Shown here: positions 1-64,000 of the stretch, piece after piece
Position numbering within the stretch: position 1 is the first letter of the stretch
Layout: each line of letters starts with the position of its first letter
Assembly (NCBI RefSeq): GCF_010093535.1
Contig: NW_022985228.1
Location: 62,001-126,000 of the forward strand
Source of the DNA: Lindgomyces ingoldianus
Taxonomy: Eukaryota > Ascomycota > Dothideomycetes > Pleosporales > Lindgomycetaceae
DNA length: 64,000 nt
Reading direction: 5' to 3'
Position numbers and translations under genes: made by a program
Notes under the pieces: model-generated
What the model was told of the DNA's origin: nothing
Seen by the model: the letters and a program-made list of their open reading frames with translations, nothing else
Database searches by the model: none

Positions 1-1371
1 ATAAAGTTAAGAGTATTATGTTTTATAGTAATTTTGCTTTTTTAAAGAAAACTTCTTTTATGTAATTAGGTCTTTTAGATAGTCTATTAGCTAGGTTTTT
101 TAAACTTAGCTTGTATTTAATCTTAAAATTAAACTATGCTAGCTCTTCTACTTAGTAGGCTTACTAAGAAGAGAGCTTCTTTATTATTATAAAATAGGGT
201 AGATTATTATAATTAAAAAGTACCTAGATTATACTTAGAGTGTACTTTAAGTAGTGCTTTTAATAGTTAAAGCTTTTTATAATTATACATAACTTCTTAT
301 TATACGTATACTAATAGAGTTATAGGCTGCTTAGCTTACAGCTCTAGAAGGCTATAAGCCTCTAGTAGTACTTTACTGCTAGCTTAGAGAACTAAAGCTA
401 AAAAAGTATTACTGCTATAGTAAACTTAAAAGTGTCTATAATAATTATTACTAGCTTTAATAGATTAAAGTGCTAGAAAACTAAGGCATCTATAAATTTT
501 AACTAAAAAGTTAGAAAGGCGTTGTAGGCCTTTTTAGGCTAGAACTATTCTTAGTACTACTTTATAAAACTCTTATAATTCTGCTTTGCCTTCTTCTTCT
601 TCTTTTTTAAGGTAGGGCCTTTATAGGGTAGACTTAGAGCTTACGCAGCTATTATATAATCTACTAGTAAGTATATAATCTTTAAATAATGATAAATAAA
701 TCTTTAATAAAAGTTTATAAAGCCTAAAAATACCTAAATATCTTTAAAGCTTTTTAGCTTAGGCTATTTCTTAATTATCTAGACACGTAGTAAGTCTATT
801 ACAACACCTTCTAGTGTAACTATAAAGCCTAGGAATTTAATAGCCTTTATTTTAAAAAAACATTTAAATGCCTTATAGTATAGTCTTTATTTTACTAGTT
901 AATTAAAAACTTTAAGGACATGTTGCTTATAGTCCTCTTTATTTTTAAAGTAAATAAAGATGTTGTTTAAGTAGATAACACAGGTTCTATCTAACAAGCC
1001 TTCTAAAGCTCTATAGATATAGGACTAAAAGGTAGCTAGGGCATTAGCTAGGCTAAAGGGCATAATAAAGTATTTAAAATACCTGTACTGCGTCTTAAAA
1101 GTAGTCTTCTACTTATCCCTTTCTTTAATGTAAAGCCTATAGTAGGTGTTATAAAAGTTAAGCTTTATAAAAACTTTAGCCTTTAATAAGTAATCTAACA
1201 TCTTACTTATAAATAAGATAAAGTATTAGTTTTTAATTATAATCTTCTTAAAATTTTAGTAGTTAATATAAAGTTATATTGTTTTATTTAGTTATAGGAT
1301 AAAAAGAATAATAGCACTTATAGGCAACCTGCTTAGGCGTATCTAACCCTTCTTCTAGGCTATATTAAGGT
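1..1371 (-). pseudogene. Ty3/gypsy reverse transcriptase-RNase H relic, RIP-degraded
   Basis: Reading the minus strand from about 1371 down gives a gypsy RT in order: an EEG-x-IR-x-SR start, an ILFI stretch, LYINY (usual LCVDY), IIIKN, the KLNFYNTYYRL catalytic-D region (D>N), MPFSLANALATF, and YLNNIFIYF where families have YLDDILIYS. GFINFY, the connection to RNase H, follows near 750. In-frame stops sit where Q or W codons belong, and D>N and G>S/R changes fit RIP. The relic is cut at its upstream side by the LTR that begins at 1372; the left part runs off the window with no readable RNase H motif. High confidence in family, none in function. Confidence 0.85.
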
Positions 1372-1569
1372 TGTTAGATATGCGCACCTACTGTCAAGAC
1401 AGGAGGAACGTTTGACGAAAGCTGCTACATAGTACGAGCAATAAGCTCGAACAGNNNNNNNNNNNNNNNNNNNNNNNNNNNNNNAATACAATCAATCAAT
1501 CATCCCATACATTATATCTAAACCCATCATTCATCTTAGGAAGCCTAGAAACAGTGCTACAATCTGACA
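1372..1569 (+). repeat. LTR of family F with internal assembly gap
   Basis: It begins TGTTAGATATGCGCACC and ends GTGCTACAATCTGACA, with TG/CA ends. The left 23 bp match, in reverse complement, the sequence at 13838-13860, and the right 85 bp match 38570-38655, which together define the LTR family. It is less RIP-mutated than its neighbours. The flanks do not give a TSD (AAGGT before, ATAAG after) and belong to elements in opposite orientations, so this is not a simple solo LTR. True length is unknown because of the gap at 1455-1484. Confidence 0.7.
1455..1484. other. Assembly gap (30 N) inside LTR family F
   Basis: Thirty N. The related copy at 38452-38655 has more sequence between the shared 3' block and its own gap, so the real missing length here is probably more than 30 bp. 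Confidence 0.95.
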
Positions 1570-2385
1570 ATAAGGTTACTTTAAAGGGCTTTAATAAAGT
1601 TAAGGATAATTATTAGCTTAAGCGCCTACCCTAGGTATAAAATAAGTCTAAAAAGGCACTAGCCTTACAGGACTAAGTAGTTGCTTATATTTTAAAATAG
1701 AATAAGTAATAGAAAACTGTGCACTTATGCCTTAAGCAGGCGCAGTAGCACTAAGTTAAATAGTATAACTCTTAGAATTTAAAAAAATACTTTAGTGTAG
1801 AAAATGAAGTTATTTTAAGGTTAAAGTATATTAAAACACAGCATTTATTAAAGAAGCTTAATGTAATATACTTAGAACCCTTTAAAGTACTTAAAAAAAT
1901 TAAAAACTTAGTATACTAGCTAGACTTACTACAATTAATATAAAGAATTTATTTTATTTTCTATGTTTTACTGCTAAAGCAATAAAATAAACCTCTTTAA
2001 AAAAAAGCTCTTCTAGCCTAAGCCTGTACACGTTCTAGAGACAGATAGTAAAGACTGCTAAAAAGTTAAAGGAATTCTTAAACATAAAGATCTAAAAGTA
2101 GAACAACAGTTTTTTATAAAGTAGCTTAGGTAGCTTCTTAAAAACTTTACTTAAAAACTTAAAAAACACTTTAATAACTATAAAAAAGATTTTTAAGATT
2201 ATTAGCTTACTTTTTATAATATATTATAATAAAAGCAACAGCTAAACACTATATCTATAAGTACTCTCTAGAGTACAACTACACTAACTTTAGCACTTAT
2301 AGCAAAACCTAATGTAATTTAAACTTTGCAACATAGGAATTGCTAAAACAAGTTAGCATATAAATAAAAAAATAAAGTAATAACT
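1570..2385 (+). pseudogene. Ty3/gypsy integrase C-terminus plus chromodomain relic
   Basis: Plus-strand reading shows VENEVILRLKYIKTQ, then YLEPFKVLKKI, the GPF/Y module of gypsy integrases (family GPFEV), then FYVLLLK (HVSLLEP). From about 2038 to 2215 a chromodomain-like stretch follows (EQQ-FFIK-x-L, family EQQYLVKW-x-G, then PEEHLNN-like residues). Stops replace W and Q. It is truncated upstream by the LTR at 1372-1569, and the 3' part is interrupted by the Fot1 copy at 2386. The segments at 4255-5082, 17561-18121 and 19226-20136 may be continuations of the same element, but I could not prove this. Confidence 0.75.
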
Positions 2386-4254
2386 TAACATACTTTACAG
2401 GCAAGTTACTTACACACCTAAGTTACTTACTTTTGCTAAGACTCTACTACACTACTTTTCTTACACTAATATATTTCTAATAACACTACTTAAATATGTT
2501 AAAAGAACATTAAATGCAGCTTACACTTTAGGCTTTTAAATAAAATATAACACTTTTTAAGCAACACGCTGCAGCTATCTATAAAGTCTTTTAAAAAATA
2601 ATAAGTAACTAATGCACTAGATAACCTTTTTAAGCTAATTATATAGCTAACTTATAAAAGCTAGATAATAATAAGAAGTAGGTAATTATTTAGCACATAC
2701 TTAAGCTAGATGCATAAGAATTTTCCTCTTAGCTAGCAGCTATAGCTAATTTAGCTAATTCTTTATATGCTAAGCATAATATAGGCTATATTAGCATAAA
2801 CTAGCTTAATATATTTATTAAGTGTTACTTAAAGCTTAAAGTAAAGTTTAAGTACAACTATAACTATAAAAAAGCTTTTTATAAAAATCTTATAGTAATT
2901 TACAACTAGTTTAACCTTATAAAGAATATTAAAGCTAAGTATAGCATCTAGAATAACAACATATACAACTTTAATAAAATAAAGTTTATAATAAGCTAGA
3001 TATCTACAAGAGTAGTTATTATAAGTTTAAAGAGATAAGAATAGCTAAAAGCAGTCTAGCTAGGTAACTAGAAGTAGATAACAGCTATTTAAGGCATTAA
3101 TGCTAAAAAGTAAGCTATTCTGCTTTTTATTATTTTCTAGAGTAGCAACTACTTTTTAAACTAGTATAAAAAAAAATCTACTTTAAGATTAAGTTATTAT
3201 AATCTTTAAGTATAGCTAGACTACTAATTAGCTTAGTCTAGACTAGTTAAAGCACTTTAATGTGTATATAAAAAAGTGTACTATTAGTAGCTACTATCTG
3301 CTAGTTATTAACAGCTATAAGAGCTATAACTTACTTTATTTCTAGTAATACTATAAAGATAATAAGATTATTACTATTTATATACTTTTTTACTTATTAC
3401 ACTTTTTATAGCTACTTAATGTAGGTTGTTTTACTTCTTTAAAAAAAAGTATATAGGCGCTAAGCTAAAAACCTTATACATAACTAGATTACTTATATAA
3501 TAAAAATAAAGTTTTTACTATACTTTAAAGCAGCTTATAATGCTATAATTACTTTTAGTAATATTTAAAAAAAGTTTTAAAGCGCTAGATTAGTTCTTTT
3601 TAACTTATAATAAATTATAATAGGCTTTAATGTAAAGTTACGCACTCTATTACTACTACTACTTATATATAATCAGCTCTAGTAGTTATAAACCCTAAGT
3701 AATACTTTAGAACTTAGGTTATAATTAATGCTTATAAAAATAAAAATTTAAAAGCATATAAATAGTTTACTAACTTTTATAGCTAAAGTGTTTAAAAAAG
3801 TTTTAAAAAGGGTAGTAATAATTATATATAAGCTAGTATTAGTATAATAGAAAATTACTAAGTTTTAAGCAGCTAATAAGGCTACTACATAACATAAATT
3901 ATATAAAAGAATGTAAATTAAAGTAAAAAAAACCTTAATAATTTAAAAAAGCTTATACTTAATAGCTCTAAAGAAGTTTAAAGCACGCAGTAATAGAAAG
4001 AAGGTAAAGAAGCAGGTGTAAGCTAAAGTAAGTAAGCTATTCTAAAGGCGCTGCAGATAGTGCAATTAGACTAGGCATAACACGCAAATGTGTAAGTAAG
4101 ATGTAGAAGTAGTATCTAAATAATATTCTAGGCTGTACTATACTATATAGTGCTAGAGCAGGTTATTATAGGCTATAATAGAGTTTATTAGGGTGGGGTC
4201 TTAGCAAAAGTAAGCAACTTAGGTGTGTAAGCAACTCGCCTGTAAAGTACGTTA
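2386..4254 (+). mobile_element. Fot1/pogo-type Tc1-mariner transposon, full length (1869 bp with TA)
   Basis: Bounded by TA dinucleotides. The terminal inverted repeats read ACATACTTTACAGGCAAG at the left and its complement CTTGCCTGTAAAGTACGT-like at the right (TIR roughly 60 bp, with a GTTGCTTAC-type internal repeat). Length matches the copies at 57605-59474 (1870 bp) and 29289-36822 after removing its insertion (1865 bp). It carries one degenerate transposase on the plus strand. Ends are less RIP-mutated than the interior. Confidence 0.88.
2560..4110 (+). pseudogene. Fot1/pogo transposase, RIP-inactivated
   Basis: The plus-strand frames contain a CENP-B-like N-terminal region, then KFKYNYNYKKAFYKN and NLIKNIKAKYSI followed by NNIYNFNKIKF, which matches the pogo motif around the first catalytic D (family YNFDETGF; D>N here). 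GINAKKQAILLFIIF follows. Near the C-terminus, 4052-4093 encodes a zinc knuckle C-x2-C-x4-H-x4-C with all four ligands kept in this copy. Many stops make the frame unusable. The family cuts and pastes at TA sites through a DDD/DDE catalytic core. Exact start and end are estimates. Confidence 0.8.
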
Positions 4255-5087
4255 TACTTTTTACTATAAAATTTTTACTTTATGCAGCTTACAAGGTTAT
4301 AACTTAGAGTGTAGTAGAAATGTCTATATTAAAGGTACTGTCTAGGGCTATACTAGACCTAAAGAGGTCTTAAGTAAAGTCTAGACTAGGTATTATTTAT
4401 ATATATAATAAGAACATCTTAAAGATTTCTAAAAAAACATTGCTAGCTACTCTCTTAGTAAAATAAAAGTTTTACGCGCTTTTAATTTATCTGTGCTATA
4501 CTAAACTACTAATTTATAACTAGTAAGCTTACTTTTATAGCAGCAGGTATATTTAGCCTGTAGTAGTACTACTGTTTCTTCTAGTTAGTTACACAGCTGT
4601 TCTTAAGAAAAATTACCTTAGACTTAGACTAAATAATAGTATTATTTAAATAGTTCTTACTAACACTACTAAGACTACTTTAAAGCAAAGTTAGCTATAA
4701 TTTAAATAACCTATAATACTAAGACATACTTTATGCTGCTTATAGTTATGTTCCTAAGAAACCTAACACTACTAGGCATACTTTGCTAGCGTAAAGCCCT
4801 TAGTATTACGCTTTAGCTACTAGAAGTATGCATTAATATGCTCTTTAAGGGCTAGCGCATATAAAAGAACATCTTTTTAATAGCAAAGCTAAGCCTTAGT
4901 GTTTAAGTTAAGTTTTTAACTTAGGTTACTTATAGTTTTAACAGCACACTTGTTATAGTTAAAGGCTTAGTTAATATAGTACTAGAGAATATTTTTAGCA
5001 CAGTAGAAGTAAGGGTTAAGCTATATAAAGTTAGCATAAACTTAAAAGGCTTTAAAAACACTTACTTTTATATAGCTACTTGCCTTC
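4255..5087. other. RIP-saturated sequence, no recognisable gene
   Basis: It lies between the right TA of the Fot1 copy and the CCTTC TSD (5083-5087) of the gypsy element. It continues after that element at 17561. It has the TpA-rich, stop-filled look of an old coding relic, but I recognised no domain on either strand. By position it may be interior sequence of the LTR element whose 3' LTR is at 19926-20136. Confidence 0.6.
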
Positions 5088-5288
5088 TGTAAGGCCGGAT
5101 GTCCTAGAACGGGCTAGTATGGCCTCACCTGACCTGTTTAGAGGTTGTATGACCTGTGCTTTGTATATAAGCATAAATCCTAACAAGCAAAGCTTAGCAG
5201 CAATTTGTCTCTCTTATAATACACTTCTATCTTTCTCTAAAAGCTTGCTTATAGTGCTATTTGTGCTACTTACTATCCTATCTTTACA
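5088..5288 (+). repeat. 5' LTR of gypsy element
   Basis: It starts TGTAAGGCCGGATGTCC and ends CTATCTTTACA. The first half is nearly free of RIP; the second half carries transitions relative to the 3' LTR (for example AGCAAAGC against AGCGAAGC). A TATA-like TTGTATATAAGC at about 5160-5171 is the likely promoter core. Confidence 0.92.
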
Positions 5289-5379
5289 TTTAAATTGCTT
5301 TACAAGCTAGCATACTGCTTAAGGGCAACATTCCTATGTAATAGTGTTAAAGTAAAATGCTAGAAAAAAATTAGATGTA

Positions 5380-6900
5380 ACTAGCGCTTAAAGACTACTT
5401 AAAAAGCTAGCTAAGACTACTACTCTTAGTAATACTTAACTAGAGTTAACACTAACACAGAGAGGAATAGAGTAAGAGATAAGTAAAAAGGATAATAAAA
5501 ATTCTTATAGATTAGGCTTGTTAAGCTATCTAGAAGGCGTTTAAAGCCTAGAAGGGGTTAGAAGGGCTAGTGCAGGACTAAGCAACACACAGTCTAGCCC
5601 TGCAAATTAGGCTTTAGCAGAAGCCTGCGCCTAGCTGCAAGAGCAGCAGGAAGCGCAAGAACTAGCTAGGATAATAGAAATTTATTATTAATTTAAGGCA
5701 GGTAATATAAGTGCGCTTAATAAGTTACTAACTAAAGTATTAAATATTATTATACTAAAACTTACTTAAGACTAAGTAAACCTACTGCGTTCTAAACTAC
5801 TGCACTAATATAAAAAGAAGAACAAAGCAGACTACAACTAGTAGTGTAGGGATAATAAGGACTATTACTAAAAAAGTCTATTAAGCTTTACTTAGGAATT
5901 ACAAAAGATCTCTTTTAGCCTATAATATATTAATAAGACACTATAATTACTATAAAAGACACACTATACTTATTTAAAGCTTGTTAACTTATTATAGTTA
6001 CTAATATAGTAAAATCTTAAAAATAAGATGCTTAATGCATTAGGTACTTTAGTAGAATAAAAAAAAGTAGCTTATAATGCTATAAAAAACTATAAATAAT
6101 AACTTAATTAGTCTCTAACTAAACTTCTAGCCTACTTTAAGCTATTATAGACTAAAGTTAATAAGAAGAGCCTAGATAAGATAACAGTAGACTTTAGTAG
6201 CGCACTATTTAACAAGATTAAGCATAATCTAACATATATCCTATAAAGTAAGTAAGAGACGCTAGCTTAGGTAAAAAAGTAGAGCAACATATCCTACTGC
6301 TGCCTGTAGAAGAGAAAAGAGCTAAAGTTAAAAAAGAAAGAAACATAAAGGCGTTTTACCTTATTTCTAGCTAATAAGAACCTAAAGAAGCTTAAAAAGA
6401 AATAAAAAAAGCTTTTAAGCTAAAAAGAAGCTAGAAGAAGGAAAAAATCTAATAAAATAAAGGTTACTTGCTAGAATTACAAGTAGCTAGGTTATATTTC
6501 CCTAGATTATTTTATAAAAGATAAAAATAAAAATAAGTCTAATAAAAATAAGTAAAAAAGAAAAAAGCAAAGCTAGAAAAACTAAGCTTCTTTCTTTTAG
6601 CTTATATTACTTTAGTAAGTAATAAAAAGAAGCTTAAAAACCTTTAGAACTTATTATACTTAAAAAGGTTAACCTTATTATTAGTAATAGTAAGCATAGA
6701 GTTATTAGAAAACCTTTAGGCTGTAATAAAAAAAGAAGCTTAATTAAACATCCTGTCTGCTATAATAGCTAAAGAGTTAGATTTTAAGATTAAGCCCCTA
6801 CTAAGTGTCTTTCTAAAGGCACTTAATAGATTAAACTTTACTGTCTACAGCTTTATAGTTATAAATGTAAAGATTATAGACTTTTAAGAAAAAGTTTAAA
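5380..6900 (+). pseudogene. gag relic of the 5088 gypsy element, with RIP-hit zinc knuckle
   Basis: The clearest landmark is at 6469-6516, where the frame reads C-*-N-Y-K-*-L-G-Y-I-S-L-D-Y. The family CCHC knuckle is C-x2-C-x4-H-x4-C; the second C, the H and the last C have all become Y, and W/Q have become stops, exactly as G>A and C>T transitions would do. Upstream is a lysine-rich stretch typical of the region before the knuckle. Protein limits are approximate. Confidence 0.7.
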
Positions 6901-8168
6901 CTTATAAGGTGCTATTTATAGTAACAGACCTAAAAAGACCTTTAATATATTTAAGTTTACTTTAAATTAATTAGTTTAATTTAAAGCTAAACTTTTATAT
7001 AAGACATATGTTATTTAGAGGCGTAAAGAACTATAGTATGCTAAGGTAGCCTTAAAAGACGCAGCAGAGTTTAAGCAAACTATGTAAAGTTCTAATATAA
7101 ATGTCTATGTCTGCAGTGTGCTATCTAATAACACTAAAGATTCTTTAGAACCTATAGAGCTTAAGTTAAGACTAGAGTTTAAAGAATATGCAGACATAGT
7201 TAAGTCTAACAAGATGTTAGAAGTACTACTGCATAGCCTACAGAATCTAGCTATTAAGCTAAAGGAAGAGATAAAGCCTTCTTACTAACTACTATATAAC
7301 TTATTAAAGTATAAGTTATAGTATCTCTGTAAATATATTAATAATTATCTGTAAAAAAAGTAGATTTAAAGGTCTAAGTTTTTTATAAAAGCTCTAATCT
7401 TATTTATAAAAAAAAAGATAAAAAGTTAAAGCTCTATGTAGATTATAAAAGCCTAAACTAAATTATAATAAAAAATTATTACTTACTACTACTTATCTTA
7501 AAATCTCTTAAAAGACTTAGAAAGGCAAAGTAGTATATAAAGCTAGATATCTATAATATATACTATATGTTATGTATTTATAAGGGAGATAAGTAAAAGA
7601 CAGTATTCTAAACTTAATATAGTTATTTTAAGTACTAAGTTATACCTTTTAGTCTTACTAATACTTCTGTAGCTTTCTAGGCTTATATTAACTAGGCTTT
7701 AGCAGGGTTAGTTAATGTAACATGTACTATGTACCTTAACAATATTCTAGTCTATTCTAACATAAAAAAGAAATAAGTTATTTATATTAAAAAGGTGCTA
7801 TAAAGATTATATAAAGTAAAGCTTTTTTTAAAACTTAGTAAGTGTAAATTTTACACGTAGAAAACTAAGTACCTAGGGTATATAGTTTACTTAGAAGAAG
7901 TTAAAGTTAACTCTTTAAAAATTAAGACAATCTAGAAGTAGCTAATGCTAAAGACTGTTTAGAATATTTGTGTTTTTATAGAGTTTATAAACTACTATAA
8001 GTAGTTTATTACTAACTTCTCTCTAATTACTCTACCCCTTACTAAGCTAACCTAGAAGGGCCTAGACGCAGCAAAGGGTAGTTAAGAGCAAAGGTAGAAA
8101 GAAAGTTAGAAGCTTAATATTAGTTTTAAAAGCAAAGCAGTCTTTTAAAAGCTCTAAAACTTATTTCT
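6690..8168 (+). pseudogene. Protease and reverse transcriptase relic of the 5088 gypsy element
   Basis: A retropepsin-like tail (VTDLKRPLIYLSLL, then NFYIRHMLFRG) precedes RT. RT is read as EEIKPSY, KKKDKKLKLYVDYKSLN, IKNYYLLLLI, KLDIYNIYYML, VIPFSLTNTSVAF and MYLNNILVYSN, the last matching YLDDILIYS with D>N. The connection domain continues through INYYK and ITLPLTKLT. The frame is broken at 8169 by a retrotransposon insertion and resumes at 9971. Stops at W/Q positions are the RIP signature. Confidence 0.85.
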
Positions 8169-8373
8169 TGTAACAACACTAACGCGCGTCGCACATATAA
8201 GGTCGCAATCCGCGATCCGCGATCAGGCTATGTGGCGTAATGAGGGGTAAGCCGGATGCGACAGGCATAGGCCTAAGCATGTATATAGTCTCTCCTCCTT
8301 AACAGTTAAGCTTAACAGCTTAATTATTCTTATTAATAGATTAGTTTAGTCCTGCATTTATGCTAACATAACA
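8169..8373 (+). repeat. 5' LTR of the 1797-bp element
   Basis: The outer 110 bp keep CpG-rich sequence (CGCAATCCGCGATCCGCGAT, with a repeated CCGCGAT), while the inner end reads ATGCTAACATAACA against ATGCCGACGTGACA in the other LTR. Damage therefore increases inward. Confidence 0.9.
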
Positions 8374-8689
8374 TTACAATTAAGCTAACCTAGGGAGGGG
8401 CCCTCTTTGCTAGCAACAGCCTGTACAATATCTTTAAACAAAAAGGATTAATTAACTGTACAACTAGGAATGCACAAGGCTACCCTGCTGCTCTACAACT
8501 AATAATCTTCTTAACGCAGGGCAACATAAGGACAAGAATAAGGATAAGGATAAAGTTTAACAATTTTTAGCTAGTCTTAGAGGGTAAGGCTATCTAGAGT
8601 ACAATAATACCCTTATTAACAGATAACTAGCTGCCCTACCTGCAGTTGCTTACTAGCTAGGCATCTATTTTCTTTCCTACACCTACTAT

Positions 8690-9640
8690 TCTAATTAATA
8701 GAGGCGACAACAACCCCTAATTCTTTTAAGGCCCTACAAGCTAAGTACTAGAGCGCTCTTACTACGCTGCAGAATAAGCTGCAGACTTTACGTAATAAGC
8801 TTAGTAAGCTATAAGCTAGCTAGCACTTACTACGCCTACAACAGCAGCTTTCTAAGCCTACTAAGTTTAATAGGAAGCTTTACTACTTTTAAACTTAGCT
8901 CTCTATAATTAAGGCAAAGATTTAAGTAGATAAAAAAGCTATAAGCAACCTAGTAGCATGTTTCTACTACGTGTACAGAAACCTAGAGACCACTGTTTAA
9001 GCTATAGTGCTGCCCTAGCTAGCTAAGGCTAAGACTTAAGGCATTTAAAACTACAATATAATCCTTAACTAGCTTACTTATATGTTTAAAAACCCTAATT
9101 AGAAGCAGAAGGCTAAGAACGCGCTACATAATATCTAACAGGCTAATAAAAAGTTACTGCTAAGCTATATTACTAAATTTAAGTGTCTTATGTATAAAGC
9201 AAAAGCTTAAGCTTAGCTAGACTTAATTAAGATATCTACGCTACACAATAGTCTTAATATATTAACGCGTAGAGCCCTATTAACGCAGCTCTTAATCCCT
9301 ACATTATACAACGCCTTTCTGCAGATAATACAGCAACTATTACAACGCCAGGTCATCTTCTAGCACAACTATGTCGCGGCTAATCCCTACACAGACAGGA
9401 TAGATGTGAGCGCTGTTATAGCTAAAGTAGGCAGTATTAAGTTAAAAGCACTTAAGGCCCTTAACTTTAATAACTTACTAGCTAAGCCCTAGCAAGCTAC
9501 ATACATCTCTACTACGCAGCGCAATTAATAGTAAAGGCAAGGCCTGTGTGTACGCTGCAGATTAGGCTCTTATTAGGTTACTAATTACCTCTAGCGTCCT
9601 ACTATATTAAAGGCAAAGCTAAAGGCAGAAATTAAGGCTC
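8690..9640 (+). pseudogene. gag-like relic with zinc knuckle in the 1797-bp element
   Basis: The plus-strand reading shows a retrotransposon gag fold region (KFNRKLYYF, FKNPN, KAKNALHNI, TRRALLTQLLIP, LYNAFLQIIQQLL) and, at about 9540-9600, C-V-R-C-R-L-G-S-Y-*-V-T-N-Y, a CCHC knuckle whose H and last C have become Y. A few in-frame stops replace Q/W. The degree of damage is lower than in the surrounding gypsy pol, so this insertion may be younger. Confidence 0.7.
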
Positions 9641-9760
9641 TTTATTAGCTGTTGCTTTACTTAACTAATAGCAATAATAATAATCTAAAGAGTATTCTAT
9701 AGCTCTTACTAACTATATTAAGCACCTGTTAATATTAGATTAAGCTTTAAAAGGGGGTAA

Positions 9761-9965
9761 TGTAACAACGCTAACGCGCGTTGCACATGTAAGGTTGTGA
9801 TCTGCGATCCGCGATTAGGCCATGTGGCGCAATAAGGGGTAAGCTGGATGCGACAGGCATGGGCCCGAGCATGTATATAGTCTCTCCTCCTCAACAGTCA
9901 AGCTCAACAGCTTAATTGTTCTCGTCAATAGATTAGTTTGGTCCTGCATCCATGCCGACGTGACA
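9761..9965 (+). repeat. 3' LTR of the 1797-bp element
   Basis: 205 bp, preceded by AAAAGGGGGTAA. It is mutated at its inner end (GGTTGTGATCTGCGATC) and nearly clean at its outer end (ATGCCGACGTGACA), the mirror image of the 5' LTR. Confidence 0.9.
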
Positions 9966-9970
9966 TTTCT

Positions 9971-12100
9971 TAAAGTTCCTATATTAGCTTATTTTAATGC
10001 TAATAGAAAAACTAAAGTAGAAGTTAACACCTTAGAGGGTGTAATTTATAGCATTTTAAGCTAATTAGTCTTAGATAAGACTAGAGAGGCTTAATAAAGG
10101 CTAATTAGCTTCTTTTTAAGAAAGATAAGTAAAGCTAAGTATAATTATAATACCTATAATAAGTAGTTGCTTACTATTAATAAAAGTTTAGCATATTAGC
10201 AACATTACCTTTAAAGTCTACTGTTTAAACTTTTTATAGACTATAATAATCTTTGCTAGTTTATAGAAACTAAAACCTTAAACTACTAGTAAGTCTAAGC
10301 CTATAAAAGAATAATAAAATATAATTTTATTATTACGCACTCTAGAGAAGCTAAACCTAGCAGATAGACTCTTAAGAAGACCTAACTATATTAAGAAGTT
10401 ATAACAGCCTTTCTAGAAAAGAAATGCAGCGTATGTAATAAACATGCGCAACCTCTTAAATTAATAAAATTATAATAAAGAATTAATAGTTATAGCTATT
10501 ACATGTTTTTAAAATTCTTTAAGCTTAGCTAAAGACTGCCTTAAAAAAAACAAAGGCTAAAACAGCTAGATTCTAAAAGAGCTATAGGCAAAGAACTAGA
10601 GAAGAACAACAATAAGAACCTTATGTTAGGTATTAGAAAAGACTATAATAAAATAGACTTATTAGACACTAAGAGTAAAATAAAGAATAAAAAGAACTTT
10701 AATAAAAACACTTATCTCTAGAATAGGCTAGAACAACATGCTATAGCTAATACAAAAAAAAGACTCTAACAACAGACTAAAAGAAGGCAGAAGTGTTCTA
10801 GAAGTGCTATAACAGCCTATTAGCAGGCCACTTTAGTGTAAAAAAGACACTTAAAAAAATTATATATTAATATAATTAAAAAAGGCTTAAAAAGAATGTA
10901 AAGGCTTACTATAATAACTACCTAAGGTGTAGAGAATTAGTAGCTTTACAACACTACCTATATAGGCTTCTTTACCCTTTGCCACTGCCTAATAGGCTTT
11001 AGCAGGATGTAATAATAGATTTTATAACGCAGCTGCCCTCTTATAAATACTTAGGGTTAGTATACAATGCAATCCTTATAATAGTAGACTGTCTTACTAA
11101 GATAGCCTACTATATGCTAGCTAGAGCTAATTAGAAGGCTTTAGACCTAGTAAAAGTTTAGTTAAAAAAAGTTATTTACCTTTATAAAGTTCTAAAAAAC
11201 ATTATCTTTAATTAAGAGCTAATAATAAACTTAAAGTACTAGAATAGTTTTTATTACTATTTTAGCATATAAAGGATTCTTTTGTTAGCCTACTATTCTA
11301 AGACTAATAGGCAGACTAAAAGATAAAACTAAACCCTAGAACAGTACTTTAGATATTACTATTACCTAAAATAAGATAATTAAGTGATGTAGTTGCTAAT
11401 AGCAGAGTTTACGTACAATAATAGCGTACATATAACTACAGAAGTTACTCCTTTCTAAGCATACTACAGAGCAAACCTAAGAGAGCTAGATTAGCCTAGA
11501 GAACCCCTAAGTTAGGGGGAATTGCACATAGTAAACAGAGTTACTGCTAAAGCACTTGCTCTATAGTTAAAATGCTGCTAGAAAATTATTACTATAAATA
11601 CATATTAAAAAAAGTATGCAGACAAATAACAAAAGCATATATAGCTGTAAGTAGAAAACAAGGTATTAGTCTTTAATAGACACATAAAATTAATAAGGCT
11701 AAAGAAAAAGTTAGACTAGAAGTTCTTAGAACTAGAGAAAGTTATAGGCTAAATTAGCGCAGAGGCGTACAAAGTAGACCTACCTAATCTAAGAGAAGTT
11801 TATCTAGTGTTCTATGTCTTACTCTTAGAGCTATATACCTAGAAAGGGCGTCTTAAGTTGCAATTAGAACTAATTATAAACACTCTACGCGCTATAAGAG
11901 ATAATGTGTACTATGTAAAGAAAATACTTAACTAGAAATAGAATTTAGCTAAAGTATAAAAATATTTTATAAAATAAAAAAGTTATCTATTTAAAAAGAA
12001 CTTATAGAAACTTAGACCTAACATTAGCTTAAACACATTAAAAGTGTTTTAAAAAAGTAAAGGAATATATAGCAAAAGATTAAATTATGCTAGTTTAGGT
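9971..12100 (+). pseudogene. RNase H, integrase and chromodomain relic of the 5088 gypsy element
   Basis: RNase H begins right after the TTTCT TSD. Integrase is clear from about 10980: a VIIDFITQLPSYKY first catalytic block, ILIIVDCLTKIAYYM, then NRQTKR and TLEQYFRYY near the catalytic E, EVTPF, and a C-terminal module. A chromodomain-like tail is seen at about 11880-12080 (VYYVKKILN, KYFIK-x-KSY, NTLKVF). Many stops. Chromodomain-bearing gypsy elements of fungi are known to prefer heterochromatin, which fits the context. Confidence 0.85.
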
Positions 12101-12784
12101 TAAACTTTTTAAAAAAAAAAAGTAACTTAATAGATTAAGTATAGCTACTTTTACCTTATTTTTTTCTTACTTAAGGTTTTTTTAATAAGAGGTGTTTAAT
12201 AGCGCTATAGAAATAAGAAAATAATATAGCTTATTTAGACCTAAGATTCTTTAGTTAGACTAAGTAAAGCTATTCTAGTATAGAATAGCTTACTAGAGTT
12301 AAGAAGAGGGTTATTTTAACTTAGGGAAATCTATTATGTAGAAGAAACAAACATTCTAGCCTAGAATAACCTATACTAGCAAAAAAAGAGTAGAGTTTAA
12401 GTCTAGCAGAACATTTTAGAATTTTTAGAATATAAAAGCTACAAAGTAAGTAAGCTAAAGGCAGATTAATTTATTACTACTAAAACAGTTACACTTTAAG
12501 TCTAAGAGACATAATGTAAGGGTATTTAACTTTATTAAGAAAAGAAGAAAGAAGCTTAAGCTAAAAAACCTAAAACTACACTATACTATGCATTCTTAAC
12601 TATTTTCACTATAGGATGCGCTAGATTACACTAGATTGTGCTATTAGGGCTCTAGATTAGACATTAAGGTCCTCTATAGGTGAATTTGCAACAGCAGAAT
12701 AACTATTAAAATATTTCTTATTATACCTAGTTAGCTACCTTTTTTTAGCTAAGGTTTAATCCTAACTAGCCTTATTTCTAATAT
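12101..12784. other. Non-coding 3' interior of the 5088 gypsy element
   Basis: RIP-degraded sequence between the chromodomain relic and the left end of composite repeat B. No motif was recognised. With 15545-16028 and 16258-17354 it forms an unusually long (about 2.2 kb) stretch between pol and the 3' LTR. Confidence 0.6.
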
Positions 12785-13062
12785 TATTAGCAGAGCTTGC
12801 TCTGCTTATTATATTCGGGTTTGCAGAACGAAAAGTTGAGCAGAATCTCCTCTTTTGGACGCGCTAGTTAGTCAGAATTTCTTCGGATAAACCCCGGTAA
12901 CGCTATTTCTCTGTCACCTTATGTATTTCTTACATTATTTTTTAAAAAAAATGTATACATAATATAAGTGCACCTTTCTGTTAATTTGCACGCAGTTTGC
13001 TCTAGCATGCGTTGTGTAAAACATGTTTAAATTATTGTTAGTGGCGTCTGTTCCACCTCTCT

Positions 13063-13262
13063 AGCCACATCGGTGTGTCGGGGATTAGCATCAGCCACAT
13101 TGGTGTGTCGGGGATTAGCATCAGCCACATTGGTGTGTCGGGGATTAGCATCAGCCACATTGGTGTGTCGGGGATTAGCATCAGCCGCATCGGTGTGTCG
13201 GGGATTGGCATCAGCCGCATCGGTGTGTCGGGGATTGGCATCAGTGTGTCAGGGATTGGCAG
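13063..13262. repeat. 30-bp minisatellite in B1 (6 units plus a partial)
   Basis: The unit is AGCCACATYGGTGTGTCGGG followed by GATTRGCATC, tandem from 13063 in exact 30-bp steps, ending in a truncated unit that runs into GGCAGCTGCTCACACACC. Because 30 is a multiple of 3, both strands give spurious repeat peptides. Decayed single units recur in the right arm of every B copy (15060, 40845, 52123). Confidence 0.9.
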
Positions 13263-13312
13263 CTGCTCACACACCTGAGTTGCTCACTTTTGCCAAGACC
13301 ACACCACAACAA

Positions 13313-13837
13313 NNNNNNNNNNNNNNNNNNNNNNNNNNNNNNNNNNNNNNNNNNNNNNNNNNNNNNNNNNNNNNNNNNNNNNNNNNNNNNNNNNNNNNNN
13401 NNNNNNNNNNNNNNNNNNNNNNNNNNNNNNNNNNNNNNNNNNNNNNNNNNNNNNNNNNNNNNNNNNNNNNNNNNNNNNNNNNNNNNNNNNNNNNNNNNNN
13501 NNNNNNNNNNNNNNNNNNNNNNNNNNNNNNNNNNNNNNNNNNNNNNNNNNNNNNNNNNNNNNNNNNNNNNNNNNNNNNNNNNNNNNNNNNNNNNNNNNNN
13601 NNNNNNNNNNNNNNNNNNNNNNNNNNNNNNNNNNNNNNNNNNNNNNNNNNNNNNNNNNNNNNNNNNNNNNNNNNNNNNNNNNNNNNNNNNNNNNNNNNNN
13701 NNNNNNNNNNNNNNNNNNNNNNNNNNNNNNNNNNNNNNNNNNNNNNNNNNNNNNNNNNNNNNNNNNNNNNNNNNNNNNNNNNNNNNNNNNNNNNNNNNNN
13801 NNNNNNNNNNNNNNNNNNNNNNNNNNNNNNNNNNNNN
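13313..13837. other. Assembly gap (525 N)
   Basis: The sequence resumes with the reverse-oriented terminus of LTR family F, so the missing segment contains the rest of that LTR or element, inserted into B1. Open frames crossing it are artefacts. Confidence 0.95.
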
Positions 13838-13860
13838 ACAGTAGGTGCGCATATCTGACA
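13838..13860 (-). repeat. Terminus of LTR family F (copy F2), minus orientation
   Basis: Its reverse complement begins TGTCAGATATGCGCACC and continues CTACTGT, matching 1372-1394. It ends exactly where B sequence (GCCTATAACAACCCGCTC) resumes, which sets the insertion edge. The other edge is lost in the gap. Confidence 0.75.
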
Positions 13861-14260
13861 GGCCTATAACAACCCGCTCTAGCACTATAAAGTACAGTAC
13901 AGCCTAGAATATTATTTAGATACTACTTCTACTTCTTGCTTACACGTTTGCGCGTTATGCCTAGTCTAATTGCGCTGTCCGCAGCGCCTTTAGGATTGCT
14001 CACCTACTTTAGCTTGCACCTGCTTCTTTGCCTTCTTCCTGTCACTGCGCGCCCTAACCTCCTTTAGAGCTGTTAAGCGCAGGCCTTTCTAAATATAGCT
14101 GCCTTATTAGCTGCTTAAAGCTTAGTAATTTTCTATTACGCTAACACTAGCTTATGCACAATTATTGCTGCCCTTTTTAAGGCTTTTTTTCTAGAGGCAT
14201 TACCCCCCCTAGAACCCTCTCTATACGTAGAGCTACTTGCAACAGAACTAATATCTACTA
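13861..14260 (-). pseudogene. Fot1-type transposase C-terminal relic inside B1
   Basis: Reverse complement of the 3' end of the Fot1 family: it contains the CCHC-knuckle coding segment (GCGTTATGCCTAGTCTAATT then GCGCTGTCCGCAGCGCC on the plus strand) and the block preceding it. It is a diverged lineage, since the outermost TIR bases ACGTACTTCA are replaced by minisatellite. Interpreted as a Fot1 relative fused into B, or as the real C-terminus of B's own transposase. Confidence 0.6.
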
Positions 14261-14277
14261 GGGATTGCTGCCTGCTA

Positions 14278-14477
14278 CTGTAATCTACTGTAGTTTGCTG
14301 CAATTTGCTATAGTTTGCCGCAATTTGCTGTAGTTTGCTGTAATTTGCTATAGTTTAGTGCAATTTGCTATAGTTTACCGCAATTTGCTATAGTTTGCCG
14401 CAATTTGCTGTAGTTTACTGCAATTTGCTGTAGTTTACTGCAATTTACTGTAGTTTACTATAATTTGCTGTAATTTA
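14278..14477. repeat. 10-bp phased array in B1 (about 20 units)
   Basis: Units alternate CTGTAGTTTG and CTGCAATTTG with exact 10-bp spacing. On the minus strand three units make ten codons (NYSKLQQIAA-like). In B1 the frame is broken by RIP; it stays open in B3 and partly in B4. Confidence 0.92.
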
Positions 14478-15083
14478 CTTTATGCATTTCTTAACACTGC
14501 TAGGTAATCTCTTACTAACAACTCTAGACATTAGCCTATTATATTTAAATAGCAGTTAAAGAAGCAAAACTAGCAGTTGTGCAAGCAAAACAGCTTATTA
14601 AGGTATTACATGTACTACATTAATCTTTACAGCGATAGAGAGGTAGAGGCAGAGGCAGAGGCAGCGCTAGAGCTCTCTAGGACTCTAAGAAATTCCTGCA
14701 GAGGCAACAAACTACACAAGCTACAGCTCTACAACTAGGGCTTTAATGCTAAAACAATTAAATTAAAGATATTAAGTAGTAGTATTAAGCGTAGCGTAGC
14801 AGTATTAGGTAGTAAAAGGAACAGGCGCAACGCTAGAGACTATAAGGTGCAAAGAAGAGGAAGACTATTATAAAAGTAGAAACATGTTAAGAGCTAAAGC
14901 TAGAACCTATTTTTTTAATTATAGCTAATAATTAACTAATTTCTAAATAACTAATCTTAAATTTATATAAACTTTAAGTTTTTAAAAAAAGATTTTACTA
15001 ACTTAATTAAAGCTAAGAATTAGCTAGCTATTATTTAAGGTTTTTTTTTTTAGCTATATTAGTGTGTTAGGGATTAGTATTAG

Positions 15084-15313
15084 TGTGAAGCTATGTAAGA
15101 CACTAGAAGCATAAGGAACTAGATTAAATGTATTGCTAGAGGAATCCTTTATAGGAGTCTATATATATGCGAAATAAGTGGGTGAGTCTTAGCAACAGGC
15201 CATGGTGAGATGCATACAACTATAGTGCTAACGCATCTGACCATCGTGTGACAACACATCTAACTATTGTGTGACAATAGTGACAACGCATCTAAGTGTC
15301 ACTACTGCAAACA
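15084..15313 (+). repeat. Solo LTR (230 bp) in B1
   Basis: Begins TGTGAAGCTATG, ends CTACTGCAAACA, flanked by perfect TSD ATTAG (15079-15083 and 15314-15318). The sequence without it matches the uninterrupted B4 at 52130-52180. A related solo LTR is at 16029-16257. Confidence 0.92.
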
Positions 15314-16028
15314 ATTAGCTACATTAGTGTGTTAGAGATTAGTATTAGCTACGCTTAGTTACAGGCTATAATTAGTTACATGCTACAGTTAAATGTTGTT
15401 GTTATGCGTCTATTACTTGTCTAATACTACTTTGCTAAGCATTATGCTGCAACTATTCTTTAACCTAAATAACCTACCTTAATGCGCTAACTATTGCTCT
15501 AAGCAAGCTTTGCTTTTACAGATTATTTATAAACTGTCGTAGTATTTTTAGCTTTATTATGCTTTTTAAAGATGTAGTAGATTACATTAGCAGCTTTAGC
15601 AGCATTAATGTAATAATATTACTTAGCTTTAGTAACACAGACACCTTTAACACTATATTTCTTTTATTATGCTAGTTAGCGCTAGAATAGTTAAGAATAG
15701 CATATACTTACTTTCTTAGATAAAGTTATTATAGCTTTATCTTTATTAAAGTTCTTCTTAAGCGCTTTACACTTTTTCTTTTTTTTCTTAGCAATATTAG
15801 CTTTAGAGTAGGCGCGCTTCTTAAAAACAACTCTAGTCTTAGTAATTTTACCTATAGCGCTACTGTGCGCGTATAGATAGTTGTTATACAGGATTCTGTT
15901 TTTGCTATAAACTATTAAAAGCTAGAATAGAGCTAATTAAGTTAGATTATGCTACAATAGAAAGACTTACACTTAAAAAAACTAAATAATAGTGTTTACT
16001 TATAATATAACTATTACATTAGCCTATA

Positions 16029-16257
16029 TGTTTGCATTGGTGACACTCGGATGCGTCGTCACCATAGTCGCACGATAGTCGGATGTGTCGTCACACGATG
16101 ATCATGCGTCGGCACCATAGTCGTATGCATCTCAGCACAGTCTCTTGCCACGACTCACCCACTTATTTCGCATATATATAGACTCCTGCATAGGACTCCT
16201 CTAGCAAGACAATACAATCCAGTTCCTCATGTCTTTGGTGCTCCACATAGCTTCACA
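16029..16257 (-). repeat. Solo LTR (229 bp), same family as 15084-15313
   Basis: On the plus strand it begins TGTTTGCATTGGTGACAC and ends ATAGCTTCACA, the reverse complement of the other copy. TSD CTATA occurs at 16024-16028 and 16258-16262. It keeps many CpG and CpA sites, so it is much less RIP-mutated than the gypsy interior around it. Confidence 0.92.
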
Positions 16258-16441
16258 CTATATAAACTAAGTAAGGTTAAGTAGATTAACAGAGGCTAAA
16301 ATGTTAAGCATAGTGTCTTTAAAAGCCTGTTATTTAAGTTTAAAGGTAATAGGAAGCTATCTAGAGTTAGCCTAGACAGACTGCGTGTAAATATGCTAAA
16401 AGGAGCTAAAATACACACTTTAAAGCACTTCTTACTAGATT

Positions 16442-16819
16442 TAAAGTAATAAGCACACTTAGTATACTTAATTCTTTTTTCTTTTATGCTATAACATAAC
16501 TTGTTATTTATAAGCATATAATAGCTACTACTTTTATTTATAATGCTTTTACAGAACATTTTGTTAACACATTAAACACAAAAGTTATTAAAGTGTAAGT
16601 TTACATTAGTAAAAGCTAATTAATTTTTTTTAAAGTAATAAGCACACTTAGTATACTTAATTCTTTTTTCTTTTATGCTATAACATAACTTGTTATTTAT
16701 AAGCATATAATAGCTACTACTTTTATTTATAATGCTTTTACAGAACATTTTGTTAACACATTAAACACAAAAGTTATTAAAGTGTAAGTTTACATTAGTA
16801 AAAGCTAATTAATTTTTTT
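16442..16819. repeat. Perfect tandem duplication, 189 bp x 2
   Basis: 16442-16630 and 16631-16819 appear identical by eye, from TAAAGTAATAAGCACAC to CTAATTAATTTTTTT. It lies in RIP-saturated gypsy interior. No gene is recognised. Confidence 0.93.
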
Positions 16820-17354
16820 TAAAAGAAACTATAGCTAAATTACAACAGAGTAGGCTGCAGAGGTTTATTTTAAAGTTGTTAAGTAAAGTTAAGCATAAGA
16901 GAAAAAGCTAAGAGCAGATTAGGTAACAGGCAGGCGTAAGCAGAGTAGGATAGGACTATTAAAGCTTGTTAGCACCCCTTTGCGCTAGATTACACTAGAG
17001 TGGCTTAAAATGTACTTACTTTAAAAAGTTTAAAATCTTCTAAATTCTAAGCTGTAGAGAGGGCAGAGGTGTAAAGAAGATAAATTTCTAGGACAGTTAG
17101 ACCCTATATATACTGTCCTAACTGCTACTCTATTAGTGTAAGATATACTGCTATTTTACCTTTACTTTTACTCTGTACTTTTACTTTACCTTTACTTAAT
17201 AACTCTAGGTTATTTTTAAATAAACTTGCATAGAATTAACTAAAATAGGTAAAAGTAAGTTTTTAAGGCATTATATAACACTCTCTTATGCTACTTCAGC
17301 CTATTGTTATCTGTTCTATCCTCTAAGTTGTAGGACTACTATAAGGGGGGATAA

Positions 17355-17555
17355 TGTAAGGCTAGATGTTCTAGAACAGGCTAGTATAGCCTCACCTAAC
17401 CTGTTTAGAGGTTGTATGACCTGTGCTTTGTATATAAGCATAAATCCTAACAAGCGAAGCTTAGCAGCGATTTGTCTCTCTTACAATACACTCCTATCTT
17501 TCTCCGAAAGCTTGCTCTCAGTGCTATTCGTGCTACTTACTATCCTATCTTTACA
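17355..17555 (+). repeat. 3' LTR of the 5088 gypsy element
   Basis: 201 bp, starting TGTAAGGCTAGATG after AAGGGGGGATAA. Its first half is RIP-mutated and its second half is clean (AAGCGAAGC, CTCCGAAAGC, GCTATTCGTG), the reverse of the 5' LTR. Confidence 0.92.
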
Positions 17556-17560
17556 CCTTC

Positions 17561-18121
17561 TTATTAGCACAGCCTTTATAAACACTAAATAGTGTGCTTT
17601 TTAAGCACACACTAGTGTTTATAGCTATGTAAAAATTAAAAGCTAAGAGCTTTTTACTTTTTTTTTTAGATAATAGCGCAGCAACATAGCTACAGCACTA
17701 TTTCTAAATAAGTGGCAGCTAAGGCTCTAAGTAAGGTAGAAGCTTATAGACATGCGCAAGAATCTCCTCTTTAAAGCACTAAGCAAAAGATATAATAAGT
17801 ATAGTAAAAGAAAATAAGGTTATAGCTAAAAGAACTAGTTAAAGAGAAGCTAAAGTAAAAGTAAAAAAAAACGTTTAGAAATAGTAGAAATAGTATTTTA
17901 TACTTAAACCTACACTTACTTTTTTTACTTTATGTAAGGTCTAAAGTTGCTTTAGAGCCTTACTACTTACAACCTACTTAGTATAGAGTGTTAGAAAGAT
18001 AAAAAAAATATATAAATAGCTTAAAAAAACTATTACTTATACTTACACTTAACTAACTAAAAGAGTAACTACTTTTAGTAAATAGAAATGCATTAAAAGC
18101 ATTATCTTTAAGCATTTTATA
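17561..18121. other. RIP-saturated sequence, no recognisable gene
   Basis: Continuation of 4255-5082 on the far side of the gypsy insertion. It contains an imperfect inverted repeat around AAACACTA and TAGTGTTT at 17579-17622. No domain recognised. Confidence 0.6.
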
Positions 18122-19225
18122 TAACGTACTTTATAGGCAAGTTGCTTACACACCTAAGTTGCTTACTTTTACTAAGACCCCACTAAACTACCCTTCCTAC
18201 ACTAATGCATTCCCTACAACACTACTTAGACACGCTAAAAGAATGTTAGATATAGCTTACACTCTAAGCTTTTAAATAAAATATAAAACTCTTAAAGAAA
18301 TGTACTGCAGCTATGTGCAAGGTCTTATAAAAAATAATAAATAACTATAGCGCTAGACAACCTTTACAAGCTAATTCTACAGCTAAATTATAAAGGCTAG
18401 GCAATAAAAAAAAGTAGGTAATTATTAAGACTATACTTAAGCTATATGCGTAAGGAATTTCCTCTTAGATAGCATTTATAGCTAATATAGCTAATTCTTT
18501 ATGTGCTAAGCGTAATCTAGGCTATGTTTACATAAACTAGCCTAGTATGTTTATAAAGCGTTATTTAAAGCTTAAAGTAAAGTTTTAAGTGTAAGTATAG
18601 TTAAAAGATATTTAGCTAATTATAAACTCTATTTTGCTAAAGTTGTACATGTTATTATCTTAGATGCTATACTTAGCTTTAATATTCTCTACAAGGCTAA
18701 ACCTGCTCTAAATTACTCTAGAACTCTTAGAAAAAGCTCTCTTATAGTTATACTTACACTTAAACATTACTTTAAGCTCTAAATAACACTTTACAAATAT
18801 ACTAGGCTAGTTTATATAAACATAGCCTAGATTACACTTAGCGCGCAAAGAATTAGCTATATTAGCTATAAATGCTATCTAAGGGGAAATTCTTTGCGCA
18901 TATAGCTTAAGTATAGTCTTAACAATTACCTGCTTCTTTTTATTACCTAGCCTCTATAATTTAGCTGTAGAATTAGCTTATAAAGGTTGTCTAGCGCTAT
19001 AGTTATTTATTGTCTTTTATAGAACCTTGCACATAGCTATAGCATGTTTCTTTAAGAGTTTTATGTCTTATTTAAAAGCTTAGAGTGTAAGCTGTATCTA
19101 ATGTTCTTTTAGCGCGTCTAAGTAGTGTTGTAGGGAATGCATTAGTGTAGAAAAAGTAGTTTTATAGGGTCTTAGCAAAAGTAAGCAACTTAGGTGTGTA
19201 AGCAACTTGCCTGTGAAGTACGTTA
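18122..19225 (-). mobile_element. Fold-back derivative of Fot1 (1104 bp)
   Basis: Bounded by TA and the Fot1 TIR (ACGTACTTTATAGGCAAG). Left and right arms of about 476 bp are inverted copies of each other and both match the 5' end of the full-length Fot1. The centre of about 150 bp is the continuation of the Fot1 5' region, here in minus orientation. It is exactly the same length as the copies at 44430 and 62854. It lacks the transposase beyond the first catalytic region, so it is non-autonomous. Confidence 0.9.
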
Positions 19226-19925
19226 TAGAGATATTTTTAAAGCACTAATTTATTAATACTTAAGAGAACTAGTAGAACAACTTGCTTATATAGCACTATA
19301 CTTCTCTATTTAGCACTTACAACTTTAGACTAGAGTAGCTGTAAACTTAGTTTTAAAAGCTTTATAGCACTAACTTTAGAACTGTTTTAGTAATACATTA
19401 AGACTTTAAGCTATTTTAAATAAAATTATAATATTATAAGCTTACTAATAACTATGCTTTTAAAAAGAACTACCTGCGCAAGAGTAGTGCATTTATAAAT
19501 GCTCTATAGTACTTGTAAGTACTAAAACTAAAACTTTAGAACCTTTAAAAGAAGACTTTAACTAGATAGTAAGAAAGAAAAGTTGCAATCTTAAGTTACT
19601 TTTATAGAAGTAGGCTTTTTAATTATAGTCTATCTACTTTACTTAGCTTCTGCAGGCCTATTAAGCTTAACCTAATAAGATAAGAACACTCTATATTAGC
19701 AGCTACAGCGCTAGTAATAATATTTTAAATTACCTAGTTATACTTCTTTAGACATAGTTTTTTCTTACTACGGTTTTCTAAAGTTTAGTTACTAGTAATA
19801 AGTACTACCTAGGCGTAACCTGTACAGTCACCACTGCAGGTCTGCCTAGGGCTAGTCTAAGTTACTATAATATCCTACCTATCTAATTGCAGGATTAAGG
19901 ACAACCTGCAGAAGAAGGGGGGTTA
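19226..19925 (+). pseudogene. 3' interior of an LTR element, RIP-degraded
   Basis: It ends with a polypurine tract AGAAGGGGGGTTA directly before an LTR start. Around 19800-19920 the sequence is less mutated (GGCGTAACC, CAGTCACCACTGCAGG). I recognised no protein domain. It is separated from 17561-18121 only by the fold-back insertion. Confidence 0.55.
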
Positions 19926-20136
19926 TGTTACAGTTAACTTAGACACTTAAACATGCCTTAGACTCTCCCTAGAGAGCCCTTAGCCTAGCCTTAGGCACAT
20001 GACGTCCTGTCACGTGCCCTAGCACATATATATATATCCTCTCACAAACCCCTAAGTCTCCTTAAGGATTTGTCTATTAATACTATCCTATACCCTCTTC
20101 TGCGCTTTATGCTTCCTGCTTTACAGTGCTTTCACA
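19926..20136 (+). repeat. LTR (about 211 bp) following a polypurine tract
   Basis: Starts TGTTACAGTTAAC; the proposed end is GTGCTTTCACA, next to the truncated fold-back relic. A CACGTG-type palindrome, a run of TA dinucleotides (CACATATATATATATCC) as a possible TATA region, and a pyrimidine-rich segment follow. The partner LTR and TSD were not found in the window. Confidence 0.65.
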
Positions 20137-20733
20137 CTTATCTTACTAAAGTTGTACATGTTATTATCCTAGATGCTATACTTAGCTTTAATATTCTCTA
20201 TAAGGCTAAACCTGCTTTAAATTACTCTAGGACTCTTATAGAAAGCTTTTTTATAGTTATACTACACTTAAACATTACTTTAAGGTCTAAATAACACTTT
20301 CTAAACATGCTAGGCTAGTTTATGCTAATATAGCCTAGATTACGCTTAGTGCGCAAAGAATTAGCTATATTAGCTATAAATGCTATCTAAGAGGAAAATT
20401 CTTATGTATATAGCTTAAGTATAGTCTTAATGATTACCTGCTTTTTTTTATTACCTAGCCTTTATAAGTTAGCTATAGAATTAGCTTATAACAGTTGTCT
20501 AGCGCTATAGTTATTTGTTGTCTTTTAAAGGACTCTGTATATAGCTGCAGCATGTTTTTTTAAAAGTTTTATATTTTATTTAAAAGCTTAAAGCATAAGC
20601 TGTATCTAACATTCTTTTAGCATGTCTAAGTAGTGTTGTTAGGAATGCATTAGTGTAGAAAGAGTAGTTTAGTAGAGTCTTAGTAAAAGTAAGTAACTTA
20701 GGTGTGTAAGCAACTCGCCTGTAAAGTATATTA
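20137..20733 (-). mobile_element. Partial Fot1 fold-back element
   Basis: Centre and right arm only, closely matching 18645-19225, ending in GCCTGTAAAGTATATTA at the TA. The left half is missing where the LTR at 19926-20136 begins, so that LTR element or a deletion removed it. Confidence 0.82.
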
Positions 20734-20892
20734 TATATAAAAACAAAACTACTGTTTTTATTACATAAAAATAAAACTACTTTTATTTTATATTAGAAAG
20801 AAAGAATTTATATTCTTCTTTACTACTAATTTAAATACTCTTATATAAAGAGATTCTAAAAGATGCTAACTAGCGCTAGCTATAACATTAAT
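20734..20892 (+). pseudogene. Left fragment of an old copia element (copia H)
   Basis: The last bases before the TTAAT TSD read in frame into the segment after 27985, giving NTIVLEKIKKFYYFYQLYN, the linker between the zinc-binding part and the catalytic core of fungal copia integrases. This shows that the copia at 20893-27980 landed inside an older copia. Confidence 0.7.
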
Positions 20893-21089
20893 TGTCGCGT
20901 ATACTAAGAGCCTTGGCTGGGGCTTAGAGCCTGGAACTGGGGCTCAGAGCCTGGGACGCAGCTTAGGATCTAGAGATATTATGTTCTAAAGCTTAGTGTA
21001 TATAAGAAGAGCCCTTAGCTCTCTTAGATAGCAGAGTTACTTTATCTAATCTTCTAAACAGCTACTGCTAGGCTATTTTATTCTCTATA
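20893..21089 (+). repeat. 5' LTR of copia
   Basis: Starts TGTCGCGTATACTAAGAGCC. The triple GGCTTAGAGCCTGG-type direct repeat is intact here and RIP-mutated in the 3' LTR. The inner end is CTCTATA where the other LTR has CTCTACA. A TATA-like GTATATAAG is at about 20998-21006. Confidence 0.92.
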
Positions 21090-21105
21090 GTTATAGGCCT
21101 AGCGC
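21090..21105 (+). promoter_or_regulatory. Candidate primer-binding site, half-tRNA (initiator Met) type
   Basis: GTTATAGGCCTAGCGC abuts the LTR. GTTATGRGCC is complementary to the CUCAU-containing anticodon arm of initiator tRNA-Met, the half-tRNA priming used by Drosophila copia. The third purine is A here, as RIP of TTATGGGCC would give. Shared with 22809 and, on the minus strand, with 62339. Confidence 0.6.
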
Positions 21106-21229
21106 TTTAAGAACTTAGGACAATTCTTTTTATATAACTATAGCGCTAGGAAAAGCTATTTAAAAGCTTTATTTTTTACTTTTATTAATCTTTATTACTT
21201 TTAAAGCTTAAGTTATAGCTAATTAAGAT

Positions 21230-22731
21230 GCTTCTCTTCTAACAGGAGTATACTAGCTTAAGGACTATATAAGCTAGCCTTTTTAGTTTATCTAGCTCTA
21301 GTTCTATGCTCTTAGCAAAAACCTATAGGATATAATTAATCTAGATAGACTAAACACTCTAAATCCTATAGACAGCGCTCTAGAGATGCCTACACTTAAA
21401 GTAATTACTGCTAAGAACTTTCTAAAGAAGGCTAATATATAGTACTAGACTAATATTACTAATTACTAAGCTTAATTAAGTAACTAGGCTTCCTGCGCAA
21501 CACGTTTTTAGATAATCTAGAACTAAGTTAATGCAACTATTACACTAAACCTTCTAGGACCTATAATAATATAGATTATGTTAAAGAACTAATCTACCTT
21601 ATAAGTACTTATATAAGCCTTAAAATAAAAGCTAGCACTAATAAACATAAGCATGAAAAATTTTATATAAGTAAAGTATAAAGCTTACCTTACTAAAGTA
21701 AAGTATAGCACTATAACTTTAAAAGCTTAGTACTAGTAGTAGCACTTCCTATACACTAAGGTAAGAACCTATAAAATTCTTAACATAGAAGGCTAGCTAG
21801 CTACATAAGACTTCCTAGACGCCCTAGCTCTAAAGCTTGCACTAGACTAGGCGCGCTCTATGCACTAGAGGGTTATAGAGGCTAGCGCACTTAGTAAAGA
21901 ACTTTTAATAATTTAAAAAATTAGTAAAATCTTTTTAATAATGCTTTAAATGCACTCTCTACGCATAAGCAACTAAGGTATATGTATATTTATAACACTT
22001 AGTAGATAATTAGATAATAATTTAGCTTAATTTATTTTAGCCTAATTAAGCCACCTGTGCTTATATAGACCTTTAGAGTAATTCTATTATTTATAAAAAG
22101 CAGTAAACTGTAGAGACTTTATATTAGTAGTTACTAGAAAGCTAAAGAAACTTAGTAAAACTGCACACTAAAAGATCTTTAAAAGGCTTAAGTAAGTGTA
22201 GTATAAAAAAGTAAAGGCTATACTGCTTAAAAAAGGCTATATAATTTTAGATAAAGCCTCTCTTGCTTTAAAAGCTATTAAAGAATTAGATAAGCTAGCA
22301 TTTTTAAGAAGCATTATTACTACACTTATTAACTTAGCACTTTTAGTAAAACTAAAGATGCATATAACTATAGATTTTAACACTTACCTACTTTTTATAA
22401 GCATAATTCTAGATAATAAAAGTGCTATGTACTTAGTAAATAGTATAAAGCTAGTTATACCTAAGTTATTTAAAAAAGCTTAAAGTTTATATATAGTAAA
22501 AGCTAGCACTTAGTTGTTCTTAATTTAGAAAATAGAAACTAGAAAGCTTAAAAAAGTATTAAATAAAGTATAAAAAAAGTGTATAAAAGATCTTATACTA
22601 TAAAAAGTAGTTATAGTAAAAAAATTTTATGTTAATATTATCTTAAAAGCTTGTTTAAAAGAAAAAGCACTATAGTATTTAAAACTTAACTATACACTGC
22701 GCATAGGCACACTAGAAAAGAATAAGGTACT
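21230..22731 (+). pseudogene. Copia gag and protease relic
   Basis: A gag-like segment at 21300-21900 is followed by a protease-to-integrase linker: FNTYLLFISIILDNKSAMYL, LVIPKLFKKA, EKALQYLKLNYTLRIGTLEK. Stops replace Q/W. The frame is interrupted by the TRIM at 22732. Confidence 0.6.
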
Positions 22732-23155
22732 TGTCGCGTACAGCTATCCGCCTACATATATCCTTCTGCTGTGCTAGCTAGGAGGTTGACCTTTTAGCAA
22801 ACGCAACAGTTATGAGCCTAGTTTGCGGCGTAGTGTAGATGGTTAGCGCTTAAAAAATTTGCGCACCCCTGCTCTACTAATAGGATTGCATTATCCTAGA
22901 GCACTGCTTGTTTAATTCCCACGCTTAGCAAAGAGCATTTAGGCAGTGCGCCTATTACAGAGGCTACCTTGTATTTAGATCTGTCTCTAAGTTCTGTTGC
23001 TTAGGCTAGAGGAAGGGTGTGTTAAGGTTGTTTCACTATGTTTCACCTCTCTTGTTCCACAGTTTAAGCTAGGGGGTGTGTCGCGTACAGCTATCCGTCT
23101 ACATATATCCTTCTGCTGTGCGAGCTAGGAGGTTGACCTTTTAGCAAACGCAACA
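22732..23155 (+). mobile_element. TRIM (424 bp) with 77-bp LTRs
   Basis: LTRs 22732-22808 and 23079-23155 begin TGTCGCGTACAGC and end AAACGCAACA. TSD GTACT is perfect (22727-22731 and 23156-23160). PBS GTTATGAGCCTAG follows the 5' LTR; polypurine AAGCTAGGGGGTG precedes the 3' LTR. The 270-bp interior has no protein-coding capacity but contains a tRNA-like stretch. The two LTRs differ at only two positions that I could see, so it is young and almost free of RIP. It must use another element's enzymes, most likely copia's. Confidence 0.93.
22823..22931 (+). other. tRNA-like segment inside the TRIM
   Basis: TAGTGTAGATGG at 22831-22842 fits the pol III A-box consensus TRGYNNARNNGG, and TGTTTAATTCC at 22909-22919 matches the B-box GGTTCGANNCC with three differences, two of them RIP-type. 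TTTGC near 22823 can pair with GCAAA near 22928. An intact cloverleaf was not found, so this is a tRNA-derived relic at best and not a tRNA gene. Confidence 0.4.
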
Positions 23156-23160
23156 GTACT

Positions 23161-24700
23161 TATAACACTCTACTAAAAATATAACTTTATATTTATTAAA
23201 TATAAAGCTGTCTTTTTTTACCTACTAGTATAAAGTGTGCTTTTAAATTACTAACGCTTATAGACTATATTTTTACGCTTAGACTTAGAAGAGCTCTAGC
23301 ATACATGCGCAGGACACTTAGGCTCTAAAGCTCTACAAGCTCTAGTTAAAAGTGCAAAGAATGTATAAATAATAAGTATAAAGTAAGTATACTGTAAGCA
23401 CTGCGCAACAACACATGCTAAGCAGGTTATATTAAGAAGACTAAAAAAGCAAGCTCTCTACTTATTTTAAAGAATTACATAGAACATGTTTAATATGCTA
23501 TTAAGGCGCAGTAAAGCTTTATAGATAATAATTATTAAAAATAAATATAGTAGTAAAATCTTTTTATACTTTTTTTAAGCAAAAACACTTTTAGAAATTT
23601 AGAAAGTAATAAAAAGCTTTAAGAGCATAGTGTCTAATTAATATAAGCTCTAGATTAGTAAAATATAGTAAAATAATAACACTACTACACTTTTTTAGTA
23701 TAAAAAGTTAAGGTATAAGCATTAAGTAAAAGAATTTAGCATTAATATTAAAAGCTTTTTACTATATACTTATAAACTAAATAAAGCTGTAGAAAGAGCT
23801 AAATAAAAAATAATTATAAAGTTTATTAAAATAAAAAGCAGCGTAGCACTTCTTAAAAAGCTCTAGCTAGAAGTAGTAGACGCAGCAACATAGCTGTATA
23901 ATATAAGCCTGTTACACATATATAACCTACACTTATTAAATAAAGTCTTAGATGTGTAGTTTACTAACTACTTTAAATACTATAAGCTAAAGTAGGTAAA
24001 AAGTGCTATAGCTAATTTAAGGCCTAATTAGAGTAGAACCTACGCATATAGCTATTACGCTTACCTACTTAATAGAGAGTAAGCAGCTAGGTGTTAGAAG
24101 CAAAGCTTTAAAGTAACTTTATAAGGCTACATAAAATATTTTATAGGCTATAAAGCCTTAAATATTTATAAAATATAAGTTCTATTACTTAACTAAGTAA
24201 TTACTATAAAAAATATAGCTTTTAATAAAACACACTTTTATAAAAATAAAGTAATAAACTAATTTTTTAAAAAGAAGCTTCTAAAATTTTTAAAATTTTT
24301 AATAAATAAAGTAAGATTTATAATGTAAAAAAAGCTTTTAAGCTTTTGCCTTAAAAGTTAAATAAGTAGTAAAGTAATATACTAATTTAAAAGCTTTAAA
24401 AGTATAAGCTTAAAAGTGCAGAAACTAAAAAGCTTATTAGAACTTAAGTTAGCTAGCTAAAAAATTAGCACTTAAAAGTAGAAGTAACTATGTAAGTAAT
24501 AAGTATAGTAAGTAAGTTACTAAAGATTTATGTAGTTTTTAATAAACATATAGCACTTATTACTCTAGAGCTAACTTCTAAGCTAGAGCTTATAGATAGC
24601 TCTACAACACGCCCTATATAGAGTAGGCACAAGCATACTAGTAATCTTTAAGAAGTGCACTTAACTAGAGAAGCAGATTTACTAAGCTTATTAAGTTAAA
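23161..24700 (+). pseudogene. Copia integrase relic
   Basis: After the TRIM the frame continues with RRALAYMRRTLRL-like residues (the HxxxGH zinc-binding region), SILQALRNNTC, YIKKTKKASSLLILK and YAIKAQ, followed by the degenerate catalytic core. Stops and Y/I/K-rich translation reflect RIP. The exact catalytic residues are not legible. Confidence 0.6.
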
Positions 24701-25299
24701 TAGCTAACTTACTAGTTAAAAAATTAACTTTTACTTTTTACACTAGAACATTATTTTTTATAGCTTTAGTTAAAGTAAGTAAGGCACTTTTTAAATATAT
24801 ATATAATAAAAAAAGCTAAGGACTAGCTACACATATAAGCTAAAAAATATAAAGGTAAGATTTTAATAACCTAGGTAAGCTTAGAGGTGCAGTAAGTAAA
24901 GGTATATATATAACACTTTTAAAAAAAAAAGTAGTATACACATTACTTTAGTTAATCTAGAGCACTTTTAAATAAACTTTCATAGAGCATTTATTACTTA
25001 TAATAATAAAGCGCTTAAAACACTTTATATAGTGTTTTTTATAGCTGCCTTTTTTAGGTAGCTTTAACTAAGAGCTTATAAGCTTTTAAAAGAACTCTTA
25101 AAATAAAAAGATTTATATAAACACTTATATAAAAATCTTTTTAAGATTATAGCATAAAAAGAGATAGCTACCCTACTTAAAAAAAGCACTTAAACAAATT
25201 ATATAAACTAAAGTAATATCTAATCTGCTTTTACTAAAGTAAGTCTTTATATATAAATTTAACTAAGATAAGTATTTTACTAAATGTAAAGCTTATATA

Positions 25300-26860
25300 T
25301 ATATATATAGTAATTTCTAGAGTAGAGACTTACTTTAGTTAACTTATACTACTACTTTTATAGCTAGATTCTTCTAAATAGTAATAGTAATAGCAGCTTA
25401 ATTTAACCTAAAAATTAGGTAATATAATGTTATAAGCATGTTCTTAAACGTGCACAATAAAGGTAAGCTAGAAGTAACATGCAAGCTTCTAAAAGGCTTT
25501 ATAAAGCCTAGCATATGCATTAAGCTTCTCTAAGCTTTATATAGACTACGCAACTTACTAATCTTATAGTACTAAGAGCTTTTATAGGCTTTTTAAAAGC
25601 TTAAGCTTATTTTATTTAAAAAGAAGCTGTGCTTATTTTTTAACTATAATTACTATATTTTACTTTTTTTTATATAGATAACATACTTTATATCTATTAC
25701 TATAATAATAAGTTAGAAGCTTACTAATTAATTAATGTAATTAAAAAAATATATAAGCTAGAAAATTAAAGGCTATATAAATAGTTTTTAAAAATTAAAA
25801 TAATTAAAAATAAAAAAGCTAAGATAATCTAGCTAGTACATAACATGTCTATTAAAAAAGTAGTAAAAAAGTTTAACTTTATAGAAAGTGTGCTCTTTCT
25901 AAGAACTTCTCTACTGTTAGAAGAGCTTATAAGTAACTAGAGATTAGTAATAAAGTATAAAATTAAGGAATACTAAAAGCGTATAGAATTAACACTTTAC
26001 ACTGTAATTATAGTGCGCCTTAATATAGTGTTTGCAGCATCTTAGCTCTCTTACTACCTAATAAACCTAGAGAAGCAGCACTTCTAGGTAGTAAACTAGG
26101 CAATTATATACCTGTACTGCATAAGGTATATAGGCATACAGTATAGAGCACTAAAAGGCGCGTAACTTATTATATATAAAGACACATTTTTTACTAATTA
26201 TATAAAGACTAAATAATTATTTTATACATACATTATTTTACTTTTTAAGAAACTAATTTTATAGAAAGTAACTTTCTAGCTAATAGTAACTACATCTATA
26301 ATAAAGGCTAAGCTGCTTACTTTAGTGCACATTATAAAGAAATTACTAGCTTTAAAAGACTTTTGTAAAAAGCTTACTTTAAAGCTAGGCACACTATAGT
26401 AAATCTACTATAATAACTAGCAGATAATCTAGTTAGTAGTAGAGAAGAACGCCTAAATAACTACCTACCTGCGCTACATTAATATCTAAAACATGTAGCT
26501 GCGCTAGAAGCACAGAAAAGAATCTTTTAAAGTGCGCTATATTAAAATAAGCAACATGCTAGCAGATAGACTTATAAAGCACCTGCTAAAATAGTAATTT
26601 AAACACTTTAAGTAGCGTTTTAACTTTAAAGACATATAAATAAGCTTTTAAAAAAAGAAAGTATTAATTATTAATAGTAAAGACATTTTTACACTGCCTA
26701 AAAACAAAAGTTTTAGCTACTAGTAAAAACACTTCTTTATGCTATAAAGTTTAAGCAGGGATTTAGTACATAAGATGCGCAAAAACATAGAACGCCTAAA
26801 CTATAAGAACATTAACAAGCTTACCTAAAAGTTTCTTAGCGCGCTAGCAACACGCTAGAA
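25300..26860 (+). pseudogene. Copia reverse transcriptase and RNase H relic
   Basis: RT: KPSICIKLL-x-ALYRLR (family LKKALYGLKQ), CLFFNYNYYILLFFYIDNIL where families have YVDDIL (D>N), and KKVVKKFNF. Then EYQKRIELTLYTVIIVRLNI and YLYCIRYIGIQYRAL, the typical copia post-RT block. RNase H: SIIKAKLLTLVHIIKKLLAL (family STTEAEYLAL), YYNNQQII, LRYINI. About 26680-26860 reads LPKNKSFS and LREDNTL and ends the polyprotein. Confidence 0.85.
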
Positions 26861-26883
26861 GCTTAGAGAAGATAACACTTTAC

Positions 26884-26962
26884 TTTTTTTCTTTTTTTCT
26901 TTTTTTCTTTTTTTCTTTTTTTCTTTTTTCTTTTTTTTCTTTTTTTCTTTTTTCTCTTTTAC
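26884..26962. repeat. (CTTTTTTT)n-type microsatellite
   Basis: Pyrimidine run with C every 6 to 8 T, directly after the copia polyprotein. Lengths vary by one or two T, consistent with slippage. Confidence 0.95.
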
Positions 26963-27289
26963 TATATTTTTTTTACTTTAAGAACTAGCTAAAGCTAGGA
27001 CATAGCCTATAGCTTGTTAGTCTAATCTAAGGTATAACACACAATCTTTATAGAAAAGCTTACCTCCTTGTTCTCTGTAATAAGTAATGTAATAAAGCGC
27101 TGCGCATAAACAACAGTAATAGGGGGACTGTAAATAGGTTAAAAGCTAGATTACCCTACACACTGCTACAGGGCTTACAGGGGCAGGCAGCTGTGCCTAG
27201 AGGAATAGCGCTAGCAGTGTAAACTACTAGTGGCAGAATTATAGCACTCCCTACTAGAGCGCCCTGCAAGCGCACTCTTTATGCAGCTT

Positions 27290-27440
27290 AGACAGGACTG
27301 CGCGCGGAGCGCACTAGGGGGAGGCTGGCGGGGGGTGGTGGGCGCGGGCTTGCGGGTACGCGCAGGGCGGCGGGGGGTAGTGGGCGCGGGCTTGCGGGCA
27401 GCACGGCCCTGCAGAGCAGCAGCACGCGAGTAAGCAGCTC
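27290..27440. other. GC-rich patch with a 37-bp-spaced repeat in the copia 3' region
   Basis: GGCGGGGGGTRGTGGGCGCG followed by GGCTTGCGGG occurs twice (about 27329-27358 and 27367-27396). It is the most GC-rich short stretch in the window and contrasts sharply with the surrounding TpA-rich sequence. The minus-strand open frame here is low-complexity (A/P/R/S) and is not a gene. Confidence 0.85.
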
Positions 27441-27623
27441 TTTTAGCTTTATTAAGCTACAGATGCATGTTAGCAAAAATTATAAATAGGTTTAAAGCTA
27501 TTTTTAAAGCTTTTAAAAGCATTAACTTACACATAGTATGTTAGTTAGACTTATACTAGAGAAGCTTAAGAAGCAGTAGAATTTATTTACCTCTATTGCA
27601 GCAATTACAGCACGCACGTGACC

Positions 27624-27695
27624 TGCGCTGCCTCGGGAAACAAGCATTGCGCTGCCTAAGGAAATAAGCATTACGCTGCCTAGGGCAATAAGCAT
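27624..27695. repeat. 24-bp tandem repeat x 3
   Basis: Unit TGCGCTGCCTCGGGAAACAA plus GCAT, at 27624, 27648 and 27672. Later units differ by RIP-type or single changes. It lies in the copia interior just before the polypurine tract. Confidence 0.92.
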
Positions 27696-27783
27696 AAACA
27701 CAGGGTAAACGCGCAGCGCTGCTCTAATAAGCTAAGTTAACACTTAACGCAGGTAAGCTGCTGCGCAGCTCACCTAGAGGGTG

Positions 27784-27980
27784 TGTCGCGTATACTAAGA
27801 GCCTTGGCTAGGGCTTAGAGCCTAGGACTAGGGCTTAGAGCCTGAGACGCAGCTTAGAATCTAGAGATATTATGTTCCAAAGCTTAGTGTATATAAGGAG
27901 AGCCCTCAGCTCTCTTAGATAGCTGAGTCACTTCATCTAATCTTCTAAACAGCTACTGCTAGGCTATTTTATCCTCTACA
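27784..27980 (+). repeat. 3' LTR of copia
   Basis: 197 bp after CTAGAGGGTG. Inner part RIP-mutated (GGCTAGGGC for GGCTGGGGC), outer part clean (GAGTCACTTC, ATCCTCTACA), the mirror of the 5' LTR. Confidence 0.92.
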
Positions 27981-27985
27981 TTAAT

Positions 27986-29288
27986 ACTATAGTGTTAGAA
28001 AAGATTAAGAAGTTTTACTACTTCTACTAATTATATAACTAGGCTTTATAAAGATTTAAGTTTATAATTAAAAATAACACTTACTTTAACTATAAAGTTA
28101 TTATTAACATTATATAAATTAATAATAAAAATGTTTTATATATTATTAATCTAAACATATTATTTTAAGCTACTACATTTCTAAAATCTATGTCTCTATA
28201 AGATACCTAGAATGCACTATGTAAATGCTAGATTAACACTTATTAAGAACTCCTAGACTACATTATAGATAACCTTAGTATAAACTTTACCTTAAAAGAT
28301 TTTTAAGCTTATGTAAGAACAGAGCTCTGTACCACTACGCTAATACAACTAAAAAGGTGCAAATAATCAACCAACAGTTGATTATTGCGTACAGAATAGT
28401 ATATATACCCGTTGTACGTAAGCACCATCTCGGCCTTACAGCTTTTGTAAAGACTATAAGAGCTATATATAAGCAGATGCCTATAAAAGCATATTAAGTA
28501 GTTAGAAAAGTTAAGCGCATGTATGCACTTTTTAGATAAGTGTTTAACATTCTAAAGACTAAGCTAAGTAACTGTATAGATAATAAGGCTATTCTATAGA
28601 TAGCAGTTAAGGCTATAAACAACACAGCTAGCCTACATAGTCTAGTACCTACACTGCTAGTCTTTAGAGCATACTTAAAAATTAACCTAGACTTTTTACT
28701 ATTACTAGACATTATTACATAAGAAAGTGCTATGTAGAAGGTAATAAAGATGCTTTAAAAAGACTATATAAAAGTTAATATTAATTATATAATAAACGCC
28801 TGTAATAGCCTTATAATATATAAAGTTGTTAATTTTTTTTTTGCTTAGAAATTATGGCATAACAAGAGAAAAAAGCCTAAACTAGCCTATATAAGATTAA
28901 AAGCATAAAAGAAAAGACATTATTATTAAGATAAAACAACAGTCTACTAAAGCTCTAATATACATAGGTTAAACTATACTATAAAAAAAAGAAAAAAAAT
29001 AACTTTCTTATAATAAATAACTTAGATAAACTAATTATTATATAAAGAAATTCTATAAGGAAAAAGAAAAGAGAACAGCTTTATAAAAATGTTATAAAGG
29101 CAGAACTAAAGCCTACTATAGACTAAGCCTCTTAGAATAGTAATGCTACACTAGTGTAAAAAGAAGATATAAATACTAGAAGAAGTAGAAGGTAAAGAAA
29201 ACCTACATAAAGTCTAGACTAAGTATTTCTAACTAAGAAAATAAAATAATTAGGCCTTATCTATTAAGCTTTATATAAATAGTGTAAT
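27986..29288 (+). pseudogene. Copia H integrase catalytic core and C-terminus relic
   Basis: In frame across the TTAAT TSD: FKFIIKNNTYFNYKVIINII (family FKF-x-IKDD-x-x-FNY-x-I-x-DIM), NNKNVLYIINLNILF, FLKSMSLQDTQNALCKC, YQELLDYIIDNLSINF, and after the solo LTR at 28312-28440: VFNILKTKLSNCIDNKAILQ, IAVKAINNTASLHSLVPTLL, VFRAYLKI. These are hallmarks of fungal copia integrases (AINDSAGP...LVPTLLVFGAYPR). D>N, G>S/R and Q>stop changes fit RIP. The C-terminal part runs to the Fot1 insertion at 29289. Confidence 0.82.
28312..28440 (-). repeat. Solo LTR (129 bp) of the TRIM2 family
   Basis: The reverse complement begins TGTAAGGCCGAGATGGTGCT, as at 48534, and ends TTCTTACA. Flanks GCTTA and GCTTT give an imperfect 5-bp TSD (4 of 5). 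It interrupts the copia H integrase. Confidence 0.85.
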
Positions 29289-30074
29289 TAACGTACTTCA
29301 TGGGCGAGTCGCTCACACACCTGAGTCGCTCACTTTTACTAAGACCCCACCCTAACAAACTCTATTATAGCCCATAACAACCCGCTCTAGCACTATATAG
29401 TACAGTACAGCCTAGAATATTATTTAGATACTACTTCTACTTCTTGCTTACATGTTTGCGCGTTATGCCTAGTCTAATTGCACTGTCTGCAGCGCCTTTA
29501 GGATAGCTTACCTACTTTAGCTTGCACCTGCTTTTTTGCCTTCTTCCTGTTACTGCGCGCCCTAAACTTCTTTAAAGCTGTTAAGTGTAAGCTTTTCTAA
29601 ATTATTAAGGTCTCTTCTGCCTTAATCTACTTTCTTTTATGTAATTTATGTTATGTAGTAGCTTTATTAGCTGCTTAAAGCTTAGTAATTTTCTATTACA
29701 CTAACACTAGCTTATGCGTAATTATTACTGCCCTCTTTAAGACCTTTTTAAACGCCTTAACTATAAAAGTTAGTAAACTATTTATATGCTTCTAAATCCT
29801 TATTTTTATAAGCATTAATTATAACCTAAGTTCTAAAGTATTACTTAGGGTTTACAACTACTAGGGCTTATTATATATAGGTAGTAGTAGTAATAGAGTG
29901 CACAACTTTACATTAAGGCCTATTATAACTTGTTATAGGTTAAAAGGAACTAATCTAGCGCCTTAGAACCCTTCTTAGATATTACTAGAAGTAATTATAG
30001 TATTATAAGCTACTTTAAAGCATAGCAGGAACTTTATTTTTATAATATAAGTAATCTAGTTGCGCATAAGGTTT

Positions 30075-30392
30075 TGTCACGGTATCCTCCCCGGATCCCA
30101 GACATAACTGTATCAGACGCGTACTAGAGTAGTATTAGTGCACGTCTAACACAAACACAACACAACATAGACATAAACTTAAGCATAAACTGCCTTAACA
30201 CTAACTAAACTTAGAATAGGCTTAATTTATACTTAAAGCGCTTAGACTTTTAAGCTAAGTATTTAATTACTAATTTTTTTTTAAACTTTTCTATTTCTTA
30301 CATAATGTCTTGTACCTACTATAATACCTTATATAGTAATTAAACTAGACTTCTGTAAAGCTCTATAACCTTACTTATGCATAATTATAACA
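30075..30392 (+). repeat. 5' LTR of the 30075 gypsy
   Basis: Starts TGTCACGGTATCCTCCCCGG and ends ATAATTATAACA. Clean at the outer edge, heavily mutated in the inner 150 bp. Confidence 0.93.
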
Positions 30393-30899
30393 TTATGTTG
30401 TGTTAAAACCTTAGCTAAAAATAGCCTTTAAATCTAATTTAATAAGCTTAGTACTTACATAACTCTAAGCTATTAAAGTAAGCTAAAAAGCCTTTTAAAA
30501 AGCGCTTACTTTATAAAAAAGCTGCTATATTATAAGCTTTAAAGCTTTTTAAAAGGACTTTAAAGAACAGCTTTATGTTATTAAGCAGTCTATTTCTGCC
30601 TTAACTTCTATTATAGTAGTAGGAACTAAGAACTTACTAGCCTTAAAGCTTACTTAGAAGTTTAGAGATAGCTTAACTCTTTTTTACTTAACACTGCCTA
30701 TAACTTATAACCTTTTTAACTTAGTAATAAAATCTAACTAACTTTCTAATCCTTTACTATTTAATAGAAAATAAAAAGACTTACTTTTCTTTTTATATAA
30801 GCTTTAATATAAACTTAAAAGAAATATAGACTAATTCCTTTTTAAACACTTTTAGTTACTATATACTTACTTTTAACTTAACTATAATATAACAGCCTT

Positions 30900-32500
30900 A
30901 ATTAACTTACTAATAGATAAGAATATTATTAACCTAAATTAATTTATAGTGTTTCTATAAGTAACTTATAAAGACTTAAATAAAAAGTTAACAGCTTTAA
31001 GTTGCCTAAACACTTTATAATAAAAAAAAAAAGCTTTACTTTACACTTTACTAAGTTCTGCTAACTTACATTTAATATAGGCTTAAATAAGATAGGTTTA
31101 ATTACAGCCTTATATAACTCTCTCTTAACTAAACTGCAACGCGCTATAGTAGAAGAACCCCTCCTAAATAACTTTAACATGTATGTAAACCTAATTGCTA
31201 CCTATAATAATAACATAAGGTTCCTCTCTGTACAAGCTTTAATACGCTCTTAAACTAGCGCAGTTGTAAATAAAGACCTTAATGTAATAAAAATTAATTT
31301 AAATTATGCTCTAGTTAGTTCTAAAAAGTGTAAAAATTATAAAAAAAAAAAGTTAATGCTTTAAGTGTAGTAAGCATAGTTATATCTTCTAAAACTGCTA
31401 TATTTCTTTTCTTTAAGTCTACATAAGTAGCGCTGCTAGCATTTATTAAAGATTTTTACTATTTTAATTTTATTTTTATAAGAGCTTTAACTTATATTTA
31501 AGTCTTAATCTCTTTTACTACTCTTAACATAGCTGCAGCTATAGCAGTAGAAGCCTGCAAAAAGGCTTGTCCTAGGGCTAAGTTGCCCTCTAGGACTAAT
31601 TTAACACTAGATCTTTGCTAACTTATAGCCTAAGTTCTCTACTAATAACTAAAAGTACTAAGTTAATATTTCTATATATTTATAATAAAAAACTATATTA
31701 GCCCTAATATAGGCTCTTATTAACTTAGAAGTAAATAGTATAGGTTATATTAATAAAGAACTAGCGTGTAAACTAAATCTTTAATTAACACTGCTTACTT
31801 AAACAATTTACTTAACTAGATTTAATAAAAAATAACTTAAAAAAGGTTTTATTTTTTATACTATAACTATTATAATTACCTACTAACACTATAAGGAGTA
31901 AATTAAGCTCTATGTAATAAACATAGAATGTTATAACCTAATTCTAGAATAACTATAGCTGTATTAGCATAAGGTTACTTTTAATTACTAAAAGTAAGTC
32001 CTAAACTTTAACTCTTTTTAATGCTAAAATGTATGCTTATACTTACACCTAAACAACACCTAAATAGCACTTAATATAAAAAGTCTCTAGACCTACTTTT
32101 TAATAACTTAGAAAAGAACTACTTAAGTAAGGCTAATAAGCTAGGCCTTTTACTAAGATAGGCTATATAAAATAATTTAATAACTACTTAAACTTAAAAA
32201 AAAAAAGCTTTTAAAAAACTTTTACTTACCTAATTTAGACATAAACTAGGACTTAAATAGCAGATAGACATCTGCTACATAAGACCTACTCTATTTATAA
32301 CCCTAGCTTAATAACTAGATTATAAAATCTATGTAGTTATAATTTCTAATATAGACTAAGCTTTAGCTTTCTAAAAATGCACTAACTTAAAAATAATAGT
32401 CCCTTAAAACTACTATAACTTATTATATGTCTTTTTCTAAAATAAGTCTAATAAGCTTTTAATATAATGTCTATATAATTACTAGATAACTTTTAAGCCT
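30900..32500 (+). pseudogene. gag/protease region of the 30075 gypsy
   Basis: A gag-like relic by position. LATYNNNIRFLSVQALIR near 31190-31260 and a basic stretch near 31320-31350 are the only legible pieces; no convincing zinc knuckle was seen. Protease could not be delimited. Confidence 0.45.
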
Positions 32501-32599
32501 AGTAAATAACTTAGTTATAGGCTACTATATAAGATGTTACTAAATAAATTAAAAGTGCTTTAAAAATACCTTAATAAGAACTTAAAAAAAAGGTTTATT

Positions 32600-33720
32600 T
32601 AAGCTAGCTTTTTACTAGTAGTGTTACTTATACTATTTATAAAGAAACCTAGAGGTAGGCTTTAATTCTATATTAACTACTAAAGACTAAATACTATTAC
32701 TATTAAAAACTAATACTTAATTCCTTTTTTACAGAAAACCTTAAGCTAACTAAGTAAAGCAAAGTATTTTATAAAGTTAGATATTATTACTACCTTTAAT
32801 AAGCTAAGAATAGTAAAAGGTAATAAGTAGCTAATAGTGTTTTAGACCTAATATAGACTATTTAAGTACCTAGTAATGCCCTTTAGCTTAGCTAATGCGC
32901 TTAGTACTTTTTAACATTTTATAAACAACTTGCTCTAACCCTACCTAGATGTGTTTTGTACTATGTATATTAATAATATTCTAATCTATAGTAATAGCCT
33001 TTTAGAGCATAAATAGCATGTACGCCTAGTGCTAAAGGCTATAGAAGAAGCAGGTCTATAACTTAATATAGATAAATGCAAGTTCTACTAATTAAAAGTT
33101 ATGTATTTAGAATATGTAATCTTTACAGATAGCATCTAAATAGACCCTATTAAGGTTTAAACTATGCTAGATTAGCAATACTTAAAAGACATAAAAGATA
33201 TTTAAGCTTTTATAAAATTTACTAACTTTTACTAATAATTTATTAATAACTTTTTACAGCTAGTAAGCTTTATAAGTATACTTACTAAAAAAAAGATTTA
33301 ATTTAACTTTAACTTAAATTACTAATAGTTTTTTAACTAGCTAAAGAAAGCTTTTACTAAAGCTTTAATACTCTACTACTTTAACTTTAAACTATTAATA
33401 CTTGTAGAAGCTAATGCCTTAGACTATGTAGTAGCAGGAGTTCTTTTCTAGACTAAGCTAGACAGAACTATTAGGCCTATTATATACTTCTTAAAAAGAA
33501 TAAGCCTTATAAAAAGCAATTATAAGATCTATAACAAGAAATTACTTACTATAGTATACTACTTTAAATAATAGCAACCTAAACTAGAAGGTGCAGCGCA
33601 TTTAATACAGGTCTTATTTAACTATAAGAACTTATAGTACTTTGTAACTATAAAATAACTTAGCTACTAATAAGCTTATTAGTCTAAATACCTATTTTAT
33701 TTTAATTTTAAGATTACTTA
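32600..33720 (+). pseudogene. Reverse transcriptase and RNase H relic of the 30075 gypsy
   Basis: FIKKPRGRL-x-FYINY-x-RLN, TITIKN-x-YLIPFLQK, FIKLDIITTFNKLRI, YLVMPFSLANALSTF, PYLDVFCTMYINNILIYSN (family YLDDILIYS), GL-x-LNIDKCKFY, YLEYVIF and FTNFY. RNase H: LVEANALDYVVAGV near 33400-33440 keeps the DAS/D block in altered form, then IIYFLKRISLIKSNYKIYNK-like residues. Stops at Q/W. Confidence 0.87.
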
Positions 33721-34049
33721 TTATCCTAATTAAAATAAAAGGAAACTAAATGCCCTTATAAAGTAATCCTAAAACATCTTTACTTAAAAAAAAGTGTAAA
33801 AGGCTTAACACTAAACTTTACTTTAACCTAAGCTATTTTTAGACCTTAACCTAAATAAAATAAATTAGATAATTAATTAAATTATTACTAATAAGTATTT
33901 AAATAATAAATTTATCTAAGAAACTTTAGACCTGCTCTAAAACAGCGCTAGTTAGTTAAAGAAGGTAACACTAGCTAACTATAAAAACTAAAATAGTAAG
34001 CTATATTACTATAACTAACTTATAATTCTTAATTTTAACAAACTAAGAA

Positions 34050-35390
34050 TTAAACTACTCTAAATTATACATAACTTGCCTGTTAGAGAACACTTAGGCA
34101 GAGAAAAGACTCTTAACCTACTACAGAGAGAGTACTACTAGCCCTGCATGTTCTATACTGTACGCTAATACATATTATGTTACTATACTTGCTGTAAAGT
34201 AAAGGCCTTTTAAGAAAGGTATAATAGCCTACTTAAACTACTCTTAATTCTTAAATAAGCTTAAAAAGATATATTAATTAATTTTATTATAAACTTACTT
34301 TTATTTAAAGAGTATATAAATATTATAGTAGTTGTTAATTACTTAACTAAGTATTAACACTTAATACTATGTTCTTTTATAACTACTTTTAATATAGCCT
34401 AGTTATTTTACTAATATGTATAAGTTTACTATAGCTTACCTAACATAATTATATTAGACAGAGGTACACAGTTTGTCTTAGCCTTCTAGGACAAACTCTA
34501 TAAATAGCTTTAAATTGTCTTTTATTTATTTATAGCTTTTTACCTAAAGACTAACAGCTAGACTAAGAATGTAAATGCTGTAATAGAATAAGTCCTATAA
34601 GTGTACATAAACTACTAGTAAGATAACTAGGTAAAATAGTTAGCTATAGCATAGTTTAAAGCTAATAACATAATATCTAAATTAATGTAAGTATCCTTAT
34701 TCTTAGCAAACTATAGATACTACTCTTAAATAAGATTTAAACTACTTTTAAATACCCTCTAACTAACTTATTAATTTATATAAGTAATAAATGTAAATAG
34801 ACTTATTAATAAAATCTAAAATATATCTAAATATGTTTATAAAAAGCTTATATAAGCTTAAGCTTTTTAACAAGAGTATGTAAACTAATTCTAAACTCTT
34901 ACTTCTGCGTATGCAGCTAGTAAGAAGGTCTAGCTAGACACTAAAAATATCTAAATAAACTAATAATTAAAGAAACTTAATTAGAAAAACTTTAGCCCTT
35001 TTATAGTAGCCTATATAGTCTTATTGCATGCTTACTAATTAATTCTACCTAACAGCATAAAAATACACCCTGTGTTCTACGTATTGTTGCTGCGCTAAGT
35101 AGCCCTTAAATCTAACTATCTACCTAGACAGCTAAACCTGCTACTTAAACCTATTATTATAAATAATAAACTAGAATATATTATAAAAGATGTTAAATAG
35201 ATCTAGTTTAATAAAAAAAAACATATCTATAAATACCTTATAAAATAGACTAGATATAACAAACTGTTATAGGAACCTGCAGAAGCCCTATAAAAGAACT
35301 CTATAGTAACCTAATTCTACGCTTAATACCTATTTAAACTAAACCTATACTCTAATAAAGACAACCTAATGCTAGAACTACTAATGTAAA
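34050..35390 (+). pseudogene. Integrase relic of the 30075 gypsy
   Basis: The zinc-binding module is PVREHLGREKTLNLLQREYY followed by a CKVKA-like block; the core has NIIVVVNYLTKY (family ILVVVDRLTK) and later KTNS-x-TKN for TDGQTER. Near 35040-35110 is a C-terminal block, LPNSIKIHPVFYVLLL (family HPVFHVSLL). Confidence 0.8.
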
Positions 35391-35420
35391 GGATTCCCTT
35401 TCTAATAAGAAAGGGGGTAC

Positions 35421-35738
35421 TGTTATAGTATCCTCTCTAGATCCTAGACATAACTGTATTAGACGCGTACTAGAGTAGTATTAGTGCATGTTTAACATAA
35501 ACACAACATAACATAGACATAAACTTAAGCATAAACTGCCTTAACACTAACTAAACCTAGAATAGGCTTAATTTATACTTAAAGCGCTTAGACTTTTAAG
35601 CTAAGTATTTAATTACTAATTTCCTTCTAAACCTTCTTATTCCTCACACAACATCTTATACCTACTATGATACCTCACGTAGTAATTAAACTAGACCTCT
35701 GTGAAGCTCTATAACCTTACTTGTGCACAATCGTGACA
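35421..35738 (+). repeat. 3' LTR of the 30075 gypsy
   Basis: Starts TGTTATAGTATCCTCTC (mutated) and ends CAATCGTGACA (clean). Mirror-image damage relative to the 5' LTR. Confidence 0.93.
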
Positions 35739-36822
35739 GGTTTTTAGCTTAGCGCCTATACACCTTTTTTAAAGGAGTAAAATAACCTACATTAAGTAGC
35801 TGTAAAAAGTGTAATAAGTAAAAAAGTATATAAATAGTAATAATCTTATTATTTTTATAGTATTGCTAAAAATAAAGTAAGTTATAGCTTTTATAGCTAT
35901 TAATAACTAGCAGACAATAGCTGCTAATAGTACACTTTTTTATATGCATGTTAAAGTGCTTTAACTAGTCTAGACTAAGCTAATTAGTAGTCTAGCTGCG
36001 CTTAAAGATTGCAATAACTTAATCTTAAAGTAAATTTTTCTTTTTATACTAGTTTAAAAGGTAGTTGCTACCCTAGAAAATAATAAAAAGCAGAATAGCC
36101 TACTTTTTAGCATTAATGCCCTAGATAGCTGTTATCTACTCCTAGTTACCTAGCTAGACTGCTTTTAGCTGTCCTTGTCTCTCTAAACTTATAACAACTG
36201 CTCTAGTAGATATCTAGCCTATTATAAACTTTATTAAAGTTGTATGTGTTGTTATCTTAAATACTATACTTAGCTTTAATATTCTTTATAAAGTTAAACT
36301 AGCCTTAAATTACTACAGAATTCTTATAAAAAGCTTTTTTATAGTTATACTTACACTTAAACTTTACTTTAAGCTTTAGGTAATGCTTAATAAATATATT
36401 AAGCTAGTTTATACTAACATAGCCTATATTACGCTTAGCGTGTAAAGAATTAGCTATATTAGCCACAGCTACTAGCTAGGGGGGAAATCCTTACGCATTT
36501 AGCTTAAGTATGTGCTAAATAATTACCTACTCTTTATTATTATCTAGCTTTTATAAGTTAGCTGTATAATTAGCTTAGAAAAGTTGTTTAGCGCGTTAGT
36601 TACTTATTATCTTTTAAAAGACTTTATAGATAGCTGCAGCATGTTAGTTAAAAAGTGTTACGTCTTATTTAAAAGCTTAAAGCATAAGCTGCATCTAACA
36701 TTCTTTTAACATGTTTAAGTAGTGTTATTAGGAATGCATTAGTGTAGAAAGAGTAGTGTGGTAGGGTCTTAGCAAAAGTAAGCAACTTAGGTGTGTAAGC
36801 AACTCGCCTATAAAGTACGTTA

Positions 36823-37131
36823 CTACACTTAAAAAACTATTTAAAAAATTAGACTATATAAAGATAAACCCTGTAATTACTAATAGCACTTTTAAAGTTA
36901 TAGCATACAACTTAATAAGGCATAAAAGTTAGATTTTTAACCTTTGCCTTATATAAGAAGTAAAAGGTAAAATAACCTAACTATATAGAAAATCCTAACT
37001 AGTGTGTACTAGCTACTTAGATAAAAAAAAATCTTACTTAATTACTAACTATTTAAAAGATAAGCTAAAAACTACTTTTAACTATAAAAGTAAGCTTAAA
37101 AGCTACATATAAAATGCATTTTAAACTATGT
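36823..37131 (+). pseudogene. Copia H reverse transcriptase N-terminal relic
   Basis: Plus strand reads NPVITNSTFKVIAYNLIRHK, then IFNLCLI-x-EVKGKIT, LYRKS-x-LVCTSYLD. This matches the start of fungal copia RT (ANGTFKF...RIFNSRxVxEVKGK...YEKSRLVVQGYND). It continues copia H after the Fot1 insertion and is cut by composite repeat B2. Confidence 0.78.
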
Positions 37132-37795
37132 AATATTATTAGCAAAGCTTGCTCTGCTTATTATATTTAGGTTTGCAGAACGAAAAGTTAAGCAGAATCT
37201 TCTCTTTTAGACGCGCTAGTTAGTCAGAATTTCTTCGGATAAACCCCGGTAACGCTATTTCTCTGTCACCTTATGTATTTCTCTTATTTTTTTTGAAAAA
37301 ATGTATACCTAATATAAGTGCACCTTTATATTAATTTGCACGCAGTTTGCTCTAGCATGCGTTGTGTAAATTATGGTTAGTTGCGTCTGTTCCATCTCTC
37401 TAGCCACATTGGTGTGTCGGGGATTGGCATCAACCGCATCGGTGTGTCGGGGATTGGCATCAGCCACATTGGTGTGTCGTGGATTGGCGTCAGGCACATC
37501 GGTGTATCGGGGATTGGCATCGGCCACATTGGTGTGTTGGGGATTGGCAGCTGCTCACACACCTGAGTTGCTCACTTTTGCCAAGACCACACCACAACAA
37601 ACGCTATTATAGCCTATAACAACCCGCTCTAGCACTATATAGCACAGTACAGCCTAGAATATTATTTAAATACTACTTCTACTTCTTAGTTACACGTTTA
37701 CGTGTTACGCCTAGTCTAATTGCACAGTCTGCAGCGCCTTTAGGATTGCTTACCTACTTTACCTTGCATCTGCTTCTTTGCCTTCTTCCTGTCAC
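37132..37795. mobile_element. Composite repeat B, copy B2 (left part only)
   Basis: Shares the left end TATTATTAGCAAAGCTTGCT, the low-RIP 270-bp block, the 30-bp minisatellite and the start of the reversed Fot1-type C-terminus with B1. It stops at TTCCTGTCACTGCG, where an LTR-like sequence takes over; the 10-bp array and right arm are missing. Confidence 0.82.
37402..37551. repeat. 30-bp minisatellite in B2 (5 units)
   Basis: Five exact 30-bp steps of AGCCACATTGGTGTGTCGGG plus GATTGGCATC variants. Fewer units than B1, so copy number varies between B copies. Spurious open frames arise on both strands. Confidence 0.92.
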
Positions 37796-38029
37796 TGCGG
37801 ATAAAACGCCAAAGGTGCACCATTAGAGGCTTAGCATTGCACTAGCCTAACAAACTCTAATGCCCCCTGCTTAAGTCGTGACTAGTGCATCTCAGCCTAA
37901 GAACAACTAGAGTTAGTGTATAAAAGCTCTCTATCTAGTTTTAAATTAAATATTACACAACTTTTCATAATTATTAAGTCTAGAACTAGTCCTGCACCTA
38001 TCTTGCTTCTGCTAAACACTAATGCAACA
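37796..38029 (+). repeat. Probable LTR fragment, low RIP
   Basis: Starts TGCGGATAAAACGCC exactly where B2 homology ends, has a TATA-like TGTATAAAAGC at about 37918-37928, and ends AGTCCTGCACC...AATGCAACA, resembling LTR 3' ends elsewhere in the window. No TSD was found, and no second copy in the window. LTR identity is inferred from layout. Confidence 0.4.
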
Positions 38030-38281
38030 CTATTAAAGCACTATTAAGAGTAACATTTACCTATCTACTGCTAGTTCTTACTTAATAATGCTTAACTTTT
38101 TTTTTGTAAAAGATCTTAAAGTTGCTAACATAAGTCTACTTTTTACACTAAAAAAGTAATATTTTTTTTTTACTAAGTAATATCTATATCTGTTAATAAA
38201 GAAGAACTTATTATGTTAAAATAGCTATTATTAGCAGAGCTTGCTCTGCTTATTATATTCGGGTTTGCAGAACGAAAAGTT

Positions 38282-38451
38282 NNNNNNNNNNNNNNNNNNN
38301 NNNNNNNNNNNNNNNNNNNNNNNNNNNNNNNNNNNNNNNNNNNNNNNNNNNNNNNNNNNNNNNNNNNNNNNNNNNNNNNNNNNNNNNNNNNNNNNNNNNN
38401 NNNNNNNNNNNNNNNNNNNNNNNNNNNNNNNNNNNNNNNNNNNNNNNNNNN
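38282..38451. other. Assembly gap (170 N) in B3
   Basis: Lies between the left end of B3 and the surviving part of LTR F3. It hides the B3 minisatellite and the 5' part of F3. Open frames crossing it are artefacts. Confidence 0.95.
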
Positions 38452-38655
38452 TGCAACAAATTGCAGCATGTTGCAAGCTGGTCGCGCATAGGGCTAGTGC
38501 GCGAGGGACTCAGACCAGAAAAACAAGGCTGAGCAACACGAGCAGAGCAGACAAAAAAAGATTAATAAATTAATATAATCAATCATCATCCCATACATCA
38601 TATCCAAACCCATCATTCATCTTAAGAAGCCTAGAAACAGTGCTTTAATCTAACA
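38452..38655 (+). repeat. LTR family F, copy F3 (5' part in gap)
   Basis: Ends AGTGCTTTAATCTAACA and shares the 3' 85 bp with 1485-1569. The segment after the gap (GTTGCAAGCTGGTCGCGCAT) is little touched by RIP. It is inserted into the last partial minisatellite unit of B3 (CAGGGATTAACAG follows). Confidence 0.75.
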
Positions 38656-38895
38656 CAGGGATTAACAGTTACTCGCACACCTGAGTTGCTCACTTTTGCC
38701 AAGACCACACCACAACAAACGTTATTATAGCCCATAACAACCCACTCTAGCACTATAGAGTACAGTACAGCCTAGAATATTATTTAGATACTACTTCTAC
38801 TTCTTGCTTACACGTTTGCGCGTTATGCCTAGTCTAATTGCACTATTTGCAGCGCCTTTAGGATTGCTTACCTACTTTAGCTTACACTTGCTTCT

Positions 38896-39185
38896 TGTAA
38901 CGATTCTACGAATCGTTCCATCTCGGGTCGCTCGGATCCTATCCGAAGGGTCCCCATATCGGCCCCGACCATGACTCGACCCAGTCCCCCGCAGTTGCCC
39001 CTATTCCCTCATGTATTTAGTCGCACCTCGCCCCCGTAGCTAGCTCGGTAGTTTTCTGATATCCTACGTACAAGGCCTATAGGTGTCATTAGTATTCCCA
39101 GGTCTCTAAGTCCCCACGCACTCCCATATGCCTCTGAGTGGATTCATACCGCATTCAGACCTATTGTCTTGCCTGCGCTGTTACA
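38896..39185 (+). repeat. Solo LTR (290 bp), essentially free of RIP
   Basis: Starts TGTAACGATTCTACGAATCG, ends GCCTGCGCTGTTACA, TSD CTTCT at 38891-38895 and 39186-39190. An inverted repeat AACGATTC-TAC-GAATCGTT lies at its 5' end. It is GC-rich with many CpG and CpA sites, unlike all surrounding DNA. TATTTAGTC near 39015 may be a weak TATA region. No other copy in the window. Confidence 0.94.
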
Positions 39186-39298
39186 CTTCTTTGCCTTCTT
39201 CCTGTCACTGCGCGCCCTAACCTCCTTTAGAGCTGTTAAGCGCAGGCCTTTCTAAATGTAGCTGCCTTATTAGCTGCTTAAAGCTTAGTAATTTCCTA

Positions 39299-39640
39299 TT
39301 ATGCTAACACTAGCTTATGTATAATTATTGCTGCTCTTTGTAAGACTTTTTTTTCTAGAGGCATTACCCTTCTATAACCCTCTCTAGATGTAGAGCTACT
39401 TGCAACACAACTAATATCTACTAGGGATTGCTGCCTGCTGCTGTAATCTACTGTAGTTTGCTGCAATTTGCTATAGTTTGCTGTAATTTGCTGTAATTTG
39501 CTGCAATTTGCTGCAGTTTGCCGCAATTCGCTGTAGTTTGCCGCAATTTGCTGTAGTTTGCCGCAATTTACTGTAGTTTGCCGCAATTTACTGTAGTTTG
39601 CCGCAATTTGCTGTAGTTTGCTGCAATTTACTTTATGCAT
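39299..39640 (-). CDS. Open frame over the 10-bp array (repeat peptide), B3
   Basis: 113 codons on the minus strand. Residues 1-66 are decapeptide repeats (NYSKLQQIAA, NYSKLRQTTV); residues 67-113 read SSRQQSLVDISC, REGYRRVMPLEKK, RAAIIIHKLVLA. The tail resembles KKVLKRVVIIIYKLVLV in the Fot1 copies, just upstream of their zinc knuckle, so this is probably a C-terminal piece of a Fot1-type transposase in which a decapeptide array has expanded. Unlikely to be a free-standing gene. The frame is open although RIP surrounds it. Confidence 0.4.
   Translation of the reverse strand: MHKVNCSKLQQIAANYSKLRQTTVNCGKLQQIAANYSELRQTAANCSKLQQITANYSKLQQTTVDYSSRQQSLVDISCVASSSTSREGYRRVMPLEKKVLQRAAIIIHKLVLA
39441..39630. 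repeat. 10-bp phased array in B3 (19 units)
   Basis: Nineteen units of CTGYARTTTG/CCGCAATTTG in exact 10-bp register. CCGCAATTTG units keep CpG, so this array is less RIP-damaged than B1's. Confidence 0.95.
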
Positions 39641-39850
39641 TTCTTAACACTAGTAAGTAATCTCTTACTAATACCTCTAGGCATTAGTCTATTATATTTA
39701 AACAATAGTTAAAGAAGCTAAACTAGCAGTTGTGTAAGCAAAACAGCTTATTAAGGTATTACATGTACTACATTAATCTTTGCAGCGATAGAGAGGCAGA
39801 GGCAGAGGCAGCAGTAGAGCTCCCCAGCACTCTAAGAAATTCCTGCAGAG

Positions 39851-40073
39851 TGTAATAAGGTAGGCGCTCTGCCTGCTAAGCTAATACTATACAACTTTTC
39901 TTACTATACTAAAAGGCACGCATAAGAATACTTAAGCTAAGTATTCTTGCATAGTATAATATATATATAGATAATAGTAGGGTAAGCACTAGCACTAGCA
40001 GTTGTCTCTAGCCTAGCCTAAACCTCTATAAGCAAGAGAAGGCCACGTGGTTAACTGTGCTAACCTTGTTATA
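39851..40073 (+). mobile_element. 223-bp element E1, TSD CAGAG
   Basis: Starts TGTAATAAGGTAGGCGCTCT, ends TAACCTTGTTATA, TSD CAGAG at 39846-39850 and 40074-40078. The two ends form an inverted repeat of about 13 bp. A central palindrome AATACTTAAGCTAAGTATT is at about 39930. TG start and 5-bp TSD suit a solo LTR, but the inverted ends suit a MITE. Confidence 0.88.
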
Positions 40074-40207
40074 CAGAGGCAACAAACTACACAAGCTGCA
40101 GCTCTACAACTAGGGCTTTAATGCTTAAATAATTAAATTAAAGATATTAAGTAGCAGTATTAAACATAGTGTAGCAGTATTAGGCTGTAAAAGGAACAGG
40201 CGCAACG

Positions 40208-40430
40208 TGTAATAAGGTAGGCACAGTTAACCACATAGCCTTCTCTTGCTTATAGAGGTTTAGGCTAGACTAGAGACAACTACTAGTGCTAGTGCTAGCC
40301 CTAGCATTATCTATATATATATTATACTATGTAAGCATACTTAGCTTAAGTATTCTTATGCGTACCTTTTAGTACAGTAGAGAAAGTTATATAGTATTAG
40401 CTTAGCAGGCAGGGCGTCTACCTTATTACA
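40208..40430 (-). mobile_element. 223-bp element E2, opposite orientation, TSD CAACG
   Basis: Inverted relative to E1; begins TGTAATAAGGTAGGCACAG and ends GTCTACCTTATTACA, a nearly perfect 15-bp terminal inverted repeat. TSD CAACG at 40203-40207 and 40431-40435. Same length as E1. Confidence 0.9.
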
Positions 40431-40464
40431 CAACGCTAGAGACTGCAAGGTGTTAAAAAAAGGA

Positions 40465-40642
40465 TGTAAGAGGTATTAAGCAGGAAACACAAGTCACAGA
40501 GAGGGAAAGCAGGATAGGGGGTTAATAAAAGAGAGTAAACCTTAGAGTTAGAGGCAGAGGTACAGAGGCTAAGGAGCCTATATACCCTGTGCTAAGCCCT
40601 TAGGGTACTTAGGGGTTAGATAGCTGTAATATAACTATAACA
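40465..40642 (+). repeat. Solo LTR (178 bp), TSD AAGGA
   Basis: Starts TGTAAGAGGTATTAAGCAGG and ends AATATAACTATAACA; TSD AAGGA at 40460-40464 and 40643-40647. Contains CCTATATACCC as a TATA-like core near 40578. Moderately RIP-mutated; single copy in the window. Confidence 0.88.
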
Positions 40643-41012
40643 AAGGAAAACTATTGCAAGAGAAGAAACACGTTAAAAGCTAGAGCTAGAACATGTTCTT
40701 TTAATTACAGCTAATAATTAACTAATTTCTAAATAACTAGTTTTAAATTTACATAAACTTTAAGTTTTTAAAAAAGAACTTTTACTAACTTAATTAAAGC
40801 TAAGAATTAGCTAGCTATTATTTACTTTTTTTTTAGCTATATTAGTGTTTTAGAGGTTAGCATTAGCTATATTAGTGTGTTAGTAATTAGTTACATACTC
40901 TAGTTAAATATTATTATTATACATCTATTACCTATCTAATACTACTTTGCTAAGCATTATGCTGTAACTATTATTTAACCTAAATAACCTACTTTAATGC
41001 GCTAACTATTAC

Positions 41013-41176
41013 TATTGCGTAAGAAGAGCACAGGGACCTAGCGTCACCTACATGGGCCTAGTGTTGCGCCTGTGTTTTAGACAAGCAGCCTAAGACACTT
41101 AGCGTCTAAGCTCTCTATAAGCCTCTTATAGTTAATAGACTTACTTTTTATTGCTCTCTAATTAGCAGTTGCGATA
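41013..41176 (+). mobile_element. 164-bp element with TSD ATTAC
   Basis: Starts TATTGCGTAAGAAGAGC and ends AGCAGTTGCGATA; ATTAC flanks both sides (41008-41012 and 41177-41181). Short imperfect inverted ends (TATTGCG and TATCGCA). It interrupts TAATGCGCTAACTATT, continuous in B1 at about 15482. It is rich in CACC/CATGGG and so little RIP-mutated. Class unknown. Confidence 0.8.
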
Positions 41177-41230
41177 ATTACTCTAAGCAAGCTTTGCTTT
41201 TACAGATTATTTATAAACTGTCGTAGTATT

Positions 41231-44200
41231 TTAAGTATATAAAGTAAAGTGTATACTTTAGTGCTGCTAGTGCAACTTTTAAAGATATAGTAAAGCTATT
41301 ATAAGAGTAAAGTAGTTATAAATGTTAATTAAATAAAAGCTAGACAGTATACTATTTTTTTAAAAGGCTCTTTATAACTTTAGAAGAAAAAGTAGATAAT
41401 ATAGAAAAGTTTAACTACTTTTTTTAACTCTAGAGAGTTAATGTATTAGGGTTATAACAAAGATACTTAGTAGTATTTGTAGTAAAGATAATATTATTAT
41501 TTTAAGTAAAATTAATTATATCTACCTTATTAAGCATTTAATGTTATAAAGTATTTAATATAAAAGAGGTAAAACTTTTACAGACTACAAAATTATACTA
41601 ATAAGTAGCACTAGAAGTATTCTTATTAGTATAGAAAATACTAAAGATTAATTAAGCCTAATATTATAAAGAATTATAAGTGTTAAGTGCTATAGCACTA
41701 CAGTGTTATTAGCAGTGTATATAAGGTGTATTAAAGGTAATTAGAGAACATACCTAAGAATAGCTAGTAGAAAATAAAGTTACCTGCTATAAAAGTTTAA
41801 CTTTAAGCCTATCTATTTTACTACATTAGTGTAATCTTATAAAGCCTTTATAAAAGTAATTAAAAAAAAGTAAGTGTTGTAAATGTTTACTTTAATTACT
41901 AAGTGCTTTTTATGCTTTACTTAGTAAGTAATACTAAGTGCTTTTTATGCTTTACTTAGTAAGTAATACTAAGTGCTTTTTATGCTTTACTTAGTAAGTA
42001 ATACTAAGTAAAGTGTTATCTGCTATTAAATTACTATTAAATAGTAAAAGTAAGCTTATAAAACGGTTATACCTTAAAGTTTAGCATAAAGCTTAATATA
42101 TTTATTCTTATTTACTGCAGTAATTAAGTCTACTATTATAATCTAATAGTAAGCAGTCTTATCTCTAGTCCCTACTATACAAGGGATGCTCTAATAGAAG
42201 TGTATATAGCAGAAAAGCATATAGCTTATATAATAAATGTGCTAATTCTTCTATACAGAATTAAGCTTAGCTAGATACATTCTAAACCGTATATACTTGT
42301 GCTAGAGACTAGTCTAGAACTAGTGCTAAATAAGATTACTTACTAGCTATCTGCTTTCTATCTATGTCTATGGTTATATCTGTAAATTTGCTTTTATAAA
42401 TGTGTTTTTATTTAATATTACACTTTATAATCTTTTTAAGTAGTTTAAAAAGTTTTTTAAATATAATTTAGTATATTTTATAGTAATTAACATTTATAAG
42501 CACTTAAGTAAAAGTAAATACTATAAAGATGTTAGTAATATGTTTTTATAAAGTTTTAATTAACTTAATTTTACTATATTTTAGTAGCATATATGTAAAA
42601 ATAATTTTATTAAAAAAAGAGTTACACACATACTTATATAACATGTCTATCTTAAATGTTTTTTCTTTAAAGAAGACCTTAGCTTACTTTTTATAAAAGT
42701 AAAATATTATAACACTAAACTTACTATGTTTAATCTCTTATATATATGCCTATTTAATAGCTTGTTAGCATGCATAATAGAAATAAATTTAATGCTATTT
42801 TATACTAAATTAAGTTTACTCTAAGAATTTTGCTTATATTTAAATAATACACTAGTAAGGCTTTGCTTATTAGGCTAGTGTAGAAGCTTCTTCTTCTATA
42901 TATACTAGCGTATTTGCAATAGGTTGTTAAGGCTAGCATGCACCTCTCTAGAGCTTAAAGCCTAATGCTAGCAGCACTACTTTTATAGCTCTAGGCTAGC
43001 TTTAAACTAAGCTATATAAGATTAAAAACGCCTTCTTAATAGTTTAAGGCATAGGCTTACTAAGTGTAAGGTTAGAGTAAAAAAGCTTACAGCATATAGT
43101 AAATAGCTACGTTATATATTTAATAAGAGTCTTTTTTAGTGTAGAGAGGCTATAGAAATAAGTCTTAATTTAGGTTATAAGTATATAGAGTAACATAATA
43201 AAGTTGTTAAGTATTTACACTATAACCTTACACTTATAGTTATTATAATGTACTATTTTTTTTTAGCTTTATAGATAATTTATTTCTAAACACATTATAA
43301 GCATAATATAGAAGAAAATAAGAAAAGATAGACTTACTATAAAAGGCTATGTTTAACCTAACTAGCTTTATACTATAGTAATTAGCTAGTGTGTCTAAAG
43401 AACATCTATTCTAGATTAAATTACATAACAAATTATAATTGATTATTACTATGTTAATACCTTACTAGAAATAGTCTTTATAGATTAATATATTAGCGCG
43501 TTTATTATAGCACCTAATATAGTATTAAGGGCAACTATAGACATCTTAAATTCTATTAGTATAAACAACTTAAGTAAATTAGATATACTTATAGGTTCTT
43601 TTTACTTTTTTAATTAGTACTTATAATTAAGTTACTGTTGCTAATAGCTTTTTTTAGCTTATTTTTTTTTAGTACTTAGTAATACTTTATTATTTTATTA
43701 AAGCAGCTAGAGGTTTTAAGAACTTGAAATAAAGCTTTTTTATTTATAATTATTTTTTATGTGTATAACATGTGTGTGCGTTATATGCAGTAAGTTAGGA
43801 CATATATACTAGCAAGCTTTAATGCCTTTGCACTGCATAGTCTAGCGCATATAGGGGACACTTAAGTAAGTAGATGTAGTTAGCTTCTATAACACCTTTT
43901 AGTTAAAAGAGTACTATGTATTATGCTTTAAATCTATTAGAATTAAAATTTATTTAAGTTTAGTAAATATGTACTTATAAAGCTTTAATAAGTAGTTTAT
44001 AGCTATTATAAAAGTTGCCTACATTAATTACTATTATATAGCTACTAGGATGTGTTAGAGGGTATTTAGAAATTAACCTAATATAAGCAAGTTTAGCTAT
44101 TATAAAGGGTAAATTTATACTAAATATAAAAATAGTGTATTTACTCTAGACTTTAAAGCTATCTTATAAAGTTATTTAATTAGCTATTAAAAAAGTTATA

Positions 44201-44429
44201 TAAGATGTTATATATATTATTAGAATTATTATCTTTTAAGTTATTAAAATTATTATTAAATAATATGTCTTTTAGTTCTAGTATCTTATTATTAGAACTA
44301 AAGAGTTATTTAAGTAAAGGAGACTAAATGTATTTTCTTAGTAGAGGTTTAAGAGTATTAAGAGATAGCTAAAGTAGTACTATAGTAACATAAACATAAT
44401 TAGAAGTAGATAAAAAAAGAAGTAAAAAG
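41231..44429. other. RIP-saturated sequence, no recognisable gene
   Basis: TpA-rich and stop-filled on all frames. No RT, integrase or transposase motif was recognised. The only clear structure is the 35-bp repeat at 41901. A slightly less mutated patch at 42840-43030 did not yield a motif. It may be the remains of one or more elements too old to read. Confidence 0.55.
41901..42005. repeat. 35-bp tandem repeat x 3, identical units
   Basis: Unit AAGTGCTTTTTATGCTTTAC plus TTAGTAAGTAATACT, three times without change. Confidence 0.95.
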
Positions 44430-45533
44430 TAACGTACTTCACAGGCAAGTTGCTCACACACCTAAGTTGCTTACTTTTGCTAAGACCCTACTAAACTACC
44501 CTTCCTACACTAATACATTCCCCACAACACTACTTAAACGCGCTAAAAGAACGTTAGATACAGCTTACGCTCTAAGCTTTTAAATAAGACATAAAACTCT
44601 TAAAAAAATATGCTGTAGCTATGTGCAGAGTTCTATAAAAAATAACAAATAACTATAGCACTAGACAACCTTTATAAGCTAATTCTATAGCTAAATTACA
44701 AAGGCTAGGCAATAAAAAGAAGTAGGTAATTGTTAAGACTATACTTAAGCTATATGCGTAAGGAATTTCCCCTTAAATAGCATTTATAGCTAATATAGCT
44801 AATTCTTTGCGCGCTAAGCATAATCTAGGCTATGTTTACATAAACTAGCCTAGTACGTTTATAAAGCGTTATTTAGAGCTTAAAGTAACATTTAAGTGTA
44901 AGTACGACTATAAGAAAGCCCTCTATAAGAGTCTTAAGGTAATTTAGAGCAGGTTTAGCCTTATAGAGAATATTAAAGCTAAGTATAGCATCTAGAATAA
45001 TAACACATACAACTTTAGCAAGACAGAGTTTATAATTAGCTAAATATCTTTTAACTATACTTGCGCTTAAAACTTTACTTTAAGCTTTAAATAACGCTTT
45101 ATAAACATACTAGGCTAGTTTATGTAAAAATAGCCTAGATTACGCTTAGCGTGCAAAGAATTAGCTATATTAGCTATAAATGCTATTTAAGAGGAAATTC
45201 CTTGCGCATATAGCTTAAGTATAGTTTTAATAATTACCTACTTCTTTTTATTACCTAGCCTTTATAATTTAGCTGTAGAATTAGCTTATAAAGGTTGTTT
45301 AGTACTGTAGTTATTTATTATCTTTTATAAGACTTTACATATAGCTATAGCACATTTCTTTAAGAGTTTTATGTCTTGTTTAAAAGCTTAGAGCGTAAGC
45401 TGTATCTAACATTCTTTTAGCGTGTTTAAGTAGTGTTGTGGGGAATGCATTAGTGTAGGAAGAGTAGTTTAGTGGGGTCTTAGCAAAAGTAAGCAACTTA
45501 GGTGTGTGAGCAACTCGCCTGTGAAGTACGTTA
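44430..45533 (+). mobile_element. Fold-back derivative of Fot1 (1104 bp)
   Basis: TA-bounded with clean TIRs (ACGTACTTCACAGGCAAG and CTCGCCTGTGAAGTACGT). Left arm 44430-44905 equals the Fot1 5' end; the centre 44906-45056 continues Fot1 through the first catalytic region (YNFSKTEF-like); the right arm 45057-45533 is the left arm inverted. Best preserved of the three and so the reference for the subfamily. Confidence 0.92.
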
Positions 45534-48533
45534 ATACATATTAACTACTTCTTAATAGTAGGATGTTAGAATATATAAAGTAGAAAAAGAAAAAAATGTA
45601 GCTAAGTAATAGTAGAAATATAGAATAATACTAAGCAGGTTTAGAACTAGTCTAGAATAGGTCCTAGTCTAAATAGTAACTAATCCTGCCTAATTTTTAC
45701 CTAAAAAAAGAACATAACGCAAACTATAGTATATACTAAATAATAAGTAGTATCTTGCGTAGAATGTGTGTAAAATAAAAGTAACTTTAGATAGTATTTA
45801 AATAGCGTTTACATCTAGAACACTATATAAGATAAGAATAAAGTTTTTATATAAAGCTAGTTTACTCTAGCACTGCGTAAGATATAATAAGACATTTAAT
45901 AAGGTAATAATAAGTTAAAAACTACTTATAATAACATTTTAAATACTCTATACTTAGTAATTACAACTGCCTTACTACTAGGTGTATAAAGAATAAAAAG
46001 TAAATCTAGAATAATTTTAAATAGAATTTATATAAGTCTTTAATAACTTTACATGCTACTACTGTAGTTAACCTCTAAAATAGCCTTTTTATAAAGGCAA
46101 TCTAATATGTACATTAATATTAGTATTTTTACCTTTTTTATGTAGTTTAGCTTATAAAAGAATGCAGTTATAAACCTAATTAAAACTAGATTTAAACATG
46201 TCTAGACTTTACCTAGCTGCTAATATATAGCACACTACTATGTAGAGTTATCTTAGCAACTAATGCGCTAACCTTTTACTGCTATTACTTAAATAGTTAT
46301 CTACATATAAATTAGTATTAATTTGTTATTAAAACACTTTTATAGTTATATCTAAATCTATTACTATGCTTCTACATAATGTTGCATTCTCTTTTTAGCT
46401 AAAGAACTATATAGGCCTTTTTTATATTAAGCCTTTTATTATTATATTGTAATTTAATTACTTTTAAGAGGCTTTCCCTTAAATATTAAAAACTATGCAA
46501 TAAGACTAATAGTATACCTATAAAAAAAAGTAGTATTTGTAAACTAGCATAAAGGACTAAAGAATTTATAGTTATAAGTAAATATAGACTCTATTTACAC
46601 CTATTTACTTTATATAATAGCTTACATAAATAAATAATAATAATAAAAAGAAAGTATTAGATGCTATTTAAATTAAAGCATATAAGTGTCTTTACTATAT
46701 TAAATAAAACTTTAATATATGTAATATAAATATCTACTTATTTTTAGTACTATTTTAAATGTGTTAGGCTATGTTTTTAAACTAAAAATAACTTATAAAC
46801 TATGTCTAATGCTGCTATTCTTAGTTGTACTGTATACTGCAACTAGATAGAGAGCTAGAGGTGATATATAAGAAGTAGATTAAGAGTATATTAGCTACTC
46901 TCCCTCTTTAACTACTACTAATGTAGTCTAGAATACTATATAGAGCTAATAGAGCTTGTATAACATGTTGCATAAAAGCTTAGATCCCTAAGCCTCCTCC
47001 TATTACTACAAGTCCTTCTACTCTTATGCAACTGCTGTCCCTATCCTGTTTACAATACTAATAGTAGTAATAATAATAAAGACATAGTAAAGATTAGTAA
47101 CATAATAAATAATTTTAAAAAGCCTTAAAAAATTTTAAAGAATAGTGTTATCTTTTTTTAGACATGTTTAAATAAGTTTATTAAAGAAACTTTTAAGAAT
47201 AACGTCTTTCCTAACACTATAAAGCCTACGCTAGGGGGCATAGCTAACTAATTAGATTTACTTTCTAATGCTATTAAAAGCAGATTATAATTAGACTGAA
47301 AAAGACATGCTTATAATAGTAAATTTAAAGCTTATAGTAAAAACTAATTAGAATAGTTAATAAAAGAAGTGCAGCGCTAGACATTTCTAAAAGTAATAAA
47401 CACTACTTAAAAGTATTTATATTTTTATCTAATTAGCAACTAAGCAAGAGACAAGTGCTGCATTAATAAAAAAAAAGCCTTAAAAATGCTAGTATAAAGA
47501 GTAAAAAATACTAAAAAGATGTAAAAATAAAAAAAGTAAGTTTTTATTATGTTTATATACTTTTTAGTTACAAATCTCTCCTAAAGAAACTACTAAACCT
47601 AAAGTTATATCTTTAAATTATAGAGGTGTAGAGATAGCTATAGCATAAAAAGCCTTATAATACATGTAAGGTAGAAAATAAAAGAGTAAGTAAGTGTAAC
47701 TACAAGGTATAAAACATAAATATATAGTGCTAATAACTCTATAGAAAAGAGCTGTATAATATTAAATCTAAGCTGTAAGCTTTTTTTTTACTTTATAAGT
47801 AACTACTTTTTTTACTTATTTACTTAAGAATTTAGATAGTAAATAATTTAGATAGTATATTTCAACATGTTTTAAATATAATCTTACTTACTTCTATGTT
47901 TTTGTCTATATAGAATATTGATAGCTTTTGTTTAAGTTTTAGTCTATATTAGGGCTAAGATTAATTTCCTTAACGTTAGTTTTAGTTTAGACTAGTCCTT
48001 AACTAGTCCTAAACTAGCTGTAAACTAGTCCTAGACTAGTTATAAACTAGTTTTAAACTAATCCTACACTAGCTGTAAACTAGTCCTAGACTAGTTATGA
48101 ACCAGTCTTAGACTAGCTGTAAACCAGTTCTACACTAACTGTGAATCAGTCCTAGACTAGTTATGAAGCAGTTTTAAACACGTTTAATTAAAGAAGAGAT
48201 TGTTATATTAAATTCTGTATATTTAATAGTTAGAGCTAGGCTAGACTTATTCCCTACTAAAGTCTGTTTGCAGTGACGTGCTAAGGTCATTCACCCCACC
48301 TCTAAAGAGATGTTAAAAAGGGGAATCTTATGCTAATACCCTATAGACGCTATATAAACCTAATAAAATGCAGATCTAGTAACCTTCTTAACTTATTTTA
48401 TAATAATTAAAGTGCTCCTAATAATAAAATACACAAAGAAAATAAGAAAAAGAAAAGGTGTTTACCTAGCCTAGCATTATAATAATGCAGCTATAATAGA
48501 GTTTAGAACACTATTAAGTAATAATGTAATCTG
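45534..48533. other. RIP-degraded sequence, no recognisable gene
   Basis: No domain was read on either strand. Some C-richer patches (46830-47060 and 47210-47240) suggest lower RIP, but no coding motif was seen. A palindromic repeat block is at 47990-48180. Confidence 0.55.
47990..48180. repeat. Degenerate ACTAGTCCTA-type repeat block
   Basis: At least ten copies of AACTAGTCCTAGACTAGTTA-like phrases at 15-17-bp spacing, alternating with AACTAGCTGTAA. Later copies read AACCAGTCTTAGAC and GTGAATCAGTCC, showing less RIP towards the right. Isolated similar phrases occur at 42310 and 45650. Confidence 0.8.
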
Positions 48534-49110
48534 TGTAAGGCCGAGATGGTGCTTACGTGCGACGGGTATATATGCTATTCTGCACCTAAAAATTAACGTT
48601 AGTTAATTATTTATACCTTTTAGTTGTATTAGCAGAGTAGTGCGGAGCCCTGTCCTTACATAATAATTAACTAACAACAAGGACAGTTGCGTGTTTAACC
48701 TACACCTTAGACAGCTTTGCTAGTTTTTAGACTAAAACGTGAGGCGGCCTCTTCTAGCGCCACGTTGTTGCTGCTGGGAGGTCTAGTGTATATAGCTTAG
48801 CTGGCGTAGGCCACTAAGCGTTGCGTTGTATTTATCCTGCGCCTCTGGGCCGCAGGTGGTCAGCCTCTGGCCGGTAACCGAGACATGCGCATAGGCGCCT
48901 CTGAGCTGCGGGTAGGTCATGTGACGCCTGGGACATGCGTCTGCTAAGAAGGGGGATAATGTAAGGCTAGGATGGCGCTTACGTGTAAGGCCGAGGTGGT
49001 GCTTACGTGCGACAGGTATATATCCTATTCTGCATCTAAAAATCAACGTTAGTTGATTATTTGTACCTTTTAGTTGTATTAGCGGAGTGGTGCGGAGCCC
49101 CGTCCTTACA
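48534..49110 (+). mobile_element. TRIM2 (577 bp)
   Basis: 5' LTR 48534-48660 (127 bp) and 3' LTR 48960-49110 (151 bp); TSD ATCTG at 48529-48533 and 49111-49115. Polypurine AAGAAGGGGGATAA precedes the 3' LTR. The 299-bp interior has no protein; the minus-strand open frame across it is a shadow. The 3' LTR is longer by one 24-bp tandem duplication at its start. LTR start TGTAAGGCCG and the AGGGGGATAA tract resemble those of the 5088 gypsy, a possible helper. Confidence 0.93.
48960..49007. repeat. 24-bp tandem duplication at the start of the TRIM2 3' LTR
   Basis: TGTAAGGCTAGGATGGCGCT-TACG followed by TGTAAGGCCGAGGTGGTGCT-TACG. Only the 3' LTR has it. Confidence 0.93.
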
Positions 49111-49125
49111 ATCTGCTTAATATAA

Positions 49126-49221
<96 letters not shown>

Positions 49222-49244
49222 GTTATTGTTCTTATTATTATTTT
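49126..49244. repeat. (TTA)n microsatellite
   Basis: About 30 uninterrupted ATT/TTA units, then TTATTGTTATTGTTCTTATT as a decayed edge. It starts about 12 bp after the TRIM2 TSD. Confidence 0.97.
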
Positions 49245-50560
49245 ACTTCTTATTTTTTTTATATAGTAAGGAATTTCTGTTAATCTTTCTACTTAGTAAA
49301 GAAAGAGTTTATATTATTAAAGGCATTAATAAGTTTATAGCTTAAATTATAAGTAACACACTTAAAGGCTGTTACTGCTAATTAGCTGTTTACTGCAGTG
49401 CTTATATAAAGCATTCTTAACTACATTAAATTCTTAGAATTAAGTAATGCAAAGGACAGCAGTAAAGTTAATTACCTATAGAATGCCTTTTAAACACTAT
49501 TAAAAGGCTATCTAAATATAATAAAATATAAAATACTTATAGCTATAACACTATCTAGCTTCTTACCCTTTTTAATAGTGTAGATAGGCAGCCTTAGTGT
49601 ACTACTATTATAGTTAGAAGTTATAAGGCAGTTAGTGTATAACTATATTAAGTTAGAGACAACTTATAAATATAATTAAAATAGGTATTAAACTTTAAAG
49701 AATATGTAGATACGCTACTTTACTATTTTATAGTTATAAGTAATATAAGAATTATTTTTATTAGCCTACCTTTAAGCAGCCTTACTACTTTTTAATTTAT
49801 ACTAAAGTATTAGCTAATAAAATTAAATCTTTTTATAATAAAAATAATATATATTATATACCTTAGCACTTTTAATAAGGTTTTAAGAGTTTATTTTATC
49901 CTTCTTTAGAAAGTTGCTAAAGCTAAAGAGCTGTATAAAGTTAAAAACTATTACTAAAACATAATTAAATTGTGTTACATACGCTATAGAAAGTTATGTT
50001 TAAAGTAGAAAAAAAGTATATTATAAAAGCGCTAAAATAGTTTTTATACATAGTTTTTTAAGTTTATTATCTAGACTAGGCATAGCAGCGTAGAGCTTCT
50101 TTATTAGACTCTTATAGTATTCTAATATATATTAGGACGTAATCTAAACGCAATCTAAACAGGATCTAGGCTATATGTAATACTAACTTTAGATAAATAG
50201 TTAATCTTCTTTAGCTATCTTTCTACCTTTGCTATCCTTATGCTAGCAGAAGACATATTAGTAATTAGAGTAAGCTAATTATAGTTAAGATACACTTGCT
50301 ATAGCTTATAAAAACATAATCTAGACACATTTAGATTTTAATTAATACTTACTTTATAAATTTATTCTAAGGTGTTATAAGAAGTGTATTTAATGTAACA
50401 TACTTTTTTATAAACTTTAACATAGATAAACTTCATAGTATAGCTATTTACTTTATAAACTTGTTAAAAACATAATTAGAACTTTTATAAAATAAGTAAT
50501 ATTTAGCCTACCTTCTCTATCTATTTAATATTAAATTTAAGGTTAAATTTGTTGCAAAGA
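49245..50560. other. RIP-saturated sequence, no recognisable gene
   Basis: Stop-filled in all frames, no motif recognised. Confidence 0.55.
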
Positions 50561-50956
50561 ATTTAGATTTGTTAGCAGCACATTAGCATGTATGGCTCTA
50601 TTTTAATCTACTAAACACGTTAGAAACGCTATGGAATTAGGATTAGAATACAATTCTTACACATCTCATTGCCTAATCTAGGAACGTTAGTTCTTAGTGC
50701 TGCCCTGACAACATGGTGGTCGCTGCAAGTGAGAATAATTTGGCGGTGAGTTAAGAGAAGAGCTTAGGAGTAGTTAGCGAGTGCCTTAGGCTAAAAAGGT
50801 GTCAACCCTGCTAAAATAGGTTTAGTATATAGAGAGGGTTAGAGTAAAAGTAAGAGAGGTTTAGTACAAGAAATTTTAATTAGGCCTGTGCGCAGCTAAG
50901 CGAGACCGAGGAGCAGCCGATTTGACTTATTGGTGCATGAACTCTATAGTCTCTTA
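50561..50956. other. Low-RIP segment next to B4
   Basis: From about 50640 the sequence keeps CpA, CpG and TGG (GACAACATGGTGGTCGCTGC, GAGACCGAGGAGCAGCCG). It ends where B homology starts (ACTGCGCGCCCTAAAC). No open frame, no TSD and no second copy seen. It may be a piece of another LTR or host-derived DNA. Confidence 0.5.
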
Positions 50957-51188
50957 CTGCGCGCCCTAAACTTCTTTAGAGCTGTTAAGCGCAGGCCTTT
51001 CTAAATGTAGCTGCATTATTAGCTGCTTAAAGCTTAGTAATTTCCTATTATGCTAACACTAGCTTATGCGCAATTATTGCTGCCCTTTTTAAGGCTTTTT
51101 TTCTAGAGGCATTACCTCTCTAGAACCCTCTCTATACAAAGAGCTACTTAAAACACAACTAATATCTACTAGAGATTGCTGCCTGCCG

Positions 51189-51368
51189 CTATAATCTACT
51201 GTAGTTTGCTGCAATTTGCTATAGTTTGCTGCAATTTGCTGTAGTTTGCTGCAATTTGCTATAGTTTGCCGCAATTTGCTGTAGTTTGCTACAATTTGCT
51301 GTAGTTTACTACAATCTGCTATAATTTGCCGCAATTTGCTGTAGTTTGCTGCAATTTGCTGCCATTTA
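51189..51368. repeat. 10-bp phased array in B4 (18 units)
   Basis: CTGTAGTTTG/CTGCAATTTG in exact 10-bp register. The minus strand is open for 81 codons (51089-51334) with the same tail VDISC, REGSREVMPLEKK as in B3. Confidence 0.94.
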
Positions 51369-51409
51369 CTTTATGCATTTCCTAATGCTGCTAGATAATC
51401 TCTTACTAA

Positions 51410-51590
51410 TGTAAAGATAGGATAGTAAGTAGCACAGATAGCACTAAGAGCAAGCTTTTAGAGAAAGATAGAAGTGTATTGTAAGAGAGACAAATCGCTG
51501 CTAAGCCTTGCTTGTTAGGATTTATGCTTATATACAAAGCACAGGTTAGGTGAGGCTATACTAGCCCGTTCTAGGACATCCGGCCTTACA
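51410..51590 (-). repeat. Solo LTR (181 bp) of the 5088 gypsy family
   Basis: The reverse complement starts TGTAAGGCCGGATGTCC and ends CTATCTTTACA. TSD ACTAA at 51405-51409 and 51591-51595. It is 20 bp shorter than the 201-bp LTRs at 5088 and 17355: the segment between two GACCTGT repeats is gone. Confidence 0.93.
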
Positions 51591-52318
51591 ACTAACACCT
51601 CTAGGCATTAGCCTATTATATTTAAACAGTAGTTGAAGAAGCTAAACTAGCGGTTGTGCAAGCAAAATAGCTTGTTAAGGTATTACATGTACTACATTAA
51701 TCTTTGCGGCGATAGAGAGGCAGAGGCAGAGGCAGAGGCAGCGCTAGAGCTCCCTAACACTCTAAGAAATTCCTGTAGAGGCAACAAACTACACAAGCTG
51801 CAGCTCTACAACTAGGGCTTTAATGCTAAAACAATTAAATTAAAGATATTAGGTAGCAGTATTAGGCGTAGTGTAGCAGTATTAGGCGGTGAAAGGAACA
51901 GGCGCAACGCTAGAGACTGTAAGGTGCAAAGAAGAGGAAGACTATTGCAAGAGTAAAAACGTGTTAAGAGCTAAAGTTAGAACATGTTCTCTTAATTATA
52001 GCTAATAATTAACTAATTTCTAAATAACTAATCTTAAATTTACCTAAACCTTAAGTTTTTAAAAAAGAAATTTTACTAACCTAATTAAAGCTAAGAATTA
52101 GCTAGCTATTATTTACTTTTTTAGCTATATTAGTGTGTTAGGAATTAGCATTAGCTACATTAGTGTGTTAAAGATTAGTATTAGCTACGCCTAGTTACAG
52201 GCTGTAATTAGTTACATGCTATAGCTAAATGTTGTTGTTATACATCTATTACCTGTCTAATACTACTTTGCTAAGCATTATGCTGTAACTATTCTTTAAC
52301 CTAAATAACTTACTTTAA

Positions 52319-52426
52319 TGTAATAAGGTAGGCGCTCTGCCTGCTAAGCTAATACTATACAACTTTCCCTACTGTACTAAAAGATATATAACTATAAGAA
52401 TACTTAAGCTAAGTATTCTTACATAG
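52319..52426 (+). mobile_element. Element E3, truncated (108 bp)
   Basis: Left half of the 223-bp element: TGTAATAAGGTAGGCGCTCT through the central palindrome, ending ACATAG where the gypsy LTR begins. The right half is not present beyond 57512. Confidence 0.88.
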
Positions 52427-52641
52427 TGTGACGACAAGCACTGTCTCTACTACTGTATAGAGCTAGGGAAGCAAGGTAGAGTAGGTCGGCTCTATTTCAG
52501 CTAAACTAGGATGGGGAGTGAAGGAGGCAAAGGGTTTTTGCAAGAGAAAAGCTTGCGCAGCGCTAAGGCGCTAGCGCGCTTGCTTAACCCTTAGCAAGAT
52601 TATGTGACTAGCAGCAGGGCTTAACAAGCAGCACTGTCACA
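52427..52641 (-). repeat. 3' LTR (left) of the 52427 gypsy
   Basis: TGTGACGACAAGC to GCAGCACTGTCACA on the plus strand. More RIP changes than the right LTR (GGTTTTTGCAAGAG for GGTTTTCGCGAGAG). Confidence 0.93.
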
Positions 52642-52689
52642 TTACCCCCCTCTAAGGCGGGCTTGTCCCTGAGTCTGTAGTTACGTACA

Positions 52690-54100
52690 ATAATAACATG
52701 TATAGCGCGTTCCCTAGCCTCTATTATAGTCCCCTCTACTAGCAAGTTCTCTAGGCTGGTTATCCTTCCTTGTTGCCTCTAGGTCTTCTCCTGCCTTATA
52801 CGCTTGTAGCCAGGCTTCCAACCGCGCTGGGGGACCTGGTTTGTTTAGATATGCATCATGGAAGTCTCTTACCTTGTGCGGAGCTCCTATGAACCCTCGG
52901 GCGTTGTACCAGGTAGGGTCGGGGTCATGGGCTACCCAGGAGACCTTATACTGCAGGCGGCGGTAGTGGAGACGGCTGTCGAGGATTTCCTGTACGGGCC
53001 ATTCAGGGTGACCATTGACGTTGATAGGCTCTTCCTCAGGTTCAAGCTAGCCTAGCAGCGCTGTTGGTGATTCCTTTCGCAGGCAGTCTGCGTGGTGCCT
53101 CTCTGAGCTATCTCTGTAGCGAGCTGCACTGCGTCGCGCCGAGTTTTGGCATAGATCTGGGCGTCTTCGCGCGACATCTGCTCGCGTACGGAACTTGATT
53201 GCTTAGTCTGTTCCTTCTAGTCCTAATAGTGAGTTGGTTGGTAACCAAATTTAATCTTAGACGGCAATAGTCTAGTTGCCCCGTGGGGTAGCGTGGCTTG
53301 TGCCCAATCCATACATGGCAGGAGGTCTGACCAGTTATCTTAGTGGTAGTTTACAAAGGGTTGTAAGCGCTGGTTGAGATACTGGTTTAGCACCTCTGTA
53401 TTGCTGTCTGTCTGCGGGTGGTAGGGCGTTGAGAGCTTCTGCTTAATTCCTATAAGTTGGCAGAGCTTGTCCATAAACCCTAAAGTGAATTAGGGGCCCT
53501 AATCAGAGACAATAGACCTTAGGGGGCCAAAGATGCGCTAGATGTGGCGATAGTACAAGTCTGCTGCGTCCTTCGCTGTTGTTGTCTTGTAGCATAGTAG
53601 CAAGAAGCAGCGTTTGCCTAGGCAGTCTACTACTATAAAGGCGTTGTTGTACCCTTTCTTGTCTAGTAGGAATAACTTAAAGTCTATAGAGACGTCCCGC
53701 CAGACTTGCTGCGGGATAGGCAGTGACTTAAGCAGTCCTGGGGGTTTATCTTAAGGTGTGTGGCTCCATTAACAGGCCTTGCACGCCGCGACATAGTCAG
53801 TGACGTCCTAGCTTATGCAGGGCCAGTAGTATTAGTCGCGCAGTAGTTTTAGAGTCTTCCTTCTGCTTAAGTAAGCAGTCACTTAGGTTGCGTAAACCAC
53901 ACAAATAAGATAGGTCTGTACAAAGTAGACGGCTGGAACCACCAGTTGCTTGCTGTTGCGCGTGAGGAAGCCTTCACTTGTGAGCTTCTATGGCATCTCT
54001 GCTTTGTTCTAGGCCTGCTCTTAATATGGCCGCAGGCTTGCATGGTTCTAGTTTACTTTAAAGACGCAGTTAATTAGCGCATGAGGCTTATCTAGAGATA
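52690..54100 (-). pseudogene. Integrase with chromodomain, 52427 gypsy
   Basis: Reading the minus strand: DVSIDFKLFLLDKKGYNNAF (first catalytic D) and IVVDCLGKRCF, IVSD-*-GP-*-FTLGFMDKL (second D), STPYHPQTDSNTEVLNQYLN (catalytic E; TDGQTER is altered), then a C-terminal region. A chromodomain lies at about 52810-53045: VQEILDSRLHYRRLQYKVSW, PTWYNARGFIGAPHKVRDFH. Stops are few and all at Q/R/W positions. Integrates cDNA; the chromodomain is typical of elements that target heterochromatin. Confidence 0.88.
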
Positions 54101-54149
54101 GGGAAGCCATAAAGGTGTCACTAGTGGCCACTTCCACAGCATTCGCAGC

Positions 54150-54911
54150 TAGTAGTCCTTCCGCGGATTGCTGAGCTAGGTTGTCTACCATAGCCTCAAC
54201 AGTGCTTAGGTTAATCTAGTGTGCCACAAGGAAGGCGCGCGTACAAGCTGCCTTATCTTTGTCCTTCTAGGTCTTTAGCTCTTCCTGCTTTCTTAACAAC
54301 GCGTCTGCCACCACATTTACAGTCCCTAGCTGGTAGGTAAGCTTTAGGTTGTAATTAGCTACTGTTATAGCCTAGCGCATTTGCTGTGGGGTGAGCTTGC
54401 GCTTAATTAAGAAGTACTCTAACGCTTAATAGTCTGTAAGGGCGCTAAATAGCTTAGTTGTTTGTAGGCCTATAAGCTAAGCTTACTACTTGTGCAGGCC
54501 TTGTATTACAGCGAGCATCTCTTTGTTATAGATGTTGTAGTTTATCTAGGGCGCGCTTATAGTCTTTAGATAAAAGGCCACTGGTCGCCAGAGTCTGTCG
54601 TCCTGCAGCTGGGAAAGCACACCTGCTACGACTCCGTCGCTGGCGTCTGTCTCCATGCGTGTTTGGCGGTGGGACGAGTAGTGCGCGAGGACAGCGTCTG
54701 ATAGCATTAGGTCCTTAGCTTGATTGAAAGCTGCCAGCTCGCGTTCTCCAAAGTGGTGCCAGGCACCGCGCTTGAGCAGCTTTGTGAGCAGTCGTACAAT
54801 ACGTCCGTAGTCCTTCAGGAATGCTCGGTAGAAGTTGCAGAACCCTAGGAAGGATTGAAGGCTCTTGATTGATGTCGGTACAGCTGCTACCTTCTCTGGG
54901 TCCTTGCGCAT
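54150..54911 (-). pseudogene. RNase H domain, 52427 gypsy
   Basis: RKDPEKVAAVPTSIKSLQSF, LGFCNFYRAFLKDYG, then METDASDGVVAGVLSQLQDD, the first RNase H catalytic block (TDASDxAxGxVLSQ). The frame from 54911 to 54546 is open; stops appear below 54546. Confidence 0.88.
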
Positions 54912-55640
54912 GCCGTTGGTGCTGATGATTAGACCTAGGAACTTTGTCTCTGTGACAGCAAACTCGCTCTTCTTAATGTCTACCTAGAGGCCAGCGTCTA
55001 GTAGTCGACGGAGCACCTGTGCGACATGTTCCTCATGTTGGAAAGGGTCTTCTGAGTAGATGAGGATGTCGTCGAGGTATGCTGTGCAGGTGTCGTCTAG
55101 CAGGCCGTGGAGCACCTTGTTGATGTAGCGTTAGAACGTGGCTGGTCCGTTGCATAAGCCAAACGGTAGTACGCGGTATTTGTAGTTGCCATATCGCGTT
55201 CGAAAGGTGGTAAGGTCCTCTACCTCCTTGTTTAGACGGATGCGGTAAAAGGCTTGTCGTACGTCTAGCTTGGTGAACACCCTGGCACGCGCTAGGCGGG
55301 TGAAAGTCTCCTGGATTAGGGGAATTGGGTATGCGTCCTTTTTCGTGATTGCATTGAGCTTCCGGTAGTCAACGCAGAACCGCCACCCCCCTCCTGGCTT
55401 CTTAGCAAACAGCACTGGAGACGCATAGTTGGCGCTGCTGTGTGTGATGAAACCACGTTGCAGGTGATCGTCAAGGTAGGTCTTGACTAGCTTGAGTTGC
55501 TCCAGCGACATGCTGTACAGCGGGCTGCTTGACAGTGTGTTCTCTTGCTGTAAGCTGGATGTCGTGGTCGACTCCCTCACGGTGAGGTGGGAGCTTGTCG
55601 GAGTCCTTTTTGGAGAAGTGGGCCAACGTAGCTCCTGCAT
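54912..55640 (-). pseudogene. Reverse transcriptase, 52427 gypsy
   Basis: SMSLEQLKLVKTYLDDHLQR, PVLFAKKPGGGWRFCVDYRK, LNAITKKDAYPIPLI, FTKLDVRQAFYRIRL (first catalytic D), VLPFGLCNGPATF, and YLDDILIYSED at about 55079-55047 with the catalytic DD intact (TAC CTC GAC GAC on the minus strand). Two RIP-type stops: at 55131-55133 (Q in ATFQ) and 54984-54986 (Q in LQVD). Otherwise full-length and well kept. Confidence 0.92.
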
Positions 55641-56280
55641 ACAACGGTGCCGGGAGCTTTTGTTGAATCAACTGGCGGAGCTCCTCCTCTGGGTCAAGCT
55701 GGTTTGTCTCTTCTTGACGGTCCTGGATGAGCTTGTCCACTTCGTACACGCTTATGTGACCAATGACGACTTCCTTTTGTCGAGCATGCAACATGAAGGC
55801 GGCAGGACTTATTACATTGATGTCTAGACCAGCATTGATGAGTGTATCGCGTGACATGGTTGAGTTGCGGCGATTCCTGCGATGGGGTCGTGAGCTTGGC
55901 TTTGGAGTGCTGAGCTGGTCACGCATCTTCCTGAGGTTCTCCTTGTACACAAGATGCTCAGTCGCCCTTTGTTTACCTGCTGGTTGGAGCGCGGCCACAC
56001 TCATAAGTTTGTCGCGTCTCTCAGCGTCTTCTTGGTGACTTAGGTTCATCTCTGGAGACGAGCCGCGCACAGGGATGTTGATGTCGCGTTTACAATTGAT
56101 CAGCCTGTCGTCCTCTAGCCATCTTAGTGCACGGTTCTGGCAGTTGATCCATACGCCTGCTTCCTCTAGCAGCTTGCGACCGATGATGAGGTCGTGACGA
56201 CCAGTGTTGCAGGGTATGAAGTACGATGGTATCCGGTGGGGTCTACCCGCATCTCGAGCTTTGAGAGTTTCCCCATGCTA
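55545..56280 (-). pseudogene. Protease tail and pol linker, 52427 gypsy
   Basis: RIPSYFIPCNTGRHDLIIGR and KLLEEAGVWINCQN at about 56230-56130 match the C-terminal half of a retropepsin (LIIGR, then xxWI). The linker follows (RGSSPEMNLSHQEDAERRDK to PPHREGVDHDIQL). The frame differs from that of RT; the shift falls at about 55534-55558, where one base more or less would join HDIQLTA to ENTLSSSPLYSM. The active-site D-T/S-G of protease is not in the legible part. Confidence 0.82.
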
Positions 56281-56287
56281 GTATCGG

Positions 56288-56690
56288 TTTGATGCTGCTG
56301 GCAGTGCAGCTAATTGATCGGTGATGCTGCTGGCAGTGCAGCTGACTGGTCGGTGATGCTGCTGGCGGTGCAACCGATTGATTGGTGATGCTGCTTTAGG
56401 TCCCGAGAGGGTGAAGCAGATGGGTCGGTGGTGCTGCTGGCGGTGCAGCCGTGTCGATGCTGCAGGTAGAGCAGCCTTTGTCTACTGCAGGCGGTGCAGC
56501 TATGGTCGATGCTGCTGGCGGAGCAGCCTATTGTTGATGCCACTGGCGGAGCAGCTGTTCTCTACTGCAGGCGGTGCAGCCATTGTCGATGCTGCTGGCG
56601 GGGCAGCCTATTGTTAATGCCGCTGGCGGAGCAGCTATTGTCTACTGCAGGCGGTGCAGCTATTGTCGATGCCGATGTACACCTAGCATA
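56288..56690. repeat. GC-rich minisatellite between protease and 5' LTR
   Basis: Units such as CGATGCTGCTGGCGGAGCAG and CTATTGTCTACTGCAGGCGG-TGCAGC repeat with 36-39-bp spacing. All open frames over it (both strands) are low-complexity A/S/C/R peptides. It occupies the place of gag. Confidence 0.88.
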
Positions 56691-57297
56691 CTAGCTAGAG
56701 CTCATGCAGATTGTGCCACCTGCAGGTATTCTCCCCCAGGCCAGTCTCGTCTGCCTATAGCTACCTAGAGACTGCAACCCAGCTCCTGAGTCAACGTGAC
56801 TAAGACAACTACCAGCCAAGTCCACTATATCTGCCCTTTCGCTGTCTAGATGTGTATGTATCGCTTTCGACTATTGGTGCTGCTGGCTGTGCAGCAGATG
56901 TCGGTGGGCCTGCCGTCTCTAGGCCTGTAAGGTGCCTGCTGCCTCAGGGCTTCCGATCGTGTAGCAGGGGATCGAGGGTGGTGGTGGTTTCGTACAGAGC
57001 CCGCGGCTCTCTTCGCGTCGTGCGGTGATGGTACTATAGGCCCCCCCCTACAGTCGATTCGAACTAGAGCAGCGCTCCTAGCTCAGGGCTCCTTGATGAG
57101 GTTGCTTTGGTTGCCTGGCCTGACCAGGGCTTTGAAGGCAGATGGCTATTGTCGACGAACTGAGGCTCGGCCTAGTCGTACTAGCAGATCTCCTTAATGA
57201 GGGTCGGTCGGCGAATGCAGCGCACAGGCTGATCGCTCGGTATGACCTAGATATTATGCCGCCGTCCTCCGGCCGAATGTTACAGATCCTAGTTTAA
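56691..57297 (-). other. Leader region of the 52427 gypsy, no recognisable gag
   Basis: GC-rich, little RIP, but no retrotransposon gag domain and no CCHC knuckle was seen in any minus-strand frame. A run of seven C at 57042-57048 and several stops suggest that gag was lost or replaced. Confidence 0.6.
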
Positions 57298-57512
57298 TGT
57301 GATGGCAAGCACTGTCTCTACTACCGTATGGAGCTGGGGAAGCAAGGTAGAGTAGGTCGGCTCTATTTCAGCTAAACTAGGATGGGGAGTGAAGGAGGCG
57401 AAGGGTTTTCGCGAGAGAAAAGCTTGCGCAGCGCCAAGGCGCTAGCGCGCTCGCTTAACCCTTAGCGAGATCATGTGACTAGCGGCGGAGCTTGACAAGC
57501 AGCACCGTCACA
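57298..57512 (-). repeat. 5' LTR (right) of the 52427 gypsy
   Basis: 215 bp, TGTGATGGCAAGC to GCAGCACCGTCACA on the plus strand. Outer (right) part is nearly free of RIP (GCGCTCGCTTAACC, AGCGGCGGAG). Confidence 0.93.
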
Positions 57513-57604
57513 GTAGCTACTATTTACTAGTTTTTAATAGCTATAAAAGCTATAACTTACTTTATTTTTAGTAATACTATAAAGATAATAAAATTATTAC
57601 TATT
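57513..57604 (+). mobile_element. Fot1 fragment, left piece of a split copy
   Basis: Matches 58508-58600 of the neighbouring Fot1 copy. It continues at 59475. The part of this copy upstream of 57513 is missing, replaced by the gypsy LTR. Confidence 0.88.
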
Positions 57605-59474
57605 TAACGTACTTCATAAGCGAGTTGCTTACACACCTGAGTTGCTTACTTTTGCTAAGACCCTACTACACTACTTTTCCTACACTAATGCATTCCTAAC
57701 AACACTACTTAGACGTGTTAAAAGAATATTAGATGCAGCTTACGCTTTAGGCTTTTAAATAAGACATAACACTTTTTAAGTAACATGCTGCAGCTATTTA
57801 TAGAGTCTTTTAAAAGACAATAAGTAACTAACGCGCTAAATAACTTTTCTAAGCTAATTATATAGTTAACTTATAAAAGCTAGATAATAATAAGAAGCAG
57901 GTAATTATTTAGCACATACTTAAACTAAATGTGCAAGGATTTCCCCCCTAGCTAGCAGCTGTAGCTAATATAGCTAATTCTTTACACACTAAGTGTAATA
58001 TAGGCTATATTAGCATAAACTAGCCTAATATATTTATTAAGTGTTACTTAAAGCTTAAAGTAAAGTTTAAGTATAAGTATAACTATAAAAAAGCTTTTTA
58101 TAAAAATCTTATAGTAATTTAAAGCTAGTTTAACCTTATAAAGAATATTAAAGCTAAGTATAGCATCTAGGATAATAATATGTATAACTTTAATAAAATA
58201 AGGTTTATAATAAGCTAGATATCTACTAGAGCAGTTATTATAAATTTAGAGAGACAAGGACAGCTAAAAGCAGTCTAGCTAGGTAACTAGGAGTAGACAA
58301 CAGCTATCTAGAGAATTAATGCTAAAAAGTAGGCTATTCTACTTTTTATTATTTTTTAGAGTAGTAACTACTTTTTAAACTAGTATAAGAAGAAAAATCT
58401 ACTTTAAAATTAAGTTATTATAATCTCTAAGCATAGCTAGACTACTAATTAGCTTAGTCTAGACTAGTTAAAGCACTTTATTGCGCATATAAAGAAGTGT
58501 ACTATTAGTAGCTACTATCTGCTAGTTATTAACAGCTATAAGAGCTATAACTTACTTTATTTTTAGTAATACTATAAAAATAATAAAATTATTACTATCT
58601 ATATACTTTTTTACTTATTACACTTTTTATAGCTACTTAATGTAGGTTGTTTTACTCTTTTAAAAAAAGTGTATAAGTGCTAAGCTAAAAACCTTATACA
58701 TAACTAGATTACTTATATTATAAAAATAAAGTTCTTACTATGCTTTAAAGTAGCTTATAATGCTATAATTACTTTTAGTAATATCTAAGAAGAGTTCTAA
58801 GGCGCTAAATTAGTTCCTTTTAACTTATAACAGCTTATAATAGGCCTTAATGTAAAGTTATGCACTTTATTACTACTACTACTTATATATAACAAGCTTT
58901 AGTAGTTATAAACTCTAAGTAATACCTTAAAACTTAGGTTATAATTAATAGTTATAAAGATAAAAATTTAAAAGTATATAAATAGTTTACTAACTTTTAT
59001 AGTTAAGGCGTTTAAAAAGGTCTTAAAAAGGGTAGTAATAATTACGCATAAGCTAGTATTAGCATAATAAAAAATTACTAAGCTTTAAGCAGCTAATAAA
59101 GCTGCTATGTAACATAAATTACATAAAAAAAAGTAAATTAAGGTAGAAAAGACTTTAATAATTTAATAAAGCCTATGCTTAACAGCTCTAAAAGAGTTTA
59201 AAGCGCGCAGTAATAGAAAGAAGGCAAAGAAGTAGATGTAAGCTAAAGTAGGTAAGCTATTCTAAAGACGCTGTAGACAGTGCAATTAGACTAGGTATAA
59301 CGCGCAAATGTGTAAGCAAGAAGCAGCAGTAGTATCTAAATAATATTCTAGGCTGTACTGTACTATATAGTGCTAGAGCGGGTTGTTATGGGCCATAATA
59401 GAGTTTGTTAGGGTGGGGTCTTGGCAAAAGTGAGCGACTCGGGTGTGTTAGCAACTCGCCTATAAAGTACGTTA
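57605..59474 (+). mobile_element. Fot1/pogo transposon, full length (1870 bp), inserted in another Fot1
   Basis: TA plus ACGTACTTCATAAGCGAG at the left, CTCGCCTATAAAGTACGT plus TA at the right. The interrupted copy (57513-57604 and 59475-60346) reads across the TA target. The transposase relic is as in 2386-4254; the zinc knuckle at about 59272-59316 has H>Y. Right TIR and about 70 bp next to it are clean (GGGTGGGGTCTTGGC). Confidence 0.9.
57960..59330 (+). pseudogene. Fot1/pogo transposase relic
   Basis: NYKKAFYKNLIV-like, NIKAKYSI, a degenerate YNFNKI, AINGINAK-like and C-terminal RSNRKKAKK-type basic residues before the knuckle. Stops replace Q/W throughout. Limits approximate. Confidence 0.75.
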
Positions 59475-60346
59475 TATACTTTTTTACTTATTAGACTTCT
59501 TATAGCTACTTAATATAAGTTGTTTTACTTTTTTAAAAAAGTGTATAAGTACTAAGCTAAAAAGTTTATATGTAACTAAATTACTTATATTATAAAAATA
59601 AAGTTTTTACTATGCTTTAAAGTAGCCTATAATGCTATAATTACTTTTAGTAATATTTAAAAAAAGTTCTAAAGCGCTAGGTTAGTTCCTTTTAATCTAT
59701 AATAAGTTATAATAGGCTTTAATATAAAGTTGCGCACTTTATTACTACTACTACTTCTATATAATAAGCTTTAGTAGTTGTAAACTCTTAGTAATACTTT
59801 AAAACTTAGGTTATAATTAATATTTATAAAAATAAAGATTTAAAAGTATATAAATAGTTTACTAACTTTTATTGTTAAAGTGTTTAAAAAAGTTTTAAAA
59901 AAGGCAGTAATAATTATATATAAGCTAGTGTTAGTGTAATAGAAAATTACTAAGCTTTAAGTAGCTTATAAGGCTACTATATAATATAAATTATATAAAA
60001 AAAAGTAAATTAAGGTAGAAAAAACTTTAATAATTTAAAAAAGCTTATACTTAATAGCTCTAAAGAAGTTTAGAGCACATAGTAATAGAAAAAAAGTAAA
60101 GAAGTAGGTGTACGCTAAAGTAGGTAAGCTATTCTAAAGCCGCTGCAGATAGTGCAATTAGACTAGGCATAACATATAAATGTGTAAGTAAGAAGCAGAA
60201 GTAGTATCTAAAAAAAATATAAGGCTATACTATACTATATATTACTAGAGCAGGTTGTTATAGGCTATAATAGAGTTTGTTTGGGTAGGGTCTTAGCAAA
60301 AGTAAGCAACTTAGGTGTGTGAGCATCTCGCCTGTGAAGTACATTA
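59475..60346 (+). mobile_element. Fot1, right piece of the split copy
   Basis: Continues 57604 in register (TATACTTTTTTACTTATTAG) and ends in the TIR GTGAAGTACAT plus TA. Includes the knuckle-coding region near 60140-60180. Confidence 0.88.
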
Positions 60347-61287
60347 TTATGTAAGTATATATTTAATTAATAAATAAGCTTATGTGCACGCTATACGCAA
60401 AGCTACTAAAGAAGATACGCTAGAGCTTTCTACTAAACATAATACTCTAGGTTATACAACTCTTATATAAAGCTGCTAAATTAGGACTATATTAGTTTAA
60501 AACATACTATAACTACTATAAAGAGAAGCTGTGCATGCACATCTTTTTATATTACCTTTACCTCTTAATTACTAATAAAAAAGAGCACACTTTTAGTATT
60601 ACTAGCTTATAAATAGACAACTCTTTAAGCATTATAATAAAAAATTTTGCGCAAAGAAAAAAAAAAAATTTAAAAAGAAAAGTTCTATGTAAAAAGTAAA
60701 ACTATTTTAGTAAAAAAGCAGCTTCTTAAGTTTAATAGGAAAAAGATTAAACTTACATATAATGTAGTAGTTCTTACTTAGAAAAAATAAGTAAGCTACT
60801 TTTATATAATTAACTTAAAGAAAAAGAATGCTGCATAATAATATGTTAAGTAGTGTGTAAAAAAGGTATATATTATATCTATATATTAACTAAAGGCAGC
60901 ATTTAACTTATCTATTACTCCATAAACTATAGACCTTTTATATAATAACATTTAAGCACTTAACATGTAAATCTAATAGTAGATAAATAATAGTAACTGT
61001 AGTTTTACTTTTTTACTATTATAACTCCATTATGTAAAGCTATTTATCTTTATAAATAAATTATTTGCTACTAATAAGAACCTTAGCTTATAGCTAGAAT
61101 TCTTAATTATATTAAGTAATAAAAACTATATAAAGTAAAGTAACTAGTTTAAAATACTAGGTAACATTATACACTAGAATTTTACTAAGTGTAAAAGAGT
61201 AACTAAGAGTGTTCTTACTAGCAAACTATATAAAATAGTTAAAGAGTTTAATAATATAATTACTTTTAGAATAACTTTATAGTAAAT
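60347..61287 (+). pseudogene. Copia reverse transcriptase relic
   Basis: LLYKAAKLGLY-*-FKTYYNYY (family LYGxPEAGxHWFxTYHxHH), KEKLCMHIFLYYLYLLITNK, HTFSITSL-*-IDNSLSIII (family LQTDDTL), FAQR, KRKVLC. Later LTYLLL, then FKILGNIIHQNF and VLTSKLYKIVKEFNNII lead into RNase H. D>N and Q>stop fit RIP. Cut at 61288 by TRIM3. Confidence 0.8.
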
Positions 61288-61449
61288 TGTCGCAACCGCT
61301 GATCAGGGAGCAATAAGAAGCAAGTCTATTGACTATGAGAGGCTCATAGGGAGCCTGCCTATGTAGTGGGAGCTCCGGCGCCAAGTGTCTCAGGCTGCTC
61401 GTCCGAAACACAGGTGCAACACCAGGACCATGTGCTCTCTTACGCGACA
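61288..61449 (-). repeat. Left LTR of TRIM3, clean
   Basis: TGTCGCAACCGCTGATCAGG to CTCTCTTACGCGACA. No visible RIP. An open frame across it is not a gene. Confidence 0.93.
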
Positions 61450-61511
61450 CACCCCCTAGCTCGCTAAGAGTAACAAGGGGAGCAAAAAGAGAGCAGAGCA
61501 GCACAATGGGT

Positions 61512-61626
61512 AGACAGAGCAGCTAAAAGATCTTAGACAGAGCTGCTAGAAAAGCTTAGACAGAGCAGCTAAAAGATCTTAGACAGAGCTGCTAGAAGAG
61601 CTTAGACAGAGCAGCTAGAAGAGCAA
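61512..61626. repeat. 23-bp tandem repeat x 5 in TRIM3
   Basis: AGACAGAGCAGCTAAAAGAT-CTT alternating with AGACAGAGCTGCTAGAAAAG-CTT, starting at 61512, 61535, 61558, 61581 and 61604. Confidence 0.93.
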
Positions 61627-62339
61627 AACAGAGTAATAGAGAACAGTAAAAGAACAAAAGAAAGCAGGGTAACTATTATAAAACACTTAGGGCGTAGGAA
61701 ACAGCAAGCTCTTTGCACACATAGTTAGTACATAGAAAAAAATAAGTAACGCTTTATTAAGTATGCTACTAGTCTAGCTAGACCTAATCTATAACTTAAT
61801 AAGAGTGTAAGCATGCAGCGTACAGTCTAGGCGCGCCGCGCTGTTAGGAATGCTATCTTAATCCACAACGTCCTCACTAAGCTTATGCTGTAATGTTGCT
61901 AGGGTACTAGCTTGCCCTAGTAGTAACCTTTAAGATCTATCCCTTTTTTTGCTAGAGCATAGGCGTAGGGTAACCTTCTAATAAGTCTTTTATACTTGCT
62001 TTTTTAGTTATTATTACTTAGGCAAAAATCCCTTTTAAGCTCCTGTAAGCAGATAAAAAGCTATATTTATATGCACCTAGTTCTACAGCACCTAGAGCCT
62101 TAACAAGAGCTATGTGTATATTAATGCCTTAATTTAATAAAAGTAGAGAGCTTTTAAGGTAGCTATATTTAGATTAGGGATTACAGGTGGATAGTAAGAA
62201 CATGTAGCATTAGTTGCTAGTTAATCTATAGCTTTAGTAGAGAGAGAGAGACAATAGAAGTAGATAATAAGGAGTAGAGAATAGACAAGTGCTTTAATTA
62301 ACGTAACATAGAGGAATTTATATAAACTAGGCCTATAAC

Positions 62340-62501
62340 TGTTATAACTGCTAACTAGAGAGTAATAAGAAGTAAGTCTATTAACTATAAAAGGCTTATA
62401 GAGAGCCTGCCTATGTAGTAGGAGCTCTAGCGCTAAGTGTCTTAGGCTGCTTGTCTAAAACACAGGTGCAACACTAGGACTATGTGCTCTCTTACACAAC
62501 A
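62340..62501 (-). repeat. Right LTR of TRIM3, RIP-mutated
   Basis: 162 bp, TGTTATAACTGCTAAC to CTCTCTTACACAACA; transitions relative to the left LTR along its whole length. Confidence 0.93.
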
Positions 62502-62853
62502 TAAATTATATAAAGACTTAAACTAGTACTAATTTTAGTAGTAATTTATATAAATTTAAAGTTTTTATATAATTACCTTATTAAGCTAGGCACTACTAGT
62601 AAAAAGTAACTTATAATTAACATTATGTTACTTTATAAATTATATAAAAAAAAGAAATTACTAAAATTAAGTAAATTAATAGTAAAAATAACTTAGTAAA
62701 TGTATATATAAAAAAAACACTAAATTAGGCTTTTTAATTATTAGTCCTAACTAACTGCCTCTCTATCTAGATAGAAGCATCTGTAGACTAGCTAAATTCT
62801 ATGCGCAAAGATGCTTTAAACTAACTACACTAATAATACTTTTATATAAAGCT
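62502..62853 (+). pseudogene. Copia RNase H C-terminal relic
   Basis: Continues the copia reading after TRIM3: KVTYN and HYVTL followed by a KKRNY block (family IxALRESYERRE), NKLGFLII, LPLYLDRSICRLAKF at the end. Interrupted by the fold-back element at 62854. Confidence 0.65.
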
Positions 62854-63957
62854 TAACGTACTTCACAGGCAAGTGGCTTACACACCTAAGTTGCTTACTT
62901 TTGCTAAGACCCTACTAAACTACTTTTTCTACACTAATGCATTCCCTACAACACTACTTAGACGCGCTAAAAGAACATTAGATACAGCTTACGCTCTAAG
63001 CTTTTAAATAAGGCATAAAACTTTTAAAGAAATGTACTACAGCTATGTACAAAGTTCTATAAAAGAAAATAAATAACTATAGCGCTAGATAACCTTTACA
63101 AGCTAATTTTACAGCTAAATTATAAAGGCTAGGTAATAAAAAGAAGCAGGTAATTATTAAGACTATACTTAAGCTATATGCGCAAGGAATTTCCCCTTAA
63201 ATAGCATTTATAGCTAATATAGCTAATTTTTTACGCGCTAAGCATAATCTAGGCTACGTTTACATAAACTAGCCTAGTACATTTATAAACTGTTATTTAG
63301 AGCTTAAAGTAACATTTAAGCATAAGTATAACTATAAAAGAGCTTTTTATAAGAGTCCTAGAGTAATTTAGGGCAGGTTTAGCCTTATAGAGAATATTAA
63401 AGCTAAGTATAGCATTTAAGATAATAAGCTGTACAACTTTAGTAAAACAGGCTGTATAATTAGCTAAATATCTTTTAACTATACTTACACTTAAAACTTT
63501 ACTTTAAGCTTTAAATAACACTTTATAAATGTACTAGGCTAGTTTAAGTAAATATAGCCTAGATTACGCTTAGCGTGCAAAGAATTAGCTATATTAGCTA
63601 TAAATACTATCTAAGAGGAAATTCCTTGCGCATATAGCTTAAGTATAGTCTTAATAATTACCTGCTTCTTTTTATTACCTAGCCTTTATAATTTAGCTGT
63701 GGAATTAGCTTATAAAGGTTATCTAGTGCTATAGTTATTTATTATCTTTTATAAAACTTTATATATAGCTATAGCACATTTCTTTAAGAGTTTTATGTCT
63801 TATTTAAAAGCTTAAAGTGTAAGCTATATCTAATGTTCTTTTAGCGCGTCTAAGTAGTGTTATAGGGAATGCATTAGTGTAGGAAAAGTAGTTTAGTAGG
63901 GTCTTAGTAAAAGTAAGTAACTTAGGTGTGTAAGCAACTTGCCTGTAAAGTACGTTA
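62854..63957 (+). mobile_element. Fold-back derivative of Fot1 (1104 bp)
   Basis: TA-bounded (ACGTACTTCACAGGCAAG and CTTGCCTGTAAAGTACGT). Same arms, centre and length as 44430-45533, more RIP-mutated. Confidence 0.91.
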
Positions 63958-64000
63958 TTTTCTTTTATTTTTTTTATTATACATACTTATTTTTTTATTA
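63958..64000. other. AT-rich end of window
   Basis: T-rich, nothing recognisable. Confidence 0.6.

What the first reader, a model, noticed from the sequence alone, without database searches (positions are those of the whole stretch)
20893..62501. One copia lineage and two TRIMs share LTR terminus, PPT and PBS: a helper and its satellites
Copia 20893, TRIM1 22732 and TRIM3 61288 (minus) all start their LTR with TGTCGCGTA, all have CTAGRGGGTG just before the 3' LTR, and all have GTTATRRGCCTAG just after the 5' LTR. The rest of their sequence is unrelated. These are the signals recognised by integrase and reverse transcription, so sharing only these fits trans-mobilisation. TRIM1 even sits inside its putative helper.
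Basis: partly seen in the sequence, partly recalled or inferred. Interest (0 to 1): 0.75.

Follow-up and report, generated by a model that had tools for sequence, protein, structure and literature searches.

The report
Fungal mini-retrotransposons sharing a copia's ends
Two tiny fungal mobile elements without genes carry the same start, primer site and purine tract as a gene-bearing copia element whose key enzyme domain is still intact elsewhere in the genome, so they are probably copied by its proteins, an arrangement already proposed in grasses and rust fungi.

Summary
Copia-1 (20893-27980), TRIM1 (22732-23155) and TRIM3 (62501-61288, minus) are complete LTR elements with perfect 5-bp target duplications; they share the U3 tip TGTCGCGTA, a primer-binding site and a purine tract. 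In this 68-Mb RIP-mutated, probably ascomycete genome, tract plus tip occurs 137 times (reversed control 0); the 50 places tabulated all belong to these three families.

The helper-satellite reading is partly supported. The PBS is the complement of nt 26-38 of this genome's initiator tRNA-Met gene (half-tRNA priming; copia-1 and TRIM3 differ by one G-U wobble) and is shared by at least six families. The purine tract is shared with copia-2 and copia-3, whose tips differ; its TRIM version resembles theirs more. Only the 9-bp U3 tip is private to copia-1 and the TRIMs; the U5 tip is not shared. Also for copia-1: TRIM3 carries its private PBS base (6 of 6 places against 0 of 20), and among 39 RT hits only 3 are near-complete and stop-free, all copia-1.

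Best account: both TRIMs are mobilised in trans by a copia, most likely copia-1 (0.6). Close precedents exist (SMART FRetro129/FRetro64; fungal Helenus/Copia). New member of a known kind.

The parts
20888..20892 (+). TSD TTAAT left of copia-1 (right copy 27981-27985)
20893..21089 (+). copia-1 5' LTR (197 bp), tip TGTCGCGTA
21090..21105 (+). copia-1 PBS GTTATAGGCCTAGCGC (little-mutated copy L112: GTTATGGGCCCGGCGC)
21090..27783 (+). copia-1 internal region, RIP-mutated, interrupted by TRIM1; 68-71% nt identity to little-mutated copies L061-L063, 81% to L085
27774..27783 (+). copia-1 PPT CTAGAGGGTG
27784..27980 (+). copia-1 3' LTR
22727..22731 (+). TSD GTACT left of TRIM1 (right copy 23156-23160)
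22732..22808 (+). TRIM1 5' LTR (77 bp)
22809..22821 (+). TRIM1 PBS GTTATGAGCCTAG (L052: GTTATGAGCCCGG, exact complement of 13 nt of the initiator tRNA-Met anticodon arm)
23069..23078 (+). TRIM1 PPT CTAGGGGGTG
23079..23155 (+). TRIM1 3' LTR
62340..62501 (-). TRIM3 5' LTR (162 bp), tip mutated to TGTTGTGTA; TSD ATTTA at 62502-62506
62327..62339 (-). TRIM3 PBS GTTATAGGCCTAG (L055: GTTATGGGCCCGG)
61450..61459 (-). TRIM3 PPT CTAGGGGGTG
61288..61449 (-). TRIM3 3' LTR, tip TGTCGCGTA; TSD ATTTA at 61283-61287
28352..28440 (-). relict of a different mini-LTR family (famX, tip TGTAAGGCC): in-genome contrast with other ends, not part of the helper-satellite set

Best explanation
TRIM1 (about 424 bp) and TRIM3 (about 1.2 kb, with longer forms of about 1.8-1.9 kb) are gene-less LTR retrotransposons that move by using the proteins of a Ty1/copia element, most likely copia-1. 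Inferred route: the TRIM RNA is packaged by copia Gag; reverse transcription is primed by the 5' half of initiator tRNA-Met annealed to GTTATGRGCCCGG; plus strand starts at GGGGGGTG; copia-1 integrase recognises a cDNA beginning TGTCGCGTA and inserts it with a 5-bp duplication. Shown: element boundaries, TSDs, tRNA complementarity, tip/PBS/PPT sharing, copia-1 copies with a near-complete stop-free RT domain, near-identical LTR pairs in both partners. Inferred: packaging, enzyme sharing, and that the shared tip reflects recognition by one integrase.
For: Exact 9-bp U3 tip shared by copia-1, TRIM1 and TRIM3; all other pairs among the six families compared share only 3-4 bases. Of 137 PPT+tip places, the 50 tabulated are 19 copia-1, 25 TRIM1 (one, L052, with famX inserted in its 3' LTR) and 6 TRIM3; three in the window and two in L111/L113 also belong to these families. 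Perfect 5-bp TSDs: 11 of 11 TRIM1 copies in which a script found all four LTR ends (copies with an end not found were not counted), 2 of 2 TRIM3 and 3 of 3 copia-1 likewise, one of the latter a deletion derivative. PBS matches the genome's initiator tRNA-Met. TRIM3 carries copia-1's private PBS variant GTTATGGGCC: 6 of 6 such places are copia-1 (4, one assigned by distance) or TRIM3 (2); the 20 GTTATGAGCC places are other families. Near-complete RVT_2 domain (positions 8/10-235 of 244) without stops: 3 of 39 hits, all copia-1. Recent activity in both partners: copia-1 L062 LTRs 217 of 218 identical; TRIM1 pairs identical in L039 and on C89, C37, C33 (all six LTRs 100% to one query). No same-strand LTR pair at 4-9 kb spacing, which would mark an autonomous partner with TRIM LTRs, among the 40 scored TRIM1 hits (of 370 candidates) or 40 scored TRIM3 hits (of 140).
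Against: PBS and PPT are shared with other copias (copia-2: GTTATGAGCCCGG and AAGCTAGGGGGTG / CAAGCTGGGGGGGTA; copia-3 PPT CCAAGCTGAGGGGGTG). TRIM1 PBS equals copia-2's. Context before the tract: GCT in 31 of 31 TRIM loci tabulated (L052 included), CCT in 19 of 19 copia-1 loci, GCT in copia-2/3. U5 tips differ: TRIM1 CGCAACA, TRIM3 TTGCGACA, copia-1 CCTCCACA. Copia-2 is not wholly dead: three hits are stop-free over the last part of the domain (L079, L080, L088) and the C15 copy has only two stops in the rest. The L062 copia-1 copy has its frame interrupted outside the RT. No shared internal (packaging) sequence with copia-1 found beyond PBS and PPT. Loci were found by the tip itself, so tip conservation is partly ascertainment. 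Gypsy elements were not surveyed.
Confidence: 0.6

Rival explanations
1. The helper is another copia (copia-2, one of the L123/L125 families, or an unseen family); the U3 tip of copia-1 is shared for another reason such as common descent or cDNA recombination.
For: TRIM1 PBS is identical to copia-2's; TRIM PPT flank GCT matches copia-2/-3; both TRIMs end GCRACA, copia-1 TCCACA; copia-2 has partly stop-free RT stretches.
Against: No copia-2 or copia-3 hit among the 39 is near-complete and stop-free while TRIM1 has identical LTR pairs; copia-2 tip TGTTTGCAG and copia-3 tip TGTCAGATA differ; no autonomous element with TRIM-like LTRs in the hits scored.
Confidence: 0.25
2. TRIM1 and TRIM3 descend from an ancient copia-1-like element (or one from the other); the tip, PBS and PPT are what purifying selection kept and need not point to the present helper.
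For: TRIM1 and TRIM3 share the tip and a 14-nt PPT stretch; TRIM3 shares copia-1's PBS variant; an internally deleted copia-1 derivative with a TSD exists (L004).
Against: No significant LTR similarity beyond 9 bp and no internal similarity beyond PBS/PPT; the one deletion derivative found is single-copy.
Confidence: 0.1
3. Coincidence: unrelated families with generic copia signals and no functional link.
For: TGT is common to all six families compared, PBS and PPT are common to several copia families; a bare 9-bp match is not significant as a local alignment.
Against: Six further bases at the LTR start match in all three families (4^-6 per pair by chance, my arithmetic); GGGTGTGTCGCGTA 137 against 0; the PBS variant splits 6 of 6 against 0 of 20.
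Confidence: 0.05

Closest known systems
SMART FRetro129 and its candidate autonomous copia FRetro64 (grasses; PMC3281118, passages read)
   Same: Very small gene-less LTR element; LTRs not similar to the helper's except for a short motif (11 bp there, 9 bp here); shared PBS and PPT; 5-bp TSD; TGT...ACA ends; copia helper proposed.
   Different: There the internal region is 96% identical to the helper; here no internal similarity beyond PBS and PPT. Here the shared motif is the U3 tip itself and the primer is a half tRNA.
Helenus (TRIMp3) of rust and other fungi with Copia helpers (PMC10886601; abstract, section 3.6 and passages read)
   Different: Helenus has a tRNA-derived sequence in its LTRs; none detected here. 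In fungi that paper reports Helenus from Pucciniales and several Agaricomycetes; this genome looks ascomycete.
Plant TRIMs with putative autonomous partners such as OsajRetroS10/OsajLTRA10 (PMC4717578, passages read) and ant PbTRIM (PMC3532108, passages read)
   Same: Short LTRs, no coding capacity, TSDs, dependence on other elements.
   Different: The plant pairs share LTR and internal sequence with the partner; PbTRIM has 4-bp TSDs and no known partner.
Drosophila copia and yeast Ty5 half-tRNA priming (stated in PMC10886601 section 3.6; details recalled)
   Same: PBS pairs with the anticodon arm of initiator tRNA-Met rather than the 3' CCA end.
   Different: Copia-3 of this genome appears to use the same arm of tRNA-Lys(CTT).

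Membership tests
[quoted passage not shown]
   77-bp LTRs / 424 bp (TRIM1), 162-bp LTRs / 1,214 bp (TRIM3 in window); perfect 5-bp TSDs
[quoted passage not shown]
   TRIM3: longest stop-to-stop frame overlapping the L055 element is 140 aa, running over the LTR; none over 82 aa in L060; TRIM1 internal region is about 270 nt; no Pfam search of these frames was made
[quoted passage not shown]
   370 candidates, 40 scored; identical LTR pairs; 11 of 11 with TSD; 140 candidates, 40 scored
Ty1/copia superfamily (the 20893 element) | copia-type reverse transcriptase | tested here: met
   window element is 68-71% identical (nt, about 2.7-3.7 kb) to L061-L063, which hold the RVT_2 hits; the window copy itself was not among the RVT_2 hits
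Ty1/copia superfamily (the 20893 element) | gene order gag-PR-IN-RT-RH | not tested
   only an RVT_2 and an SH3-like piece were matched; the frame was not read through
Helenus / TRIMp3 | tRNA-derived sequence in the LTR | tested here: not met
   ARAGORN none on L052 and window, Rfam none at E<=1 on L052, L105, L055, L112, L111
Helenus / TRIMp3 | PBS to the anticodon arm of a tRNA and 5-bp TSD | tested here: met
helper-satellite pair with copia-1 | shared cis signals not shared with other autonomous families | tested here: inconclusive
   U3 tip: met. PBS variant: met for TRIM3, not for TRIM1. PPT: not specific. U5 tip: not shared
helper-satellite pair with copia-1 | helper proteins demonstrably act on the satellite | not testable with these tools
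   needs expression and mobilisation data

The most novel reading that the evidence does not exclude
Three LTR families of unrelated sequence have been held to one 9-bp U3 tip because a single copia integrase must accept them. With no other shared sequence than a half-tRNA site and a purine tract, the minimal cis requirement for hijacking a copia would be tip + PBS + PPT, with no dedicated packaging sequence and with a free U5 tip. TRIM3's use of the helper's own G-U wobble base in the PBS would mark it as the closer satellite.
Probability: 0.3. Interest if true: 0.55.

Novelty: new member of a known kind. Interest (0 to 1): 0.42.

Why it matters
How gene-less LTR elements choose a helper is still open; for 278 of 289 plant TRIM subfamilies no protein-encoding relative was found (PMC4717578, passage). 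Here little-mutated copies of helper and satellites coexist, several candidate copias with different tips and primer tRNAs serve as internal controls, and each signal can be scored separately. The result separates what is generic (half-tRNA PBS, PPT) from what is specific (U3 tip, one PBS base).

Tried and rejected
Rejected: PBS sharing as evidence of a specific helper (it is the complement of the host initiator tRNA and occurs in at least six families). Rejected: the nested position of TRIM1 as evidence; TRIM1 also sits in another copia-1 copy (L059), and insertion into a common repeat is expected. Rejected: L052 as a fourth tip-sharing family; it is a TRIM1 with famX inserted in its 3' LTR, TSD GCGTA. 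Rejected: L012 as LTR of an autonomous TRIM1 partner; no TSD or direct repeat seen. Rejected: the copia-1 deletion derivative L004 as an amplified satellite; its junction occurs once among the 40 hits scored of 62 candidates.

Led nowhere: tRNA patterns were mis-spaced and found nothing; worked. A pattern scan for other copia PPTs found only L079; alignment found copia-3. In one search the copia-2 LTR and tail were cut 10 nt too late; redone (in one search the copia-1 tail lacks its last base). Weak leads not pursued: tRNA-like A and B boxes inside TRIM1 (no Rfam or ARAGORN support), a G-rich tract in the middle of copia-1 coding sequence resembling the TRIM PPT.

Limits: 100 of 137 PPT+tip places were listed and 50 tabulated; 30 of 39 RVT_2 hits were fetched; LTR searches scored 40 of 370 and 40 of 140 candidates; gypsy elements were not surveyed. 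Of the 26 PBS places, 17 were read; 9 were assigned by position (eight TRIM1: four abutting a TRIM1 LTR hit, four by distance to a PPT hit; one copia-1 by distance to L061's RT). Of 55 AGCTGGGGGGTGTG places 40 could be compared with the listed part of the tip search; the 4 not in it were read and are TRIM1 with mutated tips; 15 could not be compared. Papers: only the abstract, section and passages were read; others only in listings. No claim is made that these families are unpublished.
Full report
Setting. The window is G000:C67:62001-126000 of a 68.4-Mb genome in 99 contigs. Base composition is that of a RIP-mutated fungal compartment (GC 0.31, TpA/ApT 1.86; the reading as RIP is from general knowledge). 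The RT piece of copia-1 is 67% identical to a Pyrenophora tritici-repentis protein, so the host is probably an ascomycete; it was not named.

The observation. Three complete elements are present with 5-bp target duplications: copia-1 (TTAAT), TRIM1 (GTACT) nested in it, and TRIM3 on the minus strand (ATTTA). They share TGTCGCGTA at the LTR start (mutated in TRIM3's 5' LTR), a PBS just after the 5' LTR and a purine tract just before the 3' LTR. TGTCGCGTA is 5 against 0.07 expected in the window. Genome-wide, GGGTGTGTCGCGTA occurs 137 times and its reversed control 0 times. Of these, 50 were tabulated: 19 copia-1, 25 TRIM1 (one interrupted by famX, L052) and 6 TRIM3, no other family. Of 40 AGCTGGGGGGTGTG places that can be compared with the listed part of that search, 4 are absent from it; read, they are TRIM1 copies with transition-mutated tips.

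The elements are real and were recently mobile. 11 of 11 TRIM1 copies in which a script found all four LTR ends have perfect 5-bp TSDs and LTR pairs with 0-4 mismatches, one pair being of unequal length. On C89, C37 and C33 both LTRs are 100% identical to one query. TRIM3 L055 has LTRs 155 of 162 identical, TSD ACAAG. The window copia is a mutated copy of a family whose little-mutated members L061-L063 match it at 68-71% and L085 at 81%. Three of 39 RVT_2 hits span nearly the whole domain without stops and all three are this family; three copia-2 hits (L079, L080, L088) are stop-free over its last part only. The L062 copy has LTRs 217 of 218 identical, TSD CTTTA, tip TGTCGCGTA, PBS GTTATGGGCCCGG and PPT CACCTGGGGGGTG, but its frame is interrupted outside the RT.

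The primer-binding site is a host constraint. The genome's initiator tRNA-Met gene (L114) contains CCGGGCTCATAAC (gene nt 26-38); its reverse complement GTTATGAGCCCGG is exactly the PBS of TRIM1 and copia-2, and copia-1 and TRIM3 differ by one G-U wobble. This is half-tRNA priming as stated for Drosophila copia, Ty5 and most fungal Helenus families (PMC10886601 section 3.6). All 26 exact CAGTTATGRGCCCGG places were assigned, 17 by reading and 9 by position: TRIM1 9, copia-2 8, copia-1 4, TRIM3 2, the L123/L130 family 2, the L125 family 1. The wobble form is found in copia-1 (4) and TRIM3 (2) only; the plain form in the other 20. Copia-3 instead has ATTAAGAGTCTCA (two loci), complementary to the same arm of tRNA-Lys(CTT). 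The PBS is therefore informative about primer choice but not about one helper.

The purine tract is a copia-wide signal. Copia-2 has AAGCTAGGGGGTG (L079) or CAAGCTGGGGGGGTA (L088; L066 similar), copia-3 CCAAGCTGAGGGGGTG (9 loci), both with other LTR tips (TGTTTGCAG, TGTCAGATA). The context GCT before the tract is found in 31 of 31 TRIM loci tabulated and CCT in 19 of 19 copia-1 loci, so here the TRIMs resemble copia-2/3.

The tip is the specific signal. Among six families (copia-1, -2, -3, TRIM1, TRIM3, famX) all LTRs share TGT; copia-1, TRIM1 and TRIM3 share 9 bases, no other pair more than 4. After removal of 9 bp no LTR pair exceeds shuffles. The 3' LTR ends share only ACA between TRIMs and copia-1. 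FamX, a mini-LTR element with tip TGTAAGGCC inserted in a TRIM1 LTR with TSD GCGTA, shows that not every small LTR element in this genome has these ends.

TRIM1 against TRIM3. They share the tip, the U5 form GCRACA and 14 nt at the PPT (CGAGCTGGGGGGTG). A looser resemblance further upstream is not significant once the PPT is left out (68 of 500 shuffles), so common descent of the two is possible but not shown.

Mechanism. The TRIMs have no gene, so proteins come in trans. 5-bp TSDs and an anticodon-arm PBS point to a copia. Among copias, the tip, the stop-free RT domains and (for TRIM3) the PBS base favour copia-1; the PBS of TRIM1, the PPT context and the U5 tip do not. Packaging is unexplained: no internal similarity to copia-1 beyond PBS and PPT was found.

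What is known. SMART FRetro129 and its candidate helper FRetro64 share an 11-bp LTR motif, PBS and PPT but no detectable LTR similarity otherwise (PMC3281118). Fungal Helenus TRIMs share anticodon-loop PBS with Copia; for the one pair aligned in detail there the LTRs are not similar (PMC10886601). TRIMs have been annotated in an ascomycete, Venturia (PMC4646964, passages). The present case is a new member of this known kind, with useful internal controls.

Noticed in passing
L052:1515-2087; relict in window 28352-28440 (minus): famX, a small LTR element (tip TGTAAGGCC, end CCTTACA, PPT AAGAAGGGGGATAA, TSD GCGTA) inserted in a TRIM1 3' LTR; its LTR end and leader hold short stretches that look like tRNA A and B boxes (recalled motifs; no ARAGORN or Rfam hit).
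   Followed up: partly
L046:2218, L084:3206 (+); tRNA gene L134: Copia-3, the commonest copia among RVT_2 loci fetched (17 of 30), has a PBS complementary to the anticodon arm of tRNA-Lys(CTT), so half-tRNA priming with two different tRNAs seems to coexist in one genome.
   Followed up: yes
L004:1501-2706: Copia-1 copy with most of its interior missing (about 677 nt of 5' and 100 nt of 3' interior left), TSD AGACT; its junction was found once in the genome.
   Followed up: yes
L052:1229-1505 (TRIM1 interior), window 22809-23078: Just after the PBS lies TAGTGTAGATGGTTAGCGC and further on GTGTTTGATTCCC, resembling Pol III A and B boxes (recalled motifs); Rfam and ARAGORN find nothing.
   Followed up: partly
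G000:C7:69745-71568, C25:364528-366374, C54:164716-166611: TRIM3 LTR pairs with starts 1.66-1.73 kb apart, longer than the window copy; no frame over 82 aa in L060 (the C7 copy, nearly whole).
   Followed up: partly
L111:434-460: Copia-1 has a perfect 11-bp inverted repeat (CAGGTGAGCTG...CAGCTCACCTG) directly abutting its PPT; it was not seen by eye in either TRIM.
   Followed up: no
L062:696-709, L061:702-715: A tract CGAGCTCGGGGGTG near the middle of copia-1 (3107 of 6776) resembles the TRIM PPT; possibly a central PPT, weak.
   Followed up: partly
G000:C7, C13, C24 contig ends: Little-mutated copia-1 copies (L061 on C7) or their PBS (C13, C24) lie at contig ends, as expected for near-identical young copies that break an assembly.
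   Followed up: no
window 62854-63317 and 63494-63957: 464-bp inverted-repeat arms (92%) near TRIM3, overlapping repeat families seen at several places in the window.
   Followed up: no
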